A stretch of 64,000 bases of DNA, from positions 124,001 to 188,000 of the forward strand of contig NZ_FNFM01000006.1 of the NCBI RefSeq assembly GCF_900101095.1, given 5' to 3'. How positions within the stretch are numbered: position 1 is the first letter of the stretch; each line of letters starts with the position of its first letter. A program made the translations under genes and the position numbers. Source of the stretch: Actinopolyspora mzabensis (GTDB taxonomy: Bacteria; Actinomycetota; Actinomycetes; Mycobacteriales; Pseudonocardiaceae). This document shows, piece by piece, positions 1 through 64,000 of this stretch. The notes beneath the pieces were generated by a model. It did no database searches. It was given only the letters and a program-made list of their open reading frames with translations, and had not been told where the DNA came from.

Positions 1-579
1 GAAGGCGTTCGCGGTGTCCGCGACCTCCCAAACACCGAAGATCAGGTGTTTGCCGCTCTTGTCACTGGGCAGCTGACCGGTGTGGGTGACGGTGAAGTCG
101 GGCTGCGCACCGTTGTAGTCCACCGTGAAGAAGGGTTGCAGCTCCAGGTCGCTGCGGGTCAGCTGCTGACTCGGGTCGTAGCTGTCCTTCGTGATGAAGT
201 AGCGGAACGACTCGGTGGAGTGCGCCGCGGTGAGCTCCCAGCGGAACTGCAGGCTCTGCCCCGCGTTCACGTCGGTGGCGGGCCAGTTGCCGTTGCGCGG
301 CTCGTCGAGCTCGGAGAACCGGCTGTTGCCGCCGCTGCAGAGCTGGCCGTCGGAAGGACCGCCCGAGGGGAAGTTCCCGGGCCCTTCCACGCTCTGCGGC
401 TCCCACTGGATGGAGCCGCAGTCGCTGACAGTGCCCTCGGCGCAGTACGCCTGCCTGCTCATCGGGTTCTGCGTGTAGCCGTGGCCGACGGCGGCACCCG
501 AGGTGACCATGGGAAGCGCCAGCGGTACGACCGCGAAGGCCGTGATGCCGAGCGCCCGCTTGATCCGTTTGGTGAGCAT
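1..579 (-). CDS. Secreted lytic polysaccharide monooxygenase (AA10, chitin-binding type), 3' end outside window
   Basis: The 193 visible residues begin with a basic, hydrophobic signal peptide that should be cleaved before His33, giving the mature N-terminus HGY typical of AA10 copper monooxygenases. The second histidine of the copper brace is most likely His120 in the AAHSTESFRYFIT stretch. Paired cysteines (46, 54, 81) fit the family's disulfide-rich N-terminal loop. AA10 enzymes oxidatively cleave crystalline chitin or cellulose outside the cell. The start is chosen for its AAGGGAG ribosome site. The C-terminus, including any carbohydrate-binding module, lies beyond the window. Two DasR-like sites upstream favour chitin as substrate, which is inference. 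Confidence 0.9.
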   Translation of the reverse strand, partial: MLTKRIKRALGITAFAVVPLALPMVTSGAAVGHGYTQNPMSRQAYCAEGTVSDCGSIQWEPQSVEGPGNFPSGGPSDGQLCSGGNSRFSELDEPRNGNWPATDVNAGQSLQFRWELTAAHSTESFRYFITKDSYDPSQQLTRSDLELQPFFTVDYNGAQPDFTVTHTGQLPSDKSGKHLIFGVWEVADTANAF

Positions 580-682
580 GGGTACTCCCTTCGTTGCTCG
601 TTGTAACCGGAAAAGCTACGGATGAGCTCGGGGCCGTCGGCAGCTCCGTTTCGCGTAATCCGAGGCGGATGATCACCATCAC

Positions 683-698
683 TTTGGTCCAGACCTCA
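683..698. promoter_or_regulatory. DasR-like operator (dre), distal copy
   Basis: The core GGTCCAGACC (686-695) differs by one base from the palindrome at 710-719 and matches the known Streptomyces DasR consensus TGGTCTAGACCA closely. It lies about 107 bp upstream of the LPMO start. Confidence 0.6.
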
Positions 699-706
699 TA
701 ACAGGT

Positions 707-722
707 TCTGGTCTAGACCTAT
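707..722. promoter_or_regulatory. DasR-like operator (dre), perfect palindromic core
   Basis: The core GGTCTAGACC (710-719) is a perfect 10-bp palindrome preceded by CT, as in the dre consensus of the GntR regulator DasR, which responds to glucosamine phosphates. With the neighbouring site it forms a pair spaced 24 bp apart. Amino-sugar control of the LPMO gene is inferred. Confidence 0.7.
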
Positions 723-917
723 AGGCCGAATGGCGTAGCGCACCACTCTGTCAGGTGGGGAAAGTGCTCGTCTCTTGCGCCGCTGCGGGACTGCCCCGAG
801 CACGCGGAGCCGAGCGAGCACGTCCGTCGGGTGCGGAGTTCGTCGGCGCCTCCGACCGGGGTCGGACGAGGCCATCGGCAAGGGGCCATCGCGCGCTCCG
901 CACGCCACGGGAGTCCC

Positions 918-945
918 GGCGGTTTCGGGGGAAATCGACGCCGCC
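918..945. repeat. Short hairpin repeat P (degenerate copy)
   Basis: Arms CGGTTTC and GAAATCG flank the loop GGGG, followed by ACGCCG, as in the other P copies. It lies in the 476-bp space between the LPMO and the tRNA gene, which otherwise holds only the DasR-like sites and the tRNA terminator. Confidence 0.55.
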
Positions 946-1017
946 CGACTCGGGAATCCCGCGACCTCGCAACTCACCGGAGCTCGTGGTGCCGCGTGGA
1001 GTCGCCGTACCGAAGAA

Positions 1018-1056
1018 ACGAAGAACCCGCCGGGGCTCGCCCGGCGGGTTCTTCGT
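1018..1056 (-). terminator. Terminator of tRNA-Gly
   Basis: A perfect 17-bp stem (1018-1034 with 1040-1056) closes a 5-nt loop directly after the tRNA CCA end. The A/T-rich foot AAGAA/TTCTT would let it work in either direction. Confidence 0.85.
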
Positions 1057-1130
1057 GGAGCGGATGACGGGATTCGAACCCGCGACCCTCACCTTGGCAA
1101 GGTGATGCGCTACCGCTGCGCTACATCCGC
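1056..1130 (-). tRNA. tRNA-Gly (anticodon GCC)
   Basis: On the minus strand the cloverleaf is complete: acceptor GCGGATG/CATCCGC, D-stem GCGC/GCGC, anticodon stem TCACC/GGTGA with loop TTGCCAA, and T-arm loop TTCGAAT. Discriminator T and CCA are encoded (1056-1059). It reads glycine GGC/GGU codons. No integrase or attachment-site duplication accompanies it. Confidence 0.97.
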
Positions 1131-1292
1131 ACGATCCGTATTCGACTCTCACACCGGCCCGTCGGCCGCTGTGACAACTACTCTAACCCATGCCGGGCGG
1201 GCGCGGAAAAGGGGGGTCGGCACGGCCCTCACCCCTCCTCGTACGTGCCTGGAGGCCCCGCGCGGGGCTCGCCACGCGGCGGAAGTGCTCGA

Positions 1293-1694
1293 TCAGGACG
1301 GGCCCGCACGTGTCGGTTCGACACGCAGTACCACCCGTCGCTCCGCCCACATGGCCGCGCGGTACTGCTCCCAGTCCTCGTGCTCACCCGAGATGTCGCG
1401 GTAGTACTCCTCGAGCAGCGGCATCGCCTCGGGCAGCCGCACGATCTCGGCCGTGCCGTCCACCTGGATCCACCGGCCGAAGAACTCGTCGGGCAGCACG
1501 CACAGCCACACCCGCCGGTCCCTGCCGATGTTGGCGACCTTGGCGGTGTTCGCCTTGGTGCTGACGGTGATCCGACCACCGGAATCCACAGTGGCCAGTA
1601 TCGGACTCAGCTGTGGCTCACCGTCCGAGCGTCGGGTGGCCAGCACGGCGTGGTGCTGTTCGCGCACGATTCCGCGTGCCCGGTCCAGATCCAT
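1293..1694 (-). CDS. PPOX-class (pyridoxamine oxidase-fold) F420/FMN-dependent enzyme
   Basis: This 133-residue protein has the split-barrel fold of the F420-dependent TIGR03618/Rv1155-like family: an N-terminal helix, the HHAVLATRRSDGEPQLSPI strand pair, a KANTAKVANI cofactor segment and a WIQVDGTAEIV strand. Such enzymes reduce small substrates with deazaflavin or bind FMN or haem-related ligands; the substrate here is unknown. An open frame continues upstream, but GGGAGG lies just before the ATG at 1694 and the family length fits. It has no operon partner: the next gene on the right is divergent. Confidence 0.85.
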   Translation of the reverse strand: MDLDRARGIVREQHHAVLATRRSDGEPQLSPILATVDSGGRITVSTKANTAKVANIGRDRRVWLCVLPDEFFGRWIQVDGTAEIVRLPEAMPLLEEYYRDISGEHEDWEQYRAAMWAERRVVLRVEPTRAGPS

Positions 1695-1978
1695 CGAACC
1701 TCCCGGTCGTCGCTGCCCGGGAGCCGGTCCGGCTCTCCCGCCAGCCGACTCCTCTATCGGTGCTTCGCCCGCGCCGCGGCTTTCGCCCCGGGTTTCGTGG
1801 GTGTTCGGCACCACTCCCGATGGTTGAGCCCACCTCGATTCCTCCGGAAGAGTAAAACCGCGGTCGTGTTCGGCGCATCCGCGGAACTCACGCGGTACGG
1901 TGGGATCACGGTTGCCGATCAAGCCGGTACGGGCCGTCGCTGGCCCGGACCGTGCCCGACCAGTGCGTGGAGGCGGTA

Positions 1979-2416
1979 ATGAACCGCGCGGTACGTGGTT
2001 CCGACGGTCGGAGATGGACCCTCAAGACCAACATCGAGTGGAGTGATCCGCTCCAGGTCGACGAGTGGGAGCTCGATGTCAGTGGCGGTCGTTCCCCCGG
2101 CGTCGTGATGGGGACGATCGTGTTCGTGATGATCGCGGCGTTCCTCCTCTGGACACCGACCGCCGTGATCGTCCCGATCTGGGTGGTTCTGGCGCTGCTC
2201 GTGCTGATCCTGTTCTTCCCGGTCCGCTGGTTGGTGCGCAGGCCGTGGACGGTCATCGCGGACACACCCGGCGACACCGACGAGCACCCACCGGAGCGAT
2301 GGGTCGGCGTCGTACGCGGGGCACTCACGGCGCGGCAGGAAAGTGCCCGGGTGGCGCGCAACATCGAGCTCTACGCCGAACCGGACATGAACGGAGCACT
2401 GCAACCGGTGGAGTGA
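1979..2416 (+). CDS. Conserved actinobacterial membrane protein (DUF983-like, tentative)
   Basis: This 145-residue protein has a short polar N-terminus (WTLKTNIEWSDP...DEWELDVSGG), two adjacent membrane helices (about residues 43-60 and 64-80) and a cytosolic tail ending in NIELYAEPD. ATG at 1979 is preferred over GTG at 1952 because GGAGG lies 4-5 bases before it. The sequence looks like a widely conserved actinomycete family of unknown function; the DUF983 label is from memory and uncertain. It stands alone ahead of the sensor kinase. Confidence 0.65.
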   Translation: MNRAVRGSDGRRWTLKTNIEWSDPLQVDEWELDVSGGRSPGVVMGTIVFVMIAAFLLWTPTAVIVPIWVVLALLVLILFFPVRWLVRRPWTVIADTPGDTDEHPPERWVGVVRGALTARQESARVARNIELYAEPDMNGALQPVE

Positions 2417-2430
2417 TCGGCCGCCATATG

Positions 2431-2461
2431 GGTGAGCCGCTGCCTCGTCGAACCGCTCACC
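2431..2461 (+). terminator. Possible terminator hairpin
   Basis: GGTGAGC and GCTCACC pair across 17 bases, beginning 14 bp after the stop of the preceding gene. There is no T-run, so the call is weak. Confidence 0.35.
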
Positions 2462-2527
2462 GACGAAACGGGCTCACTGGTCGTGGTTTCCTTGATTCCG
2501 CGCGTGATGACCGTGAATATATGAAGT

Positions 2528-4000
2528 GTGCTCGAGCTGTTGACTGAGCGGACAGTGCTCACCGTGATCGCCGCGCTGGCCGTGCTCGGCATGTTCGTGA
2601 TGCTGTGCCGTTCACGCCGAGTCAGCACGTCCAAGGAGGACGCGACGCTGGCGGCGTTGCACAACGTGACCAGCGCCGCGCCCCACCTGCGCCGGGGACT
2701 CGATCAGGAGTCGGCCGACGAGACCGCGCCCCACTTGCGAGCCCTGCTGTCCTGTCTCGCCGTGGGAATCGTCGACCCGGAGGGGACGCTGCTCGCCTGG
2801 GACGGCGGTGCCAACCACCACTACCGCGACACCACCGAGAGCATCGAGCGGGCCCTGCGCACCGGCAAGAGCGAGTACGTGGACCACTCCGACATCGTCT
2901 GCGACGAACGTCCCTGCCTGATGCGGCACGTCGTGATCGTGCCGCTCGAAGTGGAGGGGCTCAGCCGGGGTGCACTGGTGCTGATCACCGCGGGGGAGCG
3001 GAGCCGGTTGATCCGGGCCGCCACCGAGGTGGCCGAACACGTCACCTCGCAGCTGCGGTTGGCGGAACTCCAGGTGTCCCAACAGAAACTGGCCGAGGCG
3101 GAGGTCAGGGCGTTGCGGGCGCAGATCTCGCCGCACTTCGTCTACAACTCGCTGAACACGATCTCCGCGCTGATCCGCACCGATCCGGATCACGCCAGGG
3201 AGCTGATTCAGGAGTTCGCCGACTTCACCAGGTACTCGTTCCGGTCGAACGAGATGTATACGACCCTGGCGGACGAGATGCGCAACATCGACCGCTACCT
3301 GACGTTGGAATCCGCCAGGTTCGGTCCGGAGCGGTTGAACGTGCAGCTCAAAATCGCACCCGAGGTGCTTCCCGTGGTACTGCCGTTCCTGGCGCTGCAG
3401 CCGTTGGTGGAGAACGCGGTGCGCCACGGTCTGGCGAAGAAACCGGGTGGCGGGACGCTGTCGGTGGCCGCCGAGGACAACGGCAACGAGGCACTCATCA
3501 GCGTCGACGACAACGGGGTCGGCATGGACCCCCGGGAGCTGGAACTGGAGCTGGAAGGCAGCCACACCGAGGGGTCGCACGTCGGCCTGGGCAACGTCAA
3601 CGACCGGATGCGCGCGACGTTCGGCAACGACTACGGGTTGGTGGTGGAAACCGAACGCGACGCGGGGATGAAGGTCATCATGCGGGTGCCGAAGTTCGCG
3701 CCCGGAGTCCGGCCCCTCGCGCGTGAGCCGTTCGAGGAGATGGACTGTCCCCAGGTGCCTCCCGACCCGGAGCCCGATCCCGAGCCGCTACAGGAGGAAT
3801 GGCGGGTCGAATCCGATGGCACGGCTCCCCAGGAATTCGGGCCAGGGGAGTACGGAACCGGGGAGTTCGACACAGTGGATTCCGAGACAGCGGATTCCGA
3901 CACGGCGGAGGCCGACACGGCGGAGGCCGACACGGCGGATTCCGACACGGAGCAGCCCGTACGGGAAGCGATCTCCTCCGACTCCTCCACGGCAGGCTGA
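2528..4000 (+). CDS. LytS/YpdA-type sensor histidine kinase
   Basis: This 490-residue kinase has one N-terminal membrane anchor (about residues 5-25), a GAF-like sensory region, a His_kinase (PF06580) phosphoacceptor segment with His203 in AQISPHFVYNSL, and an HATPase domain with N-box LVENAVRHGL (about 295) and G-boxes DDNGVGMD and GLGNVNDR. The family phosphorylates LytTR regulators, and one lies 1.7 kb downstream. The GTG start gives a full anchor. The last ~75 residues are an acidic, proline-rich tail with tandem 5-residue repeats (DTAEA/DTADS), encoded by imperfect 15-bp DNA repeats near 3885-3950. By analogy with BtsS/YpdA kinases it may sense pyruvate or a related acid that the nearby symporter imports; this is inference. 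Confidence 0.88.
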   Translation: MLELLTERTVLTVIAALAVLGMFVMLCRSRRVSTSKEDATLAALHNVTSAAPHLRRGLDQESADETAPHLRALLSCLAVGIVDPEGTLLAWDGGANHHYRDTTESIERALRTGKSEYVDHSDIVCDERPCLMRHVVIVPLEVEGLSRGALVLITAGERSRLIRAATEVAEHVTSQLRLAELQVSQQKLAEAEVRALRAQISPHFVYNSLNTISALIRTDPDHARELIQEFADFTRYSFRSNEMYTTLADEMRNIDRYLTLESARFGPERLNVQLKIAPEVLPVVLPFLALQPLVENAVRHGLAKKPGGGTLSVAAEDNGNEALISVDDNGVGMDPRELELELEGSHTEGSHVGLGNVNDRMRATFGNDYGLVVETERDAGMKVIMRVPKFAPGVRPLAREPFEEMDCPQVPPDPEPDPEPLQEEWRVESDGTAPQEFGPGEYGTGEFDTVDSETADSDTAEADTAEADTADSDTEQPVREAISSDSSTAG

Positions 4001-4027
4001 AGCGCGTTCCCGTGCTCTCGGGTCCGT

Positions 4028-4056
4028 CCGCCGGGCCCGAGCGATCGGCCCGGCGG
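4028..4056 (+). terminator. Terminator after sensor kinase gene
   Basis: A 10-bp GC stem (CCGCCGGGCC/GGCCCGGCGG) with a 9-nt loop lies 28 bp past the stop codon. The rest of the 4001-4206 gap shows nothing recognisable. Confidence 0.6.
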
Positions 4057-4206
4057 GCGGAGCCACCGGTCCGGGGTGCCGGGCGGATCCGTGGCCGGGG
4101 CGCTGCGCCCGGTAACCGGGTACACGGGTGAGTGCCGCCATCCCGCTCGCGGCCCGGCGCGCGGTCGAGTCGTCGACGGTGCGTTTATCGGCAGTAACGT
4201 GGGGGC

Positions 4207-5115
4207 ATGAACGACAAGTCCTCCCAGAAATTCACCGCCACGCTTTCGGACAGGATTTCGGAGAAACTGCCCGGAAAACTGGCCGAACGCGCCGAGCGGG
4301 GCCCGGTGGTGCCCGTGGTCAAACTGCACGGCCCGATCACTCCGACGCCGTCGCCGGTGAGCCGCCCCTCGATATCGCTGCACACCGTGGAATCCGCACT
4401 GACCCGCGCGTTCTCCTTCGACCGGCTGTCCGGCGTGGCGCTCGTCATCAACTCACCGGGCGGTGCCGCCACGCAGTCCGCCCTGGTGGCCGAACGCATC
4501 CGGAGCCTGGCCGCCAAGAAGGAGGTGCCGGTGCTGACCTTCTGCGAGGACGTGGCCGCTTCCGGGGGGTACTGGCTCGCCTGTGCCGGGGACGAGGTCT
4601 ATGCCCACGCGAGTTCGATGGTGGGATCCATCGGCGTGGTCAGCGCCGGTTTCGGGATGGAGGAACTCATCAGGCGGATCGGGGTCGAACGCCGGGTGCA
4701 CGCCGCGGGTCAGCACAAGACTCGCCTCGACCCGTTCCGCCCCGAGAACGCCGAGGACGTGCAGTGGCTGCAGGGCATGCAGCAGGAACTGCACACCCAG
4801 TTCGCGGACTGGGTGCGGCAGCGTCGCGGGAACTCGTTGGACGAGTCCACCGAGGACCTGTTCTCCGGTGAGGTCTGGACCGGAAGGCGAGCCAAGGAAC
4901 TGGGGCTGGTGGACGGACTCGGCAACCTGCGTGACGTGGTGTCCCAACGGTTCCCCGAGTCGCACCTGGTGTCGGTGGAACCGCGCAAACCGCTGCTGGC
5001 GCGGTTGGGAATGACCGGTCCCGCCGGTGGAGCCCAGGGGTTGGCGGCCGGGATGGCGCAGGCGCTGTTCGACACCGCCGAGAACAGGGCCACTTGGTCC
5101 CGCTTCGGGCTTTGA
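4207..5115 (+). CDS. S49 serine peptidase, SppA/SohB-like
   Basis: This 302-residue protein carries the S49 Ser-Lys dyad: Ser119 in VAASGGYWLAC and Lys171 in GQHKTRLDPF, 52 residues apart as in SohB/SppA. It also has the INSPGG oxyanion strand and the GSIGV segment. The family degrades cleaved signal peptides and membrane protein fragments. No N-terminal membrane anchor is visible, so it is probably cytosolic or membrane-associated. It sits between the sensor kinase and its likely response regulator, with a terminator before it and the 111-bp repeat after it, so it is probably its own transcription unit. Confidence 0.88.
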   Translation: MNDKSSQKFTATLSDRISEKLPGKLAERAERGPVVPVVKLHGPITPTPSPVSRPSISLHTVESALTRAFSFDRLSGVALVINSPGGAATQSALVAERIRSLAAKKEVPVLTFCEDVAASGGYWLACAGDEVYAHASSMVGSIGVVSAGFGMEELIRRIGVERRVHAAGQHKTRLDPFRPENAEDVQWLQGMQQELHTQFADWVRQRRGNSLDESTEDLFSGEVWTGRRAKELGLVDGLGNLRDVVSQRFPESHLVSVEPRKPLLARLGMTGPAGGAQGLAAGMAQALFDTAENRATWSRFGL

Positions 5116-5152
5116 AGTTGATTCCCGGCTCGGTGGTCGCGGGTGGTGCTGT

Positions 5153-5263
5153 GGCGGAACCTCGCGCACGGCTCTCGCCGCGGGTGCCCCGACATCGGGT
5201 AGCGCCCTACACAACGTCGGGGCCGTCCCCGCGAGAGCCGCACCGGAGAACCCGCGGCGGTGC
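5153..5263 (+). repeat. 111-bp structured 3'-UTR element, copy A1
   Basis: Begins GGCGGAACCTC 37 bp after the sppA-like stop and ends GCGGCGGTGC. Outer arms CGGCTCTCGC/GCGAGAGCCG, inner stem GCCCCGAC/GTCGGGGC (8 perfect pairs), and an apical hairpin GTAG-CGCC-CTAC. The outermost part of the stem has two mismatches. It shares its exact length with copies at 12080, 33817, 36983 and 61613. Confidence 0.85.
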
Positions 5264-5308
5264 CGCCCGCGAGGGCGGTCGGAGTTCGGCTTCGCGGCGA
5301 GTGGCCCG

Positions 5309-5380
5309 GCGATTTCGTGGGAAATTGACGCCGGCGGGGCCGCACCGCCCCCAGTGGAGCGTCGATTTCGCGAGAGAGCG
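5309..5380 (+). repeat. Two short hairpin repeats P downstream of A1
   Basis: At 5309-5334 arms CGATTTC/GAAATTG enclose GTGG; at 5361-5380 a degraded copy reads CGATTTCGCGAGAGAGCG. They lie 46 and 98 bp past the 111-bp element and complete the content of the 547-bp gap before the response regulator. Confidence 0.65.
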
Positions 5381-5662
5381 AGCTCGCCCCGAGCCGGAGC
5401 CGACACATGCACCGGACCGCGGTGACCCGCACGGTCGTTTCCCTCTGACGAGGGAAAATCGGCGAAGTGTTGCATCGATCGTGCGAATGCGGTCGTACCC
5501 ACCCGGCGAAACGTGAATGCGGGGGCTTAGGTTGAATGCGGTGAGTGTGTTGACTCACTCACGGTCGGTTCGTTCCGGACGGTTCCACGGGCGGACTCCA
5601 CGACGTTCGGTGGAGTCGGCCGTGGACAGTGCCCGGTGTGCTCGGGAGGATTGGGCGTTGCC

Positions 5663-6586
5663 GTGAGTACCCCATATCGCATCAACGGTTCCCGTGATCG
5701 CGTAGAACGCGCCGGTTCCGGTGCCGGCGGTTCGGACGGTGGCGGGCTCGTAGTGCTCGTCGTCGACGACGAGGAGCCGGGAATCACGACGACCCGTGAC
5801 ATGCTCAACGGCAATTCACGGGTCGGCAAGGTGCTGACCGCCTTCGACGCCGCCGAGGCGCTGCGGCTGCTGCGGCAGGACAACCCGGATCTCGCCGGAC
5901 GCCCCTCCGACGCGCCCCTGGTCGACGCCGTTTTCATCGACGTCGCGATGCCGGGACTGACCGGAATGGACCTCGCCAGGGTGCTCTTCTCGTTCGAGAA
6001 CGCCCCCGCCCTGGTGTTCATAACCGCCCACGGCGAGAACGCGCTGGAGGCGTTCGACCTGGGGGCCATCGACTACGTCATGAAACCGGCCAGCCCGGAA
6101 CGGATGGAACGGGCGCTGCGCAAGGTGCAGCGGATCAGCACCCCGCTGGAGGGCTCCTCCGGCGACCGTTCCGCCCTGAACGCCGGCTCGACCGGTGCGG
6201 CGCTCGAACCGGCCGGACAGGACGACCACTCGGTCATCCCGGTGGAGCTCGGCGGCACCACCCGCCTGGTGCAGCGTTCCCAGGTGCGCTGGGTGGAGGC
6301 CCAGGGGGACTACGCGCGGCTGCACACCGACGAGGGCTCCCACCTGGTGCGGATTCCGCTCGCGCAGCTGGAGGAGAAGTGGGCGGACGCCGGTTTCGTC
6401 CGCATCCACCGGTCCTATCTGGTCTCGTTGAACCTCATAAACGAGCTGCGCATGTCGTCCTCCGGATATTCGGTGTTGATCGCCGGAGGTCAGTACCGCG
6501 AGACTCGTGAACTGCCGGTCAGTCGCAGGCACACCAGGGAACTCAAGGACCGGCTGGTGCGGTCACCCCGGCCACCCCGGGAATGA
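5663..6586 (+). CDS. LytTR-family response regulator
   Basis: This regulator of about 307 residues has a receiver domain starting at VLVVDDEEPG, phosphoacceptor Asp93 in FIDVAMPG, the switch Thr in FITAHGE and Lys in YVMKPA. A variable linker leads to a LytTR DNA-binding domain (VRWVEAQGDYARLHT...FVRIHRSYLV). It is the natural partner of the LytS-type kinase upstream and is followed 36 bp later by a small membrane protein and a symporter, which are probable targets. GTG 5663 is preferred, with GGGAGGA upstream at longer than usual spacing; an in-frame GTG at 5636 is possible. Confidence 0.87.
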   Translation: MSTPYRINGSRDRVERAGSGAGGSDGGGLVVLVVDDEEPGITTTRDMLNGNSRVGKVLTAFDAAEALRLLRQDNPDLAGRPSDAPLVDAVFIDVAMPGLTGMDLARVLFSFENAPALVFITAHGENALEAFDLGAIDYVMKPASPERMERALRKVQRISTPLEGSSGDRSALNAGSTGAALEPAGQDDHSVIPVELGGTTRLVQRSQVRWVEAQGDYARLHTDEGSHLVRIPLAQLEEKWADAGFVRIHRSYLVSLNLINELRMSSSGYSVLIAGGQYRETRELPVSRRHTRELKDRLVRSPRPPRE

Positions 6587-6622
6587 CCCCGCGGGCCACC
6601 ACTTCTAAGAGGGTCGACGAAC

Positions 6623-7015
6623 GTGACTTCCAGCAGAACATCCGCCTCGCAGCAACGTCCCCCACGTCGTAAGCGGGTCGTGCTCGCGGACCGGCGCGGC
6701 GAACGCCGAGTCCCCCGCACGATCATCGAGCTGGAGGACCAGAGCAGCATGGGCGAGGCGATGGTGCGCGGGCTGGTGCGGGCCCAGCTGCGTACCTCGC
6801 TGCTGCTGGCGGGCATCAGCGTGCTGGTGCTCGGTGGACTTCCGATGCTGCTGCGCTGGGTGCCCCTCCTCTCGGAGATCCGGTTGTGGAACATTCCGCT
6901 GCCGTGGCTCGTCCTCGGGGTGCTGCCCTTCCCGTTCATCCTGCTGATCGGTTACGCGGCCACCCGTGCGGCGGAGCGGCACGAACGCGAGTTCGCCGAG
7001 TTGGTGCAGCGGTGA
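6623..7015 (+). CDS. Small membrane protein paired with symporter
   Basis: This 130-residue protein has a long basic cytosolic N-terminus (about 55 residues), then two membrane helices (LLLAGISVLVLGGLPMLL and LPWLVLGVLPFPFILLIGY) and a charged tail. Small two-helix proteins (DUF485 type) precede acetate/pyruvate symporters in many bacteria. This one has that place and topology, although family membership cannot be confirmed by eye. Its stop overlaps the symporter start (GTGA), implying coupled translation. Confidence 0.72.
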   Translation: MTSSRTSASQQRPPRRKRVVLADRRGERRVPRTIIELEDQSSMGEAMVRGLVRAQLRTSLLLAGISVLVLGGLPMLLRWVPLLSEIRLWNIPLPWLVLGVLPFPFILLIGYAATRAAERHEREFAELVQR

Positions 7016-8850
7016 ATCCGTGGGCTCTCGGCGGTGTGGTGCTGATCGCCGTCGGCACGTTCGGGCTGGCGGTGTGGGGATCGCGCGGTGCCCGCACCAC
7101 CTCGGACTTCCTGCTGGCCAGACGTATGGTCGGTGTGGAGCGGAACGCCGCCGCCATCGCGGGTGAGTACCTCTCCGCCGCGTCGTTCCTCGGAATCGCC
7201 GGGCTGCTGCTCAAGGACGGCATCGAGGCGCTCTGGTACCCCATCGGCTACACGGCGGGCTATCTGCTGCTGCTCCTGTTCGTGGCCGCACCGCTGCGTC
7301 GTTCCGGTGCCTACACCCTCCCGGACTTCGCGCAGGTCAGGTTGGACTCCGGGCGCGTGCGCACCCTCGCCACCGTGTTGGTGGTGCTCATCGGCTGGCT
7401 GTACCTGGTGCCGCAGCTGCAGGCGGCGGGCGTGACTCTGGCGACGGTCACCGGTATCTCCTACGCGGGCGGCATCGTGCTGGTGGCGATCGTGGTGCTC
7501 ACCGGGGTGCTCAGCGGCGGGATGCACGTGGTGACCCTGGTGCAGGCGTTCCAGTACGGCGTCAAGCTCTTCGCGATAGCGGTGCCCGTCTTCGTGTTGT
7601 TCTTCGTTTTCCTCGGGGACGACGCGCAGCACCGACGTGGGCTGGACCAACCCACCTCGCCGGTGTTCGAGCGGGCCACCACCGTCCACATCGAAACGGA
7701 CGTGCGGTTGCGCGTCACCAGCCCGGTGTGGGTGAAGGTGCTGTCCGGCCCCGGTCCGGAGCGGCTCAGCGGGCCGGTGCGGCAGGACGAGCCGACCGGC
7801 GGGACGGTGTATCTCGCTCCCGGGATGCACTCGGTGAGCGCGGATTCCGAGTTGCGGTTTCCCGCGGGCAGCACGGTTCCGGTGGTCGACGACGCGGAGC
7901 CGAACAACCGCGCCTGGCTGTCGCCGCAGGACGGTGACTCCTACGAGCTCTTCGAGACCTATTCGCTGATCCTGTCGACCTTCCTGGGGACGATGGGGTT
8001 GCCCCACGTGCTGGTGCGGTTCTACACCAACCCCACGGGGCGAAGCGCCCGGCGCACCACGCTGGTGGTGCTGGGCCTGTTGGGGTTGTTCTACCTGTTC
8101 CCGACCGTGCTGGGCGTGCTTTCCCGGTTCTACGTGCCGCAGCTGCTGGTGAGCGGGGAAACCGACGCCGCGGTGCTGCTGCTCCCGACGGCGATGCTGC
8201 AGGGATGGCCGGGGGAGCTGGTGGGAGCGATCACCGCGGCGGGCGCCTTCGCGGCTTTCCTGTCCACCTCCTCCGGGCTGGTGATGAGCGTGTCCGGGGT
8301 GCTGTTCACCGACCTGTTGCCGGGCAAGCTCTCCAACTTCAGGCTCGTGGCGCTGGGGTCGTGCATCCTGCCCGCCGCGCTGGCCGTGATCGCCATCGGC
8401 CGCGACATCTCGCAGAGTGTCGGATTGGCTTTCGCCATGGCCGCTTCCACGTTCTTCCCGCTGCTGGTGCTCGGTATCTGGTGGCGCGGGCTCACCGCGG
8501 TCGGCGCGACGAGCGGTCTGGTCGTGGGCGGCGGTCTCGTGCTGCTGGCGGTGTTCCTCGGCGCGTTCCTCGGCGACGGCTACGGGTGGTGGTCCGCTGT
8601 GCTGCTGCAGCCCGCCGCGTTCACCGTTCCGCTGGCCTTCGCGGTGACGGTGCTGGTGAGCAAGCTGACCGCTCGAAGGGTTCCCGAGAACACCGGTCGC
8701 GTCATGCTGCGCATGCACACCCCCGACCGCCTCGGATTCACGCGGGACCGCTCGGCCGAGCACCACGCCGCCGAGCAGGACAGCCCCGCGACCGTCCCGA
8801 GCCGCTCCAACGGTCGTCACCGCCTCAGGCGCGGCAGGCGTCGCCGTTGA
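7012..8850 (+). CDS. Sodium/solute symporter (SSS family, cation acetate symporter-like)
   Basis: This 612-residue transporter begins at the GTG overlapping the preceding stop. It has about 13 membrane helices with SSS features: SDFLLARRMVG after the first helix, AGEYLSAASFLGIAGL and SGGMHVVTLVQAFQY. It most resembles the ActP/MctP-type carriers of short monocarboxylates. A soluble stretch of roughly 100 residues (about 203-310, beta-rich and polar, DDAQHRRG to DGDSYELF) interrupts the middle of the membrane domain and is absent from classical ActP. The C-terminal tail is basic. Control by the adjacent two-component system is likely. Confidence 0.88.
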   Translation: MNPWALGGVVLIAVGTFGLAVWGSRGARTTSDFLLARRMVGVERNAAAIAGEYLSAASFLGIAGLLLKDGIEALWYPIGYTAGYLLLLLFVAAPLRRSGAYTLPDFAQVRLDSGRVRTLATVLVVLIGWLYLVPQLQAAGVTLATVTGISYAGGIVLVAIVVLTGVLSGGMHVVTLVQAFQYGVKLFAIAVPVFVLFFVFLGDDAQHRRGLDQPTSPVFERATTVHIETDVRLRVTSPVWVKVLSGPGPERLSGPVRQDEPTGGTVYLAPGMHSVSADSELRFPAGSTVPVVDDAEPNNRAWLSPQDGDSYELFETYSLILSTFLGTMGLPHVLVRFYTNPTGRSARRTTLVVLGLLGLFYLFPTVLGVLSRFYVPQLLVSGETDAAVLLLPTAMLQGWPGELVGAITAAGAFAAFLSTSSGLVMSVSGVLFTDLLPGKLSNFRLVALGSCILPAALAVIAIGRDISQSVGLAFAMAASTFFPLLVLGIWWRGLTAVGATSGLVVGGGLVLLAVFLGAFLGDGYGWWSAVLLQPAAFTVPLAFAVTVLVSKLTARRVPENTGRVMLRMHTPDRLGFTRDRSAEHHAAEQDSPATVPSRSNGRHRLRRGRRRR

Positions 8851-8856
8851 GCACGA

Positions 8857-8873
8857 CACCCCGCCGCGGCGGG
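8857..8873 (+). terminator. Possible terminator hairpin
   Basis: The perfect palindrome CCCGCCGCGGCGGG lies just after the symporter stop. It is short and has no T-run. Confidence 0.35.
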
Positions 8874-8925
8874 CAAACAGGTGAAAACTGGCCGGACTCT
8901 CCCCGAGGTGGGCAATCATGGTCCC

Positions 8926-9633
8926 ATGACGACGACACTGATCACCGGAGCGAACAAGGGGCTGGGGTTCGAGACCGCCCGTCGGCTGGTTGATGCCGGG
9001 CACACCGTCTACCTCGGCAGCAGGGATCCGGAGCGCGGTCGAACGGCCGCCGAGCGGCTGGGCGCCAGGTCACTCGCCCTCGACGTCACCGACGACGAGT
9101 CCGTCGCGGCGGCGGCGAAGACCGTGGAGGCAGGCGGCGGGCTGGACGTGCTGGTCAACAATGCCGGCGCCGAGGGGCGCACCCCGGAGGGAAACGTGAT
9201 CCCCGCCGCCGAGGTCACCGCCGGGATGATGCGCGGGCTGTTCGAGACCAACGTGTTCGGCATCGTGCGGGTGACCAACGCGTTCCTGCCGTTGCTGCGA
9301 CGTTCCGCCGCCCCCGTGGTGGTCAACCTCAGCAGCGGACTGGCCTCCCTGGAGCGGATGGCCACCCCCGGCACACCGGCTCACGCGTATCCGGGCATCG
9401 CCTATCCCGCCTCGAAGACCGCCGTCAACATGATCACCGTGCAGTACGCGAAGCAGTTGCCGGCGATGCGGATCAACGCGGTCGACCCCGGTTACACCGC
9501 GACCGATCTGAACCACAACACGGGCTCCCTGACCGTCGAACAGGGCGCCGAGGTCATCGTCCGCATGGCGCGGATCGGTGCTGACGGGCCGAGCGGTGGC
9601 TACTTCGATGCCGAGGGGCCCCTGCCCTGGTGA
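8926..9633 (+). CDS. Short-chain dehydrogenase/reductase
   Basis: This 235-residue SDR has the TGANKGLG nucleotide-binding turn at its N-terminus, the NNAG motif, catalytic Ser in NLSSGLASLE and YPASK (Tyr/Lys of the active site). Residues after the second strand (GSRDPERGR) suggest NADP preference. Classical SDRs oxidise or reduce alcohols and ketones; the substrate is unknown. ATG 8926 is used because the motif begins five residues later. Confidence 0.88.
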   Translation: MTTTLITGANKGLGFETARRLVDAGHTVYLGSRDPERGRTAAERLGARSLALDVTDDESVAAAAKTVEAGGGLDVLVNNAGAEGRTPEGNVIPAAEVTAGMMRGLFETNVFGIVRVTNAFLPLLRRSAAPVVVNLSSGLASLERMATPGTPAHAYPGIAYPASKTAVNMITVQYAKQLPAMRINAVDPGYTATDLNHNTGSLTVEQGAEVIVRMARIGADGPSGGYFDAEGPLPW

Positions 9634-9680
9634 TGCCCGGCCGGTTATCCACGAGACCGGAAGGCTGGCAGTATCGGGGT

Positions 9681-10034
9681 GTGACTACACCGATGCACGG
9701 CCGCGTCCCCGAGGTGGCCCCCGAGGAACTGCCGACGCAGCTGCCCGAGGGTGCGCTGCTGGATGTGCGGGAGAACGATGAGTGGTCCGCCGGGCACGCC
9801 CCGGACGCGGTGCACATTCCGATGAACGAGATCCCGCAGCGGCTGGACGAGATCCCCGACGCCGAGCGGCTCTACGTGATCTGCCGCTCGGGTGGGCGCT
9901 CCTCCAAGGTCACCGCCTACCTGAACGCCAGCGGCTGGGACGCGGTGAACGTCCAGCGGGGGATGAACGGCTGGTCCGCTCTCGGTCGCCCGCTGGTGGC
10001 CGAGGAGCCGAATACGGAACCATACGTGCTGTGA
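9681..10034 (+). CDS. Rhodanese-like sulfurtransferase (single domain)
   Basis: About 117 residues forming one rhodanese domain: LLDVRENDEWSAGHAPDAVHIPM, then active-site Cys in VICRSGGRSSK, then GMNGWSALG. The CRSGGRS loop is a catalytically competent six-residue type. Single-domain proteins of this kind move sulfane sulfur in the cytosol. GTG 9681 is preferred; ATG 9693 is an alternative. The stop overlaps the next start (GTGA). Confidence 0.87.
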   Translation: MTTPMHGRVPEVAPEELPTQLPEGALLDVRENDEWSAGHAPDAVHIPMNEIPQRLDEIPDAERLYVICRSGGRSSKVTAYLNASGWDAVNVQRGMNGWSALGRPLVAEEPNTEPYVL

Positions 10035-10948
10035 GGAGCTACCCACCGGCATCCGGCCCCCCGATGGAGTGGACGGCCACCCCACCGGGCGGCCCCCGGC
10101 AGCCACGCCGCCCGCCCCGCAGGCGGCCCTACACCGGCCCGCCGTCCTACCCGGCACCGCCGCGTTGGGGTTTCCCGCCGCTAGCGTGGCGCTGGCCGCT
10201 GGCACTTCCCACGAACGGACGTGCCGATCCGGCCGAACGGGTCGCCTCGCTGTCGGTCACCACGGTCGCCACGCTCTGGATCACGGCAGTGCTGGGCAGT
10301 GCCGCGGCGGCTGCCGAGCTCTGGCGGTACGTGCTGCTGCTGCGCAGCACGAGCGGTGCGCTGGACGGGACGGTGCTGGCGGTCTCGGACGCGCTCGTGG
10401 CGACCGCGGGGATCATGACCTGGTTGTTCGGGGCGCTCGGCGGTGTCTTCGGGGTGCTGTGGGCACTGCGGGCCCGGGAATACGCGCATCAGCGCGCCGA
10501 ACTGCGCCCGGCGCGACGGGCCTGGCAGGTGGTGGCCGGATTCCTCGTGCCCGGGCTCAACCTGTTCGTGCCCGGATCGGTGCTGGCCGAACTGGAGCAC
10601 GCCACGCTGCGCGGCATCGGCGAGGCGGACGGGCGGGTGCGTCCCGCTCCGTCGCGGATGGTGAAGCTGTGGTGGGGCGGTTGGTGCCTGAGTCTGCTGC
10701 TGGGCTGGACCACCCTGCTCTGGGGGCTGCGGGACAGCGCGCAGGCGCTGGCCGACGGGGTGCTGCTGCACGCCGGATCCGACCTGGCGCTGACCGGAGT
10801 GGTGGTGCTGTCGATACTGGTGATCAAGCGGTTCAACCGGCTGTTGCTGCCGCCGGACCCGACGACCTCCCGGCCCATGCGGGTGGGGCGGGTGACCGGC
10901 GCCCCGGAACCCCCACGCGCTCCCCGACCCCCGCACGCGGTGCGCTGA
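10031..10948 (+). CDS. DUF4328-type membrane protein
   Basis: A roughly 305-residue protein translated from a GTG overlapping the rhodanese stop. A proline/arginine-rich N-terminus (about 60 residues) precedes five or so membrane helices. The alternation of short loops and the segment FLVPGLNLFVPGSVLAELEHA match actinomycete DUF4328 proteins. The C-terminal tail is proline-rich. Function is unknown. Confidence 0.75.
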   Translation: MRSYPPASGPPMEWTATPPGGPRQPRRPPRRRPYTGPPSYPAPPRWGFPPLAWRWPLALPTNGRADPAERVASLSVTTVATLWITAVLGSAAAAAELWRYVLLLRSTSGALDGTVLAVSDALVATAGIMTWLFGALGGVFGVLWALRAREYAHQRAELRPARRAWQVVAGFLVPGLNLFVPGSVLAELEHATLRGIGEADGRVRPAPSRMVKLWWGGWCLSLLLGWTTLLWGLRDSAQALADGVLLHAGSDLALTGVVVLSILVIKRFNRLLLPPDPTTSRPMRVGRVTGAPEPPRAPRPPHAVR

Positions 10949-11078
10949 GCGGTGCCGAACCGTCCTCCGTGGGACCGCGCGCCGGTGGATGTGTCGGTGC
11001 CGTCGCGCGGGAAGCCGGATGTGACACAGTGCGTACCCGAGCACAGCAAGTCCAGACAAGCACTACCGGGAGACAGAC

Positions 11079-12041
11079 TTGAGCGAACGCACCGAAGCAC
11101 AACAACGTCCCGATGCCGAGATACCGGTGGTCGGTCGCAGGCAGCCGTGTCCGTGCGGCTCCGGCAAGCGCTACAAGGCGTGCCACGGCGCCTCCGGCGG
11201 CCAGAGCAAGATCAAGGTGACCAGGCCGTTCGAGGGGATCGCGGCCGAGTGCGAACTGGTCGCGCTGCGCGAGTTCGTGCCCTCGGCGACGGCGGTGCTG
11301 CCCCGCACCTCCGGCGAGCGCGAGATCGAACTGGCCACTGTGCTGCCGATGGCCGCGGCGGCCCTGGTGCGCACCGACGGCAAGGCGTTCGTCGGGCTGC
11401 AGGTGCAGACCAAGTCCGGTGACATCAGCAGGGATCTGGCCCGTGCCGTGGAGTGGGCGGAGACCGCCGAGCCCGGCAACTCGCTGTCCGCGATCGGCCC
11501 GGAGGACGCGCCGGAGGGCACGGTGCCCAACCGGCTGCAGGACCTGATGGACACCGAGGCGCAGCTGGACGTGCGGATACACGAGGACTTCTCGTGGTGG
11601 ATGCCGGAAGGCGTGGAGGCTTCGGGCGAGGTCGCCATGTCGCTGGAGCGGGCCAACGCCGCGATCATGCCCACCCGCAAGTTGGAGACCGAGGGCGTGC
11701 ACGCCGCCTACTGGGTGGACGCGACCGACCGTGCCCATCTGCGCTGGGTGCGTCCCGAACCCGAGGAGAAGCTGATCTCGGCGATGGCCCGGTTGTCGGC
11801 ACGCGGTGAGCTGGCGCTGGACGAGGACAGTCGTTACGCGGGCTCGTTCCGGGCGCACGGCCTGTTGGTGCCGGTGTGGGACCTGGACCGCGAGAAGCAC
11901 CACCGGGAGTGGGAGGAACCCGCGGCCGCACTGGGGCAGCGGCTGGACGAGGCGCTGGCCTCGCTGGACGAGCAGGGCTTGGACGCGGCCGAGCGTCGTG
12001 CCCGGGACGGGCTGCGCGGGCGGCAGATCACCATTCGTTAG
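11079..12041 (+). CDS. SEC-C motif protein (DUF5926 family)
   Basis: A 320-residue protein starting at TTG (GGGAG upstream). Residues ~24-38 hold a SEC-C zinc motif CPCGSGKRYKACHG, like the C-terminal zinc clamp of SecA. The rest is a conserved actinobacterial domain (DUF5926) with no obvious catalytic signature. SEC-C motifs bind zinc and often ribosomes or partner proteins, and a role in protein handling is only suggested. The 111-bp element A2 follows its stop. Confidence 0.8.
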   Translation: MSERTEAQQRPDAEIPVVGRRQPCPCGSGKRYKACHGASGGQSKIKVTRPFEGIAAECELVALREFVPSATAVLPRTSGEREIELATVLPMAAAALVRTDGKAFVGLQVQTKSGDISRDLARAVEWAETAEPGNSLSAIGPEDAPEGTVPNRLQDLMDTEAQLDVRIHEDFSWWMPEGVEASGEVAMSLERANAAIMPTRKLETEGVHAAYWVDATDRAHLRWVRPEPEEKLISAMARLSARGELALDEDSRYAGSFRAHGLLVPVWDLDREKHHREWEEPAAALGQRLDEALASLDEQGLDAAERRARDGLRGRQITIR

Positions 12042-12079
12042 TGCCGCCGGGGTGGCCCGGTCTGCTCGGGTGGTCGCTT

Positions 12080-12190
12080 GGCGGAACCTCGCGCACGGCT
12101 CTCGCTGCGGGGAGGCCCGACATCGGGTAGCGACCTACACAACGTCGGGCCTTCCTCGCGAGAGCCGCACGCGAGAACCCGCGGCGGTGC
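12080..12190 (+). repeat. 111-bp structured 3'-UTR element, copy A2
   Basis: Starts 38 bp after the SEC-C protein stop. Outer stem CTCGCGCACGGCTCTCGC pairs with GCGAGAGCCGCACGCGAG apart from a CA/CA step; the inner stem is GGCCCGAC/GTCGGGCC; the apical hairpin is GTAG-CGAC-CTAC. Confidence 0.87.
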
Positions 12191-12208
12191 GAGCTGCGTG
12201 AGTGGTGT

Positions 12209-12243
12209 AAGCGGCTGGCGCCGCTTGGCGTAGCTCGGTTTTT
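12209..12243 (+). terminator. Intrinsic terminator behind element A2
   Basis: Stem AAGCGGC/GCCGCTT is followed within 11 bases by a run of five T, the only copy of the repeat family here with a classical T-tailed terminator behind it. Confidence 0.65.
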
Positions 12244-12269
12244 CGGTCCGGTCGGGACTTCGGTTGCGG

Positions 12270-12464
12270 GACCGTGCGTGTCGCAGCGCGGGTGTCTCGA
12301 GCGCGTGAGGCGGATGCATTGCGAGGCCGGGCCGCCTCGCCGCGTAGGTCGCTACTCAAGAGCGGCCCAACGCGGCGAGGCGCCGCCTCACGTGCCGGCT
12401 ACCCGACCACCGTGCCAGAGCGACCGGTACGGCAAAGCAGCGAGAGCCCGCGAGAGGTTCCGCC
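12270..12464 (-). repeat. ~195-bp composite 3'-UTR element, copy B1
   Basis: Read on the minus strand it starts GGCGGAACCTCTCGC 47 bp after the ferritin stop. It aligns along its whole length with the plus-strand copy at 41295-41490 and shares the first ~25 bases and the GAGTAGCGACCTAC hairpin with the 111-bp family. It and A2 fill the 470-bp convergent gap. Confidence 0.8.
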
Positions 12465-12511
12465 ACACGACCAGCTACGACGAGCGAGCCGACACAGTGC
12501 TTCGCGGGGTC

Positions 12512-13072
12512 TCAGACGGCGCCGCCTGCGGCCTCGGGCGCGGAGGAGTCCGCACCCTCCTCGCCCACCTGCTCCCGGGTGAGGAAGTTCTCCACCTCGA
12601 AGAGGTTGCCGTTCGCGCGGTCGACCACGGTCAGCAGGGTGGACATCTGCGAGACCTCCTCGACCTGTTCCTTGAGGAACCACTGCATGAACTGCTCGCC
12701 GATGTAGTCGTCCTCGGCACGCGCGGTCCTGGCCAGCAGCTCGATCTCGCGGGTGACCTCGCGCTCCTGTTCCAGCGCCAGAGCGACGAGTTCGCGTGCC
12801 TCGTTGAACTCGTTGCGTACCTCGTCGACCGCCGGAATGTGCACGGAAATGTCGTTGTCCATCAGGAACTGCACGATCATCATGCCGTGATTGCGCTCTT
12901 CCAGCGCCTGCTTGTAGAAGTGCGCGGCGAGGCGGGGAAGATCGGATTTGTCGAACCACACGGCGAGTGCGATGTACTGTTGCGAGGCATTGAACTCGCT
13001 GCGCACCTGCTTCTGCAGCAGCTCGTGGAACTTGGATTCGTGTTCTTCCGGTTTGGCCGCCTTCAAAGTCAT
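12512..13072 (-). CDS. Ferritin
   Basis: A 186-residue non-haem ferritin. Four helices carry the ferroxidase ligands: Glu in LQKQVRSEFNASQQY, the EERNHGMMI helix, and QFMQWFLKEQVEEV. The shell oxidises Fe(II) with oxygen and stores ferric mineral. The C-terminus is a short acidic/alanine tail. Iron-box-like repeats immediately upstream suggest iron-dependent control. Confidence 0.93.
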   Translation of the reverse strand: MTLKAAKPEEHESKFHELLQKQVRSEFNASQQYIALAVWFDKSDLPRLAAHFYKQALEERNHGMMIVQFLMDNDISVHIPAVDEVRNEFNEARELVALALEQEREVTREIELLARTARAEDDYIGEQFMQWFLKEQVEEVSQMSTLLTVVDRANGNLFEVENFLTREQVGEEGADSSAPEAAGGAV

Positions 13073-13118
13073 ACCACGAATGTACGCCTTTTGGTTCGCG
13101 GCGTTTTTATCAGGGTTT

Positions 13119-13213
13119 CCTCAAAAAAGTTCGCCTGTCCTCAAAAAAGTTTGGCTTTCCTCAAAAAGGTGAGCCTCAGCGAATTGAGGTTAACCTCAGC
13201 GAAGTGACCCGTG
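13119..13213 (-). promoter_or_regulatory. Tandem iron-box-like operators upstream of ferritin
   Basis: CCTCA(A) half-sites start at 13119, 13139 and 13159, exactly 20 bp apart, then at 13174 and 13194, again 20 bp apart. The last pair forms the palindrome TGAGGTTAACCTCA (13185-13198). Read on the minus strand, TGAGGCTCACCTT is close to a DtxR/IdeR half-palindrome. Mycobacterial bfrB is activated through tandem IdeR boxes, so a similar arrangement is inferred. Confidence 0.6.
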
Positions 13214-13285
13214 TCGCAGAAAGCGATGCCGTCCCGAGTCTGGCACGGATGATCCACCGCCCGGTACGGCCCCGGGCGGCAGCCG

Positions 13286-14770
13286 TCACGAGAGCCATCC
13301 CCTGCCGGCCAGCTCGGCGTGGAACGCCTCGTAGCTCTCGGCGAGCCGCGCCACCTCCCCGGGAACCGGTTCCACCGACTCCGCTTCCGGTGTCATGGCC
13401 GCGGCGGCCGTCCCCAGATCCGGGTGGAGCGTCCCGCAGGCCGCGAGCAGCGCCGCCCCCAGCGGCGTACCGGCCCGGGGCACTCGCAGTACCGGTTCGC
13501 CGAGCACCGAGGCGCGGATCCGGCACCAGGTGAGGCTGCGAGCTCCACCTCCGGCCGTGCGGATCGGTCCGGTCACGGGGGCGCCGAGTGAGTCGAGCCG
13601 GCGCAGCGCCAGTTTCTCGCAGAACGCCACGCCTTCCAGCCGCGCGCGGTGCAGCTCCACCTCGTCGCCGGGCTCGCCCGAGAGAAAACCACGTGCTCGT
13701 TCGTCGGAGAACGGGAAACGCTCCCCCTGCCTGCGCAGCGGGTAGCACAGCACTCCTGCCGGGCCACGTGCCGCTGCCGCGCGGTCCAGCTCGGCCAGCT
13801 CGTCGGTCACGTCGGCCAGGGCCTCACCGCCGGTGTTCGACGCCCCACCCGGCAACCAGCCGCCTTCGGGGTGCCGGTGGCTGTAGATCACGCCGGTCGG
13901 GTCGTGCACCAGTTCCGCCGAGACCGCCTTGAGTACCAGGGTGGTTCCGAGGACGGTGACCACCCGCCCTGTGTCGACCGCCCCCGCGGCGAGCTGCCCG
14001 GCACAACCGTCCGTCATCCCCGACCGCACCTCGCAGCCCGCCGGCAGCCCGGTCTCGGCGGCGGCCCGACCGGAGACCACGCCCAGCGGCCGTGCGGGCG
14101 CCACCACGTCGGGCAGCCGCGCCGGCTCGACGCCGACCGAGTCCAGCGCCTCGTGCACCCACTGGCGGCGCAGCGGGTCGTAGCCGCTCTTCAGCGCGTG
14201 GCTGCTGTCGGTGGCCACCGGATGCCCCACCAGCCGTTCGGCTATCAGGTCCGGGGTGTGCAGCAGCCGGGATCCGGGGTCCTCGGTGCGTTCCGCCAGC
14301 AGCGCCAGGTGTGCGAGCCCCGAGGTGGGGGACGGGGTGATTCCGATGTCGTCCCACCGTCCCGCTCCGGCACGCCTGGCCAGCGCGGCGTGCTCGGCGC
14401 CGCGACGGTCGTCGTACATGATCGCCGGTGCCACCGGTTCCGTCGCGCTGTTCACGGCCGTGACGGTGCCCGAGGTGGCGCAGACGGCCAGCGCCGTGAT
14501 CGCGCGGCTCCGGTCACCGAGTTCGGCGGTGCAGCGGGCCAGCGTGTCGCGCACGGCGGGCCACCAGCTCCGCGCGTCCTGTTCGGCGGAACCGTCGGCA
14601 CCGTGCACCGGCCGTGGCAGGGCGGTGGCAGCTGTCGCCGCGAGTTCGCCACCGCCGTCGCGTATCTCGACGCGCACCTCGGCCGTGGCGATGTCCACCC
14701 CCGCGACCAGCGGTTCGGTGCCTCCGGTGTGGCGTACTGCCGTTTCGGTGCCCAAGGTCGTGTCCTTCAC
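13286..14770 (-). CDS. FGGY-family carbohydrate kinase (ribulokinase/xylulokinase-like)
   Basis: This 494-residue kinase has two actin-like lobes: the N-terminal phosphate loop VAGVDIATAEVRV, catalytic region YDDRR, SGMTDGCAGQLAAGAVDTG, then VTVLGTTLVLK and the late AGGGARS ATP-site loop. FGGY enzymes phosphorylate ketopentoses, polyols or gluconate in the cytosol. Substrate cannot be read directly; GAGVDIA-like starts and the TLVLK motif favour D-ribulose/xylulose types. ATG overlaps the stop of the HAD gene (ATGA), so the two are co-translated. Confidence 0.85.
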   Translation of the reverse strand: MKDTTLGTETAVRHTGGTEPLVAGVDIATAEVRVEIRDGGGELAATAATALPRPVHGADGSAEQDARSWWPAVRDTLARCTAELGDRSRAITALAVCATSGTVTAVNSATEPVAPAIMYDDRRGAEHAALARRAGAGRWDDIGITPSPTSGLAHLALLAERTEDPGSRLLHTPDLIAERLVGHPVATDSSHALKSGYDPLRRQWVHEALDSVGVEPARLPDVVAPARPLGVVSGRAAAETGLPAGCEVRSGMTDGCAGQLAAGAVDTGRVVTVLGTTLVLKAVSAELVHDPTGVIYSHRHPEGGWLPGGASNTGGEALADVTDELAELDRAAAARGPAGVLCYPLRRQGERFPFSDERARGFLSGEPGDEVELHRARLEGVAFCEKLALRRLDSLGAPVTGPIRTAGGGARSLTWCRIRASVLGEPVLRVPRAGTPLGAALLAACGTLHPDLGTAAAAMTPEAESVEPVPGEVARLAESYEAFHAELAGRGWLS

Positions 14771-15456
14771 ATCCGTTCCAGTGCCGCCGGGAGCTCGTCG
14801 AGTGAGCCGATCACGGCGTCCGGTTCGGCCAGCTGTTCCGGCGTGGGGTGGGGAGGGGCCTCGCCGCGCGTGATCCAGACGCTGCGCAGCCCGACCCGTT
14901 TCGCGCCGCGCACGTCGGTGTCCAGCCGGTTGCCGACGTGCACGGTCCCGGCGGCGGAGACACCGGCGCGGTCCATGGCGTACCGGAAGATCGCCGGGTC
15001 CGGCTTCTCCGCGCCCACTGTCTCCGAGATGGCCCAGACGTCGATGTGCTCGGCGATCCCGTCGCGGCGCAGTGCCTCCACCACCAGTTCTCGTTGGTTG
15101 GCCACTATGGCCAGTCGGTAGGTGCCGGCGAGGGTGCGCACGGTGGGCAGCACTTCCGGGTAGAGGGCGCTCGGGGGGTATTCCCAGTAGCTCTCGGCCA
15201 GCTCGGACAGTCGCTTCCGGTGGTTCGGGGTGAGGAAGTGCTCCGCGATCGCGGTGCGCAGCGACCCCGCCTGGCGTTGTCGCTGTTCGTCGTAGACCCG
15301 CTGGAACGTCTCGCGTTCGATCTCGGATCCGGCGAGTTCGCGGGTGGCCCGCAGCAGCGCGTCGCGGTAGACCGCGTCGTCGTAGATCGGCCCACCCACG
15401 TCGAGCAGCACCAGTTCGGTGGGGGCGGGCCGATGGGCGTTGTCTTCGCTGGTCAT
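14767..15456 (-). CDS. HAD-like hydrolase with altered motif I
   Basis: A 229-residue HAD protein with cap domain (ERETFQRVYDEQ region), motif II AIVANQR, motif III Lys in GAEKPDP and motif IV GNRLDTDVRGA. Motif I reads LVLLDVGGPIYDD, so the usual second aspartate (acid/base) of DxD is glycine. That could mean a changed mechanism or lost phosphatase activity. ATG 15456 is chosen; the long frame upstream is probably non-coding. It is translationally coupled to the FGGY kinase and may remove stray sugar phosphates. Confidence 0.82.
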   Translation of the reverse strand: MTSEDNAHRPAPTELVLLDVGGPIYDDAVYRDALLRATRELAGSEIERETFQRVYDEQRQRQAGSLRTAIAEHFLTPNHRKRLSELAESYWEYPPSALYPEVLPTVRTLAGTYRLAIVANQRELVVEALRRDGIAEHIDVWAISETVGAEKPDPAIFRYAMDRAGVSAAGTVHVGNRLDTDVRGAKRVGLRSVWITRGEAPPHPTPEQLAEPDAVIGSLDELPAALERM

Positions 15457-15668
15457 TGGCTCTCGTCGCGTGTTCGGGACCGTGTTGGTCGGGACGGTGG
15501 GTCGCTCACCAGGATCGCGCATCGGCCCTCCATCCCGGTGTGCTGAGCCGAGCGGCGCGTGTGACGGAGTACGCCACACGCGCCGCCTCGGGGTGAACGG
15601 GGCGTTCCGGAGGTGCTTGCCCGTGACCGTTCGGAACGCCCCCGACGCCACGCGGCGTCGGCTTCGAG

Positions 15669-15700
15669 CCGGGCCCTTCGCCGCGCGGCGAAGGGCCCGG
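15669..15700 (-). terminator. Terminator after permease gene
   Basis: A perfect 32-bp palindrome (arms CCGGGCCCTTCGCCGC) lies 8 bp past the permease stop on the minus strand. The rest of 15457-15708 shows no gene and probably holds the promoter of the HAD-kinase pair. Confidence 0.75.
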
Positions 15701-15708
15701 ACGGTGGG

Positions 15709-17082
15709 TCAGGCCGTCGTCGCGGCCCCGGCCGGGGTGGTGGTCGAGGCGGCCCGCGCCTTCTTGGCCTCGCCCGGGTCGCTGCCGTCCTTGACGAAGG
15801 TGGACAGCACCGCGACGATCACGTACATCAGCGCGAACGCGATGGCCACGCCGCCACCGCCGAAGACCGGGTGGATGGCGTAGACCGTCACCGGCCCGAG
15901 GAAGGCCGCACCGCCGGCGCCGAAGTTGAGCACCGCCAGCGCCGAGCCCTTGTCCTTGGTGGTGACCATGGACGGCATCAGGGCCGAGAGCGGGACGAAT
16001 CCGGCCAGCAGCACACCGTAGACGGCGCCCAGCGTGGCGGCGACGCCGAAGCTCTCGCTGGCGATCGAGGCGAAGTACCACAGCGGGGTGGCGATCGCGC
16101 AGCCCACGCAGCCGAACCAGGTGACGGTGCGGCGCCAGCCGAAGTAGTCACCCAGCACGCCGAACGCCAGGTTGGCCGCGATGTTGGCGCCGTAGACGAT
16201 GCTGGTCATGGCCGCGATCTCGGGTGCGGTGAGGAAGCCGCCGCCGGGAGTCTCCGGTCCGAAGACGAAGGGGAACATCGCGAAGAAGCCGAACTCCGGC
16301 GCGGTGTTGACGATACGGGTGATGCCGCCCGCCAGGGTCCGCTTGTCGCGCCACACGATGTCGACGCCCTCGATCAGTCGTTTCGGGCTGCGCGGGTTCT
16401 CCACCGTCTCGTCGGCGATGGGCTTGGTGCCGTGCGGTTCGCGGACCGAGCAGCCGATCACACCGCCGACGGCGACCAGTACCAGCGAGAGCACCAGCGT
16501 GTTGTGCAGGCTCATGCCCAGCGGGCCGATCGCGAAGGCGGCCACCGCCGCACCCAGGGTGGGCAGCCCACCGGTGAACACGAACCAGAACCAGCCCGCG
16601 ACCGAACCGCGCATGTGCACCGGGCTGGCCACCTGCGCCCACACCAGGAAGGCGTAGGCGAACAGCGGGTAGGCGAAGCCGCGGATGCCGTAGATGGTCA
16701 CGATCAGCAGGTAGCTCTGCGAGGGGATGGCCACGTACAGGAAGAGCAGTTCGAAGACGACCCACCAGGCCGCGCCGAGCCACATCACGTAGCGGGGTCC
16801 CCAGATCGAGGACAGCGTGCCGGAGAACCAGGAGGCGATCATCACGGCGAGGCCGTAGATGGTCACCGTGGCGAAGGTGGCCTGCGAGCCCGCCAGCCCG
16901 CCGCCCTCGGGCTGCGTCAGGTACTGGGTCAGGTAGGTGATCTCCACGCCGTCGCCGATCATGAAGATCAGCACACCGACGAAGCCCCAGAGCAGCGGCT
17001 TGGGGATGCCGATTCTGTCGAGCCAGCTACGGCTCTCCGATGCGGCGGTCGAACCGTCCGCCGCTGCTGGTTGCTGTACCAA
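15709..17082 (-). CDS. MFS polyol permease (RbtT/DalT/CsbX-like)
   Basis: This 457-residue carrier has 12 predicted membrane helices. Its N-terminal signature (PKPLLWGFVGVLIFMIGDGVEI) and FNFGAGG-type helix near the end resemble ribitol/arabitol permeases of the RbtT/DalT group. It should import a polyol by proton symport. The start is TTG at 17082, supported by GGAGG eight bases upstream. It reads away from a divergent promoter region shared with the dihydroxyacetone-kinase-type operon, which links the two halves of the island. Confidence 0.87.
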   Translation of the reverse strand: MVQQPAAADGSTAASESRSWLDRIGIPKPLLWGFVGVLIFMIGDGVEITYLTQYLTQPEGGGLAGSQATFATVTIYGLAVMIASWFSGTLSSIWGPRYVMWLGAAWWVVFELLFLYVAIPSQSYLLIVTIYGIRGFAYPLFAYAFLVWAQVASPVHMRGSVAGWFWFVFTGGLPTLGAAVAAFAIGPLGMSLHNTLVLSLVLVAVGGVIGCSVREPHGTKPIADETVENPRSPKRLIEGVDIVWRDKRTLAGGITRIVNTAPEFGFFAMFPFVFGPETPGGGFLTAPEIAAMTSIVYGANIAANLAFGVLGDYFGWRRTVTWFGCVGCAIATPLWYFASIASESFGVAATLGAVYGVLLAGFVPLSALMPSMVTTKDKGSALAVLNFGAGGAAFLGPVTVYAIHPVFGGGGVAIAFALMYVIVAVLSTFVKDGSDPGEAKKARAASTTTPAGAATTA

Positions 17083-17414
17083 TGTTTTCGCCTCCGAAGC
17101 GACTGGTGTTGCCGGACCCCGCGGCCTCGGTCGAGGGGTCTTCGTTGACGCGGCGGATGGGCGATCTAGCTGTGATGCGCGGCACCGCCGGTGTTAACCG
17201 TGTATCATGCACCTCGTTACTTTCACGCGCAAGATGTTATTTCCGAGTTTCCGGTTGTGCTCGCAACGTGTACGACTGTGGATCGTTCCAGGGGGGATCG
17301 GCCGGACTCGCTGCGTTGTTCGAACCACTCGCCGCCCGAGGGCGCGTCAACTCGGGGCTGGACAATTAAAGTAGCTAGCGTTAATTTAACTTCAAGTTTG
17401 TGAAAGGACAGCGC
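17083..17414. promoter_or_regulatory. Divergent promoter region of the polyol island
   Basis: These 332 bp between permease and HAD/kinase operon are clearly richer in A+T than the flanking genes. Near the plus-strand start is the near-palindrome GTTAATTTAAC (17380-17390), next to CTAGC and TTAAAG tracts; GTGTTAACCGTG occurs around 17190-17202. One or both are candidate operators, but no regulator gene lies in the island. No small gene is evident. Confidence 0.5.
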
Positions 17415-18137
17415 ATGACGGTCAGTCAGGTAACCGAGCCCCGGTCGACGGGACCGCTGCGGGCGGTCGTGTTCGACATGGACGGCGTACTGGTGGAGAG
17501 CGAACACCTCTGGGAACGGATGTGGAGCCGCTACGCCGCCCGGCACGGGCACGAGTGGAGCGCCGAGGACACCTCGACGGTCCAGGGCATGAGCTCGCCC
17601 GAATGGTCGGCCTATCTGGGCAGGGTCTGCGGGACCCCGGAACCCGCCTCGGAGACCGAACGCGCGGTCGTCGACGACATGATCGCCGCGCTGGAGGACG
17701 GCGAGATCGAGCTGCTCGACGGCGCCCGCGAGATGGTCACCGAGGTCAGCGCGATGGTTCCGATCGCGCTCGCCTCCTCGGCCGCCAGGCCGCTGATCGA
17801 CGCCGTGCTGCAGCGGCACGGTCTGGCCGAGCACTTCACGGCCACCGTCTCCAGTGCCGAGGTGGCCAGGGGCAAGCCCAGCCCCGACGTCTACACCGAG
17901 GCCGCCCGGCGCCTCGGATTCACCGGCGCGGAGTGCGCGGGAGTCGAGGACTCCAGCAACGGGATCCGCGCCGCCCACGCGGCGGGGATGAGCGTGGTCG
18001 CCATCCCCAACACCGGGTATCCCCCCAAGCCGGACGCCATCGCCTCGGCCACCGTCGTCGCCGATTCGCTGGACCACGTGCGGAAAACCCTGCTGTCCAT
18101 GCTGTCCGACCCCGTTACCGAGAGCGAGGGTGCCTGA
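17415..18137 (+). CDS. HAD-superfamily sugar-phosphate phosphatase/mutase-like
   Basis: A 240-residue HAD subfamily IA protein (beta-phosphoglucomutase/phosphatase type) with complete motifs: FDMDGVLVESE, LASSAARP, GKPSPDVYTEA and GVEDSSNGIRAA. It likely dephosphorylates or isomerises a sugar phosphate. ATG 17415 follows AAAGGA. It is the first gene of a tightly coupled operon; its stop overlaps the next ATG by one base. Confidence 0.87.
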   Translation: MTVSQVTEPRSTGPLRAVVFDMDGVLVESEHLWERMWSRYAARHGHEWSAEDTSTVQGMSSPEWSAYLGRVCGTPEPASETERAVVDDMIAALEDGEIELLDGAREMVTEVSAMVPIALASSAARPLIDAVLQRHGLAEHFTATVSSAEVARGKPSPDVYTEAARRLGFTGAECAGVEDSSNGIRAAHAAGMSVVAIPNTGYPPKPDAIASATVVADSLDHVRKTLLSMLSDPVTESEGA

Positions 18138-19876
18138 TGACCGGACTGACGGACTCCGCCACGTTCAAGGACTCCTGGCTGGACGGTTTCGTCGCCGCCT
18201 ACGGCCGCACCGTGGCGCGCGTGCCCGGTGCCTACGGCGTGGTGGGCAGGCACGCTCCCCGCCAGGGCAAGGTCTCGGTGATCATCGGCGGCGGCTGCGG
18301 GCACTACCCGGCCTTCGCCGGGCTCGTCGGCCCCGGCTTCGCCGACGCCGCCGTCATCGGCGACGTGTTCACCAGCCCCAGCGCCGAGCAGGTCTACCGG
18401 ACCGCGCTGGCCGCCGACGCCGGAGCGGGTGTGCTGTTCAGCTACGGCAACTACTCCGGCGACGTGATGCACTTCGGGCTAGCCGCGCGGCGACTGGCCG
18501 CCGAGGGCATCGACAGCCGCACCGTGCTGGTCACCGACGACATCGCCAGCGGCTCCGCCGACACCCCCGAGGTCCGGCGCGGCGTGGCGGGCGACTTCTT
18601 CGTGTTCAAGGTCGCCGGTGCCGCGGCCGAACGAGGCGAGAGCCTGGACAGCGTGGCCGCGTTGGCGCGCAAGGCCAACGACCGCACCCGCACCTACGGC
18701 GCGGCCTTCGGCGGCTGCACCCTGCCCGGCAAGTCGGAGCCGCTGTTCACCGTCGACTCCGGCCGGATGGAACTGGGACTGGGGATTCACGGCGAGTCCG
18801 GCGCGCGCGGCGTGGACGCCATGAGCGCCGAGGACCTGGCCGCCGAACTGGTCGACAACCTGCTGACCGAGCTGCCCGCCGGCACCGAGCGGGTGGCCGT
18901 GCTGCTCAACGGCCTCGGCCGCACCAAGTACGAGGAGATGTTCGCCTGCTACCCGGCCATCGAGCGCAGGCTGCGGGCCGCCGGGCTGCGCCCGCACCGC
19001 CCCGAGGTCGGGGAGTTCGTCACCTCGCTGGACATGGCCGGACTGTCGCTGTCGCTGCTCGCGCTGGACGACGAGCTCGCCGAGCTCTACGAGGCCGACT
19101 GCGACACCCCCGGTTACCGGCCGCTGCGGCCGCTGACCGGCCACGAGCCCACTCCGGAGGAACGCGGCGCGGCACCCACCGAGGAGTCCACCAGCCGGGG
19201 CGGGCTCGTGCACGAGCTGCTCGAGCGCGCGCTGGGCGACGTGGCCGACGCCGAGGACGAGCTGGGGCGGCTCGACGCGGTGGCGGGCGACGGTGACCAC
19301 GGTCAGGGCATCGTGCGCGGCCTGCGCGCCGCCGTTCGGGCCGCCGACCACGCGGGCAGCGACGCGGCCGATCCCCGTTCGATCGGTGACGCGCTGCTGG
19401 CGGCCGGGACCGCGCTGGCCGACGCCGCGGGCGGCGCCTCCGGAGCGCTCTACGGAACCCTGCTCAGCCAGACCGGCGCCGGGCTGCGCGAACACGCGAC
19501 GGTGGACACCGCTGTGCTGGCCGAAGCGGTACGGGAGGCGTCCCGAGCGGTCGCCGAACTCGGTGGCTCCGCCAGGGGCGACAAGACGCTGCTCGACGCG
19601 CTGGAACCGTTCGCCGAAGAACTCGCCGAGTGCTCCCGGGCAGGCACCGAGCTGCCCAACGCGCTGACCGCCGCCGCCGAGGTGGCCACCAAGGCGGCGC
19701 AGGACACCGCGCGGCTGACCTCCGCACGTGGCCGTGCCTCGCGGTTGGGCGGGCACGACCAGGGCACCGCCGATCCCGGTGCCACCTCACTGGCCCTGCT
19801 GCTCGGCGCGGTGGCCGCCGGAGTCTCCGACGGCGCGTGCGAGCGGAATCGTCGAAAGGGGAACCCGGAATCATGA
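18137..19876 (+). CDS. DhaK-DhaL fused dihydroxyacetone/tetrulose kinase (ATP-dependent)
   Basis: A 579-residue protein. The N-terminal DhaK domain (about 1-330) has GGGCGHYPAF, GDVFTSPS and the His in GLGIHGESG that covalently binds the ketose carbonyl. The C-terminal DhaL domain (about 355-560) has the Mg-ATP aspartates in AVAGDGDHG and the GGASGALYGT loop. Such one-piece kinases phosphorylate dihydroxyacetone, and in Mycobacterium smegmatis related ones act on D- or L-erythrulose in tetritol catabolism. Coupling to an RpiB isomerase (ATGA overlap) favours a tetrulose, by inference. Confidence 0.88.
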   Translation: MTGLTDSATFKDSWLDGFVAAYGRTVARVPGAYGVVGRHAPRQGKVSVIIGGGCGHYPAFAGLVGPGFADAAVIGDVFTSPSAEQVYRTALAADAGAGVLFSYGNYSGDVMHFGLAARRLAAEGIDSRTVLVTDDIASGSADTPEVRRGVAGDFFVFKVAGAAAERGESLDSVAALARKANDRTRTYGAAFGGCTLPGKSEPLFTVDSGRMELGLGIHGESGARGVDAMSAEDLAAELVDNLLTELPAGTERVAVLLNGLGRTKYEEMFACYPAIERRLRAAGLRPHRPEVGEFVTSLDMAGLSLSLLALDDELAELYEADCDTPGYRPLRPLTGHEPTPEERGAAPTEESTSRGGLVHELLERALGDVADAEDELGRLDAVAGDGDHGQGIVRGLRAAVRAADHAGSDAADPRSIGDALLAAGTALADAAGGASGALYGTLLSQTGAGLREHATVDTAVLAEAVREASRAVAELGGSARGDKTLLDALEPFAEELAECSRAGTELPNALTAAAEVATKAAQDTARLTSARGRASRLGGHDQGTADPGATSLALLLGAVAAGVSDGACERNRRKGNPES

Positions 19877-20337
19877 GCCCGATCACCGTGGCCGTGGCGG
19901 CCGACAACGCCGGTGTGGCACTCAAGAAACTGATCGCCGAACAGCTGGAGGGTGACGTCAGGGTCGCCGAGGTGCTGGACTACGGCGTGCACGACGACTC
20001 CGACGACCGCGCCTACCCCCGGCTGGGGCTGGCGGCGGCGGAAGCCGTGGCGCGCGGCGACGCCGACCGCGCGGTGCTGATCTGCGGCACCGGCATCGGC
20101 ATGTGCATCTCGGCGAACAAGGTCGACGGGGTGCGCGCTACCGTCGCGCACGACTCCTACTCGGCGGAGCGCTCCATCAAGTCGAACGACTGCCAGGTAC
20201 TGACCATGGGGTCCAGGGTCATCGGACCCGAACTGGCCAAACGACTGGTCGACGAGTGGCTGGGCTATTCCTTCGACCCGTCCTCGGCGAGCGCGGCCAA
20301 GGTCGCATACATAACCGACTACGAACACCAGAGCTGA
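19873..20337 (+). CDS. RpiB-family sugar-phosphate isomerase
   Basis: This 154-residue RpiB/LacAB-type isomerase has the N-terminal VAADNAG and the active-site cysteine segment ICGTGIGMCISANKV, followed by RATVAHDSYSAERS. The family interconverts aldose and ketose phosphates; members in tetritol pathways convert erythrulose-4-phosphate to erythrose-4-phosphate, while others act on ribose-5-phosphate. It overlaps the kinase stop by four bases, so kinase and isomerase probably act in sequence. Confidence 0.88.
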   Translation: MSPITVAVAADNAGVALKKLIAEQLEGDVRVAEVLDYGVHDDSDDRAYPRLGLAAAEAVARGDADRAVLICGTGIGMCISANKVDGVRATVAHDSYSAERSIKSNDCQVLTMGSRVIGPELAKRLVDEWLGYSFDPSSASAAKVAYITDYEHQS

Positions 20338-20340
20338 TAG

Positions 20341-20372
20341 CCGCGGCCCGCGGCGGTCGCCGCGGCCGGAGC
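20341..20372 (+). terminator. GC-rich hairpin between RpiB and dehydrogenase genes
   Basis: CCGCGGCC...CCGCGGCCGG pairing directly after the isomerase stop could attenuate transcription into the downstream pair. There is no T-run. Confidence 0.3.
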
Positions 20373-20466
20373 GGTCGGGGCGCCGTGCCCGCGAAGGCCG
20401 GTAACCCCGGGAACCGCCGCGGTGAGCCATCGGACAGCGGTGAGACCGCTGAAGGAGGAATGAACA

Positions 20467-21504
20467 GTGCGCGTGCTGGCAGCGGGCGACAACTTCGTCG
20501 GCCCCGACCTGCTCGAGAACGCCGTGCGTTCCAGGGTGAACGACGTCGAGGTCGGCAAGCTCAAACTGCCCTGGCCGGTCGAGCCGTTCGGCCCCGTCGG
20601 CGGGGTCGAGGAGGCCAGCGGGACCGAACAGCAGGTGATCGAGGCCGTCGAGGGCGCCGAGGTGTGCGTGACCCAGATGGCGCCGTTCACCGAGCGCGTG
20701 TTCGCCGCCGCCCCCTCGCTGAAACTGGTCGCGGTCTCGCGCGGTGGTCCGGTCAACGTGGATCTCGCGGCGGCGACCAGGGCAGGGGTGACGGTCACCT
20801 ACGCCCCCGGGCGCAACGCCGCCGCTGCCGCCGAGTACGCGGTGGGCATGATCCTGGCCGCGATGCGCCGCATCCCCGACTCCGACGCCGAGCTCAAACG
20901 GGGCAACTGGCGGGGCGACTTCTACGCCTACCCCGAGGCGGGCATCGAGCTGGAGGGCAGCACGGTCGGCCTGGTCGGCTACGGCGCGATCGGCAGCAGG
21001 GTGGCCAGGGTGCTGCGCGCCTTCGGCGCGGAAGTGCTGGTGGCCGACCCCTACACCGACCAGGACGCGCTGCGCGCCGACGGGGTGGAACCCCTCGCGC
21101 TGGACGAGATGCTGCCCCGCTGCTCGGTGGTCAGCCTGCACGCCAGGCTCACCCCGGAGACCAAGCACCTGCTCGACGCCGACCGCCTGGCGCTGCTGCC
21201 CGAGGGCGCGGTGCTGGTCAACACCGCCCGCGGTGGCCTGCTCGACTACCAGCCGCTGCCGGGGCTGCTGCGCAGCGGCAAGCTGGGTGCGCTGGCGCTG
21301 GACGTCTACGACGAGGAGCCCCCGCCGCCGGAGTGGCCGCTGCACGGCGCGCCCAACCTCATCACCACCCCGCACCTCGCGGGCGCGACCCGGCAGACCG
21401 CGCACCGCGCCGCCGAGATCGTGGCCGCCGAGGTGGATCGGTTCGCGCGGGGCGAGCGGGCCGCGCACCTGGCCAATCCCGACGTCCGGGGGAGCGAGAC
21501 ATGA
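20467..21504 (+). CDS. D-isomer-specific 2-hydroxyacid dehydrogenase (NAD-dependent)
   Basis: A 345-residue protein with the family layout: catalytic-domain N-terminus, Rossmann motif VGYGAIGSRVARVLRAFG (about 175), the substrate Arg in VNTARGGLLD, Glu in the DVYDEEP segment and His in TTPHLAGATR. These enzymes reduce 2-keto acids or oxidise 2-hydroxyacids. A strong AAGGAGGA site precedes GTG 20467. Its place among sugar kinases suggests oxidation of a sugar-derived hydroxyacid. Stop overlaps the next ATG (ATGA). Confidence 0.87.
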   Translation: MRVLAAGDNFVGPDLLENAVRSRVNDVEVGKLKLPWPVEPFGPVGGVEEASGTEQQVIEAVEGAEVCVTQMAPFTERVFAAAPSLKLVAVSRGGPVNVDLAAATRAGVTVTYAPGRNAAAAAEYAVGMILAAMRRIPDSDAELKRGNWRGDFYAYPEAGIELEGSTVGLVGYGAIGSRVARVLRAFGAEVLVADPYTDQDALRADGVEPLALDEMLPRCSVVSLHARLTPETKHLLDADRLALLPEGAVLVNTARGGLLDYQPLPGLLRSGKLGALALDVYDEEPPPPEWPLHGAPNLITTPHLAGATRQTAHRAAEIVAAEVDRFARGERAAHLANPDVRGSET

Positions 21505-22958
21505 TCACCGCGGTCGACATCGGAACTTCGCTGACCAAGGCGGCGGCCTTCGACGACTCGGGCCGCGTGCTCGCCGAGGCGAGCAGGCAGTCGCACCTGG
21601 AGCACTACCCCGACGGCAGGGTGGAGCAGGACCTCGACGACGTGGTGTCCACCGTGGCCGCCGTGGTGCGCGACGTGGGTGAGCAGACCGGGCAGCAGCC
21701 GCGCGCCGTGGCGCTGACCGGGCAGGGCGACGGGTTGTGGTTGCGGGACTCCGCCGGGAGGCCGGTCCGGCAGCCCATCTCGTGGATGGACGGTCGCGCC
21801 GCTTCCGTGGTCAAGCGGTGGCAGCGCGACGGGGTCAGCAGGCAGGTCTACGAGCGCACCGGCAACGGGCTGTTCCCCGGTGCGCAGGGACCCCTGCTGG
21901 CCCACCTTCGCGACAACGAGCCGGAGTCGCTGCGCGACGCCGCGGTCGCCGGGTACTGCGTCGACTCGGTGTTGCACGTGCTGACCGGCGAGATCAGCGT
22001 GGACGCCTCGGACGCCTCCGTGCCGTTCCTGGACGCCGACACCAGGGAGTACGACGAGCTGGCGCTGGAGGCGTGCGGGCTGTCCGAGTTCCGGCACCTG
22101 CTGCCCAAACCGGCCCGGCCGAGGCAGCTGTTCGAACTCGACGCCAACGGCGCGGAACTGCTGGGGCTGCCCCGGGGGTTGCCGGTCACGGCGGGCCCGT
22201 TCGACCTGCCGGCCTGCGCCGTGGGCGGCGGGCTGCACGAGTTCGGCGACGGGCTGCTGATCGTGGGAACCACGCTGGCCTGCCAGGTGCTCACCGAGAC
22301 GGGCAACCGCCGTTGGCAGGAAGAGCCCTCCGGGATGTGGTTGTGCACGCCAGAGGAGAACCAGCTGCTGCACGGCATGCCCGCGATGGTGGGCACCGCC
22401 AGCCTCGACTGGGTGCTGGACCTGCTCGGCATGGAGATCGGTGATCTCGGCGGAGCGCTGGAGGCCAGCCCGCCGGGAGCCAACGACGTCTCCGCGCTGC
22501 CGTTCCTGGCGCCGGGCGGGGAGCGCTCGCCGTTCGTGGATCCGCGCGCCAGCGGGCAGATCAGCGGGGTGCGGTTGGGCACCAGCCGCAGCGACGTGGT
22601 GCGGGCGGTCTGCGAGAGCGTGGCCTACGCGGCGCGGCACTGCTTCGAGGCGGCCGGGTTGAACGGCAAGCTGGTGGCCTGCGGCGGCGGCACGCGCTCG
22701 CATCCCTGGGCGCAGGTGTTCGCCGACGTGCTGGGGCAGCCGCTGCACCTCACGGACGATCCCGGCATGGGGGCCAGGGGAGCGGCGGTGACGGCCGCCC
22801 GCGCGCTGGGTGACGAGGTGGACTCCGGCGAGTGGACGTTGCCGCTGCGCGAGGTCCGCCCCAACCCGGACGTGCGGGAGCGCTACGAGGACGGCTACCG
22901 CCGCTACCGCGAGACGCTGGACAGCATGCGCGAGCTCTGGCGCGACTGGATGGGCTGA
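21501..22958 (+). CDS. FGGY-family carbohydrate kinase (xylulokinase/erythritol-kinase-like)
   Basis: A 485-residue FGGY kinase with AVDIGTSLTKAAAFD at the start, GQGDGLWL, PISWMDGR (substrate site), AVGGGLHEFGDGLLIVGTTLACQ and ACGGGTRSHPWAQV (ATP-binding loop). It is only distantly similar by eye to the other FGGY kinase at 13286 and probably takes a different substrate. Co-translated with the dehydrogenase. Erythritol kinase of Brucella is also FGGY, so a tetritol or tetronate substrate is conceivable. Confidence 0.84.
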   Translation: MITAVDIGTSLTKAAAFDDSGRVLAEASRQSHLEHYPDGRVEQDLDDVVSTVAAVVRDVGEQTGQQPRAVALTGQGDGLWLRDSAGRPVRQPISWMDGRAASVVKRWQRDGVSRQVYERTGNGLFPGAQGPLLAHLRDNEPESLRDAAVAGYCVDSVLHVLTGEISVDASDASVPFLDADTREYDELALEACGLSEFRHLLPKPARPRQLFELDANGAELLGLPRGLPVTAGPFDLPACAVGGGLHEFGDGLLIVGTTLACQVLTETGNRRWQEEPSGMWLCTPEENQLLHGMPAMVGTASLDWVLDLLGMEIGDLGGALEASPPGANDVSALPFLAPGGERSPFVDPRASGQISGVRLGTSRSDVVRAVCESVAYAARHCFEAAGLNGKLVACGGGTRSHPWAQVFADVLGQPLHLTDDPGMGARGAAVTAARALGDEVDSGEWTLPLREVRPNPDVRERYEDGYRRYRETLDSMRELWRDWMG

Positions 22959-22981
22959 GACTCACGGGCCGAGATCGCTCT

Positions 22982-23017
22982 CCACGGGGTCGCTTCCCAC
23001 GCGGTCGCTCCCCGTGG
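22982..23017 (+). terminator. Terminator of the kinase operon
   Basis: CCACGGGG pairs with CCCCGTGG across 20 bases, starting 24 bp after the FGGY stop. The remaining 22959-23266 interval holds one P repeat and no gene. Confidence 0.55.
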
Positions 23018-23022
23018 GGCGC

Positions 23023-23046
23023 GGCGATTTCGCGAGAAATTTACGT
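23023..23046 (+). repeat. Short hairpin repeat P
   Basis: GGCGATTTC-GCGA-GAAATTTACG, 65 bp past the FGGY kinase stop and just behind its terminator hairpin, in the sense orientation of that gene. No 111-bp element is present here. Confidence 0.65.
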
Positions 23047-23266
23047 CGTCGTGGGGTGGTTGGCGCCTCCTTTCGCCGCCCCGCGAGGGTGGGACCGTGA
23101 CCGGACACTGTCGGATCCCTCGTCCGAGGAGGTCACGGTTCCACCCGGCATTTCGCGTTTCCCGGCGGCTCCCGTTTCGGGCACTCCGCTCGCGACGCGC
23201 CCGCCGGCAGCCCGTGCCGGTGCGACACGGTGCCGAGTACCGCGTCGTGGCCCGAGCGGACGTTGT

Positions 23267-23701
23267 TCAGGCGTTCGTCGTACTCGGAGTGGCTCCCGAC
23301 TCGCGCGGTTTGCGCAGCAGCCGGTCGACCGAGTAGTCGCCACCGCTGAAGCCGAGGGCGAGTGCGGCGGCGGCCAGCACGAGCACGTACTCGTAACCGG
23401 AGAAGCCCTGGCTGAGGTGGACGAAGAACAACGCCCCGAGCATGTTCAGCGCCAGCAGCACCCCGGCGAGGGGCAGCGCGATGCCCAGGATCAGCGCGAT
23501 TCCGCCCAGCGTCTCCACCAGCGCGGCGAACCAGGCTGATACTCCGGGGGCGGGGATCCCCATGCCCGCGAACGTGTCCGCGGTGCCGCTGACCCCCCAC
23601 TGGGTGAGTTTCTGCAGGCCGTGCACGATGAACACGGCTCCGAGCACGACTCGCCCGAGAAGCAGGGCGAGATCGCGGACTGCGGTTGGTAACTGCGGCA
23701 C
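23267..23701 (-). CDS. DoxX-family membrane protein
   Basis: A protein of about 145 residues with four membrane helices: LLLGRVVLGAVFIVHGLQKL, the ALVETLGGIALILGI helix, LNMLGALFFVH and YVLVLAAAALAL. These match DoxX proteins, thought to work in redox or thiol stress complexes. GTG 23701 is chosen because GGGAGGAAGACC precedes it. It is transcribed divergently from a MarR regulator with shared operators, so it is the probable target of that regulator. Confidence 0.85.
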   Translation of the reverse strand: MPQLPTAVRDLALLLGRVVLGAVFIVHGLQKLTQWGVSGTADTFAGMGIPAPGVSAWFAALVETLGGIALILGIALPLAGVLLALNMLGALFFVHLSQGFSGYEYVLVLAAAALALGFSGGDYSVDRLLRKPRESGATPSTTNA

Positions 23702-23742
23702 GGTCTTCCTCCCGTGGTTCGGCGTCGGGTGGCCCCGAGCGG

Positions 23743-23797
23743 GTAGTTCAAATTGAAACCACCACGAAATTACCGGGTTGTTCAAATTCGAACAACC
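23743..23797. promoter_or_regulatory. MarR operator pair
   Basis: Between the divergent starts are GGTTGTTC...GAACAACC (23776-23797, 8-bp perfect arms) and a second TTCAAATTGAA palindrome (23747-23757). Both share the TTCAAATT core, and both overlap the probable promoters of doxX and marR. Confidence 0.7.
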
Positions 23798-23811
23798 GCT
23801 ATGGTGGGTGC

Positions 23812-24267
23812 ATGACGCGACCGAGGTGGCTGGATTCCGAGGAAAAGGCCGCGTGGAACGCCTTTCTGGAGGCGAGTCACCGGGTGGAGCGGCGTGTGGA
23901 ACATCACCTGCGCGAGCAGGAGGGGCTGTCGCACCCGCAGTACGAGATCCTGGTGCGGCTGGCCGACGAGCCGGAGTGGCAGCTGCGGATGACCGAGCTG
24001 GCCGAGTCGCTGCTGACCTCCAAGAGTGGTGCTTCGTACCAGATCGGCAAGCTCGAGAAGGCCGGGCTGGTGTATCGCAGCTCGTGCCCCGGCGACGATC
24101 GCGGGGTGTTCGCGGTGTTGACCGAGGAGGGCATGGCCAAGCTGCGTCGCGTGGCCCCCGGCCACGTGGAGCTGGTCCGCTCCTCGCTGATCGACCTGCT
24201 CAGCCGCGAACAGCTCGCGGCGCTGACCGACGGCCTCGACACCGTCGCGCGCGGGCTGGAGGACTGA
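23812..24267 (+). CDS. MarR-family transcriptional regulator
   Basis: A 151-residue winged-helix protein. Its recognition region is MTELAESLLTSKSGASYQIGKLEKAGLVYR and its wing SCPGDDRGVFAVLTEEG. MarR dimers bind palindromes such as those lying 15-65 bp upstream, so it likely represses itself and the DoxX gene until a ligand or oxidant is bound. Confidence 0.88.
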   Translation: MTRPRWLDSEEKAAWNAFLEASHRVERRVEHHLREQEGLSHPQYEILVRLADEPEWQLRMTELAESLLTSKSGASYQIGKLEKAGLVYRSSCPGDDRGVFAVLTEEGMAKLRRVAPGHVELVRSSLIDLLSREQLAALTDGLDTVARGLED

Positions 24268-24412
24268 GCGGCGCGTCCCCGAGCACGTGCTTCCCGGCTT
24301 CGAGTGCTCGGGCCGACACGAGTCGAGCGGCTGAGCGCGGTGCTCCGAGAGCTACGTCGTCTCCGAGAATCTTTCGGCGTGTCTCGTGCGCTGTCTTGCA
24401 CCGGGGCTTCGC

Positions 24413-24433
24413 ACATTTCGCGAGAAATCGACG
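24413..24433 (+). repeat. Short hairpin repeat P
   Basis: CATTTC-GCGA-GAAATCGACG between the convergent MarR and DUF397 genes. The downstream ~70 bp, including the DUF397 stop region, is similar to the P copy at 26942, so this segment was duplicated with DUF397. Confidence 0.6.
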
Positions 24434-24464
24434 CCCCGGCCACGGCGTAAACGGCGTCTGTTGG

Positions 24465-24671
24465 TCAGCTCTGGTCGTAGTCGCCGGTTTTGAGGCGGTT
24501 CAAGAATCCTGCCCAGGCTGCGGGGGTGACGGTGAGAGTGCCGCCCGCGCGGTCCTTGGTGTCGCGGATGGTGATGGTGGGGTCGGCGAAGCCGACTTCG
24601 ACGCAGTGGGCGTTGTTGGCGCTGCGGCTGGGCTTGCGCCATGTGTGCGGTGCGGGATGTTCACGGGTCAT
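24465..24671 (-). CDS. DUF397 protein, copy 1
   Basis: A 68-residue protein with the DUF397 pattern: TWRKPSRSANNAHCVEVG, then IRDTKDRAGGTLTVTPAAWAGFLNRLK. DUF397 genes accompany XRE/DUF5753 regulators in actinomycetes, with links to development and toxin-antitoxin-like behaviour. This one lacks an adjacent XRE gene and appears to be a duplicate of the copy at 26996. ATG 24671 is used; the frame stays open upstream. Confidence 0.85.
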   Translation of the reverse strand: MTREHPAPHTWRKPSRSANNAHCVEVGFADPTITIRDTKDRAGGTLTVTPAAWAGFLNRLKTGDYDQS

Positions 24672-24716
24672 CGTCACGGCTGAGTTCCACCTTCCTGGCT
24701 GATCGGACACCGAACA

Positions 24717-25551
24717 GGACGCTTCGGAGTAGCTCATCACGCGGGGTCACTTCGCCGCTGGCCACGACGGCAGCGACAGCTCCAGGGCCTGCTTTGCCAA
24801 GTCGCACGGGTTTACTTTTCCGATGTTCTCAGTGGAAATAAAAGTGGAGGACAGGACTATCTGGTTTTCGTTCGCGGCCATGTACATTGCGCAGCCTGAA
24901 CTCTTCGCGGGATCTTTATCATTTGTCACGACGGCGGGGTGTCCGGAAACCTCTAGTTTTTCGAAGTATCCGTAGCTCGATTTGTTGTCGTAGTACTGTT
25001 GAATGGTGCGTCCGGGAAAGGCGACCAAGGAAACTCGCTCCGAAACGATCTCTCCAGCTCTCCATCGGCATAGATCTGGGAGGCTGGGTTTGAGGTCGTT
25101 CGGGATCCTTTCGCCTTTGGTCTCCACTCCCAGCGTGGTGGCGGCTTCGTCCGGTAGCAGCTCGCACGGTTCGAGGGCAGCGGGGTTTTTCGGGTTGGTT
25201 ATTCCGGTTCCTGACTGTGAGTCGGATGAGGTTACGCTGCTGGTGGTTGTGTCTTCTGGGTTTCCGGTCTGTCCCGTTGAGTCACTGGAGCAGGCGGCCA
25301 GTGCCATGGTCAGTGCGAGTCCGCCCGCGATGACAGAGCCGCGTCGTGCCTTGTGCATGAGGTTTTCCACGGTGTTCAGCTCTGCCTTTCGGTGTCGCGT
25401 TGTGCGAGCGAGGCGTTGTCCTCGGCGATGTCGTATTCGCGCAGCAGGGCTTCGTAAGCGGCTATCTTCTCGTTCAGTTTGTCGCGAATGTCCTCAGCGG
25501 CAGCGTGAAGCGATCCTTCGGGGGCGTTCATACGCTTCTGGAACGCCTCGC
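24717..25551 (-). repeat. Tandem duplication, unit 1
   Basis: This 835-bp unit is closely similar to 25666-26504. It covers the DUF3558 gene and the last part of the WXG-like gene. Similarity begins at GGACGCTTCGGAGTAGCTCAT and stops abruptly after GGAACGCCTCGC. Confidence 0.85.
24747..25370 (-). CDS. DUF3558 lipoprotein, copy 1
   Basis: A 207-residue secreted lipoprotein. Signal peptide ARRGSVIAGGLALTMALAAC ends in a lipobox cysteine, followed by a Ser/Thr-rich linker and a DUF3558 domain (NPAALEPCELLPDEAATTLG...CRW...CAMYMAANENQ). Paired cysteines probably form disulfides outside the membrane. Function is unknown. It is roughly 90% identical to the copy at 25700, with most differences in the linker. 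GTG 25370 lies 5 nt after the broken upstream gene's stop; ATG 25358 is an alternative. Confidence 0.83.
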   Translation of the reverse strand: MENLMHKARRGSVIAGGLALTMALAACSSDSTGQTGNPEDTTTSSVTSSDSQSGTGITNPKNPAALEPCELLPDEAATTLGVETKGERIPNDLKPSLPDLCRWRAGEIVSERVSLVAFPGRTIQQYYDNKSSYGYFEKLEVSGHPAVVTNDKDPAKSSGCAMYMAANENQIVLSSTFISTENIGKVNPCDLAKQALELSLPSWPAAK

Positions 25552-25559
25552 TCGTGGGA
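25376..25559 (-). pseudogene. Truncated WXG-like gene (5' part lost)
   Basis: The sequence matches the last ~60 codons of the intact gene at 26329 (EAFQKRM...EDIRDKL...AAYEALLREY...RDTERQS). Upstream of EAF the match ends and an in-frame TAA occurs at about 25560. A 51-residue product from ATG 25531 is still possible, but it would lack the N-terminal half. Confidence 0.8.
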
Positions 25560-25579
25560 GCTTAGGGTGAAGGTGGTTG

Positions 25580-25636
25580 TGGAACTCCTGTGATGGAGGT
25601 GGTCGTGCCGTGGATCCTCCTCACGAAGGAGTTCCA
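25580..25636. repeat. 57-bp inverted repeat at the duplication junction
   Basis: TGGAACTCCT (25580-25589) and AGGAGTTCCA (25627-25636) are perfect 10-bp inverted arms around 37 bp. The structure fills the gap between the two duplicated units, where the WXG-like gene was broken. It could be a MITE or an IS footprint; no transposase is present. Confidence 0.5.
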
Positions 25637-25665
25637 GCTACCGGGTTGTGTCTGTGACCTCGGGA

Positions 25666-26504
25666 GGACGCTTCGGAGTAGCTCATTACCCCTGTGGGGT
25701 CACTTCGCCGCCGGCCACGACGGTAGCGACAACTCCAGGGCTCGTTGCGCCAAGTCGCATGGGTTTGTTTTTCCGATATCGTTAGCAGGGATAGATGTGG
25801 AGGACAGGACTATCTGGTTTTCGTTCGCGGCCATGTACATCGCGCAGCTGGAGCTCTTCGCTGGATCCTCCGTGTTCCCCACAACCGCGGGGTGTTCGGA
25901 AACCTCTAGTTTTTCGAAGTATCCATAGCTCGATTTGTTGTCGTAGTATTGCTGGATGGTACGCCCGGGGAAAGCGACCAAGGAAACTCGCGTCGAACCG
26001 GTCTCTCCGCCTCTCCAGCGACATAGGTCTGGGAGGCTGGGTTTGAGGTCGTTCGGGATCCTTTCGCCTTTGGTCTCCACTCCCAGTGTGGTGGCGGCTT
26101 CGTCGGGCAGCAGCTCGCACGGTTCGAGTGCGGCGGGGTTTTTCGGGTTGGCGATTCCGGTTCCGGATTGCGAGGTGGACGAAGCCACGCTGCTGGTGGC
26201 TGTGTCTTCTGGAGTTCCGGTCTGGCCCGTTGAGTCACTGGAGCAGGCGGCCAGTGCCATGGTCAGTGCGAGGCCACCCGCGATGACAGCGCCGCGTCGT
26301 GCCTTGTACATGAGGTCTTCCACGGTGTTCAGCTTTGCCTTTCGGTGTCGCGTTGTGCGACCGAGGCGTTGTCCTCGGCGATGCCGTATTCGCGTAGCAG
26401 GGCTTCGTAAGCGGCTATCTTCTCATCCAATTTGTCGCGAATATCCTCAGCGGCAGCACGAAGAGATCCATCGACTCCGCTCATGCGCTTCTGGAACGCC
26501 TCGC
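25666..26504 (-). repeat. Tandem duplication, unit 2
   Basis: Partner of 24717-25551. This unit keeps its full WXG-like gene beyond the right end of the similarity. Confidence 0.85.
25700..26323 (-). CDS. DUF3558 lipoprotein, copy 2
   Basis: A 207-residue lipoprotein with the same layout as copy 1: signal peptide, LAAC lipobox, TPEDTATSSVASS linker, DUF3558 domain with the CELLPDEAATTLG and PDLCRW motifs. Its GTG start follows the intact WXG-like stop by five bases, indicating coupled translation. The pairing of a small helical secreted-type protein with a cell-surface lipoprotein may reflect a shared export route; this is inference. Confidence 0.84.
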   Translation of the reverse strand: MEDLMYKARRGAVIAGGLALTMALAACSSDSTGQTGTPEDTATSSVASSTSQSGTGIANPKNPAALEPCELLPDEAATTLGVETKGERIPNDLKPSLPDLCRWRGGETGSTRVSLVAFPGRTIQQYYDNKSSYGYFEKLEVSEHPAVVGNTEDPAKSSSCAMYMAANENQIVLSSTSIPANDIGKTNPCDLAQRALELSLPSWPAAK

Positions 26505-26661
26505 GTGCCTTTCCGGTGGTGTCGTCGTACGCGGTCAACTCACCGGGTTCGATCGACTCCGACTGTGTCATAAGATCTGCGGCCTCTTCCCGCGCTTTTC
26601 GCAGGTCCGCGATGGATGCTTTGAGTTTGTCGTGGTCGACGCTGAAACCATTTTGGCTCAC
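26329..26661 (-). CDS. Small helical WXG100/ESX-like protein
   Basis: A 110-residue, highly helical and charged protein. The N-terminal helix (VDHDKLKASIADLRKAREEA) and the later FQKRM...IRDKLDEKIAAYEALL helix form a hairpin such as type VII secretion substrates have, but no clear WXG or YxxxD motif is visible, so membership is tentative. GTG 26661 is chosen for the AAGGAG site before it. First gene of a pair with the DUF3558 lipoprotein. Confidence 0.6.
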   Translation of the reverse strand: MSQNGFSVDHDKLKASIADLRKAREEAADLMTQSESIEPGELTAYDDTTGKAREAFQKRMSGVDGSLRAAAEDIRDKLDEKIAAYEALLREYGIAEDNASVAQRDTERQS

Positions 26662-26941
26662 GTCTGCTCCTTCCTGGGCCGTTGGCCGCTGGGTCGTGAT
26701 CCGAAACCGGGTCACATCCTGCCGGATCTGGGTGTGTCGCGTCAGCGGGATGGACCTATGGCCACTATGACGATCAGCACTCCGAGGTGCTTCGGGAACG
26801 CACTGCGATCACTCGGATGGCCCAGCGCTGTCGGCAGTGCTCGCGCGTGTGGAGAGCGGCCAACCAGGTGAGGTCGCTCTGCCGAACGGTTCGCGAGTCT
26901 GATCGGGATGCCGCCCCTACCGCGTAGTGCCGGGGCTTTGT

Positions 26942-26962
26942 GAATTTCGCGAGAAATCGACG
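26942..26962 (+). repeat. Short hairpin repeat P
   Basis: GAATTTC-GCGA-GAAATCGACG, 34 bp past the DUF397 stop at 26996. The rest of 26662-26995 has no credible gene. Confidence 0.6.
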
Positions 26963-26995
26963 CCCCGGCCACGGCGTAGCGGCGTGCGCGCGAGG

Positions 26996-27193
26996 TCAGC
27001 CCTGGTCGTACCCGCCGGTTTTGAGACGGTCCATGAACTCGGCCCAGGCTGCGGGGGTGACGGTGAGGGTGCCGCTTGCGCGGTCCTTGGTGTCGCGGAT
27101 GCCGACGGCCCGGCTGGATAATGCGACTTCGACGCAACCTTGGTCATCGTTGGAGTAGGAGGACTTCTGCCAGGCGTGGGCGGTGAAGCGCAT
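26996..27193 (-). CDS. DUF397 protein, copy 2
   Basis: A 65-residue DUF397 protein (AWQKSSYSNDDQGCVEVA, then IRDTKDRASGTLTVTPAAWAEFMDRLK). It lies three bases after the XRE regulator stop and is surely co-transcribed with it. In Streptomyces such pairs resemble regulator/antagonist modules. Its C-terminal half is nearly identical to copy 1 at 24465. Confidence 0.9.
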   Translation of the reverse strand: MRFTAHAWQKSSYSNDDQGCVEVALSSRAVGIRDTKDRASGTLTVTPAAWAEFMDRLKTGGYDQG

Positions 27194-27196
27194 CGT

Positions 27197-28048
27197 CTAG
27201 AGCTCCTTCAGCTTTTCGGTGAGCAGCTTCTTCGACTCTTCCGGGGTGTTGGCCAGCGCGCGTAGGTGATTCATGACCTGGGTGTATTGATCGATCTCGG
27301 GTTTGTCCTCGAACCACACCGCGCGTACTCGGGTCTCAACGTAGACCACGCCGGGATCTTCGGGAATCGGGAAGTGCAGGATCTCGAATGTGCCGGTCAG
27401 GCCAGGGTGCGGTCCTACGCTGGCGGGACAGATCTGGATCTGGACGTTGTCGAGTTCGGCGAGCTCGACGAGGTGTTCGAGCTGTCCCCGCATGGTCGCC
27501 GTATCGCCGATGCGACGATCGAGCGCGCACTCGTCGATGACCATCCATGCGTGCAGCGGATCGGTAGACCGGGTGAGCGCTTGTTGTCGTCTGCCGCGCA
27601 ACTCGACCTTGTACTCCAGGTCGCTGTCCGACTGCTGGCCACCCCGAACGACCTCGCGCGCGTAGTCGGAGGTCTGCATCAGTCCCGGAACCAGCAGTGC
27701 GTGGAATCCCTCGGTCTTGCTGGCTCCGTCTTCCAGTCCGATGAACGTCTGTAGTCCTACGAGGGTTTTCGTGTCGGATAGCCGATCCCACCAGGTTCGC
27801 TGTTCGGCGGTCTCCAACAGTTCGGTGTAGCGCGGGATCTCGTCTTCGGCGTCGTAGTGGCGTAGCAGCTTCTCGATGAACTCCAGCCTCGGCAGGTTAC
27901 GGCTGTTCTCGAGGTTGGCGATCTTGCCCTGTGAACAGCGCATGTACTTCGCGGCTTCGGCCTGGGAGTACCCGGCACGCTTGCGCAAGTTGGTCAGGCC
28001 GTACGCCACCAGACGGCGCACCACTGCAGGGCTGGCGTTCACGTGCAT
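27197..28048 (-). CDS. XRE-family regulator with DUF5753 domain
   Basis: A 283-residue protein with an N-terminal helix-turn-helix (LRKRAGYSQAEAAKYMRCSQGKIANLENSR, about 20-50) and a C-terminal DUF5753 domain (LLVPGLMQTSDYAREVV...HAWMVIDECAL...QIQICPASVGPHPGL). This is the large actinomycete family paired with DUF397 proteins. ATG 28048 is chosen because AGGAAGG precedes it; an in-frame ATG at 28117 would add 23 residues. Confidence 0.9.
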   Translation of the reverse strand: MHVNASPAVVRRLVAYGLTNLRKRAGYSQAEAAKYMRCSQGKIANLENSRNLPRLEFIEKLLRHYDAEDEIPRYTELLETAEQRTWWDRLSDTKTLVGLQTFIGLEDGASKTEGFHALLVPGLMQTSDYAREVVRGGQQSDSDLEYKVELRGRRQQALTRSTDPLHAWMVIDECALDRRIGDTATMRGQLEHLVELAELDNVQIQICPASVGPHPGLTGTFEILHFPIPEDPGVVYVETRVRAVWFEDKPEIDQYTQVMNHLRALANTPEESKKLLTEKLKEL

Positions 28049-28118
28049 CGGTGGCCTTCCTGTAGGTCGATTCGCCCCCAGTTTCGCAGCTCGTTTCGCA
28101 TCATCCGATCGAGGCATA

Positions 28119-28157
28119 GTAGTTGCTATTAACACGAGCTACTTCTAAAAAGTAGTT
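28119..28157. promoter_or_regulatory. Candidate operator between XRE gene and divergent pair
   Basis: In an AT-rich patch, CTACTT-CTAAA-AAGTAG (28139-28155) is palindromic, and AGTAGTT occurs twice (28119 and 28151). The patch lies between divergent starts and is a natural site for the XRE protein. Confidence 0.5.
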
Positions 28158-28187
28158 ACACCGATTGATAAGTAAGGAGTGTTCGTG

Positions 28188-28487
28188 ATGCTTGAGGTTC
28201 CGTTGTTGGGGTGGGGTTGGTCGGGTCCGGTGGTGTGGTGGAACCCGGTGGGCGGGTTTCGGCACGCGTTCTCCCGTGAGGTCCGGCCGCGTCCGGAGCA
28301 ACAGCGCGACACGTTGTGCGGGCAGCAGGTCGTGCTGATCGATCCGTCCGAGGTGGACTGGCTGGTGCCGACCTGCGACATCTGCATGAGCGCGGCCGTC
28401 GAACACGGCCGCGAACAGGAACAACGCGAGCAGGAGACCAGTCGCAAGCTCCGCGAACGCTTCGGCCGGGACGGAGGCGCGCTGTGA
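28188..28487 (+). CDS. Hypothetical protein with CxxC, divergent from XRE gene
   Basis: A 99-residue protein not recognised as a named family. It has a tryptophan-rich start (LLGWGWSGPVVWWNP), a central VDWLVPTCDICMSAA that could bind metal with an upstream Cys (DTLCGQQ), and a charged coiled tail. Start ATG 28188 has AAGGAG eight bases upstream. It overlaps the next gene (GTGA), so they are co-translated. Confidence 0.7.
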   Translation: MLEVPLLGWGWSGPVVWWNPVGGFRHAFSREVRPRPEQQRDTLCGQQVVLIDPSEVDWLVPTCDICMSAAVEHGREQEQREQETSRKLRERFGRDGGAL

Positions 28488-29176
28488 CGGCGGCCAGCAC
28501 GCTGGGCCCGGCCGTGCTGCACCAACCATTCGGGTTGCTGTGGCTGTTGGGAACGGTGCTGGCGCTGGCGGTGGGCAGCGCGCTGGCCCCGCTGCGCGGC
28601 GGGCACGGCGAGCACGCCGACGCCGGTCCGGGCACGCTGACGGTCGCCGGTCTGCTCGCACGGCAACCGAACAGCGACCCGGCAAAGCACCACGACGGTT
28701 CCACCACCGGGCACAGCACACCGGGAGCGAGCTGTGGCCCTATCCCGCCGGGCTCGCTGCTGCGGCGAGCCACGATCGTGCTACACGGCCCCGACCGCTC
28801 ACCCGACTCCGGCTGGTGGGACGCCCTCGGCCACCGGCCCGACCCCAACCCCACCCCGGCCGAACGACGCGCCCTGCTCAACCACCCCGAGTACCAACCC
28901 CCGAACGCGAGCAGACAACGACCCCACCACCCCACCAGCCTCGCCGAAGAAGACCTCGCCAGGCTGCTCAGCCTGCCCGAAGTGCCCGAGCAGCTCCCCG
29001 AATCCGGCTACATCGGCAGACACCGGCTCAATGCGAGCCGTTCCCGCTCCACGTCGGTTAATCCGGAATGGACGGAACTCGGAAACAATGGAGAAGTCGG
29101 AAGCAGTGGAGAAGATCGCTGGGTGAGGCACATCGGCGAACCGTCGCCGTACCGGGAACGGGCCATGGCGGCCTGA
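28484..29176 (+). CDS. Hypothetical protein with one membrane segment
   Basis: About 230 residues from the GTG overlapping the preceding stop. One hydrophobic helix near the N-terminus (FGLLWLLGTVLALAVGSALA) is followed by a long polar, proline/histidine-rich region and an LAEEDLARLLSLPEVPEQLPESGYIGRH-type conserved segment, only partly helical. Function is unknown. Together with the previous gene it probably belongs to the XRE module. Confidence 0.6.
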   Translation: MTAASTLGPAVLHQPFGLLWLLGTVLALAVGSALAPLRGGHGEHADAGPGTLTVAGLLARQPNSDPAKHHDGSTTGHSTPGASCGPIPPGSLLRRATIVLHGPDRSPDSGWWDALGHRPDPNPTPAERRALLNHPEYQPPNASRQRPHHPTSLAEEDLARLLSLPEVPEQLPESGYIGRHRLNASRSRSTSVNPEWTELGNNGEVGSSGEDRWVRHIGEPSPYRERAMAA

Positions 29177-29305
29177 GCAGCCGGATAGCCCTCGCGGTGA
29201 AGCACCTTGGGCGGTTCACCCGAACGATATGTTGATCTTCGTACTCCGGTGCTCGACAGTTTTCCCGGGAATCACGAAATGATCACGAGAAAGGATCGGT
29301 TCTCG

Positions 29306-29875
29306 GTGAAGCCGAAGAAGCGGATCGCACTGGTACTCGCGACGGCGCTCTCCCTGGTGGGCATCATGGGAGCGGGAGCGGGTGCCGCCGAACAGCACGA
29401 ACAGCGGCCTGGGGCGCGCGAGGCGCAGACCTCGATCGTGCTGGGAGAGCCGTACCATCTCTACAACCGCAGCGCCCACCTGTTCATGATCGCCAAGGGG
29501 TGGAACACCTCGCAGAACGGCATCCTGGACCTGTGGTACCAGCACCGCACCGACGCGAACCGGCTCCAGGAGCAGTGGAAGTTCCTGCCCACCGGCTTCA
29601 GCGGGGTGCTCCGCATCAAGAACGTCGGCTCGGGGCTCTGCCTGCAGCCCGACAACCAGGACGCGCTGCGCCACGTGCGGCAGCAGGAGTGCGACCGCGG
29701 TGACCGCGAGCAGTGGTGGAACGTGGACAAGGACGAGGGGCTGCGCATCTCGCCCTACAACAACGCCCACCGGGTGATGAACCCCTACCAGGTGGCCTAT
29801 CCCTCGCGGGACATCGTGCTGAACAAGGACGTGGACAGCCTGTCCCAGCGGTGGAGCGCCGTTCCCATCGACTGA
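29306..29875 (+). CDS. Secreted ricin-type beta-trefoil lectin-like protein
   Basis: A protein of 189 residues from GTG 29306 (AAAGGA upstream). KPKKRIALVLATALSLVGIMG forms a signal peptide. The mature part has trefoil-like elements: YHLYNRSAHLFMIAKGW, the QEQWKFLPTG and REQWWNVDKD segments with QxW motifs, and GLCLQPDNQD. RICIN-type domains bind sugars; no catalytic domain accompanies it. ATG 29279 is a possible earlier start. Confidence 0.7.
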   Translation: MKPKKRIALVLATALSLVGIMGAGAGAAEQHEQRPGAREAQTSIVLGEPYHLYNRSAHLFMIAKGWNTSQNGILDLWYQHRTDANRLQEQWKFLPTGFSGVLRIKNVGSGLCLQPDNQDALRHVRQQECDRGDREQWWNVDKDEGLRISPYNNAHRVMNPYQVAYPSRDIVLNKDVDSLSQRWSAVPID

Positions 29876-29892
29876 TTCGCGTACGACGAATC

Positions 29893-29945
29893 GAACGGTC
29901 GGCTCGTTCCTCCCGGTTGCTCGGAAAGGAACGGGCCGACCGTTT
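29893..29945 (+). terminator. Terminator after lectin gene
   Basis: A long stem AACGGTCGGC(T)CGTTCCT pairs with AGGAACG(G)GCCGACCGTT. It is followed by TTCCG. It lies about 18 bp past the stop codon. Confidence 0.7.
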
Positions 29946-30100
29946 CCGCTCCGGCTCCCAGCGGTGTTCCGCCACTTCGGCCGGAGCGCCGAGTCGAGCA
30001 CCCGCCGGTGATCCCCATCGGAGGATCCAGCCGGAGGATCCAGCCGGAGAGCACCTCCTCGGGAACCCACTCCGGTTCGGCCCGGTTCCCGACACGCGCG

Positions 30101-33100
30101 CTACGCGGGATCCGCCGAGCGGTGCACCAACTCCGCGTGGCCGCGGCGGACGCGAACCACCAGATCCGCCCGGTGCACCTCGCGCTCGTGGTGCGTCACC
30201 CGCACCACGGTGCGGCCGCGCGACTCGCGTTCCAAAGTGTCCAGCAGTTCCAGCGCGGTCGGCTCGTCCAGGTGGGCGGTCGGCTCGTCCAGCAGCAGCA
30301 CCTCCGCGTCGGGAACCAGCAGCGCCCTGGCCAGCGCCAGCCGCCGCGCCTCACCGCCGGAGAGCTCGGTCCCGCCGGTGCCGACCACGGTGTCCAGCGA
30401 GTCCTCCCAGCCACTCAGCCCGGCCGAGCGCAGCGTCGCCGCCAACCGGCGGTCGTCGGCGGTGGGATCGGCCAGCCGAAGGTTCTCGCGGATCGTGGTG
30501 GAGACCAGCTGCGGATCCTGCGGACACCACGCGACCCTGCCACCCACCGCGCACGTCCCGCTCGCCACCGGCAGCAGCCCGGCCAGCACCGCCAGCGTGG
30601 TGGACTTCCCACCGCCCGAGTCGCCCACCACGGCCACCTGCGATCCCGGTGGGATCCGCAGCGTCAGCCCGGCCAACGCGGGCTCATCGGCACCGGGCCA
30701 GCTCGCTCGGACGCCTTCGAGCAGCACCTCGCCCGGAGCGACCGGCTGTCCCCGGGCCGGCTCGGTTTCCGACCCCCCGGACACCCCGACCGGGCGCTTC
30801 CCCCCGTCGATACCGCCGTCCCGTTCGGACAGCGCTCCACCGGACGGCGCTCCACCGGACAGCGCCCCTTCCGCCTGGTCCGGCTCGGACAGGAACGGGC
30901 TCAACCGCTGCTGCGCCCGTCGCAGCGGCAGCCACTGCTGCGCGGCCGTGGGGAGCTCGGCGACCGCCTCGGTGGCCGCCATCGGCACCAACGCGAGCAG
31001 CGGCGCCAGCACCGGGGCGAGGTCGCCTGCCGCTACCGCGCGTGCCGCCAGCGCGGTGCAGCCGACCACGGCCGCCCCCATCACGAGCGTGACCACGGCC
31101 CCGGCAGCACCCTCCCCCGAGGCCGCCCTGCGGGCCTTGCGCGCCAGCTCGGCATCGGCGCGTGCCAGTTCCGCACGCCGCCCCTCGGCGGCTCCGAACG
31201 AGAGCAGCTCGGCGGCGGAATCGAGCAGCCCGAGCACCCGGATGGCCACCTCCCGGCGTCCCGAAGCCACCGCCGCGGCCGCACGACGCTGCACCGCCAG
31301 CGCCACCAGCGGACCCAGCACGCCCGCCAGCAGCAGTGCCACCGCGAGCAGCAGCCCCGCCTCGGGCAGCACCAGGGCCTGCACGACAACGGCCCCGCCG
31401 CCCACCCCGACGGCGGTCAGCGGCGGCCCCAGCACGCGCGGCACCAGGTCCCGCACGTTGTCGGTGTCGTCCACCAGCCTGGCCGCGCCGTCGCCACGCA
31501 CCAACGCCGCCGTACGCGCGGGGCCCCAGCGGACCAGCCCGCCCCACAACCGTTCCCGCAGGCTGCCCGCCAGCCGGAACGCGGCGTCGTGGGTGGCCAG
31601 CCGCTCCAGATAGCGCAGCACGGCGCGGGACAGCGCGAAGGTCCGGACCCCCACGGCGGCGACGCTGAGCGTCAGCACCGGTGGCTGCTGCGCGGCCCGC
31701 GCGATCAGCCAGGCCGAGGTGGCGGTCAACGCTATGCCGGACAGCAGCGAGAGCACACCGAGCGCCGCGCCGCCGACTCCCCGCGCCGTGACCAGCTCCC
31801 GGATGCGGGCGGGTCCGGAGGCGGCGGGGGAGGACGCGGTGCCGTGCTCGTGCTCGTCGGGCGGCGACTCGCGCGGCTCGGCAGGTCCGGGGCGGTGGCT
31901 GGCCAGCAGCACGACGGCGCCCGACTCCGCCGCGTCCTCGATCGCTGCGGAGACGTGCGCGGCGGTGGCGGCGTCCAGGTGGGCCGTCGGCTCGTCGGCC
32001 AGCAGCACCCGAGCTCGGCCACGCAACCGCAGCAGGGCACGCGCCACCGCCACGCGCTGCCGCTCACCGGTGGACAGCGAATCGACCGGACGGCCGGCCA
32101 GGTGCTCGGCCGCCGCCGCGCGCAGCACCTCGTCGATGCGCTCGGCAGTGCCCTCGGGCTGGTCGCTGCCGGCGAGCAGCAGCTCGTCGGTGACGGTCCC
32201 ACCGGAGAACGCGGGACGCTGCGGGATCCAGGCGATCGTGGCGCGCCAGCTCGCGGAGTCCGGCCGGTCGATCTCGGTCGCGCCGTAGCGCAGCGTCCCG
32301 GACTCGGGGGCGGTGAACCCGAGCAGCACCCCGAACGTGGTGGACTTGCCGCTGCCGCTGGGGCCGATCCCGCCGAGACCCTCCATGCGGGTCACCCGCC
32401 CCGGCGGAGCCGTGAAATCCAGCCCGTCGGGAGCGTGGCCCTGCCTGCGGGCCACCCGGAGACCGCTCACCCGCAGTGGGGCGGCGCTCGGAACCCCGGC
32501 GGCGCTCGGAACCCCGGCGGCGTTCGGAATCCCGGAAGGCGCGGGTGAGGAGGTGCCCTGCCCGGCATCCGGAGGCTCGAACCGGACCTCCTCGACGCGG
32601 CGAACCGCCTCCAGGCCGTCCTCGCTGGCGTGGTGCGCCGCCCCCGCGTTGCGCAGCGGGAGGTAGCACTCCGGAGCCAGCACGAGCACCAGCAGCCCGG
32701 TAGCCAGGTCGAGATCCCCGGACACCAGCCGCATCCCGATGCTCACGGCCACCAGCGCCACCGACAGCGAGGAGCACAACTCCAGCACCAGCGCGGACAG
32801 GAACGCGATCCGCAGGGTGGAGACGCTGTCGCGCCGGTACCGCTCGCTGAGGCGGCGCACCGCCTCGCGCTGCGCGCCCGCCCGGCCGAAGGCGGTGAGC
32901 ACCGGCAGGGCGCGGACCAGTTCGGACAGCTGCCCCGACATGCGCCGCAGCGACTCGGCGGCCCGGTTGGTGCGGCTCTCGGTGTAGCGGCCGACCAGCC
33001 AGGCGAACAGCGGGATCAGCGGGACCGTGACCAGGATGATGGCCGCCGAGGTCCAGTCCGCGAGCAGAATCCGGAAACCGACGATCGCGGGCACCACGGC

Positions 33101-33586
33101 GGCGGTCACCAGTGCGGGGAGGTAACGCGTGAAGTAGGCGTCGAGCGCGTCCAGCCCCTTGGTGGCGAGCGTGGTGAGCTCCGCCGCTCCGTAGCGGCCG
33201 ATCCACTCGGGACCGCGCCGCAGCGCGGAGTCCAGCAGCAGCGCGCGCAGCTCCTCCTTCGCTCCTGCCGCCGCGCGGGCGGAGACGCTCGCGGTGGCCC
33301 AACCGAGTACGCCCCGGGCCAGTACCGCGCCGCACAACACCGCCAGCCGGTCGCCGATGGCGGCGGTGTCGAAACCCCGCATGACCACCCGCGCCAGTGC
33401 GTCGGCCAGCGCCCACGCCTGCGTGATCAGCGCGAACGCGCTCAGCACGGCCAGCGCGCCGCTGAGGTAGAGGGCGCGCCGGGTGGACGGCGACAGCCGG
33501 GGCAGCGCCCCCAACGGCCCCCCGGCGAGGACGGCGCTGCCGTCGGCACCCGGGTTGCTGCCCGGCTCCGTCGAACGACCCGTCAC
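30101..33586 (-). CDS. cydDC: Fused CydD-CydC thiol-reductant ABC exporter
   Basis: A 1161-residue fusion: membrane domain 1, ATPase 1 (Walker A GPSGSGKSTT, about 410; signature LSTGERQRV; Walker B VLLADEPTAHLD), linker, membrane domain 2, ATPase 2 (GDSGGGKSTT, about 990; LSGGEARRL; VLLLDEPTAHLD). CydDC exports cysteine/glutathione and is required to assemble cytochrome bd. In many bacteria the halves are separate genes. GTG 33586 is chosen because AAGGAGG sits eight bases before it. The CydD linker is encoded by three 18-bp repeats (about 32484-32535) and another small repeat lies near 30845. It follows cydA and cydB on the same strand. Confidence 0.93.
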   Translation of the reverse strand: MTGRSTEPGSNPGADGSAVLAGGPLGALPRLSPSTRRALYLSGALAVLSAFALITQAWALADALARVVMRGFDTAAIGDRLAVLCGAVLARGVLGWATASVSARAAAGAKEELRALLLDSALRRGPEWIGRYGAAELTTLATKGLDALDAYFTRYLPALVTAAVVPAIVGFRILLADWTSAAIILVTVPLIPLFAWLVGRYTESRTNRAAESLRRMSGQLSELVRALPVLTAFGRAGAQREAVRRLSERYRRDSVSTLRIAFLSALVLELCSSLSVALVAVSIGMRLVSGDLDLATGLLVLVLAPECYLPLRNAGAAHHASEDGLEAVRRVEEVRFEPPDAGQGTSSPAPSGIPNAAGVPSAAGVPSAAPLRVSGLRVARRQGHAPDGLDFTAPPGRVTRMEGLGGIGPSGSGKSTTFGVLLGFTAPESGTLRYGATEIDRPDSASWRATIAWIPQRPAFSGGTVTDELLLAGSDQPEGTAERIDEVLRAAAAEHLAGRPVDSLSTGERQRVAVARALLRLRGRARVLLADEPTAHLDAATAAHVSAAIEDAAESGAVVLLASHRPGPAEPRESPPDEHEHGTASSPAASGPARIRELVTARGVGGAALGVLSLLSGIALTATSAWLIARAAQQPPVLTLSVAAVGVRTFALSRAVLRYLERLATHDAAFRLAGSLRERLWGGLVRWGPARTAALVRGDGAARLVDDTDNVRDLVPRVLGPPLTAVGVGGGAVVVQALVLPEAGLLLAVALLLAGVLGPLVALAVQRRAAAAVASGRREVAIRVLGLLDSAAELLSFGAAEGRRAELARADAELARKARRAASGEGAAGAVVTLVMGAAVVGCTALAARAVAAGDLAPVLAPLLALVPMAATEAVAELPTAAQQWLPLRRAQQRLSPFLSEPDQAEGALSGGAPSGGALSERDGGIDGGKRPVGVSGGSETEPARGQPVAPGEVLLEGVRASWPGADEPALAGLTLRIPPGSQVAVVGDSGGGKSTTLAVLAGLLPVASGTCAVGGRVAWCPQDPQLVSTTIRENLRLADPTADDRRLAATLRSAGLSGWEDSLDTVVGTGGTELSGGEARRLALARALLVPDAEVLLLDEPTAHLDEPTALELLDTLERESRGRTVVRVTHHEREVHRADLVVRVRRGHAELVHRSADPA

Positions 33587-33673
33587 GCTTCCCACCTCCT
33601 TGGCGCGATCTCTCCCGATCTCATTGCTGCTTTCGCACCGTCGTCACCCCAACCGAGTCGCAGTGCTCGTGGG

Positions 33674-33748
33674 CGTCGATTTCTCGCGAAATCGCCGCGC
33701 CGGTGGTGCGGTGTGGCTCCGTGGCCGTCGATTTCTCGCGAAATCGCC
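33674..33748 (-). repeat. Two short hairpin repeats P behind A3
   Basis: Both 33674-33696 and 33726-33748 read GGCGATTTC-GCGA-GAAATCGACG on the minus strand and are identical to each other over 23 bp. Confidence 0.75.
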
Positions 33749-33816
33749 GCGTCGCTTCGACGCAGGTCGAGCTCCGAGCGCCCTCGCAGGTCGAACTCCG
33801 ACCACCCCGGCAGTCG

Positions 33817-33927
33817 GCACCGCCGCGGGTTCTCGGGTGCGGCTCTCGCGAGGACGGCCCCGACGTTGTGTAGTAACTACCCGAGGTCGGGCCTCCCCGC
33901 AGCGAGAGCCGTGCCAGAGGTTCCGCC
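33817..33927 (-). repeat. 111-bp structured 3'-UTR element, copy A3
   Basis: On the minus strand it begins 36 bp after the cydB stop. The left inner arm GGCCCGAC matches A2 while the right inner arm GTCGGGGCC matches A1, so one pair is lost; the apical hairpin is GTAG-TTA-CTAC. This mixed copy looks like a recombinant. The gap 33596-33963 holds this element and the two P repeats. Confidence 0.85.
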
Positions 33928-33963
33928 AAGCGAGCACCCTCCACACCCGAGCAGACGAACCTC

Positions 33964-34971
33964 TCAAGCGGCGTGCACCGGAGGGATGTGCTTGGTCCCG
34001 ATCCGCTTGCGGAACACCCAGTAGGTCCACCCCTGGTAGACCAGCACGGCCGGGGTCCCGAACGCGGCCACCCAGGTGACCACGGTCAGGGTGTAGGAGC
34101 TGGACGCGGTCTCGGCGATCGACAGCGACCACGCCGGGTCGAGCGTGGAGGGCAGCACGTTCGGCCACAACGCGCCGAACAGCGTCACCACCGCCCCGGC
34201 CAGCGCCACTCCCTGCAGCACGAACGCCTGGCCGTCGCGGCCCACCGCCTGCCGCGCGAGCGCGGCGAGCCCCGTCAGCAGCGCGATCAGCAGCGGAATC
34301 CAGGTCCAGGGCGCTCCTTCCCGCAGTTGGGCGACCAGCAGCAGCCCCACCACGGGCAGCAGCAGCGGGACCCCGAACCGCAGCGCGAAGCGGTGGGCCC
34401 GTTCCCGCACGTCGCCCTCGGTCTTCAGCGCCAGGAACGCGGCGCCGTGCAGCAACGAGAACGCCGCCACGGCCACGGCTCCGAGCACGTTGGGCAGCGT
34501 GAGGATGACCAGCGGGCCACCGACCCGGTCCCCGTTGGCGTCCAGCGGCAGCCCGAACACGGTCGCCGAGAGCACGAGGCCGACCATCAGCGGAGCGATC
34601 CACGAGGCGAGCACGATCACCGTGTCCCAGGCACGACGCCACCGGGCGGTGTCGACCTTGCCCCGGTACTCGAACGCCACGCCTCTGCCGATGAGCACCA
34701 GCAGCAGCACGGTGAACGGCAGGTAGGCGGTGCTCAGCAGCCCCGCGTACCAACCGGGGAACGAGGCGAACATGGCGCCGCCCGCCACGATCAGCCAGAC
34801 CTCGTTGCCGTCCCAGACCGGGCCGATCGTGTTGATCAGCACGCGGCGTTCGGTCTCCCTGCGTCCCAGCACGGGAAGCAGCATGCCGACGCCGAAGTCG
34901 AAGCCCTCCAGGAAGAGGTAGCCCAGCCAGAGCAGGGCGATGATGCAGAACCAGACGGTCGGCAGGTCCAT
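33964..34971 (-). CDS. cydB: Cytochrome bd ubiquinol oxidase subunit II
   Basis: A 335-residue protein with 8 or more membrane helices and the CydB starts WFCIIALLWLGYLFLEGFDFGVGMLLP and GPVWDGNEVWLIVAGGAMFASFPGWYAGL. It forms the membrane oxidase with CydA and helps to shield the haem site. It lies 118 bp after cydA and ahead of the CydDC gene, with A3 in between. Confidence 0.95.
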   Translation of the reverse strand: MDLPTVWFCIIALLWLGYLFLEGFDFGVGMLLPVLGRRETERRVLINTIGPVWDGNEVWLIVAGGAMFASFPGWYAGLLSTAYLPFTVLLLVLIGRGVAFEYRGKVDTARWRRAWDTVIVLASWIAPLMVGLVLSATVFGLPLDANGDRVGGPLVILTLPNVLGAVAVAAFSLLHGAAFLALKTEGDVRERAHRFALRFGVPLLLPVVGLLLVAQLREGAPWTWIPLLIALLTGLAALARQAVGRDGQAFVLQGVALAGAVVTLFGALWPNVLPSTLDPAWSLSIAETASSSYTLTVVTWVAAFGTPAVLVYQGWTYWVFRKRIGTKHIPPVHAA

Positions 34972-35089
34972 CAGGTCACTCCGGTGGTCGGGGCGGTGGG
35001 GCGTGCGCGGCTGATTCCGCGCGGGTTCGGCAGCGGGTCACACGTGGGGTTGGTGGGGGAGAGGGGCAAACCGGTCCTCCGGAGCGGCG

Positions 35090-36616
35090 TCAGTAGGCGA
35101 ACGAGAGGACGTCGTCCGAACCGGAGCCGCCCGAATCGGAATCGTCCTCGGAGTCGTCGGAGGACTTGTGCGGCATCACTGACTCGAAACCTCCCCGCGC
35201 GTAGCGCACCATCAGGAACACCTCCACCACGAGCAGCACGCCGTAGACGGAGGTCAGCGCGATCAGCGAGGTCGTCATCTCGCCCGGCGAGACCCCGGAG
35301 GAGACGGCCTGCGCCGTGTACATCCAGACGCCGTCCACCCCCGAGGGATTGGGGTTGGGAGCCACCACGAACGGTTGGCGCCCCATCTCGGTGAAGATCC
35401 ACCCGAACACGTTGGCCAGGAACGGGGTGGCGATGGAGGCCAGTGCCAGCGGTCCCCACAGCCGCCCGCGCGGGAACCTGCCGCCCCTGGTGAACCAGAG
35501 CGCGCCCAGGGCGGCCAGGGCGGAGACCGCGCCGAAGCCGATCATGAACCGGAAGCCCCAGTAGGTGACCGGCAGGTTCGGCTGGTACTCGATCCGCTCG
35601 CCCGCGAGATCGCCCAGCCGGGGGTCGTCCGGGTAGTGCGTGCCGTACTTCGCGGCGTACTCGTCCTGCAGCTGCCGCACGCCCTTGACCTCGGTGCTGA
35701 AGTCGCCGTGGGCGAGGTAGGAGAGCATGAACGGCACGGTGATGCTCTTGACGCTCTCGCAGTCGGGGCGGCTGACGTCCCCGTAGGCGAAGACCGAGAA
35801 GCTGGCGGGCTGTTCGGTGTGGCACAGCGCCTCCGCCGAGGCCATCTTGAGCGGTTGCTGCTCGAACATCAGCTTGCCCTGGATGTCGCCGGAGATCGCC
35901 AGGCCCACGAAGGAGAACAGCGCCACCCACGCGCCGACCCGCATCGACTTGTGCCAGACCCGGCGGTCCTCGTCGTGCGGCATGCCCTGCCGGTCGCGTT
36001 TCCAGACCTTCCAAGCGGCGATGCCGAGCACGAACGTGCCCGCCACCGCGAAGCACCCGAAGATCGTGTGCGGGAAGGCCGCGAGCAGGGTGTTGTTGGT
36101 CAGCACGGCCCAGATCGAGCTCAGCCTGGGCTCGCCGTCGACCATCTCGACACCGACCGGATGCTGCATCCACGAGTTGGCGGCCAGGATGAAGTAGGCC
36201 GAAGCCACGGTGGCCAGCGAGAACGCCCAGGCGCAGGCCAGGTGCACCCGCTTGGACAGCCGGTCCCACCCGAAGATCCACAGCCCGAGGAAGACCGATT
36301 CCACGAAGAAGGCGACGATGCCCTCCATGGCCAGCGGTGCCCCGAAGACGTCGCCGACGAACCTGGAGTACTCGCTCCAGGCCATGCCGAACTGGAACTC
36401 CTGCACGATGCCGGTCACCACGCCCATGGCGAAGTTGACCATCATGAGCTTGCCCCAGAACTTGGTCATCTTCAGGTACCGCTCGTTACCGGTGCGGTAC
36501 CAGGCGGTCTGCATTCCCGCGACGAGGATCGCGAGGCCGATCGTCAACGGGACCATCAGGAAGTGATAAACCGTCGTGATCCCGAACTGCCACCTGGCGA
36601 TGTCGAGAAGATCCAC
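35090..36616 (-). CDS. cydA: Cytochrome bd ubiquinol oxidase subunit I
   Basis: A 508-residue protein with about nine membrane helices. It shows the CydA N-terminus DIARWQFGITTVYHFLMVPLTIG (His ligand of the high-spin haem), GRW-like and MQHPVG segments, and a periplasmic Q-loop around residues 250-330. CydA oxidises quinol and passes electrons to oxygen with high affinity. GTG 36616 precedes VDLLDIARWQFG. The tail is Ser/Asp-rich. No Rex-like operator was found upstream. Confidence 0.95.
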   Translation of the reverse strand: MDLLDIARWQFGITTVYHFLMVPLTIGLAILVAGMQTAWYRTGNERYLKMTKFWGKLMMVNFAMGVVTGIVQEFQFGMAWSEYSRFVGDVFGAPLAMEGIVAFFVESVFLGLWIFGWDRLSKRVHLACAWAFSLATVASAYFILAANSWMQHPVGVEMVDGEPRLSSIWAVLTNNTLLAAFPHTIFGCFAVAGTFVLGIAAWKVWKRDRQGMPHDEDRRVWHKSMRVGAWVALFSFVGLAISGDIQGKLMFEQQPLKMASAEALCHTEQPASFSVFAYGDVSRPDCESVKSITVPFMLSYLAHGDFSTEVKGVRQLQDEYAAKYGTHYPDDPRLGDLAGERIEYQPNLPVTYWGFRFMIGFGAVSALAALGALWFTRGGRFPRGRLWGPLALASIATPFLANVFGWIFTEMGRQPFVVAPNPNPSGVDGVWMYTAQAVSSGVSPGEMTTSLIALTSVYGVLLVVEVFLMVRYARGGFESVMPHKSSDDSEDDSDSGGSGSDDVLSFAY

Positions 36617-36892
36617 GCGTACCAGCCTGCCCCCGGAGCAGCTGGGGCTCACAGGACAAATCGTCCTCTTTCCCGCCGGGCGAGGGTCCCGGGGCGACCG
36701 GGACGTTGGTCCTGTCGGGGGAGGACCACTGGTCCGAGCCGGGGCGGATCAGGGCGCGATCAGGTGAGCGGCAGGGGCTTCACCCACGAATGAACGGAAT
36801 TCTCACTCCGAAATCGCCCGTTGTAAACCGCCCGCCCGAAAAATCCACCAGCAGGGGACGCTCCGATTCGCGGCCCAGGCGGCCCGGGTGGG

Positions 36893-36917
36893 TGTCAATT
36901 TCCCACGAAATCGCCGC
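36893..36917 (-). repeat. Short hairpin repeat P behind A4
   Basis: Minus strand: CGATTTC-GTGG-GAAATTG followed by ACA. It lies 66 bp past A4 in the same orientation. With A4 it accounts for the identifiable content of 36617-37129. Confidence 0.65.
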
Positions 36918-36982
36918 GCCCTCGCCGCGGAGCCGAGCTCCGAGCACTCCCGCAGGCCCAGCTCCCACCACTCACGCAATCG

Positions 36983-37093
36983 GCACCGCCGCGGGTTCTC
37001 CCGTGCGGCTCTCGCGAGGACGCCGGAGACGTTGTGTAGATCGCTACCCGATGTCGCCGGACCCGCAGCGAGAGCCGTGCGAGAGGTTCCGCC
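36983..37093 (-). repeat. 111-bp structured 3'-UTR element, copy A4
   Basis: Begins 36 bp past the IclR stop on the minus strand. Inner stem CCGGCGAC/GTCTCCGG with one mismatch; apical hairpin GTAG-CGAT-CTAC. It differs from A5 (61613) at a single base. Confidence 0.87.
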
Positions 37094-37129
37094 ACGAAAC
37101 CAGCTACGCAGACCGAGCCGACAATTCGA

Positions 37130-37831
37130 CTACCCGAGAGCGTCGGAGACGGCGGAGCAGGTGCGCACGACCAGGGGTCCGACCTCGTCCGGCGAGAGCG
37201 GCTCCATGGCCACCACGCCCACGCTGGCGCGCAGGCCGGGCACACCACGTACCGGAGCGGCCACGCCGTACGCCCCCGGCTGGAGCTCGCCGACGCTGGC
37301 CACCCACTTCGGCCCCTCCTCCGAGAGGTCCACGGCGCGCCCCGCCGCACCGCGCTGCACGGAATGTCTGGTGCCCACGCGGTAGGAGACGTGATAGCTC
37401 GTCCAGGACGGCTCGACCACGGCGATGGCCTGGGCCTCGTTGCCGTCGGCGACGGTGAGGTGAACCGTGGCCCCCACTCGTTCCGCCAGCGCGCGCAGCG
37501 CGGGCAGTGCCGCGAACCGCAGCTGCGGCACCACCTTGCCCGCCAGCCACAGCACGCCGAGGCCCAGCCGGACCTTGGAGCCCTCGCGCCGAACCAGGCC
37601 CCGGCTCTGCAACGGGCCCAGCAGCCGATACACCGCCGCCCTGCTGACGCCGACGATGGTGGCGAGGTCGCTGATGGTGGGGGCCTCGCTGTCGGCGTCG
37701 GCCACCGCCTGCAGCAGGTTGAGGCCGCGCTCCAGCGTCAGCGAACTCTCCTTCGTCGGAGTGGCGCCGGCGGGCTCCCGCTCGGGGTCCGGAGTGGGAT
37801 CCCCGGCGGATCGGGCCGAGCTCGTGCTCAT
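37130..37831 (-). CDS. IclR-family regulator of homogentisate catabolism
   Basis: A 233-residue protein with a winged-helix N-terminus (LERGLNLLQAVADADSEAPTISDLATIVGVSRAAVYRLLGPLQSRGLV, about 30-80) and an IclR effector domain (VGATVHLTVADG, YRVGTRHSVQRGAAGRA). It lies 4 bp after the fumarylacetoacetase gene. IclR proteins control aromatic catabolism, so it probably responds to a tyrosine-pathway metabolite. The start has GGAGG before ATG 37831. Confidence 0.88.
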   Translation of the reverse strand: MSTSSARSAGDPTPDPEREPAGATPTKESSLTLERGLNLLQAVADADSEAPTISDLATIVGVSRAAVYRLLGPLQSRGLVRREGSKVRLGLGVLWLAGKVVPQLRFAALPALRALAERVGATVHLTVADGNEAQAIAVVEPSWTSYHVSYRVGTRHSVQRGAAGRAVDLSEEGPKWVASVGELQPGAYGVAAPVRGVPGLRASVGVVAMEPLSPDEVGPLVVRTCSAVSDALG

Positions 37832-37835
37832 CGGG

Positions 37836-39041
37836 TCACCTCCGAACCGCGGGCAGCACCGTGCCGGACACGTCCCCCAACCCGACCGGACGGCCGTGCT
37901 CACCGGGCGCCGTGGCGCTGATCGTCACGCGGTCGCCGTCCTGCAGGAAGGTGCGCTGCTCGCCGTCCTCCAGCGTAATGGGATCGGAACCGCCCCAGCT
38001 GAGTTCGAGCAGGCAACCCCGTTGCTCGGGCTCCGGTCCCGAAACCGTACCGGAGGCGAACAGGTCGCCCGGTCGCACCGTGCTGCCGTTGACGGTCAGA
38101 TGCGCCAGCTGCTGCGCGGGCGACCAGTACATCTCCGCGAAGGGCGGTCGGGACAGCAGGGTGTCGTTGCACCGCACCTCCAGGCGCAGATCCAGGCCCC
38201 ACGGCCGCTGCTCGACGAGGTAGTCCAGCAGCTGGTGATCGTAGCCGGTGGTGGGGACCCGGGCCTGTTCCAGCGCCGCCAGCGGGGTGATCCAGCCCGA
38301 CACCGAGGTCGCGAACGACTTGGCCAGGAACGGACCCAGCGGCTGGTACTCCCAGGACTGGATGTCCCGGGCGGACCAGTCGTTGACCAGCAGGGCCCCG
38401 AAGACGTGTTCGTCGAATTCCTCGGGGCTCACGCACGAGGCCGGTTCGCCGCCGCAGACGAAGCCCACCTCCGCCTCGAAGTCGAGCCTGCGGGTGGGCC
38501 CGAACACCGGGGTGGGGTCACCGGAGACGCGGCGCTGCCCGTTGGGGCGGGCCACGTCCGTGCCGGAGACCACCACGGTGCCGGAGCGGCCGTGGTAGCC
38601 GACCGGCAGATGCGTCCAGTTCGGCAGCAACGGATCCGCTTCCCGGCGGAAGATCTTGCCGACGTTCTCGGCGTGGTGCCGGGAGGAGTAGAAGTCGGCG
38701 AAGTCGGCCACGGTGAACGGCATCAGCTGGGTGTGCCAGTCGGCGCGGATCAACTCGGCGTCCCGGGGACGTGAGTCGGCACCGACCAGCTCCAGCAGGC
38801 GTTCCCGCAGCTCGCGCCAGGCCGCCGGTCCCGCTGCGAGCAGCGGGTCCAACGAGTCGCCGGAGACGAGCTCGCCCACCCGCGGGCCGAGCTCGTCGGC
38901 GACGCTCCGCAGCGGGACGGCGTGTTTGCCCACCCGCACGGCCACCGTCGGACCCTTGGCGGTGCCCAGCACGCCGTAAGGCAGTGTCTGCGGCCCGAAC
39001 GGGCGGTCCGGCGCGAACTCTGGGTCCTCGATCCAGGTCAC
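37836..39041 (-). CDS. fahA: Fumarylacetoacetase
   Basis: A 401-residue enzyme that splits fumarylacetoacetate to fumarate and acetoacetate, the last step of tyrosine/homogentisate degradation. It has the N-terminal FAH domain, the catalytic/metal segment DFADFYSSRHHAENVGKIFR, LPVGYHGR, DFEAEVGFVCG, NDWSARDIQSWEYQPLGPFLAKSF and the GTVSG loop. GTG 39041 overlaps the previous stop (GTGA). Confidence 0.94.
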   Translation of the reverse strand: MTWIEDPEFAPDRPFGPQTLPYGVLGTAKGPTVAVRVGKHAVPLRSVADELGPRVGELVSGDSLDPLLAAGPAAWRELRERLLELVGADSRPRDAELIRADWHTQLMPFTVADFADFYSSRHHAENVGKIFRREADPLLPNWTHLPVGYHGRSGTVVVSGTDVARPNGQRRVSGDPTPVFGPTRRLDFEAEVGFVCGGEPASCVSPEEFDEHVFGALLVNDWSARDIQSWEYQPLGPFLAKSFATSVSGWITPLAALEQARVPTTGYDHQLLDYLVEQRPWGLDLRLEVRCNDTLLSRPPFAEMYWSPAQQLAHLTVNGSTVRPGDLFASGTVSGPEPEQRGCLLELSWGGSDPITLEDGEQRTFLQDGDRVTISATAPGEHGRPVGLGDVSGTVLPAVRR

Positions 39042-39910
39042 AACAGTTCCAACTCGACGAGATCGGACACGGGGTCGATGGGCGAAGTCGCCCCGTACGA
39101 GGAGAACACGCTCCGGACCGCCTTCGCCGCCTCGTCGGAGAGCGAGCACGCTTCCTCGGTCAGTGCTCGCTCGTCGGTGCTGGCCAGGGCCGCGCGCACG
39201 TCCTGACCGGACAGGGCGCGCCCCACGGCCACCAGCAGGTTCAGGAAGCCGTGGTGCGGGAACCCGGTCTCCGAGTCGGTACGGCGAACCGCGCGGGGCA
39301 TTCCGGCGGTCACCTTGAACGGAACCTCCAGCGTGGTGGCCACGGCCAGGAACTCGGCCACGACGTCGACGCTGGGGAAGGACTCGACGGTCTGGCCGCC
39401 CGACCGCAGTTTCGGCCAGCATCCGAACTCGGCGACCCGACGCACCCCGTCGAGCCATCCCTCGCCGCGTCGTGGTTCGACGACGCGAACCACGTCCTCC
39501 GGGACGAACTCGGAGACGCGTTCCAACCACACGTCGTCGACCTCGGACGGCCCGGGCATCTCGACCATCCGCAACGAGAGCAGTTCGTGTCGCCCCTCGA
39601 TGATCGACAGTGCCTTCGGCACCTCACCGAGCCCGGTGTCGCAGACCAGCGACATGGGAACGGGCTCGGCCGGTTTGGTCTTGGCCAGTTCGGTGATCAG
39701 TTCCGGCAGGCGGGAGACCTGGCAGAGGATTGGCCCCAGTAACCCCGCGTACTCGCCGTCCCGCGCACGCAGGTGTTCCTCAACCGCCTGAGCGACGGAC
39801 GCGTTGGCGGGCGGGAACAGCGAGGCATCGTCCACCAGACGTGCGAACAGGGGCGGAATACCGCGCGGACCGGGCGCGTGGAGTTCAACAGCGCTTGACA
39901 CGAGTGTCAC
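39038..39910 (-). CDS. Conserved protein of unknown function in the homogentisate operon
   Basis: About 290 residues, not recognised. Mixed alpha/beta, no signal peptide or membrane helix; segments IPPLFARLVDDASLFPP, ASVAQAVEEHLRAR, LSLRMVEMPG and HGFLNLLVA look like conserved blocks. It is translationally coupled to fumarylacetoacetase. The start is uncertain: GTG 39910 or GTG 39901 with no ribosome site, possibly leaderless. Homogentisate degradation also needs a maleylacetoacetate isomerase, and none is seen here; whether this protein supplies it is speculative because it lacks a glutathione-transferase look. Confidence 0.65.
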   Translation of the reverse strand: MTLVSSAVELHAPGPRGIPPLFARLVDDASLFPPANASVAQAVEEHLRARDGEYAGLLGPILCQVSRLPELITELAKTKPAEPVPMSLVCDTGLGEVPKALSIIEGRHELLSLRMVEMPGPSEVDDVWLERVSEFVPEDVVRVVEPRRGEGWLDGVRRVAEFGCWPKLRSGGQTVESFPSVDVVAEFLAVATTLEVPFKVTAGMPRAVRRTDSETGFPHHGFLNLLVAVGRALSGQDVRAALASTDERALTEEACSLSDEAAKAVRSVFSSYGATSPIDPVSDLVELELL

Positions 39911-39943
39911 GCTAATGCCGTGCCGGGCAGTGAACAAAAGTGT

Positions 39944-40002
39944 CCGCAAAACGAACGCTTTGCGGGATCGCTCGATTCGTCGCCGGTTCGGGGCGAACCG
40001 GC
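39944..40002. promoter_or_regulatory. Candidate IclR operators between divergent homogentisate genes
   Basis: GCCGGTTCG-GGG-CGAACCGGC (39982-40002) has perfect 9-bp arms; CCGCAAA/TTTGCGG (39944-39965) is a second inverted repeat. Both lie between the divergent operon starts. IclR operators are palindromes of this kind. Confidence 0.6.
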
Positions 40003-40073
40003 GCTCGTTCGGCTGTCAGCCCGGGGTTTTTGCAGCGTTCGACTTCGCCGCACTCGATCGACCGGAGGCCGGT

Positions 40074-41261
40074 ATGCCGTACTACCGCCAAGTGGGTCAG
40101 ATTCCGCGCAAGAGGCACACGCGGTTCCGTCAACCGGACGGCAGCCTCTACGCCGAGGAACTGATGGGAATCGAGGGGTTCTCCTCGGAATCGGCTCTGC
40201 TGTACCACCGCGGACTGCCCACCGCGGTCCTCGCGGCCGAAGCGGTCCCCGAGCAGGGACGTGCCACCGAACCCAACCTGCCACTCCGGCCACGGCACTT
40301 CCGCACCGGAGAGCTCGCGTTCCCGAGCGGTGAGGCCGGTACCGACGCGGTCACCGGGCGCAGGCTGCTGTTCGGCAACAGCGACGTGTCGATCTGCTTC
40401 GCGGTGCCCGACACCACGAGCCCGCTCTACCGCAACGCGACAGGTGACGAGCTGTGCTACGTGCAGCGCGGCTCGGCACGATTCGAGACGATCTACGGCG
40501 CCCTGGAGGTCGCCGAGGGCGACTACGTGCTGCTGCCCGCCTCCACCACGTACCGGGTGGTGCCGCTGGGCGAACAACCGCCCCGGCTGTACCTCGTGGA
40601 AGCCACCGGGCACATCGGCCCGCCCAAGCGCTATCTCAGCGCCAAAGGGCAGTTCCTGGAGAGCTCCCCCTACTGCGAACGGGACCTGCGCGGCCCCACG
40701 GAGCCGCTGCTGCTGGAGGGCGAGCACGTGGACGTGCTGGTGCGGCACCACGACGGCCTCACCCGGATGACGTACGAGCACCACCCCTTCGACGTGGTCG
40801 GCTGGGACGGCTGCCTGTATCCGTGGGTGTTCAACATCGCCGACTTCGAACCGATCACCGGACGCATCCACCAGCCGCCGCCGGTGCACCAGACCTTCGA
40901 GGGGCCGAACTTCGTGGTGTGCTCGTTCTGCCCCCGCAAGGTGGACTACCACCCGGACTCGATCCCGGTGCCGTACAACCACGCCAATGTGGACTCCGAC
41001 GAGCTGATGTTCTACGTGGGAGGCAACTACGAGGCGCGGAAGGGATCCGGAATCGGCATCGGCTCGCTGTCGCTGCACCCCTCCGGATGCAGCCACGGGC
41101 CACAACCGGGGGCGGCGGAGGCCTCGCTGGGCGCGGAGCGGTTCGACGAGACGGCCGTCATGATCGACACCTTCCGGCCGCTGCGGTTGGGCGAGGCGGC
41201 CACCGCATCGGAAGACCCCACCTACTACCGCAGCTGGGTCACCAACAAGCCGAATGGCTGA
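40074..41261 (+). CDS. hmgA: Homogentisate 1,2-dioxygenase
   Basis: A 395-residue cupin-fold dioxygenase that opens the ring of homogentisate with oxygen to give maleylacetoacetate. Iron ligands are likely the His/Glu of the C-terminal half: PVHQTFEGPNFV, YNHANVDSDELMFYVGGNYEAR and LHPSGCSHGPQPG. ATG 40074 follows GGAGG. Divergent from the fumarylacetoacetase operon. Confidence 0.95.
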   Translation: MPYYRQVGQIPRKRHTRFRQPDGSLYAEELMGIEGFSSESALLYHRGLPTAVLAAEAVPEQGRATEPNLPLRPRHFRTGELAFPSGEAGTDAVTGRRLLFGNSDVSICFAVPDTTSPLYRNATGDELCYVQRGSARFETIYGALEVAEGDYVLLPASTTYRVVPLGEQPPRLYLVEATGHIGPPKRYLSAKGQFLESSPYCERDLRGPTEPLLLEGEHVDVLVRHHDGLTRMTYEHHPFDVVGWDGCLYPWVFNIADFEPITGRIHQPPPVHQTFEGPNFVVCSFCPRKVDYHPDSIPVPYNHANVDSDELMFYVGGNYEARKGSGIGIGSLSLHPSGCSHGPQPGAAEASLGAERFDETAVMIDTFRPLRLGEAATASEDPTYYRSWVTNKPNG

Positions 41262-41294
41262 GCAAGTCGGCTCGGTGGGCCCGGCGGTGCGGGT

Positions 41295-41490
41295 GGCGGA
41301 ACCTCTCGCACGGCTCTCGCCGTGTTGCTGTGCCGGTCGCTCTGGTGAGTTGGTCGGGTAGCCGGCACGTGAGTCGGCGCCTTGGGAGTGTGGGCCGGCT
41401 CTTGAGTAGCGACCTACGCGGCGAGCGGCCCGGCCTCGCGATGCATCCGACTCACGCACCGGGGACAATCGCGCTGCGAACCGCACGGTC
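41295..41490 (+). repeat. ~195-bp composite 3'-UTR element, copy B2
   Basis: Begins GGCGGAACCTCTCGCACGG 33 bp after the dioxygenase stop and aligns over its whole length with B1 (12270-12464, minus strand), about 80% by eye. Shared internal blocks are GGTCGGGTAGCCGGCACGTGAG and GAGTAGCGACCTACGCGGCGAG. Confidence 0.8.
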
Positions 41491-41515
41491 GCTTCCCGAC
41501 GGGGGTTCCGGGACC

Positions 41516-41591
41516 GGCGATTTCGCGAGAAATTTACGGCCACGGGGCCACGTCGCCCGAGCGGGGCGTCGATTTCGCGAGAAATCGACGT
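41516..41591 (+). repeat. Two short hairpin repeats P behind B2
   Basis: 41516-41538 reads GGCGATTTC-GCGA-GAAATTTACG. 41567-41591 has perfect 10-bp arms CGTCGATTTC/GAAATCGACG around GCGA, the best palindrome of the family. Confidence 0.75.
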
Positions 41592-41685
41592 CGTTCCGGC
41601 CCCGGTCGACGGCGCGGCACACCGCACGCGGTTCCGACCCGCGGTGGTCCCTGATCGGGTCACTTCCACAACGGCGCCGACTGGG

Positions 41686-41699
41686 TTAGGGTTGCCTAA
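41686..41699. promoter_or_regulatory. DtxR/IdeR-type iron box
   Basis: TTAGGGTTGCCTAA is close to the DtxR/IdeR half-site pattern TTAGG...CCTAA and lies 34 bp before the DUF2470 start. Iron repression of that gene is inferred. Confidence 0.6.
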
Positions 41700-41732
41700 T
41701 AAGTCCTGCTGTGCCGTCTCTGGAGGTGAGTG

Positions 41733-42503
41733 ATGCCCGAGACCGCTCGCACGCCCGCGAAGCCCGAGGCTGCCGAGCGCGCCCGCACGATCGCCAAACG
41801 GGGCGGCAGAGCGGCGGTACAGCCTTCCGGCGTCGACGCCGAACGGGTTCAGCCGTTGCTGCACCACGTCCACCGGGACGGCACCGCCACGGTGCTGCTG
41901 TCGGACGGGCACCCCCTGGTCGGGGCGGTCTGGCAGGCGCCGCGCGGCGAATTCGGTGCCGTGCTGGAAGTGGCGGACTCCGCCCCGGTACGGCTGCGTG
42001 AACCGGTACGCGGGCTGATCTGGCTGACCGGATGGCTGCGCGTTCCCGGCAGCGGTGAACGGCACGAACGGGTGCTGCAAATCGCCGAGGAACGCCCCGA
42101 TCCGCGACTGCTGGACGTCGGGCACGGCGTGACGGCACTGCGCCTGGAGTCCGTCTCGCTGGTACTGGCCGATTCCGAGGAGACCAGCTCGATCGACTCC
42201 ACCGAGTTCGCCGCCTCGCGGCCGGACCCGTTCTGCCTCTACGAGGACGGCTGGCTCCGGCACCTGGAACTCTCCCACCGTGACGTGGTCGGACTGCTCA
42301 CCCGCTACCTGCCGGAGCGGCTGCGGGGCGGGCACGTGCGGCCGCTGGGGCTGGATCGCTACGGGGTGCGGCTTCGAGTGGAATCGGCGGACGGGGACCA
42401 CGACGTCCGGCTCGGGTTCTCCCGAGCGGTGGAGGACTCCGAGCAGCTCGGCGCCGAACTGCGGCGGTTGATGGGATGCCCGTTCCCGGCCGAGCAGCGG
42501 TGA
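41733..42503 (+). CDS. DUF2470 protein, possibly linked to haem/iron use
   Basis: A 256-residue protein. The N-terminal two-thirds have a split-barrel look (HRDGTATVLLSDGHPLVGAVWQ) and the C-terminal part resembles DUF2470 (SHRDVVGLLTRYLPERL...VRPLGLDRYGVRLRVE), found at the end of HugZ-like haem oxygenases. ATG 41733 follows GGAGG; GTG 41730 is an alternative. The iron box upstream fits a role in haem-iron release, but catalytic residues cannot be identified. Confidence 0.7.
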   Translation: MPETARTPAKPEAAERARTIAKRGGRAAVQPSGVDAERVQPLLHHVHRDGTATVLLSDGHPLVGAVWQAPRGEFGAVLEVADSAPVRLREPVRGLIWLTGWLRVPGSGERHERVLQIAEERPDPRLLDVGHGVTALRLESVSLVLADSEETSSIDSTEFAASRPDPFCLYEDGWLRHLELSHRDVVGLLTRYLPERLRGGHVRPLGLDRYGVRLRVESADGDHDVRLGFSRAVEDSEQLGAELRRLMGCPFPAEQR

Positions 42504-42640
42504 CCCGTCCAGCGGTGCTCATCCACCGGTGAGCACCGCCGGTGACCACCCACCGATGAGCGCCCGGTCGCTTCGGCGCCCGCCGTGCGTAACGGGCACG
42601 GCCACGCGCCCGGAAAACACCGGTCAGTAGGGTTCCCGGG

Positions 42641-43468
42641 GTGAGCACCAGTCACGGTCCCACCGCGCCGCGTTCCTGGTTACTGCCGAACCGACCCGAG
42701 CAACCGGCCCTGATCACCGATCCGGGCAAGCGCAGGGCGATCGTCGTCGAACTGGTGATCGTCTTCGCGATCACGCTCGGCATGGCGGGGTTGCAGAGCC
42801 TGCTGTCCCTGTTGGACGCGCTGCTGCGTCCCGAGTCACTGGACCAGCAGGCGGTGGCGCTCAACACCTCCCAGGCGCGGTTGGGACTGCTGGACCTGCT
42901 GGAACAGCTGGCGGGTGTGCTGCGCCTGTTCGCCTGGGCCGCTCTCGGCGTCTACCTGCTGTGGCAGGGCGGTATCGCGCTGCGAAAAGTGGGTTTCGAC
43001 AACAGCAGGCCGGGGCGGGACCTCGCGGGAGGCGCCGGGCTGGCCGCCCTGATCGGCATCCCCGGTCTGGGGCTTTACCTGGTGGCGCACTCGCTGGGGC
43101 TGAACCTGGCCGTGCAGCCCTCCACCCTGGACGAGGCGTGGTGGCGGGCTCCGGTGCTGGTGCTTTCGGCGTTGGGCAACGCCGCGGCCGAGGAAGTGCT
43201 GGTGGTCTGCTACCTGCTCACCCGGTTGCGGCAGCTGGGCGCCACCGAGAACCGCGCCCTGTGGATCTCGGCGGTGCTGCGCGGCTCCTACCACCTGTAC
43301 CAGGGATTCGGCGGTTTCATGGGCAACGTGGTCATGGGGTTGGTCTACGGTCGGGTGTGGCAGCGCACCAACCGGATCCACGCGCTGATCATCGGGCACG
43401 CGCTGATCGACGTCGTCGCCTTCGTCGGTTACGCCCTGTTGCGCGAGCAGGTGGGTTGGCTGCCCTGA
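42641..43468 (+). CDS. CPBP-family intramembrane metalloprotease-like protein
   Basis: A 275-residue membrane protein with about seven helices. CPBP motifs are present: NAAAEEVLVVCYLL (Glu-Glu pair, but without the usual Arg in EExxxR), SYHLYQGFGGFMGNVVMGLVYG and IHALIIGHALID. Rce1/CPBP proteases cleave prenylated or signal-type peptides in the membrane. The altered first motif leaves activity uncertain. GTG 42641 start. Confidence 0.82.
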   Translation: MSTSHGPTAPRSWLLPNRPEQPALITDPGKRRAIVVELVIVFAITLGMAGLQSLLSLLDALLRPESLDQQAVALNTSQARLGLLDLLEQLAGVLRLFAWAALGVYLLWQGGIALRKVGFDNSRPGRDLAGGAGLAALIGIPGLGLYLVAHSLGLNLAVQPSTLDEAWWRAPVLVLSALGNAAAEEVLVVCYLLTRLRQLGATENRALWISAVLRGSYHLYQGFGGFMGNVVMGLVYGRVWQRTNRIHALIIGHALIDVVAFVGYALLREQVGWLP

Positions 43469-43582
43469 TCGCACACCCTCGGCGCAACGAACCGTTCCCG
43501 TCCTGCCGGAATCGGTTAACGATCCGTCGAATTTCGCGTCGGATGCGGCTATTCTCGCTCGATACGGCTAGGCTGCGGGACC

Positions 43583-44782
43583 GTGACGACCCCACACGTG
43601 ACGAGCGAAGTCGGCCCGCTGCGCACCGTGCTGCTGCACCGCCCCGGCGGTGAGCTCAAGCGGCTCACCCCGCGCAACAACGACCAACTGCTGTTCGACG
43701 CGATTCCCTGGGTGGACCGCGCCGAGCAGGAGCACGACGCGTTCGCGGCGGTGCTGCGCGAGCAGGGCGTCGAGGTGCTGCTGCTCGACGAACTGCTGTC
43801 CGAGGCGCTGCGCGACCCGAGGGCCCGCACCGCCGCGCTGCACAGCGGCGTGGACGAACGCAGGCTGGGCGCCGAGGTGGCGGACACGCTGTGCTCCTAC
43901 CTGTCCAGCATGGACGAGAAGACGCTCACCCGCGTTCTGGTGGCGGGAATGACCTTCGAGGAGCTGCCCGCCGCCGAGGGGCAGTCGCTGGTGCGTCGGA
44001 TGCACCAGCCGCACGACTTCGCCATCGACCCGCTGCCGAACCTGCTGTTCACCAGGGATTCCTCGGTTTGGATCGACGACAGGGTGGCGGTGACCTCGCT
44101 GGCGATGCCCGCGCGGATCCGCGAGTCCGCGCTGACCGACCTGGTCTACGCCTACCACCCCAGGTTCGCGCAGTCCGCCCGTGCCTACGGTGCGCACTCC
44201 GCCCCGGTCGAGGGTGGGGACGTGCTGCTGCTGGCGCCGGGCGTGGTGGCCGTGGGGGTCGGGGAGCGCACCACTCCCGCGGGTGCGGAGTCGCTGGCCC
44301 GATCGCTGTTCGTCGACGGCCTCGCGCACACCGTGCTCGCGGTGCCGATCACGCAGACCCGGGCCTCGATGCACCTGGACACGGTGTGCACGATGGTCGA
44401 CCACGACGCGGTGCTGATGTATCCCGCGATCCGCGATCACCTCACCGCCTACGTGCTGCGACCCGCCGGTGAGGGCATCAAGGTGTCCGGCCCCGAGCCG
44501 TTCCTCCGGGCTGCTGCCGAAGCGATGGAACTGGACCGGCTGCGGGTGCTCGACACCGGGCTCGATCCGGTCACCGCCGAGCGCGAGCAGTGGGAGGACG
44601 GCAACAACACGCTGGCGGTCTCCCCGGGAACGGTGGTGGCCTACGAACGCAACGTGGAGACCAACGCGCGGTTGGAGGAAGCGGGCATCGAGGTGCTGCG
44701 CATCAGTGGTTCCGAACTCGGCTCCGGACGCGGCGGGCCCCGCTGCATGTCCTCCCCGATCGCGCGGGACCCGCTGTACTGA
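43583..44782 (+). CDS. arcA: Arginine deiminase
   Basis: A 399-residue enzyme that hydrolyses arginine to citrulline and ammonia. It has [32 protein letters not shown], the [10 protein letters not shown] segment (catalytic His) and the catalytic cysteine in [12 protein letters not shown] at the C-terminus. No arcB or arcC lies nearby, so it does not form a full ADI operon. Probable leaderless or weakly preceded GTG start. Confidence 0.94.
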
Positions 44783-44818
44783 TCGAAGTCCTCCGCTCGG
44801 GTGGCCGGGTGCTCGCTC

Positions 44819-44862
44819 GGCGGAACCTCCCGCCGCGCGGCGATTCCGCGAGAGATCGCCGC
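44819..44862 (+). repeat. Truncated 3'-UTR element fused to a P hairpin
   Basis: GGCGGAACCTC, the left end of the 111-bp family, starts 36 bp after the arcA stop but passes within 20 bp into CGATTCC-GCGA-GAGATCG (44839-44862). The middle and right end of the element are missing. AGTCCTCCGC...GCGGAGGACT forms an outer inverted repeat around it. Confidence 0.6.
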
Positions 44863-44942
44863 CCCGGCGGAGGACTCCGGGTGTGAGGTTGCTCCTGCAC
44901 CGAGCGCACGAAGCGCCGAATGGCTATAACGTCGTGGGTGCC

Positions 44943-46097
44943 ATGGATTCGACGCTGGCCAGGCGAATGCTCGCCGCCTCCACCGAGATCACCAAGGCCG
45001 CCCTCGCGGAGGAGGATCCGGGGGCGGTGCTTCCGCTCGTGGTCCGGCGCGCCGCCGCGCTGGCCGAGGCGGACCTCGGGCTCGTGATGGTCCGCGACGA
45101 GCAGGACAACCTCACGGTGGAGGCGTCCCACGTCGGTCCGCACGCCCCCGAGCCGCTGACCGACCCGGTGGGTTCGGTGCTCTCACCGCACTCCGCCGCC
45201 TCCCAGGTGGCGCACGGCGGTGTACCGGTGGTGGTCGACGACCTCATCGACGATCCGATGACGGCTCCCTACGTCCCGTGGGCGCTGCGGGTGTACGGCC
45301 CGTTCGCGGTGGCCCCGTTCGGCACGCACGAACGGAGGTTGGGTGCGCTGGCGGTGTACCGCAGGCGGGGTGCGGACCCCTTCACCAGGGTGACCGTGGA
45401 TCTGTTGACCTCGTTGGCAGCGCAGGCCGGGCTGGCGCTGGTACTGGCGGAGGGGTCCACCGCCCGGCAACGTGTCGCGGTCTACCAGGAACGCGAGCGG
45501 ATCGCGCGCGACCTGCACGACGTGATCGTGCAACGGCTCTACGCGGCCGGGGTGCAGCTCAACGTGCTCGACCGCAGGATCGCCGCCGATCTGGATCCCG
45601 CGGACGCGAAGCGGCTGACCGAGATCACCGATCAGATCGATCAGACCATAGCCGAGGTGCGCGCGACCGTGCGCACGTTGACCTCCTCCGATCCCGAGCA
45701 GCCGACCCGGCCCCCGGACCTGGCGGAGTCGCTGCGCGGCGAGGTACGCATCGCGGGCGAGCTGCTCGGCGAACCGCCCGAGCTGGAGCTGTCCGGCAAC
45801 CTCGACGATGTTCCGGTGACGGTGGCCGATCACGCACGCGCCGCGTTGCGCGAGGCGCTTTCCAACGTGGTGCGCCACTCCGGCGCCCGGAACGTGCTGG
45901 TCCGGGTGCGACGGACCTACGAGGGAATGCTGTTGCAGGTCACCGACGACGGCTGCGGTATTCCGCGGGACGTGACCAAGCGGGGACTGCGCAACATGGC
46001 GGAGCGCGCCACGGCCGCCGGAGGCAGCTGCACCATCGATTCCTCCCCGGACAGCGGCAGCACCGTCACGTGGCAGGTCCCACTCGCCGCGACCTGA
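44943..46097 (+). CDS. GAF-containing sensor histidine kinase (DevS/NarX type)
   Basis: A 384-residue soluble kinase with an N-terminal GAF domain (about 20-170), a HisKA_3 phosphoacceptor helix with His in RERIARDLHDVIVQRLYA, and an HATPase domain (LREALSNVVRHS, DDGCGIP, GLRNMAERA). No membrane helix. It resembles DevS/DosS-type sensors with one GAF. The LuxR-type regulator at 46310, convergent and adjacent, is its likely partner. GTG 44883 is an alternative start. Confidence 0.87.
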   Translation: MDSTLARRMLAASTEITKAALAEEDPGAVLPLVVRRAAALAEADLGLVMVRDEQDNLTVEASHVGPHAPEPLTDPVGSVLSPHSAASQVAHGGVPVVVDDLIDDPMTAPYVPWALRVYGPFAVAPFGTHERRLGALAVYRRRGADPFTRVTVDLLTSLAAQAGLALVLAEGSTARQRVAVYQERERIARDLHDVIVQRLYAAGVQLNVLDRRIAADLDPADAKRLTEITDQIDQTIAEVRATVRTLTSSDPEQPTRPPDLAESLRGEVRIAGELLGEPPELELSGNLDDVPVTVADHARAALREALSNVVRHSGARNVLVRVRRTYEGMLLQVTDDGCGIPRDVTKRGLRNMAERATAAGGSCTIDSSPDSGSTVTWQVPLAAT

Positions 46098-46257
46098 GTC
46101 CGGCAAAGCTCGCCCCGCGCCCCGAGCACGTGCCGCGGCTCGGAACAGGCCCCGCGATTCCGGCCGGGTCCCGCGGCTCGACCGAGCACGTGGTTGCCGC
46201 TACCGGGCCCGAGCGCCGCTGGCAGCCGACCGCTCATTCCGCAGCCGATCAGCCCTC

Positions 46258-46300
46258 GGCAGCCGACCTCTGGCAGCCGACCTCTGGCAGCCGACCCTCT
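46258..46300. repeat. Tandem 14-bp repeats
   Basis: Units of GGCAGCCGACCTCT occur at 46258, 46272 and (one base longer) 46286, with degenerate relatives just outside. They lie in the convergent gap between kinase and regulator. Confidence 0.65.
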
Positions 46301-46309
46301 GGCGGCCGA

Positions 46310-46954
46310 TCAGCCCTGTCTGCGGGCGTACCAGGCGGCTGCCTGGGTGCGGCGTGCCATCCCCAGCTTGGCCAGTACCGATGTCACGTAGTTCTTCACC
46401 GTTTTCTCGGCGAGGAACAGCCGTTTGGCGATCTCGCGGTTGCTCATGCCCTCGCCGATCAGCTCCAGCACCCGCTGCTCCTGTTCCGTCAGCGTGTCCA
46501 GCTCGTCCGGCGGTTTCTCGCTGTCCTCACGCATCCGGTCCAGTACCCGGCGCGTGGTCACCGGATCCAGCAGGGAGCGTCCCGCGGCGACCTCGCGGAC
46601 CGCGTTCACGAGGTCCTGACCCCGCACCTGTTTCAGCAGATAGCCGGAGGCGCCCGCGTTGATCGCCCCCACCAGGGCCTGCTCGTCGTCGAACGCCGTC
46701 AGCACCAGGCAGCGTGGCGGTTCGGGTAACTCGCGCAGTCCGCGGCACAGCAGCAGCCCGTCGCCGTCCGGCAGTCGCATGTCCACGACCGCCACGTCCG
46801 GCTGATCCGCGCGTGCCCGGACGAGGCCCTCGTCCACGTTGCCCGCCTCACCGACGACGCTGACGTCCGGCTCGGTGTCCAGTAGATCGCGCAGCCCTCT
46901 GCGCACGACTTCGTGGTCGTCGACGAGCAGCACGCGTACCTGCACGGCCTCCAC
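46310..46954 (-). CDS. NarL/LuxR-family response regulator
   Basis: A 214-residue regulator: receiver domain VRVLLVDDHEVVRRGL with phosphoacceptor Asp in VAVVDMRLPDGDG, switch Thr in VLTAFDD, Lys in YLLKQ; output helix-turn-helix LTEQEQRVLELIGEGMSNREIAKRLFLAEKTVKNYVTSVLAKLGM. It is closest in look to DevR-type proteins. Convergent with the sensor kinase gene. Confidence 0.92.
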   Translation of the reverse strand: MEAVQVRVLLVDDHEVVRRGLRDLLDTEPDVSVVGEAGNVDEGLVRARADQPDVAVVDMRLPDGDGLLLCRGLRELPEPPRCLVLTAFDDEQALVGAINAGASGYLLKQVRGQDLVNAVREVAAGRSLLDPVTTRRVLDRMREDSEKPPDELDTLTEQEQRVLELIGEGMSNREIAKRLFLAEKTVKNYVTSVLAKLGMARRTQAAAWYARRQG

Positions 46955-47051
46955 GCTACTGGCGTGCTCCGCCGTGCGGTCGGGCAGGGTGTCGACCGGT
47001 CGTTCCCTCGGGGTGGAACCGCGCCGACCCGCCCCGTGACACCGGCGGTTC

Positions 47052-47576
47052 CTAGTGCCGGAGCTTCCCGATGCCGCAGTTCTTACCGCCCTTGCCGGGT
47101 ACGGCCTGCTGCGTCTGCTCGACGGCCCGGTGCGCGCCCTGCCGGGCCCGGTAGCCCACCGAGGGTTTGCCCTTCGTGTCCACCGCCGTGGTCAGCAGCC
47201 CGCCGAGCAGGCCGAGATTCTTCAGGAAGTGGATCTGCTGTGCGGCGCGCTGCTCCGGGTCCTCTATCTCCCAGAAGGCGTGCGCCGCGAGGGTAGTCGG
47301 CACCAGGCTGCCGCTGAGCAGCACCGCTGCCAACCGCGGCGCCTTGCCGAGCCCCAGCAGCACACCCGCCCCGATCTTCACGGCGCCGTCGATCTTGACC
47401 AGGGTTCGGGGGTTCGTGGGGACCTGTTGGGGCAGGCTGTCCTTGACCGGAGCGGTGGCTCGTTCCAACAGTGGGGTGGCCGCCTTGGCGTGGCCCTCGG
47501 TGTCGCGGAAGACTCCGATACCGCCCCAGACGAAGATCGAAGCCAACAGTGGGCGCGCGAGCCTGCGGATGAGCAT
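47052..47576 (-). CDS. DoxX-family membrane protein
   Basis: A 174-residue protein with DoxX features: LARPLLASIFVWGGIGVF, the KIDGAVKIGAGVLLGLGKAPRLAAVLL pair of helices and LVPTTLAAHAFWEIEDPEQRAAQQIHFLKNLGLLGGLL. The tail is basic. It is a different subgroup from the DoxX at 23267 and has no adjacent regulator. Confidence 0.82.
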   Translation of the reverse strand: MLIRRLARPLLASIFVWGGIGVFRDTEGHAKAATPLLERATAPVKDSLPQQVPTNPRTLVKIDGAVKIGAGVLLGLGKAPRLAAVLLSGSLVPTTLAAHAFWEIEDPEQRAAQQIHFLKNLGLLGGLLTTAVDTKGKPSVGYRARQGAHRAVEQTQQAVPGKGGKNCGIGKLRH

Positions 47577-47708
47577 CGACGAAACCTCCCGGGGTCCTTA
47601 CACCTGGCCAGCCTGCGACGTGGCCGACATTACGCTTTCGAGCTCCGTTTCGCTCGGGGCGGAGTCGCCGCTCGACGAGGCTCGCGGGTGGGAGCGGCCG
47701 ATGTGCGA

Positions 47709-48314
47709 TCAGGCGGTGTCCACCCGTGCGAACACCTCGTCCCAGGCGGCCGCCGTCTGCTTGGCGCAGAGTTCGGGCGCCGCGCCGCCCACTCCGGTTC
47801 CCAGCCCGGGCAGCGCTATGGAGCGCACGACGTGGCGCACCGGTGTCCCGTTGTCCAACACCGCCCCGGACCACAGCCGAAGCATCGCCCTGGCTGCCAG
47901 GTAGGGGTGCACGGTGTCCCCCGGCAGTGTTTCGCCCGGTTCCCGCATCGTGGGGGCGCTGATCAGCCAGGTGGGTACTCGGCAGCCGGTGGGAACCAAC
48001 AGCGCCTCACCGACCGGAAGCTCGCCCCCGTGGTAGGCGAGTACGGCACTGCGCACCTGTTGTTCCACATCGGGGAAAGCGTTCGCGTAGGCGGCGTCGA
48101 TGCCGCCCCGCATCCACCCGTACGAGTTCGCCGGGCTGACCACGGCGTCGACGTGCGTGTCGAGCACCGAACCGTGGTGAACGCTGATGCCTTCCCGGCC
48201 GTAGGCGATGCTGTTCCACGCTGCGGCCAGCGGCTCGTCCAGTGCGCACAGGACCAGCCGCAGCTCCGGTTCCGCCCCGTATCTCGAGCGCTCCGAATCC
48301 GCGGTCACGTGCAC
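47709..48314 (-). CDS. Macro-domain protein
   Basis: A 201-residue macrodomain. The ADP-ribose-binding segments are VDAVVSPANSYGWMRGGIDAAYANAF and IALPGLGTGVGGAAPELCA. Such proteins bind or hydrolyse ADP-ribose groups or deacylate related metabolites. Start is GTG 48314, with GTG 48308 equally possible. No ADP-ribosyltransferase lies nearby. Confidence 0.85.
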   Translation of the reverse strand: MHVTADSERSRYGAEPELRLVLCALDEPLAAAWNSIAYGREGISVHHGSVLDTHVDAVVSPANSYGWMRGGIDAAYANAFPDVEQQVRSAVLAYHGGELPVGEALLVPTGCRVPTWLISAPTMREPGETLPGDTVHPYLAARAMLRLWSGAVLDNGTPVRHVVRSIALPGLGTGVGGAAPELCAKQTAAAWDEVFARVDTA

Positions 48315-48456
48315 AGCATCGCAGCCGGAACGGGTTTCGCGTAATTGGGTAGGTCACACTTCGGGGGCATGATCTTTACCACTAACGTGTGAACTGGGGT
48401 TTCTTCGGTACGCCCGGGTGACCACTCCCGCCGAAACTCGGCATAGGCTGGCAGGC

Positions 48457-49380
48457 GTGCCCCGAATCGCTTATCTCGGTCCGCAAGGCACGTTCACCGA
48501 ACAGGCCGCGCGTGAGCTGACAGCGGACTTCGCCGCAGAGCTGGTCGCCTACGACACCGTGCACTCGGCGTTGGAGGCGGTACGTGCCGGGGAGGTCGAA
48601 GCGGCCGGTGTGCCGATGGAGAACTCCGTCGAAGGCTCCGTGCCGTCGACCCTGGACGCGCTGGTGGCGGGCGACCCGGTGGTGGCCGTCGCCGAGCTGG
48701 TGCTGCCGATCCGGTTCGACGTGCTGGTGCGCCCGGGAACCACCCCCTCGGAAGTCACCTCGGTGGCGAGTCATCCGCACGCACTGGCCCAGGTGCACGG
48801 TTGGTTGTCCCGGGAACTGCCCCGGGCGCAGGGCGTACCCACCGCTTCCACCGCCACCGCCGCGGTGGAGGTGGAGAACACCACCGCGGACGCGGCCGTG
48901 GTGGCTCCGGTCGCCCACCGGTACCACTCCCGACTCACCCGGCTGGCGAGCGACATCGCCGATGTGGACGACGCGGTCACCAGGTTCCTGCTGGTCCGTA
49001 GCCCGGGTCACCTGCCCGAGCCGACCGGGGCCGACCGGACCTCGATCGCCGTGGTCGCACACGACGAGGTGGGAGCGCTCGGGGAGGTGCTGTCCGAGCT
49101 CTCGCTGCGCGGCATCAACCTGAGCCGCATCGAGTCCCGGCCCACCAAGGACCGGCTCGGCGCCTACCGGTTCTTCCTCGACTTCGACGGCCACGTGGCC
49201 GACACCAGAATCGGCGACGCGTTGACCGGGCTGCACCGGCGCTGCTCCGAGGTGCGCTTCCTGGGCTCGTTCCCCAAGGCGGACAACAAGCCCGTCAGCG
49301 TGCGGGCGGCCGACTCCGAGCAGGCCTTTCGCCGCTCGATGCGGTGGCTGAGCGAGGTGCGCGAGGGCAGAACCGCCTGA
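48457..49380 (+). CDS. pheA: Prephenate dehydratase
   Basis: A 307-residue enzyme converting prephenate to phenylpyruvate in phenylalanine synthesis. Periplasmic-binding-like PDT domain with IAYLGPQGTFTEQAA, VPMENSVEGSVPSTLDAL and catalytic Thr in DDAVTRFLLV, then an ACT domain for feedback inhibition (LGEVLSELSLRGINLSRIESRPTKDRLGAYRFFLD). GTG 48457 gives the usual N-terminus; an in-frame GTG at 48418 is possible. Confidence 0.93.
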   Translation: MPRIAYLGPQGTFTEQAARELTADFAAELVAYDTVHSALEAVRAGEVEAAGVPMENSVEGSVPSTLDALVAGDPVVAVAELVLPIRFDVLVRPGTTPSEVTSVASHPHALAQVHGWLSRELPRAQGVPTASTATAAVEVENTTADAAVVAPVAHRYHSRLTRLASDIADVDDAVTRFLLVRSPGHLPEPTGADRTSIAVVAHDEVGALGEVLSELSLRGINLSRIESRPTKDRLGAYRFFLDFDGHVADTRIGDALTGLHRRCSEVRFLGSFPKADNKPVSVRAADSEQAFRRSMRWLSEVREGRTA

Positions 49381-49437
49381 GCGGCGGTCCGGTACCGGCC
49401 CCGACCCTTACTGGCCTCTACCCACTGCCGGGCCCGC

Positions 49438-49488
49438 CCGTTGCCAACCCCGGCCCGCTGCCGACCCCGGTCCGCTGCCGACCCCGGT
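49438..49488. repeat. Tandem 17-bp repeats
   Basis: Two perfect CCGCTGCCGACCCCGGT units (49455-49471 and 49472-49488) and one degenerate unit before them, in the convergent gap between pheA and the metallopeptidase gene. Confidence 0.7.
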
Positions 49489-49494
49489 CCGCTG

Positions 49495-49854
49495 CTATCC
49501 CCAGCCGAGCGCGTGCAGCTTCTCCTCGTCCAGCCCGAAGTGGTGCGCCAGTTCGTGCACCACGGTCACCGCGACCTCGTCGACCACGTGCTGTTCACTG
49601 GAACACATCTCCAGCAGCGGTTCGCGGTAGATCGTGATCCTGTCCGGCAGCACTCCGCCGTAGCTGCTGTCGCGCTCCGTCAGCGCGATCCCCTCGTAGA
49701 GCCCGAGCAGCGACTCGTCGTCCGGGTTGCGGTCCTCCACGAGGATGACCACGTTGTTCAGCTCCCGCAGCAGCTGCTGCGGCACCCGGTCCAACGCGTC
49801 GCCGACCAGCTCCTCGAAACGCTGGGACGACATTTCCACCGGCATCTCGCTCAC
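49495..49854 (-). CDS. Small zincin-like metallopeptidase family protein
   Basis: A 119-residue protein with a zinc site HELAHHFGLDEEKLHALGW near the C-terminus, typical of PF06262-type proteins. Its overlap (ATGA) with the preceding septum-formation gene and place beside pheA and serS match the Rv3836c neighbourhood of M. tuberculosis. Substrate unknown. Confidence 0.88.
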   Translation of the reverse strand: MSEMPVEMSSQRFEELVGDALDRVPQQLLRELNNVVILVEDRNPDDESLLGLYEGIALTERDSSYGGVLPDRITIYREPLLEMCSSEQHVVDEVAVTVVHELAHHFGLDEEKLHALGWG

Positions 49855-50882
49855 CTCTGGCCGTCGGCGGGAACTCCCGGTCGGGGTGTCTTCTCGGGTG
49901 CGGGCTGGTCACTGATGGAGATCTCGCCGGTGACGCTGCCCGTCACCGGGGCGAATCCGCCGTCGTCGAGTGTGGCCGCCACCTTGCAGTTGACCTTGCG
50001 CGATCCGGCCTGCCAGCTCTCCTTCGAGAGGTTGTCCCAGTAGAGCGACAATCCCTTGTCCTCGGCCACGTTCTTGCCGCCCGCGTAGTCGGCCAGCTGT
50101 TTCTGACAGGTCGTGAGCAGGAACTCGTCCTGCTTCTCGGTGGCGGGATGGCCGCCCTCGAACTTCTGGCTCAGATCGGCGACTCCGGTCATCTCCACCG
50201 AGTGCGGTTTCGAGCACTCCACGGGCGAGGAGACCGAGGTGCCGCTGATCCCCAGGCAGGTGCCCACCTCGTAGATGTCGGACTGGTCGAGGGAGTCGAC
50301 CTTGCCGGTGAAGCGGTACAACTGACCGGCCGGGCCCGGCTGCTGCAGCGCGCAGTGCAGCGTGCGGTCGCCGTCGTTCCAGCTCTGCTTGCTCGGCAGG
50401 AAGGCGCTGACCTCGAAACGGCCGTTCGGGTCGAAGCCGTTCCCCAGGTACTGCCGGGCCACGTCGGAGCAACGCTTCGTCTTGATCTCGTTGAACACCT
50501 CGGTGTTGGGGAACTCGGCATCGGGACCGAACCGGGCCCACACCTCGGTGGTCCCGGTCATCTCGAACAGGTGGGGTTCGGAGCAGGGGACCTCGCTGAT
50601 GTCGCTGGCATCCGGCTGGGTCCAGTTCAGGCAGGTCCCGGCCGGTGCCTCGAAGTCGGGAGGCGGGGCCGTCGTGGTTGGCTGCTGCGCCAGCCCTGGG
50701 GGCGGGTTCTCGGCGGAGGGCCAGTTCAGCAGCGCCGCTACCGTGAACACCAGCAGGGCACCGATAACGGCCATGATCATCACCAGTCGTGCGTTCGCGG
50801 CTCCCTGCCGGCTCCGACCGCCGCGGGAGGGATTCGTACTGCCGGAGTTCTGCTCCGACGGTGATTCGGGGGGCTCGGCCAT
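49851..50882 (-). CDS. Septum-formation family membrane protein
   Basis: A 343-residue protein with a polar cytosolic start, one membrane helix (LVMIMAVIGALLVFTVAALLNW, about 34-55), a proline-rich linker and two repeats of a PF13845-like domain (CLNWTQPD...VPCSEPHLFEMTG; CLGISGT...VECSKPHSVEMTG). Conserved Cys pairs suggest disulfides outside the cell. ATG 50882 follows GGAGGAG. Confidence 0.83.
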   Translation of the reverse strand: MAEPPESPSEQNSGSTNPSRGGRSRQGAANARLVMIMAVIGALLVFTVAALLNWPSAENPPPGLAQQPTTTAPPPDFEAPAGTCLNWTQPDASDISEVPCSEPHLFEMTGTTEVWARFGPDAEFPNTEVFNEIKTKRCSDVARQYLGNGFDPNGRFEVSAFLPSKQSWNDGDRTLHCALQQPGPAGQLYRFTGKVDSLDQSDIYEVGTCLGISGTSVSSPVECSKPHSVEMTGVADLSQKFEGGHPATEKQDEFLLTTCQKQLADYAGGKNVAEDKGLSLYWDNLSKESWQAGSRKVNCKVAATLDDGGFAPVTGSVTGEISISDQPAPEKTPRPGVPADGQR

Positions 50883-51026
50883 CACTCCTCCATACTGCCT
50901 AACCCGACATCGGAACGCGCACAGCACGGTGTGTTTCGCGCCCGAGGGGGTGCGGATCGCGCCCGTGGGCGCGCGGGGCCACCCAGGCTGGGGCACACCG
51001 GCCGCGACAAGCTAGGCTGACCTGCC

Positions 51027-52286
51027 GTGATCGACCTGAAGACGCTGCGCGAGGATCCCGACGCCGTGCGCGCTTCGCAGCGCGCCCGCGGGGAGGACTC
51101 CGCTCTGGTGGATGCACTGCTCGCCGCCGACGAGCGGCGCAGGTCAGCGGTGGCCGGCGCCGACGAGCTGCGTGCCGAGCAGAAGCGGATGGGCAAGGAA
51201 GTCGGCAAGGCGTCGGGCGAGCAACGCGACAGGCTGCTCGCCGAGGCCAAGGAGCTCGCCAACAGGGTCAAGGAGGCCGAGGCCGAGCAGACCGCCGCCG
51301 ACGCCGAACTGGAACGGGCGCAGCGAGCTGTCTCCAACATCATCGAACCCGAGACCCCACACGGGGGCGAGCAGGACTACGTCGTGCTCAAGCACGTCGG
51401 CACGCCGCCCGATTTCGACTTCGAAATCGCCGATCACCTCGAACTGGGTACCTCGCTGGGTGCGCTGGACATGGAGCGGGGAGCCAAGGTCTCCGGGGCG
51501 CGGTTCTACTTCCTCACCGGTGTGGGGGCCCAGCTCGAACTGGCGCTGCTCAACATGGCCGCGGCCAGTGCGACGGCGGCCGGTTTCACGCTGACGGTGC
51601 CGCCGGTGCTGGTTCGCCCCGAGGTCATGGAGGGAACCGGCTTCCTGGGGGCGCACTCCGACGAGGTCTACCGGCTGGAGCAGGACGACCTGTACCTGGT
51701 CGGCACCTCCGAGGTCCCGCTGGCCGGCTACCACCAGGGCGAGATCCTCGACTTCACCGCGGGCCCGCGTCGCTACGCCGGCTGGTCCACCTGCTTCCGC
51801 AGGGAAGCCGGGTCCTACGGCAAGGACACCCGCGGCATCATCCGGGTGCACCAGTTCAACAAGCTGGAGATGTTCTCCTACTGCCCGCCGGAGCAGGCCC
51901 GCGAGGAGCACGAGCGGCTGCTGGCGCTGGAGGAGGAGATGCTGGGCAAGCTCGAACTGGCCTACCGGGTGATCGACACCGCCGCGGGCGACCTCGGCGA
52001 CAGCGCCGCCCGCAAGTTCGACTGCGAGGCGTGGATCCCCAGCCAGGGGGAGTACCGCGAGCTCACTTCCACCTCCAACTGCACCACGTTCCAGGCACGG
52101 CGCCTGAACGTCCGCTATCGCGACCCGGACGGGGCGAACCGGATCACCGCCACGCTCAACGGGACGCTGGCCACCACCCGCTGGATCGTGGCCATCCTGG
52201 AGAACCACCAGCGGTCCGACGGCTCGGTTCGGGTTCCGGAGGGGCTGCGCCCCTTCATGGGCGGTGTCGAGGTCCTGAACCCGTAG
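51027..52286 (+). CDS. serS: Serine--tRNA ligase
   Basis: A 419-residue class II synthetase. The N-terminal coiled-coil ([38 protein letters not shown]) binds the long tRNA-Ser arm. Motif 2 is in [30 protein letters not shown] and motif 3 in [21 protein letters not shown] start. No T-box or leader was found in the 144 bp upstream. Confidence 0.96.
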
Positions 52287-52379
52287 TCGCCACCCGGTTC
52301 CGGACCTCCCGCCGCGAGAGCGGACGGGAGGTTCCGTTGGGAAGCCCCCGGGATGGGGCGCGAGCCGGGCCTCCTGCGC

Positions 52380-53042
52380 TCACCCGGTGGCGGCGGTTCG
52401 GCCGGTGGCGGAGGGTTGCTCGACCTTCTCCGCCGTCCCCTTCTCCAGCGTCACGCGTACGCAGGCCGCTGCCAGCCGGGCCAGCTCCTCCGCCTCGGCG
52501 AGTTCGGCGAGTTCCGCGGCCCTTCCCGGCAGGCCGACCCGCTGCGCGCCTGTCAGGGCCTTCTTGTCGAAGTAGGGGCGCAGCTCCGGCCACACCGCCT
52601 GTGCCTCGCGGCAGAAGATGTCGGCCCCCACCGGCCCCAGCTTCGGGATCCCGCGCAGCGCGGAACGCAGTTTCGCGGGGTCGCCCGCTGCCTCGGTTCG
52701 TATGTTGCGCGGATCGCCCGCGTACTCGTCCCGCAGCAGTTCCGCCCCCTGGCCGAGGGCGGTGGCGGTGCTCTCGTCGTAGCGGACGTAGTGGCCGCGT
52801 CCCAGCGCGTCCACCCGCTGCTGCCAGGTGGCGCGCAGCATCCGCTCCGGCGTGTCGAACTCGGCGAGCTCGCGGGCGGCGGCCACCGCGATCTCGGCCT
52901 TGATCCGGGTGGACAGCAGCACCGACAACACCAACAGTCGGTACAGCGGTTCCGGTCGGTTCCGCAGCGTGATGTCCGCCTGGGCGGCGTAGGTCGTGCC
53001 CGCCACGTCCAACAGGCGGCGGGCCGTGCTTCGTGTGTTCAT
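52380..53042 (-). CDS. Endonuclease III-like HhH-GPD protein, atypical
   Basis: A 220-residue all-helical protein in the HhH-GPD superfamily (RLLVLSVLLSTRIKAEIA; hairpin GIPKLGPVGADIF; PYFDKKAL). The EndoIII catalytic Lys position after the hairpin is not Lys, and the C-terminal four-cysteine iron-sulfur cluster is absent. It is probably a divergent base-excision glycosylase or DNA-binding relative. Confidence 0.78.
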   Translation of the reverse strand: MNTRSTARRLLDVAGTTYAAQADITLRNRPEPLYRLLVLSVLLSTRIKAEIAVAAARELAEFDTPERMLRATWQQRVDALGRGHYVRYDESTATALGQGAELLRDEYAGDPRNIRTEAAGDPAKLRSALRGIPKLGPVGADIFCREAQAVWPELRPYFDKKALTGAQRVGLPGRAAELAELAEAEELARLAAACVRVTLEKGTAEKVEQPSATGRTAATG

Positions 53043-53168
53043 GGGCCGGGATCTCCCGACGGCGAGGTTGTCGATTCCGAGCGGTTCGTCCGGTGGATAC
53101 CCGACACGACCCGTCGGTATCCGCGTTGCCGGAAGCGGTTTCCCCGGCAGGGGGCCTCCGGCGGCGGG

Positions 53169-54062
53169 TCAGTGCTCCTTCAGACCGGGCAGTACCTCCG
53201 ATGCGATCTCCTCCAGCACCGATTCCCGTCCCGCGAACGGTGCCTCCGTCCGGGGCCAGTGCACGATCACGTCGGTGAATCCCAGTTCGCCCGCTCTGCC
53301 CAGTACGTCCCTGAAACGCTCGACGCTGCTGAGCGAGTAGACCGCGCCCGCGTCGGCGTTCAGGTAGCGCGGCACCCTTCCCGGCACGCGCCCCCGCTCC
53401 CGCAGTACTTCCTCGAAACGTTCCGTGTTGTCCCGCAGCGAACGCCACCACGCCTCGTCGTCGGTCACTTCGGTACCCGACCCGCGGCCGTTCGTCACCC
53501 AACCGTTGCCGAACCGCGCGGCGAGGTGCATCGCACGGGTGCCCTCGGCGGCCACCACGAACGGGACACGCGGCGTCTGGACGCAGCCCGGGGAGCGCCG
53601 CGCCTCCACCGCCGAGTAGTACTTGCCGTCGGAACTGACGTTGTCGTTCGTGAGGATCGAGTCCAGCAGCTCGGTGAACTCCCCGAAACGCTCGACCCGA
53701 TCGGAGGTGGACAGGGGCTCGGTTCCGAACACCCGTTCGTCGAAACCACTGCTTCCCGAGCCGAGACCGAGCAGGAAACGTCCGTCGCTGACATCGTCCA
53801 GCGCGGTCACCTCGCGGGCGAAATGCACCGGGTGTCGGAAATTGGGGGAACTCACCAGCGTGCCCAGCTTGATCCGGGAAGTCACGGTGGCCGCCGCCGT
53901 GAGGGTGGGAACCGCGTCGAACCACGGTTTGTCCACCAACGATCTCCAACCCACGTGGTCATAGGTCCAGGCGTGGTCGAAGCCGTACTCCTCCGCCATA
54001 CGCCAGAGCGGCTCCGCGGCCCACCATCGGTGTTCGGGCAGAATCACTATCCCAACGCGCAC
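53169..54062 (-). CDS. LLM-class F420-dependent oxidoreductase
   Basis: A 297-residue TIM-barrel enzyme of the luciferase-like group with MRVGIVILPEHRW, FDHAWTYDHVGW, SRIKLGTLVSSPNFRHPV and SDGRFLLGLGSGSSGFDERVFG. Such actinomycete enzymes use cofactor F420 to reduce diverse compounds. The substrate is unknown. Confidence 0.88.
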   Translation of the reverse strand: MRVGIVILPEHRWWAAEPLWRMAEEYGFDHAWTYDHVGWRSLVDKPWFDAVPTLTAAATVTSRIKLGTLVSSPNFRHPVHFAREVTALDDVSDGRFLLGLGSGSSGFDERVFGTEPLSTSDRVERFGEFTELLDSILTNDNVSSDGKYYSAVEARRSPGCVQTPRVPFVVAAEGTRAMHLAARFGNGWVTNGRGSGTEVTDDEAWWRSLRDNTERFEEVLRERGRVPGRVPRYLNADAGAVYSLSSVERFRDVLGRAGELGFTDVIVHWPRTEAPFAGRESVLEEIASEVLPGLKEH

Positions 54063-54185
54063 ACTCGTGACCGTATACGTTCATGCCGCTCCGCTACGAG
54101 AGGTAGCCACGGCGTAGGCGGCATATTCCATGAAAGTGGTGCGCATCGCGTCCCGATAACCGGCTCGGCACGGCAGAATGGTCTG

Positions 54186-54998
54186 GTGCGCAGACCATCC
54201 CTTGTCGCTTCCGACGTCGACGGAACCCTGCTGGACCCCGCGGAGCGGGTCAGCGAACGCACCGCGCGCAGCGCGCGCGGCGTGCATGACTCCGGAACCC
54301 CGTTCGTGCTGGTCACCGGTCGTCCGCCTCGGTGGGTCCCGCGAATCGTGACCGGTCTCGGCGTGGCCGGCACAGTCGTGTGTTCCAACGGTGCGGTGCT
54401 CTACGACGCGGCCGCGGACCGTGTGCTGCACAGCACGCCGATCGAGCCGACAACCCTGCGGGAGGTGACCGGCGAGCTGCGCGAGGCCCTCCCGGGGTGT
54501 TCCTTCGGGGTCGAGCGAGCCACCAGCGGCGCGCACGACCGGTTGGACCAGCAGTTCATCGCCGAGTCCGCGTTCCACCGCTGCTGGCCCAACCCGGATC
54601 TGCGGATCGCGGTCCAGCACGAACTCGTCGGTGTGCCGGTGGTGAAGTTGCTGGTCATGCACGAGCGGATGACCAGTGCCGAGATGGCGCCCTTCGCGGA
54701 GGAACTGATCGGGGGACGGCTGGAGATCACCTACTCCACCGGGGCCGGGCTGCTGGAGCTGTCCGCGCCCGGCGTGAACAAGGCGGCGGGGCTGGCGCGG
54801 GTGGCCGAGCAACTGGCGGCTGAGCCCCCCGACATCATCGCGTTCGGCGACATGCCCAACGACATCCCCATGCTGGAGTGGGTGGGGCACGGCGTGGCGG
54901 TCGGCAACGCGCACCCCGAGGTCCGCCAGGTCGCCGACGAGGTGACCACCAGCAACACCCACGACGGGGTGGCAACCGTGCTCGAACGCTGGTGGTGA
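54186..54998 (+). CDS. HAD hydrolase, Cof/IIB subfamily
   Basis: A 270-residue phosphatase with motif I ASDVDGTLLDPAERVS, motif II FVLVTGRPP, Lys in APGVNKAAGL and motif IV AFGDMPNDIPML. The large cap is of Cof (C2B) type. It occupies the place of Rv3813c in the mycobacterial galactan region. GTG 54186 is chosen by frame; no strong ribosome site. Confidence 0.88.
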   Translation: MRRPSLVASDVDGTLLDPAERVSERTARSARGVHDSGTPFVLVTGRPPRWVPRIVTGLGVAGTVVCSNGAVLYDAAADRVLHSTPIEPTTLREVTGELREALPGCSFGVERATSGAHDRLDQQFIAESAFHRCWPNPDLRIAVQHELVGVPVVKLLVMHERMTSAEMAPFAEELIGGRLEITYSTGAGLLELSAPGVNKAAGLARVAEQLAAEPPDIIAFGDMPNDIPMLEWVGHGVAVGNAHPEVRQVADEVTTSNTHDGVATVLERWW

Positions 54999-55044
54999 CC
55001 TCCTGCTGGAGGCGGCTCGGTTCGCTACGCGAACCGGCGACGGA

Positions 55045-56121
55045 TCATTCGGCCGAGGCCTGTCTGATGGTGGCCATCCGGTCGTAGACGTTTTGACCGG
55101 GGCAGGCGGTGTCGCCGACGTCGCTGTGGGTGAAGATCCGGGGCAACGTGACCGAGGTGCCCTCGGGGTACTCGTTGCCCTTACCGCCCCCGGAGACCAG
55201 CGTGGTTTGGCCCAGCGGATCACGACCGACGGTGCCGAGTTTCCAACCCGCGATCCTGCCGGTCGAACGAAGCGCGCTGTCGGTCGGGTGGGCGGTCTCG
55301 AAGTTGCCGATCAGCGCCACCCCGAAGGTCTGGCCGTTGAATCCCTTGGTGTGGCCACCCACCACGTGGCGGCGCAGCCCGTCGGTACGGCCAGCGAAGA
55401 TCGTCCCGCACTTGTCCACCAACGCGTGGTAGCCGATGTCGCCCCACCCGAGCTCCACGGCGTGGTAGTGATACAGCCCCCTGACCACCTCGGCGGAACG
55501 CGCGCAGGTGTAGTCGTTCGTCTCCACGGTGTGGTGCACGATCGCCGCTCGTGTGGTGGCCGAGTACTCCGGTGGCCAGCGCATCAGGCTCTCGTCGGCG
55601 CCCCACTCCGCGCGGGTTACCACCGGTGGCCGTGCGCTCCGCCGTTCGGGTTCCGAGCGCACCGGCTCCGTGCCCGGCGTGATCGCGATCAGTTCCAGTT
55701 CCCCGGTCACGTGCTCGCCCGCCCGCACCGCGCGTATCCGGATGCGGGAGCTCGGCCCGGTCCACCAGGCACCGCTGGCGCCTGCCGCGCCGGAGACATC
55801 CTCCCCGCCGTGTCCCGCGGAGCGCAGTGGTGACAGCTCGTGCCAGGAGCTCCAGCTTCCGTCCTGCCAGTACTGGGCCGCTGTGTGGTCCGGGGCTTTC
55901 CCGTCCCAGGTGACAGCGACCATGCTGAACTGTTCTCGGGTCCGTACCGTGCGGACGCCCGGTGCTTCCCGCGTGCCCGGTGCCTCGGAGAGCGCTCGGT
56001 GCACCGCCGTGGTTTCCCCGCGGTCCGGGTTCGCTCGTTCCGTGGTCGAACCGGCTGCGCCGGTGGTCAGCAGGGTGGTCGTGGCCAGTGCGATGGTTCC
56101 GACGATCAAACCGCGGAGCAT
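55045..56121 (-). CDS. Secreted PGRP-type N-acetylmuramoyl-L-alanine amidase
   Basis: A 358-residue secreted protein: signal peptide LIVGTIALATTTLLTTGAAG, a beta-rich region, then a PGRP/amidase domain (about 170-350) with VTRAEWGADESL, zinc His in AIVHHTVETNDYTC, GYHALVDKCGTIFAGR and HSDVGDTACPG. It should cleave peptidoglycan stem peptides. It is divergent from glf, like Rv3811 beside glf in M. tuberculosis. Confidence 0.9.
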   Translation of the reverse strand: MLRGLIVGTIALATTTLLTTGAAGSTTERANPDRGETTAVHRALSEAPGTREAPGVRTVRTREQFSMVAVTWDGKAPDHTAAQYWQDGSWSSWHELSPLRSAGHGGEDVSGAAGASGAWWTGPSSRIRIRAVRAGEHVTGELELIAITPGTEPVRSEPERRSARPPVVTRAEWGADESLMRWPPEYSATTRAAIVHHTVETNDYTCARSAEVVRGLYHYHAVELGWGDIGYHALVDKCGTIFAGRTDGLRRHVVGGHTKGFNGQTFGVALIGNFETAHPTDSALRSTGRIAGWKLGTVGRDPLGQTTLVSGGGKGNEYPEGTSVTLPRIFTHSDVGDTACPGQNVYDRMATIRQASAE

Positions 56122-56235
56122 AAGTCGCCTCGCTCACATTGCCGGTGGGCCGGGCGGTAGTTGTCGGTGGGCCCGGACGGTGGTTTTCGATGTGAGTCGT
56201 TCACACCATCGCGGGGCAGTATGCGACCGAATCAC

Positions 56236-56271
56236 TTCACGCGCCCGACGGAGTTCACGCGCCCGGCGGAG
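56236..56271. repeat. Tandem 18-bp direct repeat upstream of glf
   Basis: TTCACGCGCCCGACGGAG is followed immediately by TTCACGCGCCCGGCGGAG. It lies in the divergent gap between the amidase and glf and could hold protein-binding sites. Confidence 0.6.
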
Positions 56272-56322
56272 CGAGCCGTTTTCCGAAGCCGCGATCGCGA
56301 AACCGACACGATCAGTCGCTGA

Positions 56323-57558
<1,236 letters not shown>

Positions 57559-57559
57559 C

Positions 57560-59611
57560 GTGACTGACCGGACTTCTCCGACCGAGCCTGACCTGGCCGA
57601 GTCGGATCAGTTGGAGCAGGACGCCGCGGAGCAGAACTCCCCGGAACAGGGCACGGCGGTTTCCGGAGCGGAGAGTGACTCCGCGGACGCCGTGGGTGAG
57701 AGCAAACTCGCCGATTCGGCCACGGTCCGCACCGGCGGCAAGCGGATCGGCGCGGAACAGGTGCTGCAGCGGGTGTTGCTGCCCCGTTCCGAGGACCCGA
57801 TGGATGCCCGTCCGCTCTACCTCGACGAACCGGAAGCCGCTTCGCAACACGCCACCGTGTTGTCCCGCCGATCGCTGCGTGTTCCGGTACACACCAACAT
57901 CTCGTTCGCCTCGTACTTCAACGCGTTCCCCGCCAGTTACTGGAAACGCTGGACGAAGCTCGACGAGGTGGTGCTACGGCTCAAGGTTCGCGGCTCGGGC
58001 AGGCTGGATGTTTACCGCTCCAAACCGAACGGCGACATCGTGCACCTGGAGGGGACGGCCGTATCCAGTCCGAAGTCCTGGCGTCGGCTGGAGTTCCGCA
58101 TCTCGCTCAAGCCCTTCGAGGACGGCGGCTGGATCTGGTTCGACCTGTTCACCAACGAGGGCGACATCGAGCTCGACGAGGCGGCCTGGACCACCGACCT
58201 CAAACTGCCGAAGCAGCGGGTCGTGGTCGGCACCACCACCATGCGCCCGGACGACTGCGTGCAGACGCTGCAGACCCTGGGTGAGGACTCACAGGTCCTC
58301 GACCTCGTCGAACGTGTGGTGGTGGCCGACCAGGGGGCGCAGAAGATCCGCGAGACCGAGGGCTTCGACGAGGCCGTTCGCCGGATCGGTGACAAGCTTC
58401 ACGTCATCGAGCAACCCAACCTCGGCGGTTCCGGTGGGTTCACCCGCGTGATGTACGAGGGGATCTACAACTCCGACGCCGAACAGGTGATGCTGTTCGA
58501 CGATGACATCGCGATGGAGCCGGACGGCATCCTGCGCTCCAACGCCTTCGCACGCGCCTCGGTGCAGCCGGTGGTCGTCGGTGGGCACATGCTCAATCTC
58601 CAGGCCAGGTCACGGCTGCACACCATGGGTGAGGTCGTCGATCTCGGCGCCGCGATGTGGCGTGCCGCACCCGGAGCCGCCACCGACCACGACTTCGCCC
58701 AGTACCCGCTGCGAAAGAGCAGGAAGCTGCACAAGCTCATCCACTCCACCTACAACGGGTGGTGGATGTGCCTGTTCCCGAGGGAGGTCATCGAGCAGAC
58801 CGGTCTGCCGCTGCCGCTCTTCCTCAAGTGGGACGACGCCGAGTACCACCTGCGGGCGGGTGAACGCGGTTATCCGACCGTTTCGCTGCCCGGTGCCGCA
58901 GTCTGGCACATGCCCTGGACGGACAAGAACGACGCGACGGACTGGACGGCCTACTTCCACACCCGCAACAGGCTGATCCTCGCCGCGCTGCACAGCCCGG
59001 ACGACGTGCGCAAGAACCTGGTCAAACAGAGTCTCAAGCTCACGTTGCGGCACCTGTTCTCCATGGAGTACTCCACGGTCGCGGTGCAGCTCAAGGCGGT
59101 GGAGGACTTCCTGGCCGGGCCGGAGGGGCTTTTCGACAGCCTGCGTACCGCGTTACCCGAGGTTCGCAAGCTTCGTGAGCACTACTCCGACGCACAGACC
59201 TACTCCTCCGCGGGAGAGCTACCGACTCCCTCCGCCAATCCCGCCATGGCCGAAGCACTGTTGGATCCGCCGGTGCACCCGGTGCGGATAGCCAAGCGTG
59301 CCTCCCAGGCGTTGCTGCACAACCTCAAGGCCCCCGATCCGAACGCCAAGAACCGGCCGCAGCTGAACATCCCCTCCTCGAACGCGCTCTGGTTCCTGCT
59401 CGGTGCGCTGGACAGTGCCACCGTATCCACCGCGGACGGGAGCGGTACCGTGTTCCGGCGACGTGACCCGGACGAGTTCCGCAGGCTCGGCAGGCGTGCC
59501 CTGGCGGACTACCGCAAGCTCGTCAGTGAGTGGCCGCGGTTACGGGACGCCTACCGCCAGGCGCTGCCGGAGCTGACCAGCCCGGAGTCCTGGAAGCGGA
59601 TGTACGAGTGA
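57560..59611 (+). CDS. glfT2: Galactofuranosyltransferase GlfT2
   Basis: A 683-residue polymerising transferase. N-terminal acidic extension (about 60 residues), beta-barrel, GT-A domain with VVVADQG, the divalent-metal motif MLFDDDIAMEPDG, WDDAEYHLRAGERG (catalytic base region) and WHMPW, then an alpha-helical C-terminal domain. It builds the galactan of arabinogalactan from UDP-Galf at the inner membrane face. Coupled to glf. Confidence 0.95.
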   Translation: MTDRTSPTEPDLAESDQLEQDAAEQNSPEQGTAVSGAESDSADAVGESKLADSATVRTGGKRIGAEQVLQRVLLPRSEDPMDARPLYLDEPEAASQHATVLSRRSLRVPVHTNISFASYFNAFPASYWKRWTKLDEVVLRLKVRGSGRLDVYRSKPNGDIVHLEGTAVSSPKSWRRLEFRISLKPFEDGGWIWFDLFTNEGDIELDEAAWTTDLKLPKQRVVVGTTTMRPDDCVQTLQTLGEDSQVLDLVERVVVADQGAQKIRETEGFDEAVRRIGDKLHVIEQPNLGGSGGFTRVMYEGIYNSDAEQVMLFDDDIAMEPDGILRSNAFARASVQPVVVGGHMLNLQARSRLHTMGEVVDLGAAMWRAAPGAATDHDFAQYPLRKSRKLHKLIHSTYNGWWMCLFPREVIEQTGLPLPLFLKWDDAEYHLRAGERGYPTVSLPGAAVWHMPWTDKNDATDWTAYFHTRNRLILAALHSPDDVRKNLVKQSLKLTLRHLFSMEYSTVAVQLKAVEDFLAGPEGLFDSLRTALPEVRKLREHYSDAQTYSSAGELPTPSANPAMAEALLDPPVHPVRIAKRASQALLHNLKAPDPNAKNRPQLNIPSSNALWFLLGALDSATVSTADGSGTVFRRRDPDEFRRLGRRALADYRKLVSEWPRLRDAYRQALPELTSPESWKRMYE

Positions 59612-59729
59612 TTCGAAGCGAATCCGAGCGTCGGGCACTACCGGGTGCGCCGGTCCGGGGCCGGAACACCGGCCCCGGACGGGTCCCCGGAGTGGACGCA
59701 CCTCGGCAGGAGAGGAAGCCGGAGACGAA

Positions 59730-60326
59730 GTGGACGCAGAGCTGACCACCGTGGCGGCCGAGCCGATCGAGCGGATCGAGCCGGAGCAGACCACGGAGGA
59801 GAGAATGCCCGCTGCAGTCACGGCAGAGACCACCGCGGTGCGCCGTGTGCAGCACGTGCTGGCAACACCACCGGTGGTTACCGTCGCGAAGGGCATGTCC
59901 AAATTCGGCGATCACGCCCTCGGCTGGCTGGCGCTCGGGGCGGTCGGGGCGCTCACCGACCGCCGCCGTCGTCGCGAGTGGGTACTGGCCGCCGCCGGTG
60001 TCGCCGTTTCGCACGGCGCCTCCATCGCGGTCAAGCGCGTCGTGCGACGCAACCGCCCCGGCGACCCGGGCATCCGGGTGCTGGTCGACACCCCCAGCCG
60101 GTTGAGCTTTCCCTCCTCGCACGCCACTTCGACGACCACGGCCGCGATTCTTTACGGCAGGTTGCTCGGGCGCGGGCTGGGACCGGTGGTGGTGCCGCCG
60201 ATGATGGTCAGCCGCCTGGTGCTCGGTGTTCACTACCCGAGTGACGTGCTGGTCGGTTCGGGACTCGGTGGGACCGTCGCGCTGGGCGTACGTCGATACG
60301 TCGAACGGCGGAGGAACCGTGGCTGA
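59730..60326 (+). CDS. PAP2-superfamily phosphatase (decaprenyl-phosphoryl-phosphoribose phosphatase-like)
   Basis: A 198-residue membrane phosphatase with the three PAP2 motifs KRVVRRNRP, PSSHA and SRLVLGVHYPSD. By position between glfT2 and ubiA (as Rv3807c) it likely dephosphorylates decaprenyl-phosphoryl-5-phosphoribose on the way to the arabinose donor DPA. It overlaps ubiA by eight bases. Confidence 0.9.
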   Translation: MDAELTTVAAEPIERIEPEQTTEERMPAAVTAETTAVRRVQHVLATPPVVTVAKGMSKFGDHALGWLALGAVGALTDRRRRREWVLAAAGVAVSHGASIAVKRVVRRNRPGDPGIRVLVDTPSRLSFPSSHATSTTTAAILYGRLLGRGLGPVVVPPMMVSRLVLGVHYPSDVLVGSGLGGTVALGVRRYVERRRNRG

Positions 60327-61575
60327 CAGGAACGAAGCCGATTCCAGGACCGCGGAGGACACCACCGCGGGAAGCAACGAGGGGCAGCGGTCCGAGCGGT
60401 CGGCGACAGGATCCGCTTCCGGCGGCGGTGTCGACACCGCCACCACCGAGCGCGAAGCCGAGACCGAACGTGACGCCGAATCCTCGCCCGCCGAGGCACG
60501 TGCCGCGGACACCGAAGAGGCCGTGCGGGCCGACTCCGAGGGACTGATCGGCTCGGAGGCGGGCGGTGAGGCCGGTGCGCTGGAGGACCGGTTCACCGAA
60601 GACACGGCGAGCACGGCCCCGGCGGGGGAAACGAGCGCCGCGGGATCGTCCCAGGACAAGTCCTCGGACGCCTACCACGCGAGGGTGATCGCCGCCGCGG
60701 GAACTCCGAGCGGGCTGCTCAACGGCCTGCTCAAGGAGCTACGACCGAAGCAGTGGGTCAAGAACATCCTGGTGCTGGCCGCACCGTTCAGCGCGGGTGA
60801 GCTGTGGGCGGTTCCGACCCTGCTCGACGCTGCCGTGGCCTTCGCGGTCTTCTCGATGGCCGCTTCGGGGATCTACTTCATCAACGACGCTCTCGACGTG
60901 GAGTCCGATCGGGCGCACCCCACCAAACGAAACCGGCCGATCGCGGCGGGGTTGATCCCGCTGCCGGTGGCCTACGGGGTGTGCGGGTTGCTGCTCGTGG
61001 GCTCGCTGGTCGTCTCCGGCCTGATGAGCATGGGCCTGCTGGCGGTGATGGTCGTCTACGTCGCCGTGCAGCTCGGCTACTGCTTCGGCCTCAAGCACCA
61101 GCCGGTGATCGACCTGTGCATAGTGGCCTCCGGCTTCCTGCTGCGCGCGGTGGCGGGCGGCGCGGCCGCCGGGCTGGAGATCACCCAGTGGTTCTACATC
61201 GTGGTCGCTTTCGGCTCGCTGTTCATGGTGGCGGGCAAGCGCTACGCGGAGGTCAAGCTCGCCAACGAGACCGGAGCCAAGATCCGCAAGTCGCTACGGG
61301 CCTACTCCGCCTCGTACCTGCGGTTCGTCTGGGCCATCTCGGCCGCGATCATGATCATGTCCTACAGCATGTGGGCCTACGACATCCGGCAGGAGGACAA
61401 CTCGATCTGGGGAGTGGTGTCGATCATTCCCTTCGTGATCGGCATCCTGCGTTACGCGGTGGACGTGGACAAGGGCGTGGCCGGTGAACCGGAGGAAGTG
61501 GCACTCAAGGACAAGGTGCTGCTGGTGCTGTTCGGCATCCTCGCAGGGTGTCTTTTCTTCGCCTTCTACCTCTGA
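60319..61575 (+). CDS. ubiA: Decaprenyl-phosphate phosphoribosyltransferase
   Basis: A 418-residue UbiA-superfamily enzyme: a ~115-residue acidic, probably disordered N-terminus, then about nine membrane helices with the prenyl/Mg motif NDALDVESDRAHPTKRNRPI and the second site region FMVAGKRYAEV. It attaches phosphoribose to decaprenyl phosphate for arabinan synthesis. GTG 60319 follows GGCGGAGGAACC. The acidic extension is longer than in M. tuberculosis UbiA. Confidence 0.94.
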   Translation: MADRNEADSRTAEDTTAGSNEGQRSERSATGSASGGGVDTATTEREAETERDAESSPAEARAADTEEAVRADSEGLIGSEAGGEAGALEDRFTEDTASTAPAGETSAAGSSQDKSSDAYHARVIAAAGTPSGLLNGLLKELRPKQWVKNILVLAAPFSAGELWAVPTLLDAAVAFAVFSMAASGIYFINDALDVESDRAHPTKRNRPIAAGLIPLPVAYGVCGLLLVGSLVVSGLMSMGLLAVMVVYVAVQLGYCFGLKHQPVIDLCIVASGFLLRAVAGGAAAGLEITQWFYIVVAFGSLFMVAGKRYAEVKLANETGAKIRKSLRAYSASYLRFVWAISAAIMIMSYSMWAYDIRQEDNSIWGVVSIIPFVIGILRYAVDVDKGVAGEPEEVALKDKVLLVLFGILAGCLFFAFYL

Positions 61576-61612
61576 GCGAGGTTTTCGGCTCGGTCTGTGC
61601 GGCGGTGCGGGT

Positions 61613-61723
61613 GGCGGAACCTCTCGCACGGCTCTCGCTGCGGGTCCGGCGACATCGGGTAGCGACCTACACAACGTCTCCGGCGTCCTCGCGAGAGCCG
61701 CACGGGAGAACCCGCGGCGGTGC
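61613..61723 (+). repeat. 111-bp structured 3'-UTR element, copy A5
   Basis: Starts 37 bp after the ubiA stop. Inner stem CCGGCGAC/GTCTCCGG; apical hairpin GTAG-CGAC-CTAC. One base different from A4, 24.6 kb away and on the other strand. Confidence 0.87.
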
Positions 61724-61796
61724 CGACTGCGAGGGTGGTCGGGACTCGGCCTGCGGGAGCGCTCGGAGGGCGGCTACTCCTCGGCGCTGCCGGCCC

Positions 61797-61893
61797 GGCG
61801 ATTTCGCGAGAAATCGACCCCCCCCCCAGGCCGGACCGTCGTACGCCCCGGCTCCCTCGCCACCGGCGCGGCGATCTCGGGGGAGATTGACGC
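61797..61893 (+). repeat. Two short hairpin repeats P behind A5
   Basis: 61797-61818 reads GGCGATTTC-GCGA-GAAATCGAC. 61869-61893 reads CGATCTC-GGGG-GAGATTG: both arms changed together, so pairing is kept. They complete the identifiable content of 61576-61912. Confidence 0.72.
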
Positions 61894-61912
61894 CGGACGG
61901 TGCGGGCTCCGG

Positions 61913-62422
61913 TCACTCTTCGGAGGCGACCGGTAGGGACCGGCCGTCGGTCATGCGGACCAGCTCGTCATGGCTGGTGGGAAACAACGTTCGGGGTGTG
62001 CCGCCCGCGGCCCACACCCGTTCGTAGTCCGCCAGTGCGCTGTCGACCACCGTCGGCAGCGCCTCGGGATGTCCCAACGGAGCCACCCCGCCGATCGCCT
62101 GGCCGGTGGCCCGCCGGACCTGCTCGGGCTTGGCGCGGACGAGCGGTTGCCACCCCAGCCGCAGGGCCAGCGCTTCCGTGTCCACCCGGTGGCGCCCACT
62201 GGTCAGCACCAGGACCGGCTCCTCACCGGAGAGGAAGACCAGGCTTCCCGCGATCGCGCCCGTCTCGCAGCCGAGGGCCGCCGCGGCATCGGCGGCGGTC
62301 CTGGTCGATCCGGGCATCTCCCGGATCTCGCCCGGTACTCCCATCGCCCGGAGCCGACGGGCAACCTCTTTGCTGCGTTCGGGGAGCATGCTCTCCGAGG
62401 ACGCGGTCGTCTCCGACTGCAC
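61913..62422 (-). CDS. YbaK/EbsC-type aminoacyl-tRNA deacylase
   Basis: A 169-residue protein of the YbaK/ProX fold. It has AADAAAALGCETGAIAGSLVFLSG, the GRHRVDTEALALRLG stretch and AIGGVAPLGHP, the conserved substrate loop. Such enzymes hydrolyse mischarged tRNA (often Cys- or Ala-tRNA-Pro) in trans. GTG 62422 is supported by GGAGG; ATG 62389 is possible. The deacylase is divergent from the nitroreductase. Confidence 0.87.
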   Translation of the reverse strand: MQSETTASSESMLPERSKEVARRLRAMGVPGEIREMPGSTRTAADAAAALGCETGAIAGSLVFLSGEEPVLVLTSGRHRVDTEALALRLGWQPLVRAKPEQVRRATGQAIGGVAPLGHPEALPTVVDSALADYERVWAAGGTPRTLFPTSHDELVRMTDGRSLPVASEE

Positions 62423-62504
62423 GCGGCGAACCTCCGTACGGCTTTTCGGCGCATTGGGCCGACCTCTCGCGACAGTTCGCACCCTAGCGCACCATACTTC
62501 GATC

Positions 62505-63044
62505 GTGACCGAATCACCCGGGCGTGGTGCCCCTTTCCCGGACTCGTTGGAGATGCTGCGCGGATTGCGCGCCAACCGCTGGTTCACGGACGCCGAGGTG
62601 CCCACGGCGGATCTGCGCCGGATACTCGAGGTGGCCCGTTGGACCGGTTCCGCGCGTAATCGCCAACCGTGGCGGGTGCACACCGTTCGCGATGCGGACA
62701 CCCGTGCCGAACTGGGGCGCTGCGGCGACTACGCCCTGCACCTCGCGCAGGCACCGGTGGTGATCCTGCTGGCGCTGGATCGCGGCGGGGCGGACGCCGA
62801 GTTCGACGGGGGCAGGTTCGCACAGACCCTCATGGCGGCGGCGGGCGCTTTCGGACTCGGCTGTTGCCCGGCGACCTTCTTCCCGGCGGCCAACGCCGAG
62901 CGGGCCACCGCGATCGCCGGGTTCGAGGAGCCGTGGTCGGTGCGTACCGGTATCGCGTTGGGATGGCCCGCGCCCGCGCCTGCCGGCAGGTCCGCGATCC
63001 CGCGGGGCAGGTTGCCGTTGCACACCCTCTGGTCGGGGGAGTGA
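62505..63044 (+). CDS. Nitroreductase-family flavoprotein
   Basis: A 179-residue FMN enzyme with RANRWFTDAEVPTADLRRILEVARWTGSARNRQPWRV at the N-terminus (FMN phosphate site) and a shortened C-terminus GLGCCPATFFPAANAERA. It lacks the full second subdomain of larger nitroreductases. Likely reduces nitro- or quinone-type substrates with NAD(P)H. GTG 62505 start. Confidence 0.82.
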   Translation: MTESPGRGAPFPDSLEMLRGLRANRWFTDAEVPTADLRRILEVARWTGSARNRQPWRVHTVRDADTRAELGRCGDYALHLAQAPVVILLALDRGGADAEFDGGRFAQTLMAAAGAFGLGCCPATFFPAANAERATAIAGFEEPWSVRTGIALGWPAPAPAGRSAIPRGRLPLHTLWSGE

Positions 63045-63179
63045 GCTTGGGTAGGAGAGTGAGCTGGGCAGGGGAGTGGGCGCCGCTCCACAGCGGCACG
63101 GCCCGCAAGGCACCGCCGCACGCGCCGTCCGTCACTCCACCCGCGCGAATCCGGCCGCGAACCCGCTCGGTAAGACCAG

Positions 63180-63761
63180 TCAGTAGTAGGAGTACTCCGG
63201 CAGGGGTTGCCCGGAAACCTTGCGCAGCACGTCCGCGACATTCTGCATCCACCACACCGCGAAGCGTGCGGGCGTGAGCGGATCGCTCCAGTCCGCCGTC
63301 TTGTCGAAGTGCTCGTCGATGGGGGCGCAGCCCGGACCGAGCACGCCGTGCTCCACTCCGTAGGCGATGCGCATGTTCACCAGCACCCAGAACCACGCCT
63401 CGACCTGCTCGGCGTTGTGCAGCACCAGTTTTTCGCCCCTGGCGGGCAGGGTGCGCAGCACGACGTCCGCGTCCTCGCGGAGCCGGTTGATCAGATCGGC
63501 CTCCAGCCAACCGCGCAACGCGTCGTCGTCCACGGGATCGCACCAGCTGTCGCGCAGCGCGCGGAGCATGGTCGAGTCCAGTGGGGTGACCGGCAACGGC
63601 AACGAGAGCCGCTCACACAGCCAGTCGTATTCGCGGTATTCGTCCAGTCTTCCCTGGACCAGTTCCCGATATCGTGGCAGTGAAGCGCGTAGCCACTTGA
63701 ACATGGTCGAATCGAACTCAGCGACCAGCGTGTTATCCACAATGGAGCACTTCACGGCCAT
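63180..63761 (-). CDS. DUF2017 protein
   Basis: About 193 residues. The middle and C-terminus (LINRLREDADVVLRTLPARGEKLVLHNAEQVEAWFWVLVNMRIAYGV, then FAVWWMQNVADVL) resemble mycobacterial DUF2017 proteins. Function is unknown. ATG 63761 has GGGAGA upstream; ATG 63776 is another candidate. Nothing is recognised in 63762-63908. Confidence 0.7.
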   Translation of the reverse strand: MAVKCSIVDNTLVAEFDSTMFKWLRASLPRYRELVQGRLDEYREYDWLCERLSLPLPVTPLDSTMLRALRDSWCDPVDDDALRGWLEADLINRLREDADVVLRTLPARGEKLVLHNAEQVEAWFWVLVNMRIAYGVEHGVLGPGCAPIDEHFDKTADWSDPLTPARFAVWWMQNVADVLRKVSGQPLPEYSYY

Positions 63762-63908
63762 ATCCGAGTCTCCCATCGCCCCGGCCCCGAATCCACAGTC
63801 GATTCTCGCAGCCGACTCGACGGGAGTCACAACCGCATCCACGATGCGATAGCGAAGGCGTTTTCCGCCCGTTGCCCGGTCTCCCTCGACGCTTCCGCGC
63901 CGAAGGAG

Positions 63909-63926
63909 ACCGGGTGGCAACCCGGT
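63909..63926 (-). terminator. Terminator hairpin
   Basis: ACCGGGT and ACCCGGT pair around GGCA, 12 bp after the stop of the partial gene on the minus strand. Confidence 0.5.
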
Positions 63927-63938
63927 GGAAAACTCCGG

Positions 63939-64000
63939 TCAGTAACGGTACGCCTTGGTCTTGCCGGTCTTGGAGTTCCAGATGATGTAGCCGTGCTGGA
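63939..64000 (-). CDS. C-terminal end of an unidentified protein
   Basis: Only the last ~20 codons are visible, reading QHGYIIWNSKTGKTKAYRY and stop. The GYIIWNSKTGK pattern is reminiscent of the ends of LGFP-type or other secreted repeat domains, but too little is present to name it. Confidence 0.5.
   Translation of the reverse strand, partial: QHGYIIWNSKTGKTKAYRY

Follow-up and report, generated by a model that had tools for sequence, protein, structure and literature searches.

Dispersed hairpin repeats at gene 3′ ends in Pseudonocardiaceae tend to run with the replication fork and may be homogenised by gene conversion

We describe a hairpin repeat of Pseudonocardiaceae that occurs in many copies just past gene ends, keeps its fold between genera, tends to run with the replication fork even where gene sense cannot decide its orientation, and turns over in blocks at fixed sites. 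The explanation we prefer, with somewhat less than even confidence, is a large REP- or ERIC-like DNA hairpin repeat that is homogenised by replication-linked gene conversion. On this account, the family would comprise dispersed imperfect palindromes of ~180 bp, each made of a leader, a 111-nt hairpin and a tail, in part of the Pseudonocardiaceae, and the element would act mainly as DNA.

The window, a 64-kb stretch of Actinopolyspora mzabensis DNA, holds five copies (A1–A5). As the preliminary description reported, each is 111 nt long and starts 36–38 nt past the stop of a same-strand gene, and Pfam confirmed five unrelated host proteins: an S49 peptidase, a DUF5926/SEC-C protein, cytochrome bd subunit II, an IclR protein and a UbiA protein. 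Incomplete copies and a related variant, B, lie nearby:

5153–5263, + strand: hairpin copy A1 (leader ~5117–5152, tail ~5264–5308), 37 nt past the stop of the S49 peptidase gene (4207–5115), tandem genes
12080–12190, + strand: hairpin copy A2 (leader ~12044–12079, tail ~12191–12235), 38 nt past the stop of the DUF5926/SEC-C gene, convergent genes
12271–12406, − strand: variant B element facing copy A2
12440–12465, − strand: 5′ remnant of an A element with variant B following, behind a ferritin-like gene (12512–13072)
33817–33927, − strand: hairpin copy A3 (leader ~33928–33963, tail ~33772–33816), 36 nt past the cydB stop, tandem genes
36983–37093, − strand: hairpin copy A4 (leader ~37094–37129, tail ~36938–36982), 36 nt past the stop of the IclR gene, tandem genes
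41295–41324, + strand: 5′ remnant of an A element with variant B following, 33 nt past the stop of an HgmA-domain gene
41355–41489, + strand: variant B element, with the architecture and GTAG..CTAC apex of A and different arms
61613–61723, + strand: hairpin copy A5 (leader ~61577–61612, tail ~61724–61768), 37 nt past the stop of a ubiA-family gene, convergent genes

All five copies fold. Their inner stems are as first described, except that the arms of A3 are unequal, leaving a bulge or mismatch. The genes around A2 and around A5 converge, so that an element there would be 'sense' to one of them whichever way it pointed.

The family extends far beyond chance across the genome, with at least 40 full-length places (BLAST E from 1.7e-52 upwards) and at least 138 covariance-model matches among the 150 of 8780 candidates that were scored, some of which are one place read on the other strand. 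We placed 128 copies and counted contexts for the 123 of full length. The fixed length of 111 nt holds for the window but not for the genome: matched lengths range from 96 to 112 nt, and the conserved unit is longer, taking in a leader of ~28–36 nt and a tail of ~45 nt. No copy is intragenic (0/123), and 117 of the 123 lie in convergent or tandem contexts. The expected attachment to gene ends was found for 101 copies, which follow a same-strand gene (at 20–50 nt in 88/123, and at 29–44 nt past the stop in most copies), and not for the other 22, which have no sense gene on their 5′ side. Nor is the orientation always sense, as had been claimed from the five copies: between same-strand genes, 45 copies are sense and 16 antisense in this genome, and 24 and 7 at loci of other records.

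Members of the family were detected in 13 of 46 sampled Pseudonocardiaceae genera, including Actinopolyspora, Saccharopolyspora and Amycolatopsis, and copy number differs strongly between genomes. Only 2 of 36 hosts searched were clearly orthologous between genera; positions are therefore not conserved that deep. The viral contigs yielded no exact pattern match in phages. In agreement with the initial impression that no known family looks like this, Rfam 15 matched a tRNA alone in the window at gathering scores and gave no credible match at the element in 10 element loci at E up to 5.

The fold itself is conserved: compensated changes affect 18 of 31 pairs in a comparison of five genera, and none of 500 shuffles did as well; 96.7% of the cells in the cross-genus alignment are paired, compared with 80.6% after shuffling. 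The apical GTAG of the window's genus sits inside a stem and is replaced by GTAT or GAAT in other genera, changing jointly with its partner (for example, GTAT/ATAC and GAAT/ATTC).

Tests for the functional strand conflict. The complement strand folds more stably in 188 of 194 copies, by ~10 kcal/mol with RNA energies. When all pairs of the sense structure are counted, including fixed ones, 215 copies give 364 G.U against 85 A.C; once pairs with >15% wobble or A.C are set aside, the same copies give 77:84, and 193 distinct copies from other genera give 87:59. The complement structure gives 49:142 in the window's genus, with one pair supplying 80 of the 142, and 267:214 in other genera. The sense strand does not stand out in these counts. 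An intrinsic terminator, which the element resembles as a stable hairpin shortly past a stop codon, was rejected for its absent T-run: 0 of 123 copies have ≥6 T per 10 nt within 25 nt past the stem on either strand. Conserved internal loops and the behaviour of an interspersed repeat also set the element apart from terminators.

With origins set from dnaA, copies mostly run with the fork: 98/130 in genome G022 and 92/135 in G003, and, among those listed, 28/39 in G009 and 64/86 on contig C2 of G002. Relative to ordinary genes, the whole-genome excess is clear in G003 (168/321 genes, p = 0.0019), whereas G022 gives a borderline value (130/199 genes, p = 0.066). The bias persists where gene sense cannot decide. 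In convergent contexts, 38 copies run with the fork and 14 against it, although the G003 convergent copies alone (12:7) are not significant. Antisense tandem copies (10:2) and divergent copies (5:2) also follow the fork, so that copies with no sense gene on their 5′ side, pooled over two complete genomes, stand at 15:4 (p = 0.019).

Comparison of orthologous sites revealed how the copies change. Elements at orthologous loci are 0.872 identical and those at non-orthologous loci 0.861, with the ortholog being the best match in only 3 of 15 cases, whereas the coding ends at the compared loci are 0.892 and 0.517 identical, respectively. Orthologous copies are thus no more alike than random ones even though their flanks are, which indicates that copies overwrite one another while sites stay fixed. 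At locus L028, the differences within a pair are almost confined to the inner stem and affect both arms together, and we also found an A/B chimera with its junction at the apex. Clean empty sites were not seen among seven absences, which are deletions, truncations or variant B (one, L158, is ambiguous). The compensated changes had first been taken as a sign of selection on the fold. The fold is indeed conserved across genera, but within one genome compensated differences often arise where blocks were swapped from copy to copy, and thus add no independent support for selection acting on RNA.

The preferred DNA account would link these observations as follows. The strand exposed at the fork would fold into a hairpin; copies would stay at given gene ends, yet be rewritten from other copies by gene conversion or template switching. 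Such copying would produce likeness within a genome, and the blocks that it shuffles would be the outer stem, the inner stem, the apex and the tail. The fork-wise orientation may be favoured at insertion or through survival, as may sites just past stops, where promoters would be undisturbed. The route of copying, the way in which new sites arise and any benefit to the host are matters that we can only infer, and we identified no enzyme for the process. Several observations speak against this account. Among fork-codirectional tandem genes, 39 copies are sense and 2 antisense, a preference that a purely DNA-based reading does not predict. The constant spacing of the copies looks like function, their position and seeming avoidance of promoters could come from use as RNA, and the fork bias could result from gene expression on the leading strand.

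The original proposal of a sense-strand RNA in the 3′ UTR is only partly supported; we consider it doubtful but the most serious alternative. Such an RNA would fold past the stop and stabilise or end the mRNA, probably with protein bound at its conserved loops, and the fork bias would be a by-product of host-gene expression. The compensated fold and the strong attachment to gene 3′ ends stand in its favour, with most copies at 20–50 nt past a same-strand stop and a sense excess in tandem contexts. So do the G.U surplus with fixed pairs counted, the compensated changes seen downstream of gatB where genus g50 genomes hold one or two copies, and the enrichment of convergent contexts (56/123 copies, whereas on contig C13 the figure for long intergenic regions is 26/143). 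However, copies lacking a sense gene 5′ still follow the fork, the complement folds better, the G.U/A.C balance is even without fixed wobble pairs, the T-run is absent and host genes are seldom shared between genera.

We consider it improbable that the family is a non-autonomous MITE-like transposon whose spread, present or past, depends on a single-strand transposase (IS200/IS605 or RAYT type). Lagging-strand insertion would then yield fork polarity, and passages of PMC6006769 describe IS200/IS605 elements as inserting into the lagging-strand template; the large differences in copy number also fit. Against this, the repeat has no internal transposase gene, clean empty sites were absent, and Y1 transposase had no match in carriers G002, G008, G022 and G023. 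The single Y1_Tnp match in G000 lies in a 3.4-kb locus without an A or B element. A RAYT/Y1 link was rejected, with no repeat-flanked gene found in these five genomes. Reverse-transcriptase copying was likewise rejected: RVT_1 matched in G002 and G021 but is missing from most carriers checked (G000, G003, G004, G022 and others).

Least probable is an RNA hairpin on the opposite strand that stops or blocks far-side transcription just before the neighbouring gene: it would account for placement on both stop and start sides and fits the stabler complement and its extra wobble at columns 22–100 and 23–99 (U.G 18 and G.U 12 of 43; A.C 1 and 0), but pairs such as 19–103, 48–73 and 50–71 lean to the sense strand, the complement has no T-run and fork bias is not predicted.

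Among known repeats, ERIC and other imperfect palindromes of 100–150 bp are intergenic and resemble the family, by description only, in size and placement. They belong to another lineage, and we know of no sequence that they have in common with it. According to passages of PMC3733652, REPs of the GTAG/CGTC families are 20–40 bp palindromes, one end of which carries GTAG or CGTC as an unpaired tag, and a genome holds >100 of them at intergenic sites, mostly in convergent or same-strand contexts and downstream of coding sequences. The present family is similarly palindromic, abundant and intergenic in convergent or unidirectional contexts, as REPs, BIMEs and REPINs are in that source. It differs in its length of 111 nt plus leader and tail, in a GTAG that is paired in the apical stem, and in lacking a detected RAYT partner.

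It is conceivable, though we think it rather unlikely, that these repeats represent a new class of replication-polarised, self-homogenising hairpins. Each copy would keep its address while, at the fork, hairpin modules were transferred among widely separated copies. Covariation resembling that of RNA would then emerge and persist at the DNA level, with no transposase or reverse transcriptase dedicated to the task. If the DNA account is true, comparison of orthologous sites would offer a direct view of gene conversion among dispersed bacterial hairpins. It would also caution that compensated pairs among the copies of one genome need not imply selection on RNA. Finally, a fork-biased repeat near stops makes it testable whether bacterial interspersed palindromes serve as signals in RNA, help to organise the chromosome or are DNA that copies itself.

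The five 111-nt hairpin copies that the preliminary description had placed in the window were confirmed:

5153, plus strand: hairpin copy A1
12080, plus strand: hairpin copy A2
33817, minus strand: hairpin copy A3
36983, minus strand: hairpin copy A4
61613, plus strand: hairpin copy A5

All five lie 36–38 nt past the stop codon of their host genes, which encode an S49 peptidase, a DUF5926/SEC-C protein, CydB, an IclR regulator and a UbiA-family protein. Folding of these copies alone gave z-scores of −1.7 to −5.5, and Rfam held nothing for them, in keeping with the initial impression that they look like no known REP or riboswitch family.

The window also contains other repeats and a rearrangement. 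A short GATTTCGCGAGAAATC-like palindrome lies at 5312, 5365, 23027, 24415, 26944, 33679, 33731, 36898, 41520, 41572 and 61801; it occurs 29 times on contig C13, always between genes, and follows 65 of 115 hairpin copies within 190 nt. The segment from about 33800 to 41300 (cydB, the IclR gene and an HgmA-domain gene) is inverted relative to the compared genome G003, with the genes on either side unturned and the hairpin elements having travelled along. Within 24463–27136, two similar short ORFs are flanked by the repeated stretches 24743–25042 and 25696–25995 (84%) and by a second pair, 24463–24605 and 26994–27136 (83%).

In the genome of the window (G000; 5.0 Mb, 24 contigs), BLAST found at least 40 full places of the hairpin, and a covariance model built from 32 copies yielded at least 138 matches with 150 of 8780 candidates scored, some of them representing one place on both strands. 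Fetching the sites placed 128 copies, 123 of full length, which were positioned against genes from a simple custom codon-usage caller. None of the 123 lay inside a gene, and 101 were preceded by a same-strand gene at a median distance of 38 nt, 88 of these starting 20–50 nt past the stop. The other 22 have an opposite-strand gene on their 5′ side. Conservation starts at about −31 and continues to about 45 nt beyond the hairpin, so that the unit almost adjoins the stop codon. Among the matches listed, copies were scarce in some large regions, with one on the 472-kb contig C9 of G000 and none at 1.48–2.71 Mb, opposite the origin, in G003.

The covariance-model search of relatives proposed at the outset found the family well beyond this genome. 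A first model matched 14 of 41 genomes, counting its own; all 10 genomes of the window's genus gave matches, and the 16 from the order's other families gave none. A second model, made across genera and scoring 25 candidates per genome, matched 41 of 150 genomes, which represent 13 of the 46 genera sampled from the bacterial family. Exact pattern matches, among those listed, numbered at least 83 in at least 80 loci of named genomes (Actinopolyspora, Saccharopolyspora, Amycolatopsis and Halopolyspora); 74 had both neighbor genes, and 44 of 64 sense-upstream copies lay at 20–50 nt. Copy number differed widely, with 130 matches in G022, 136 in G003 and 1 in each of four genomes of genus g50. Within the window's genus, G006 had only 2 matches and the other nine genomes at least 93, as if the family had been nearly lost from G006. 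Of the 82 copies from named records (loci L280–L358), 23 have a palindrome, AAGCGGC..GCCGCTT, starting 26–36 nt after the end of the pattern, compared with about 0.8 expected. In Nonomuraea candida (locus L359), a hairpin shares the base GCGGAACC..GAACCCGC with the family and has a different core, perhaps representing a related family in another order.

The compensated changes that the preliminary description had seen among the five copies were borne out in an alignment of 43 sequences from eight genomes and five genera. Paired cells reached 96.7%, compared with 80.6% after shuffling, and compensated double changes occurred at 18 of 31 pairs, values that none of 500 shuffles attained; the fold is real. 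In g50, the element follows one common gene in four genomes (GatB by Pfam in both tested), the second model finding it nowhere else in three of these genomes and at one further place in the fourth. The g50 stems differ by compensated changes, such as CTGAG/CTCAG versus CTCAG/CTGAG, and constraint therefore acts even in genomes left with few donor copies or none. Furthermore, the AAC/AAC internal loop is almost invariant, which is not what drift toward perfect palindromes would give.

Comparison of G000 with G004 at 25 sites with both flanks mapped showed the element at 18. The 7 absences comprised variant B, of the same architecture with other arms, at two sites, and otherwise internal deletions, truncations or full loss (L158, ambiguous); none was a clean empty site. 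In 15 orthologous pairs, elements were 0.872 identical compared with 0.861 for non-orthologous ones, the ortholog being the best match in 3, while the coding ends were 0.892 versus 0.517 identical. Leaders were still orthologous (≥0.89) in 8 of the 15 pairs, and tails reached ≥0.78 in 4, against a random 0.65. Nine G000/G003 pairs showed the same trend (element 0.849 versus 0.828, coding end 0.873 versus 0.540). The L028 pair agrees in leader and tail, its chief difference being the inner stem, changed in both arms together; one chimera of variants B and A has its junction at the apex. With element identity near random beside orthologous coding ends, addresses are kept and contents replaced, the copies overwriting each other. 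Of the 19 host genes for which G003 has an ortholog, 11 retain a sense element, and between genera 2 clear orthologous hosts were found among 36 searched.

The claim that the element always reads in the sense of its host gene fails: between same-strand genes, 45 copies were sense and 16 antisense in G000, and 24 and 7 in named loci, while 56 of the 123 G000 copies lie between convergent genes, where a copy is sense to one gene whichever way it points. With dnaA marking the origin of the complete genomes, the direction of the replication fork was shared by 98 of G022's 130 matches and by 92 of the 135 in G003, and among the matches listed by 28 of 39 in G009 and, on contig C2 of G002, by 64 of 86. 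Ordinary genes also tend to run with the fork (130 of 199 in G022 loci not beside elements; 168 of 321 in a G003 stretch); compared with these, the copies show a clear excess in G003 (p = 0.0019) and a borderline one in G022 (p = 0.066). Better controls are contexts undecided by gene sense, assessed for the 72 of 130 G022 and 46 of 135 G003 copies with known neighbors. Convergent copies pointed with the fork 38:14 overall (26:7 in G022; 12:7 in G003, not significant alone), and antisense tandem plus divergent copies 15:4 (p = 0.019). Tandem copies were 39 sense and 2 antisense where genes run with the fork, and 8 sense and 10 antisense where they run against it. Replication and gene direction thus both seem to matter for orientation.

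The complement folded better in 109 of 112 G000 copies (−73.0 versus −61.8 kcal/mol, RNA energies) and in 79 of 82 from named records, although these copies share ancestry and the counts are not independent. RNAalifold gave the complement 34 pairs, 21 with double changes, and the sense strand 31 and 18; G·U and A·C counts differed between data sets and between stem regions. A sense RNA in the 3′ UTR, the role first thought probable, is possible and could coexist with a DNA-level mechanism, but the pairing evidence does not point to the sense strand specifically. Spread by an IS200-kind transposon would also give fork polarity, in line with PMC6006769, yet no Y1 transposase matched in G002, G008, G022 or G023. 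Reverse transcriptase likewise had no match in G000, G003, G004 and G022, among others.

REPs, as described in PMC3733652, resemble the family in position and abundance but differ in being 20–40 bp long with an unpaired tag. Term searches of PMC12306157 and PMC2267715 showed no mention of the carrier genera, and the family is absent from the top-matching open-licence literature on Actinopolyspora, Saccharopolyspora and Pseudonocardiaceae repeats, palindromes and RNA motifs.

The simplest account of all these lines is a DNA hairpin repeat linked to replication. Palindrome modules would be copied from site to site, and copies would be lost through deletions within the hairpin. Given the observed orientation and the more stable complement fold, the less stable strand is the lagging-strand template, an arrangement that, judging from the general behavior of hairpins on the lagging strand, would spare the repeat from deletion.
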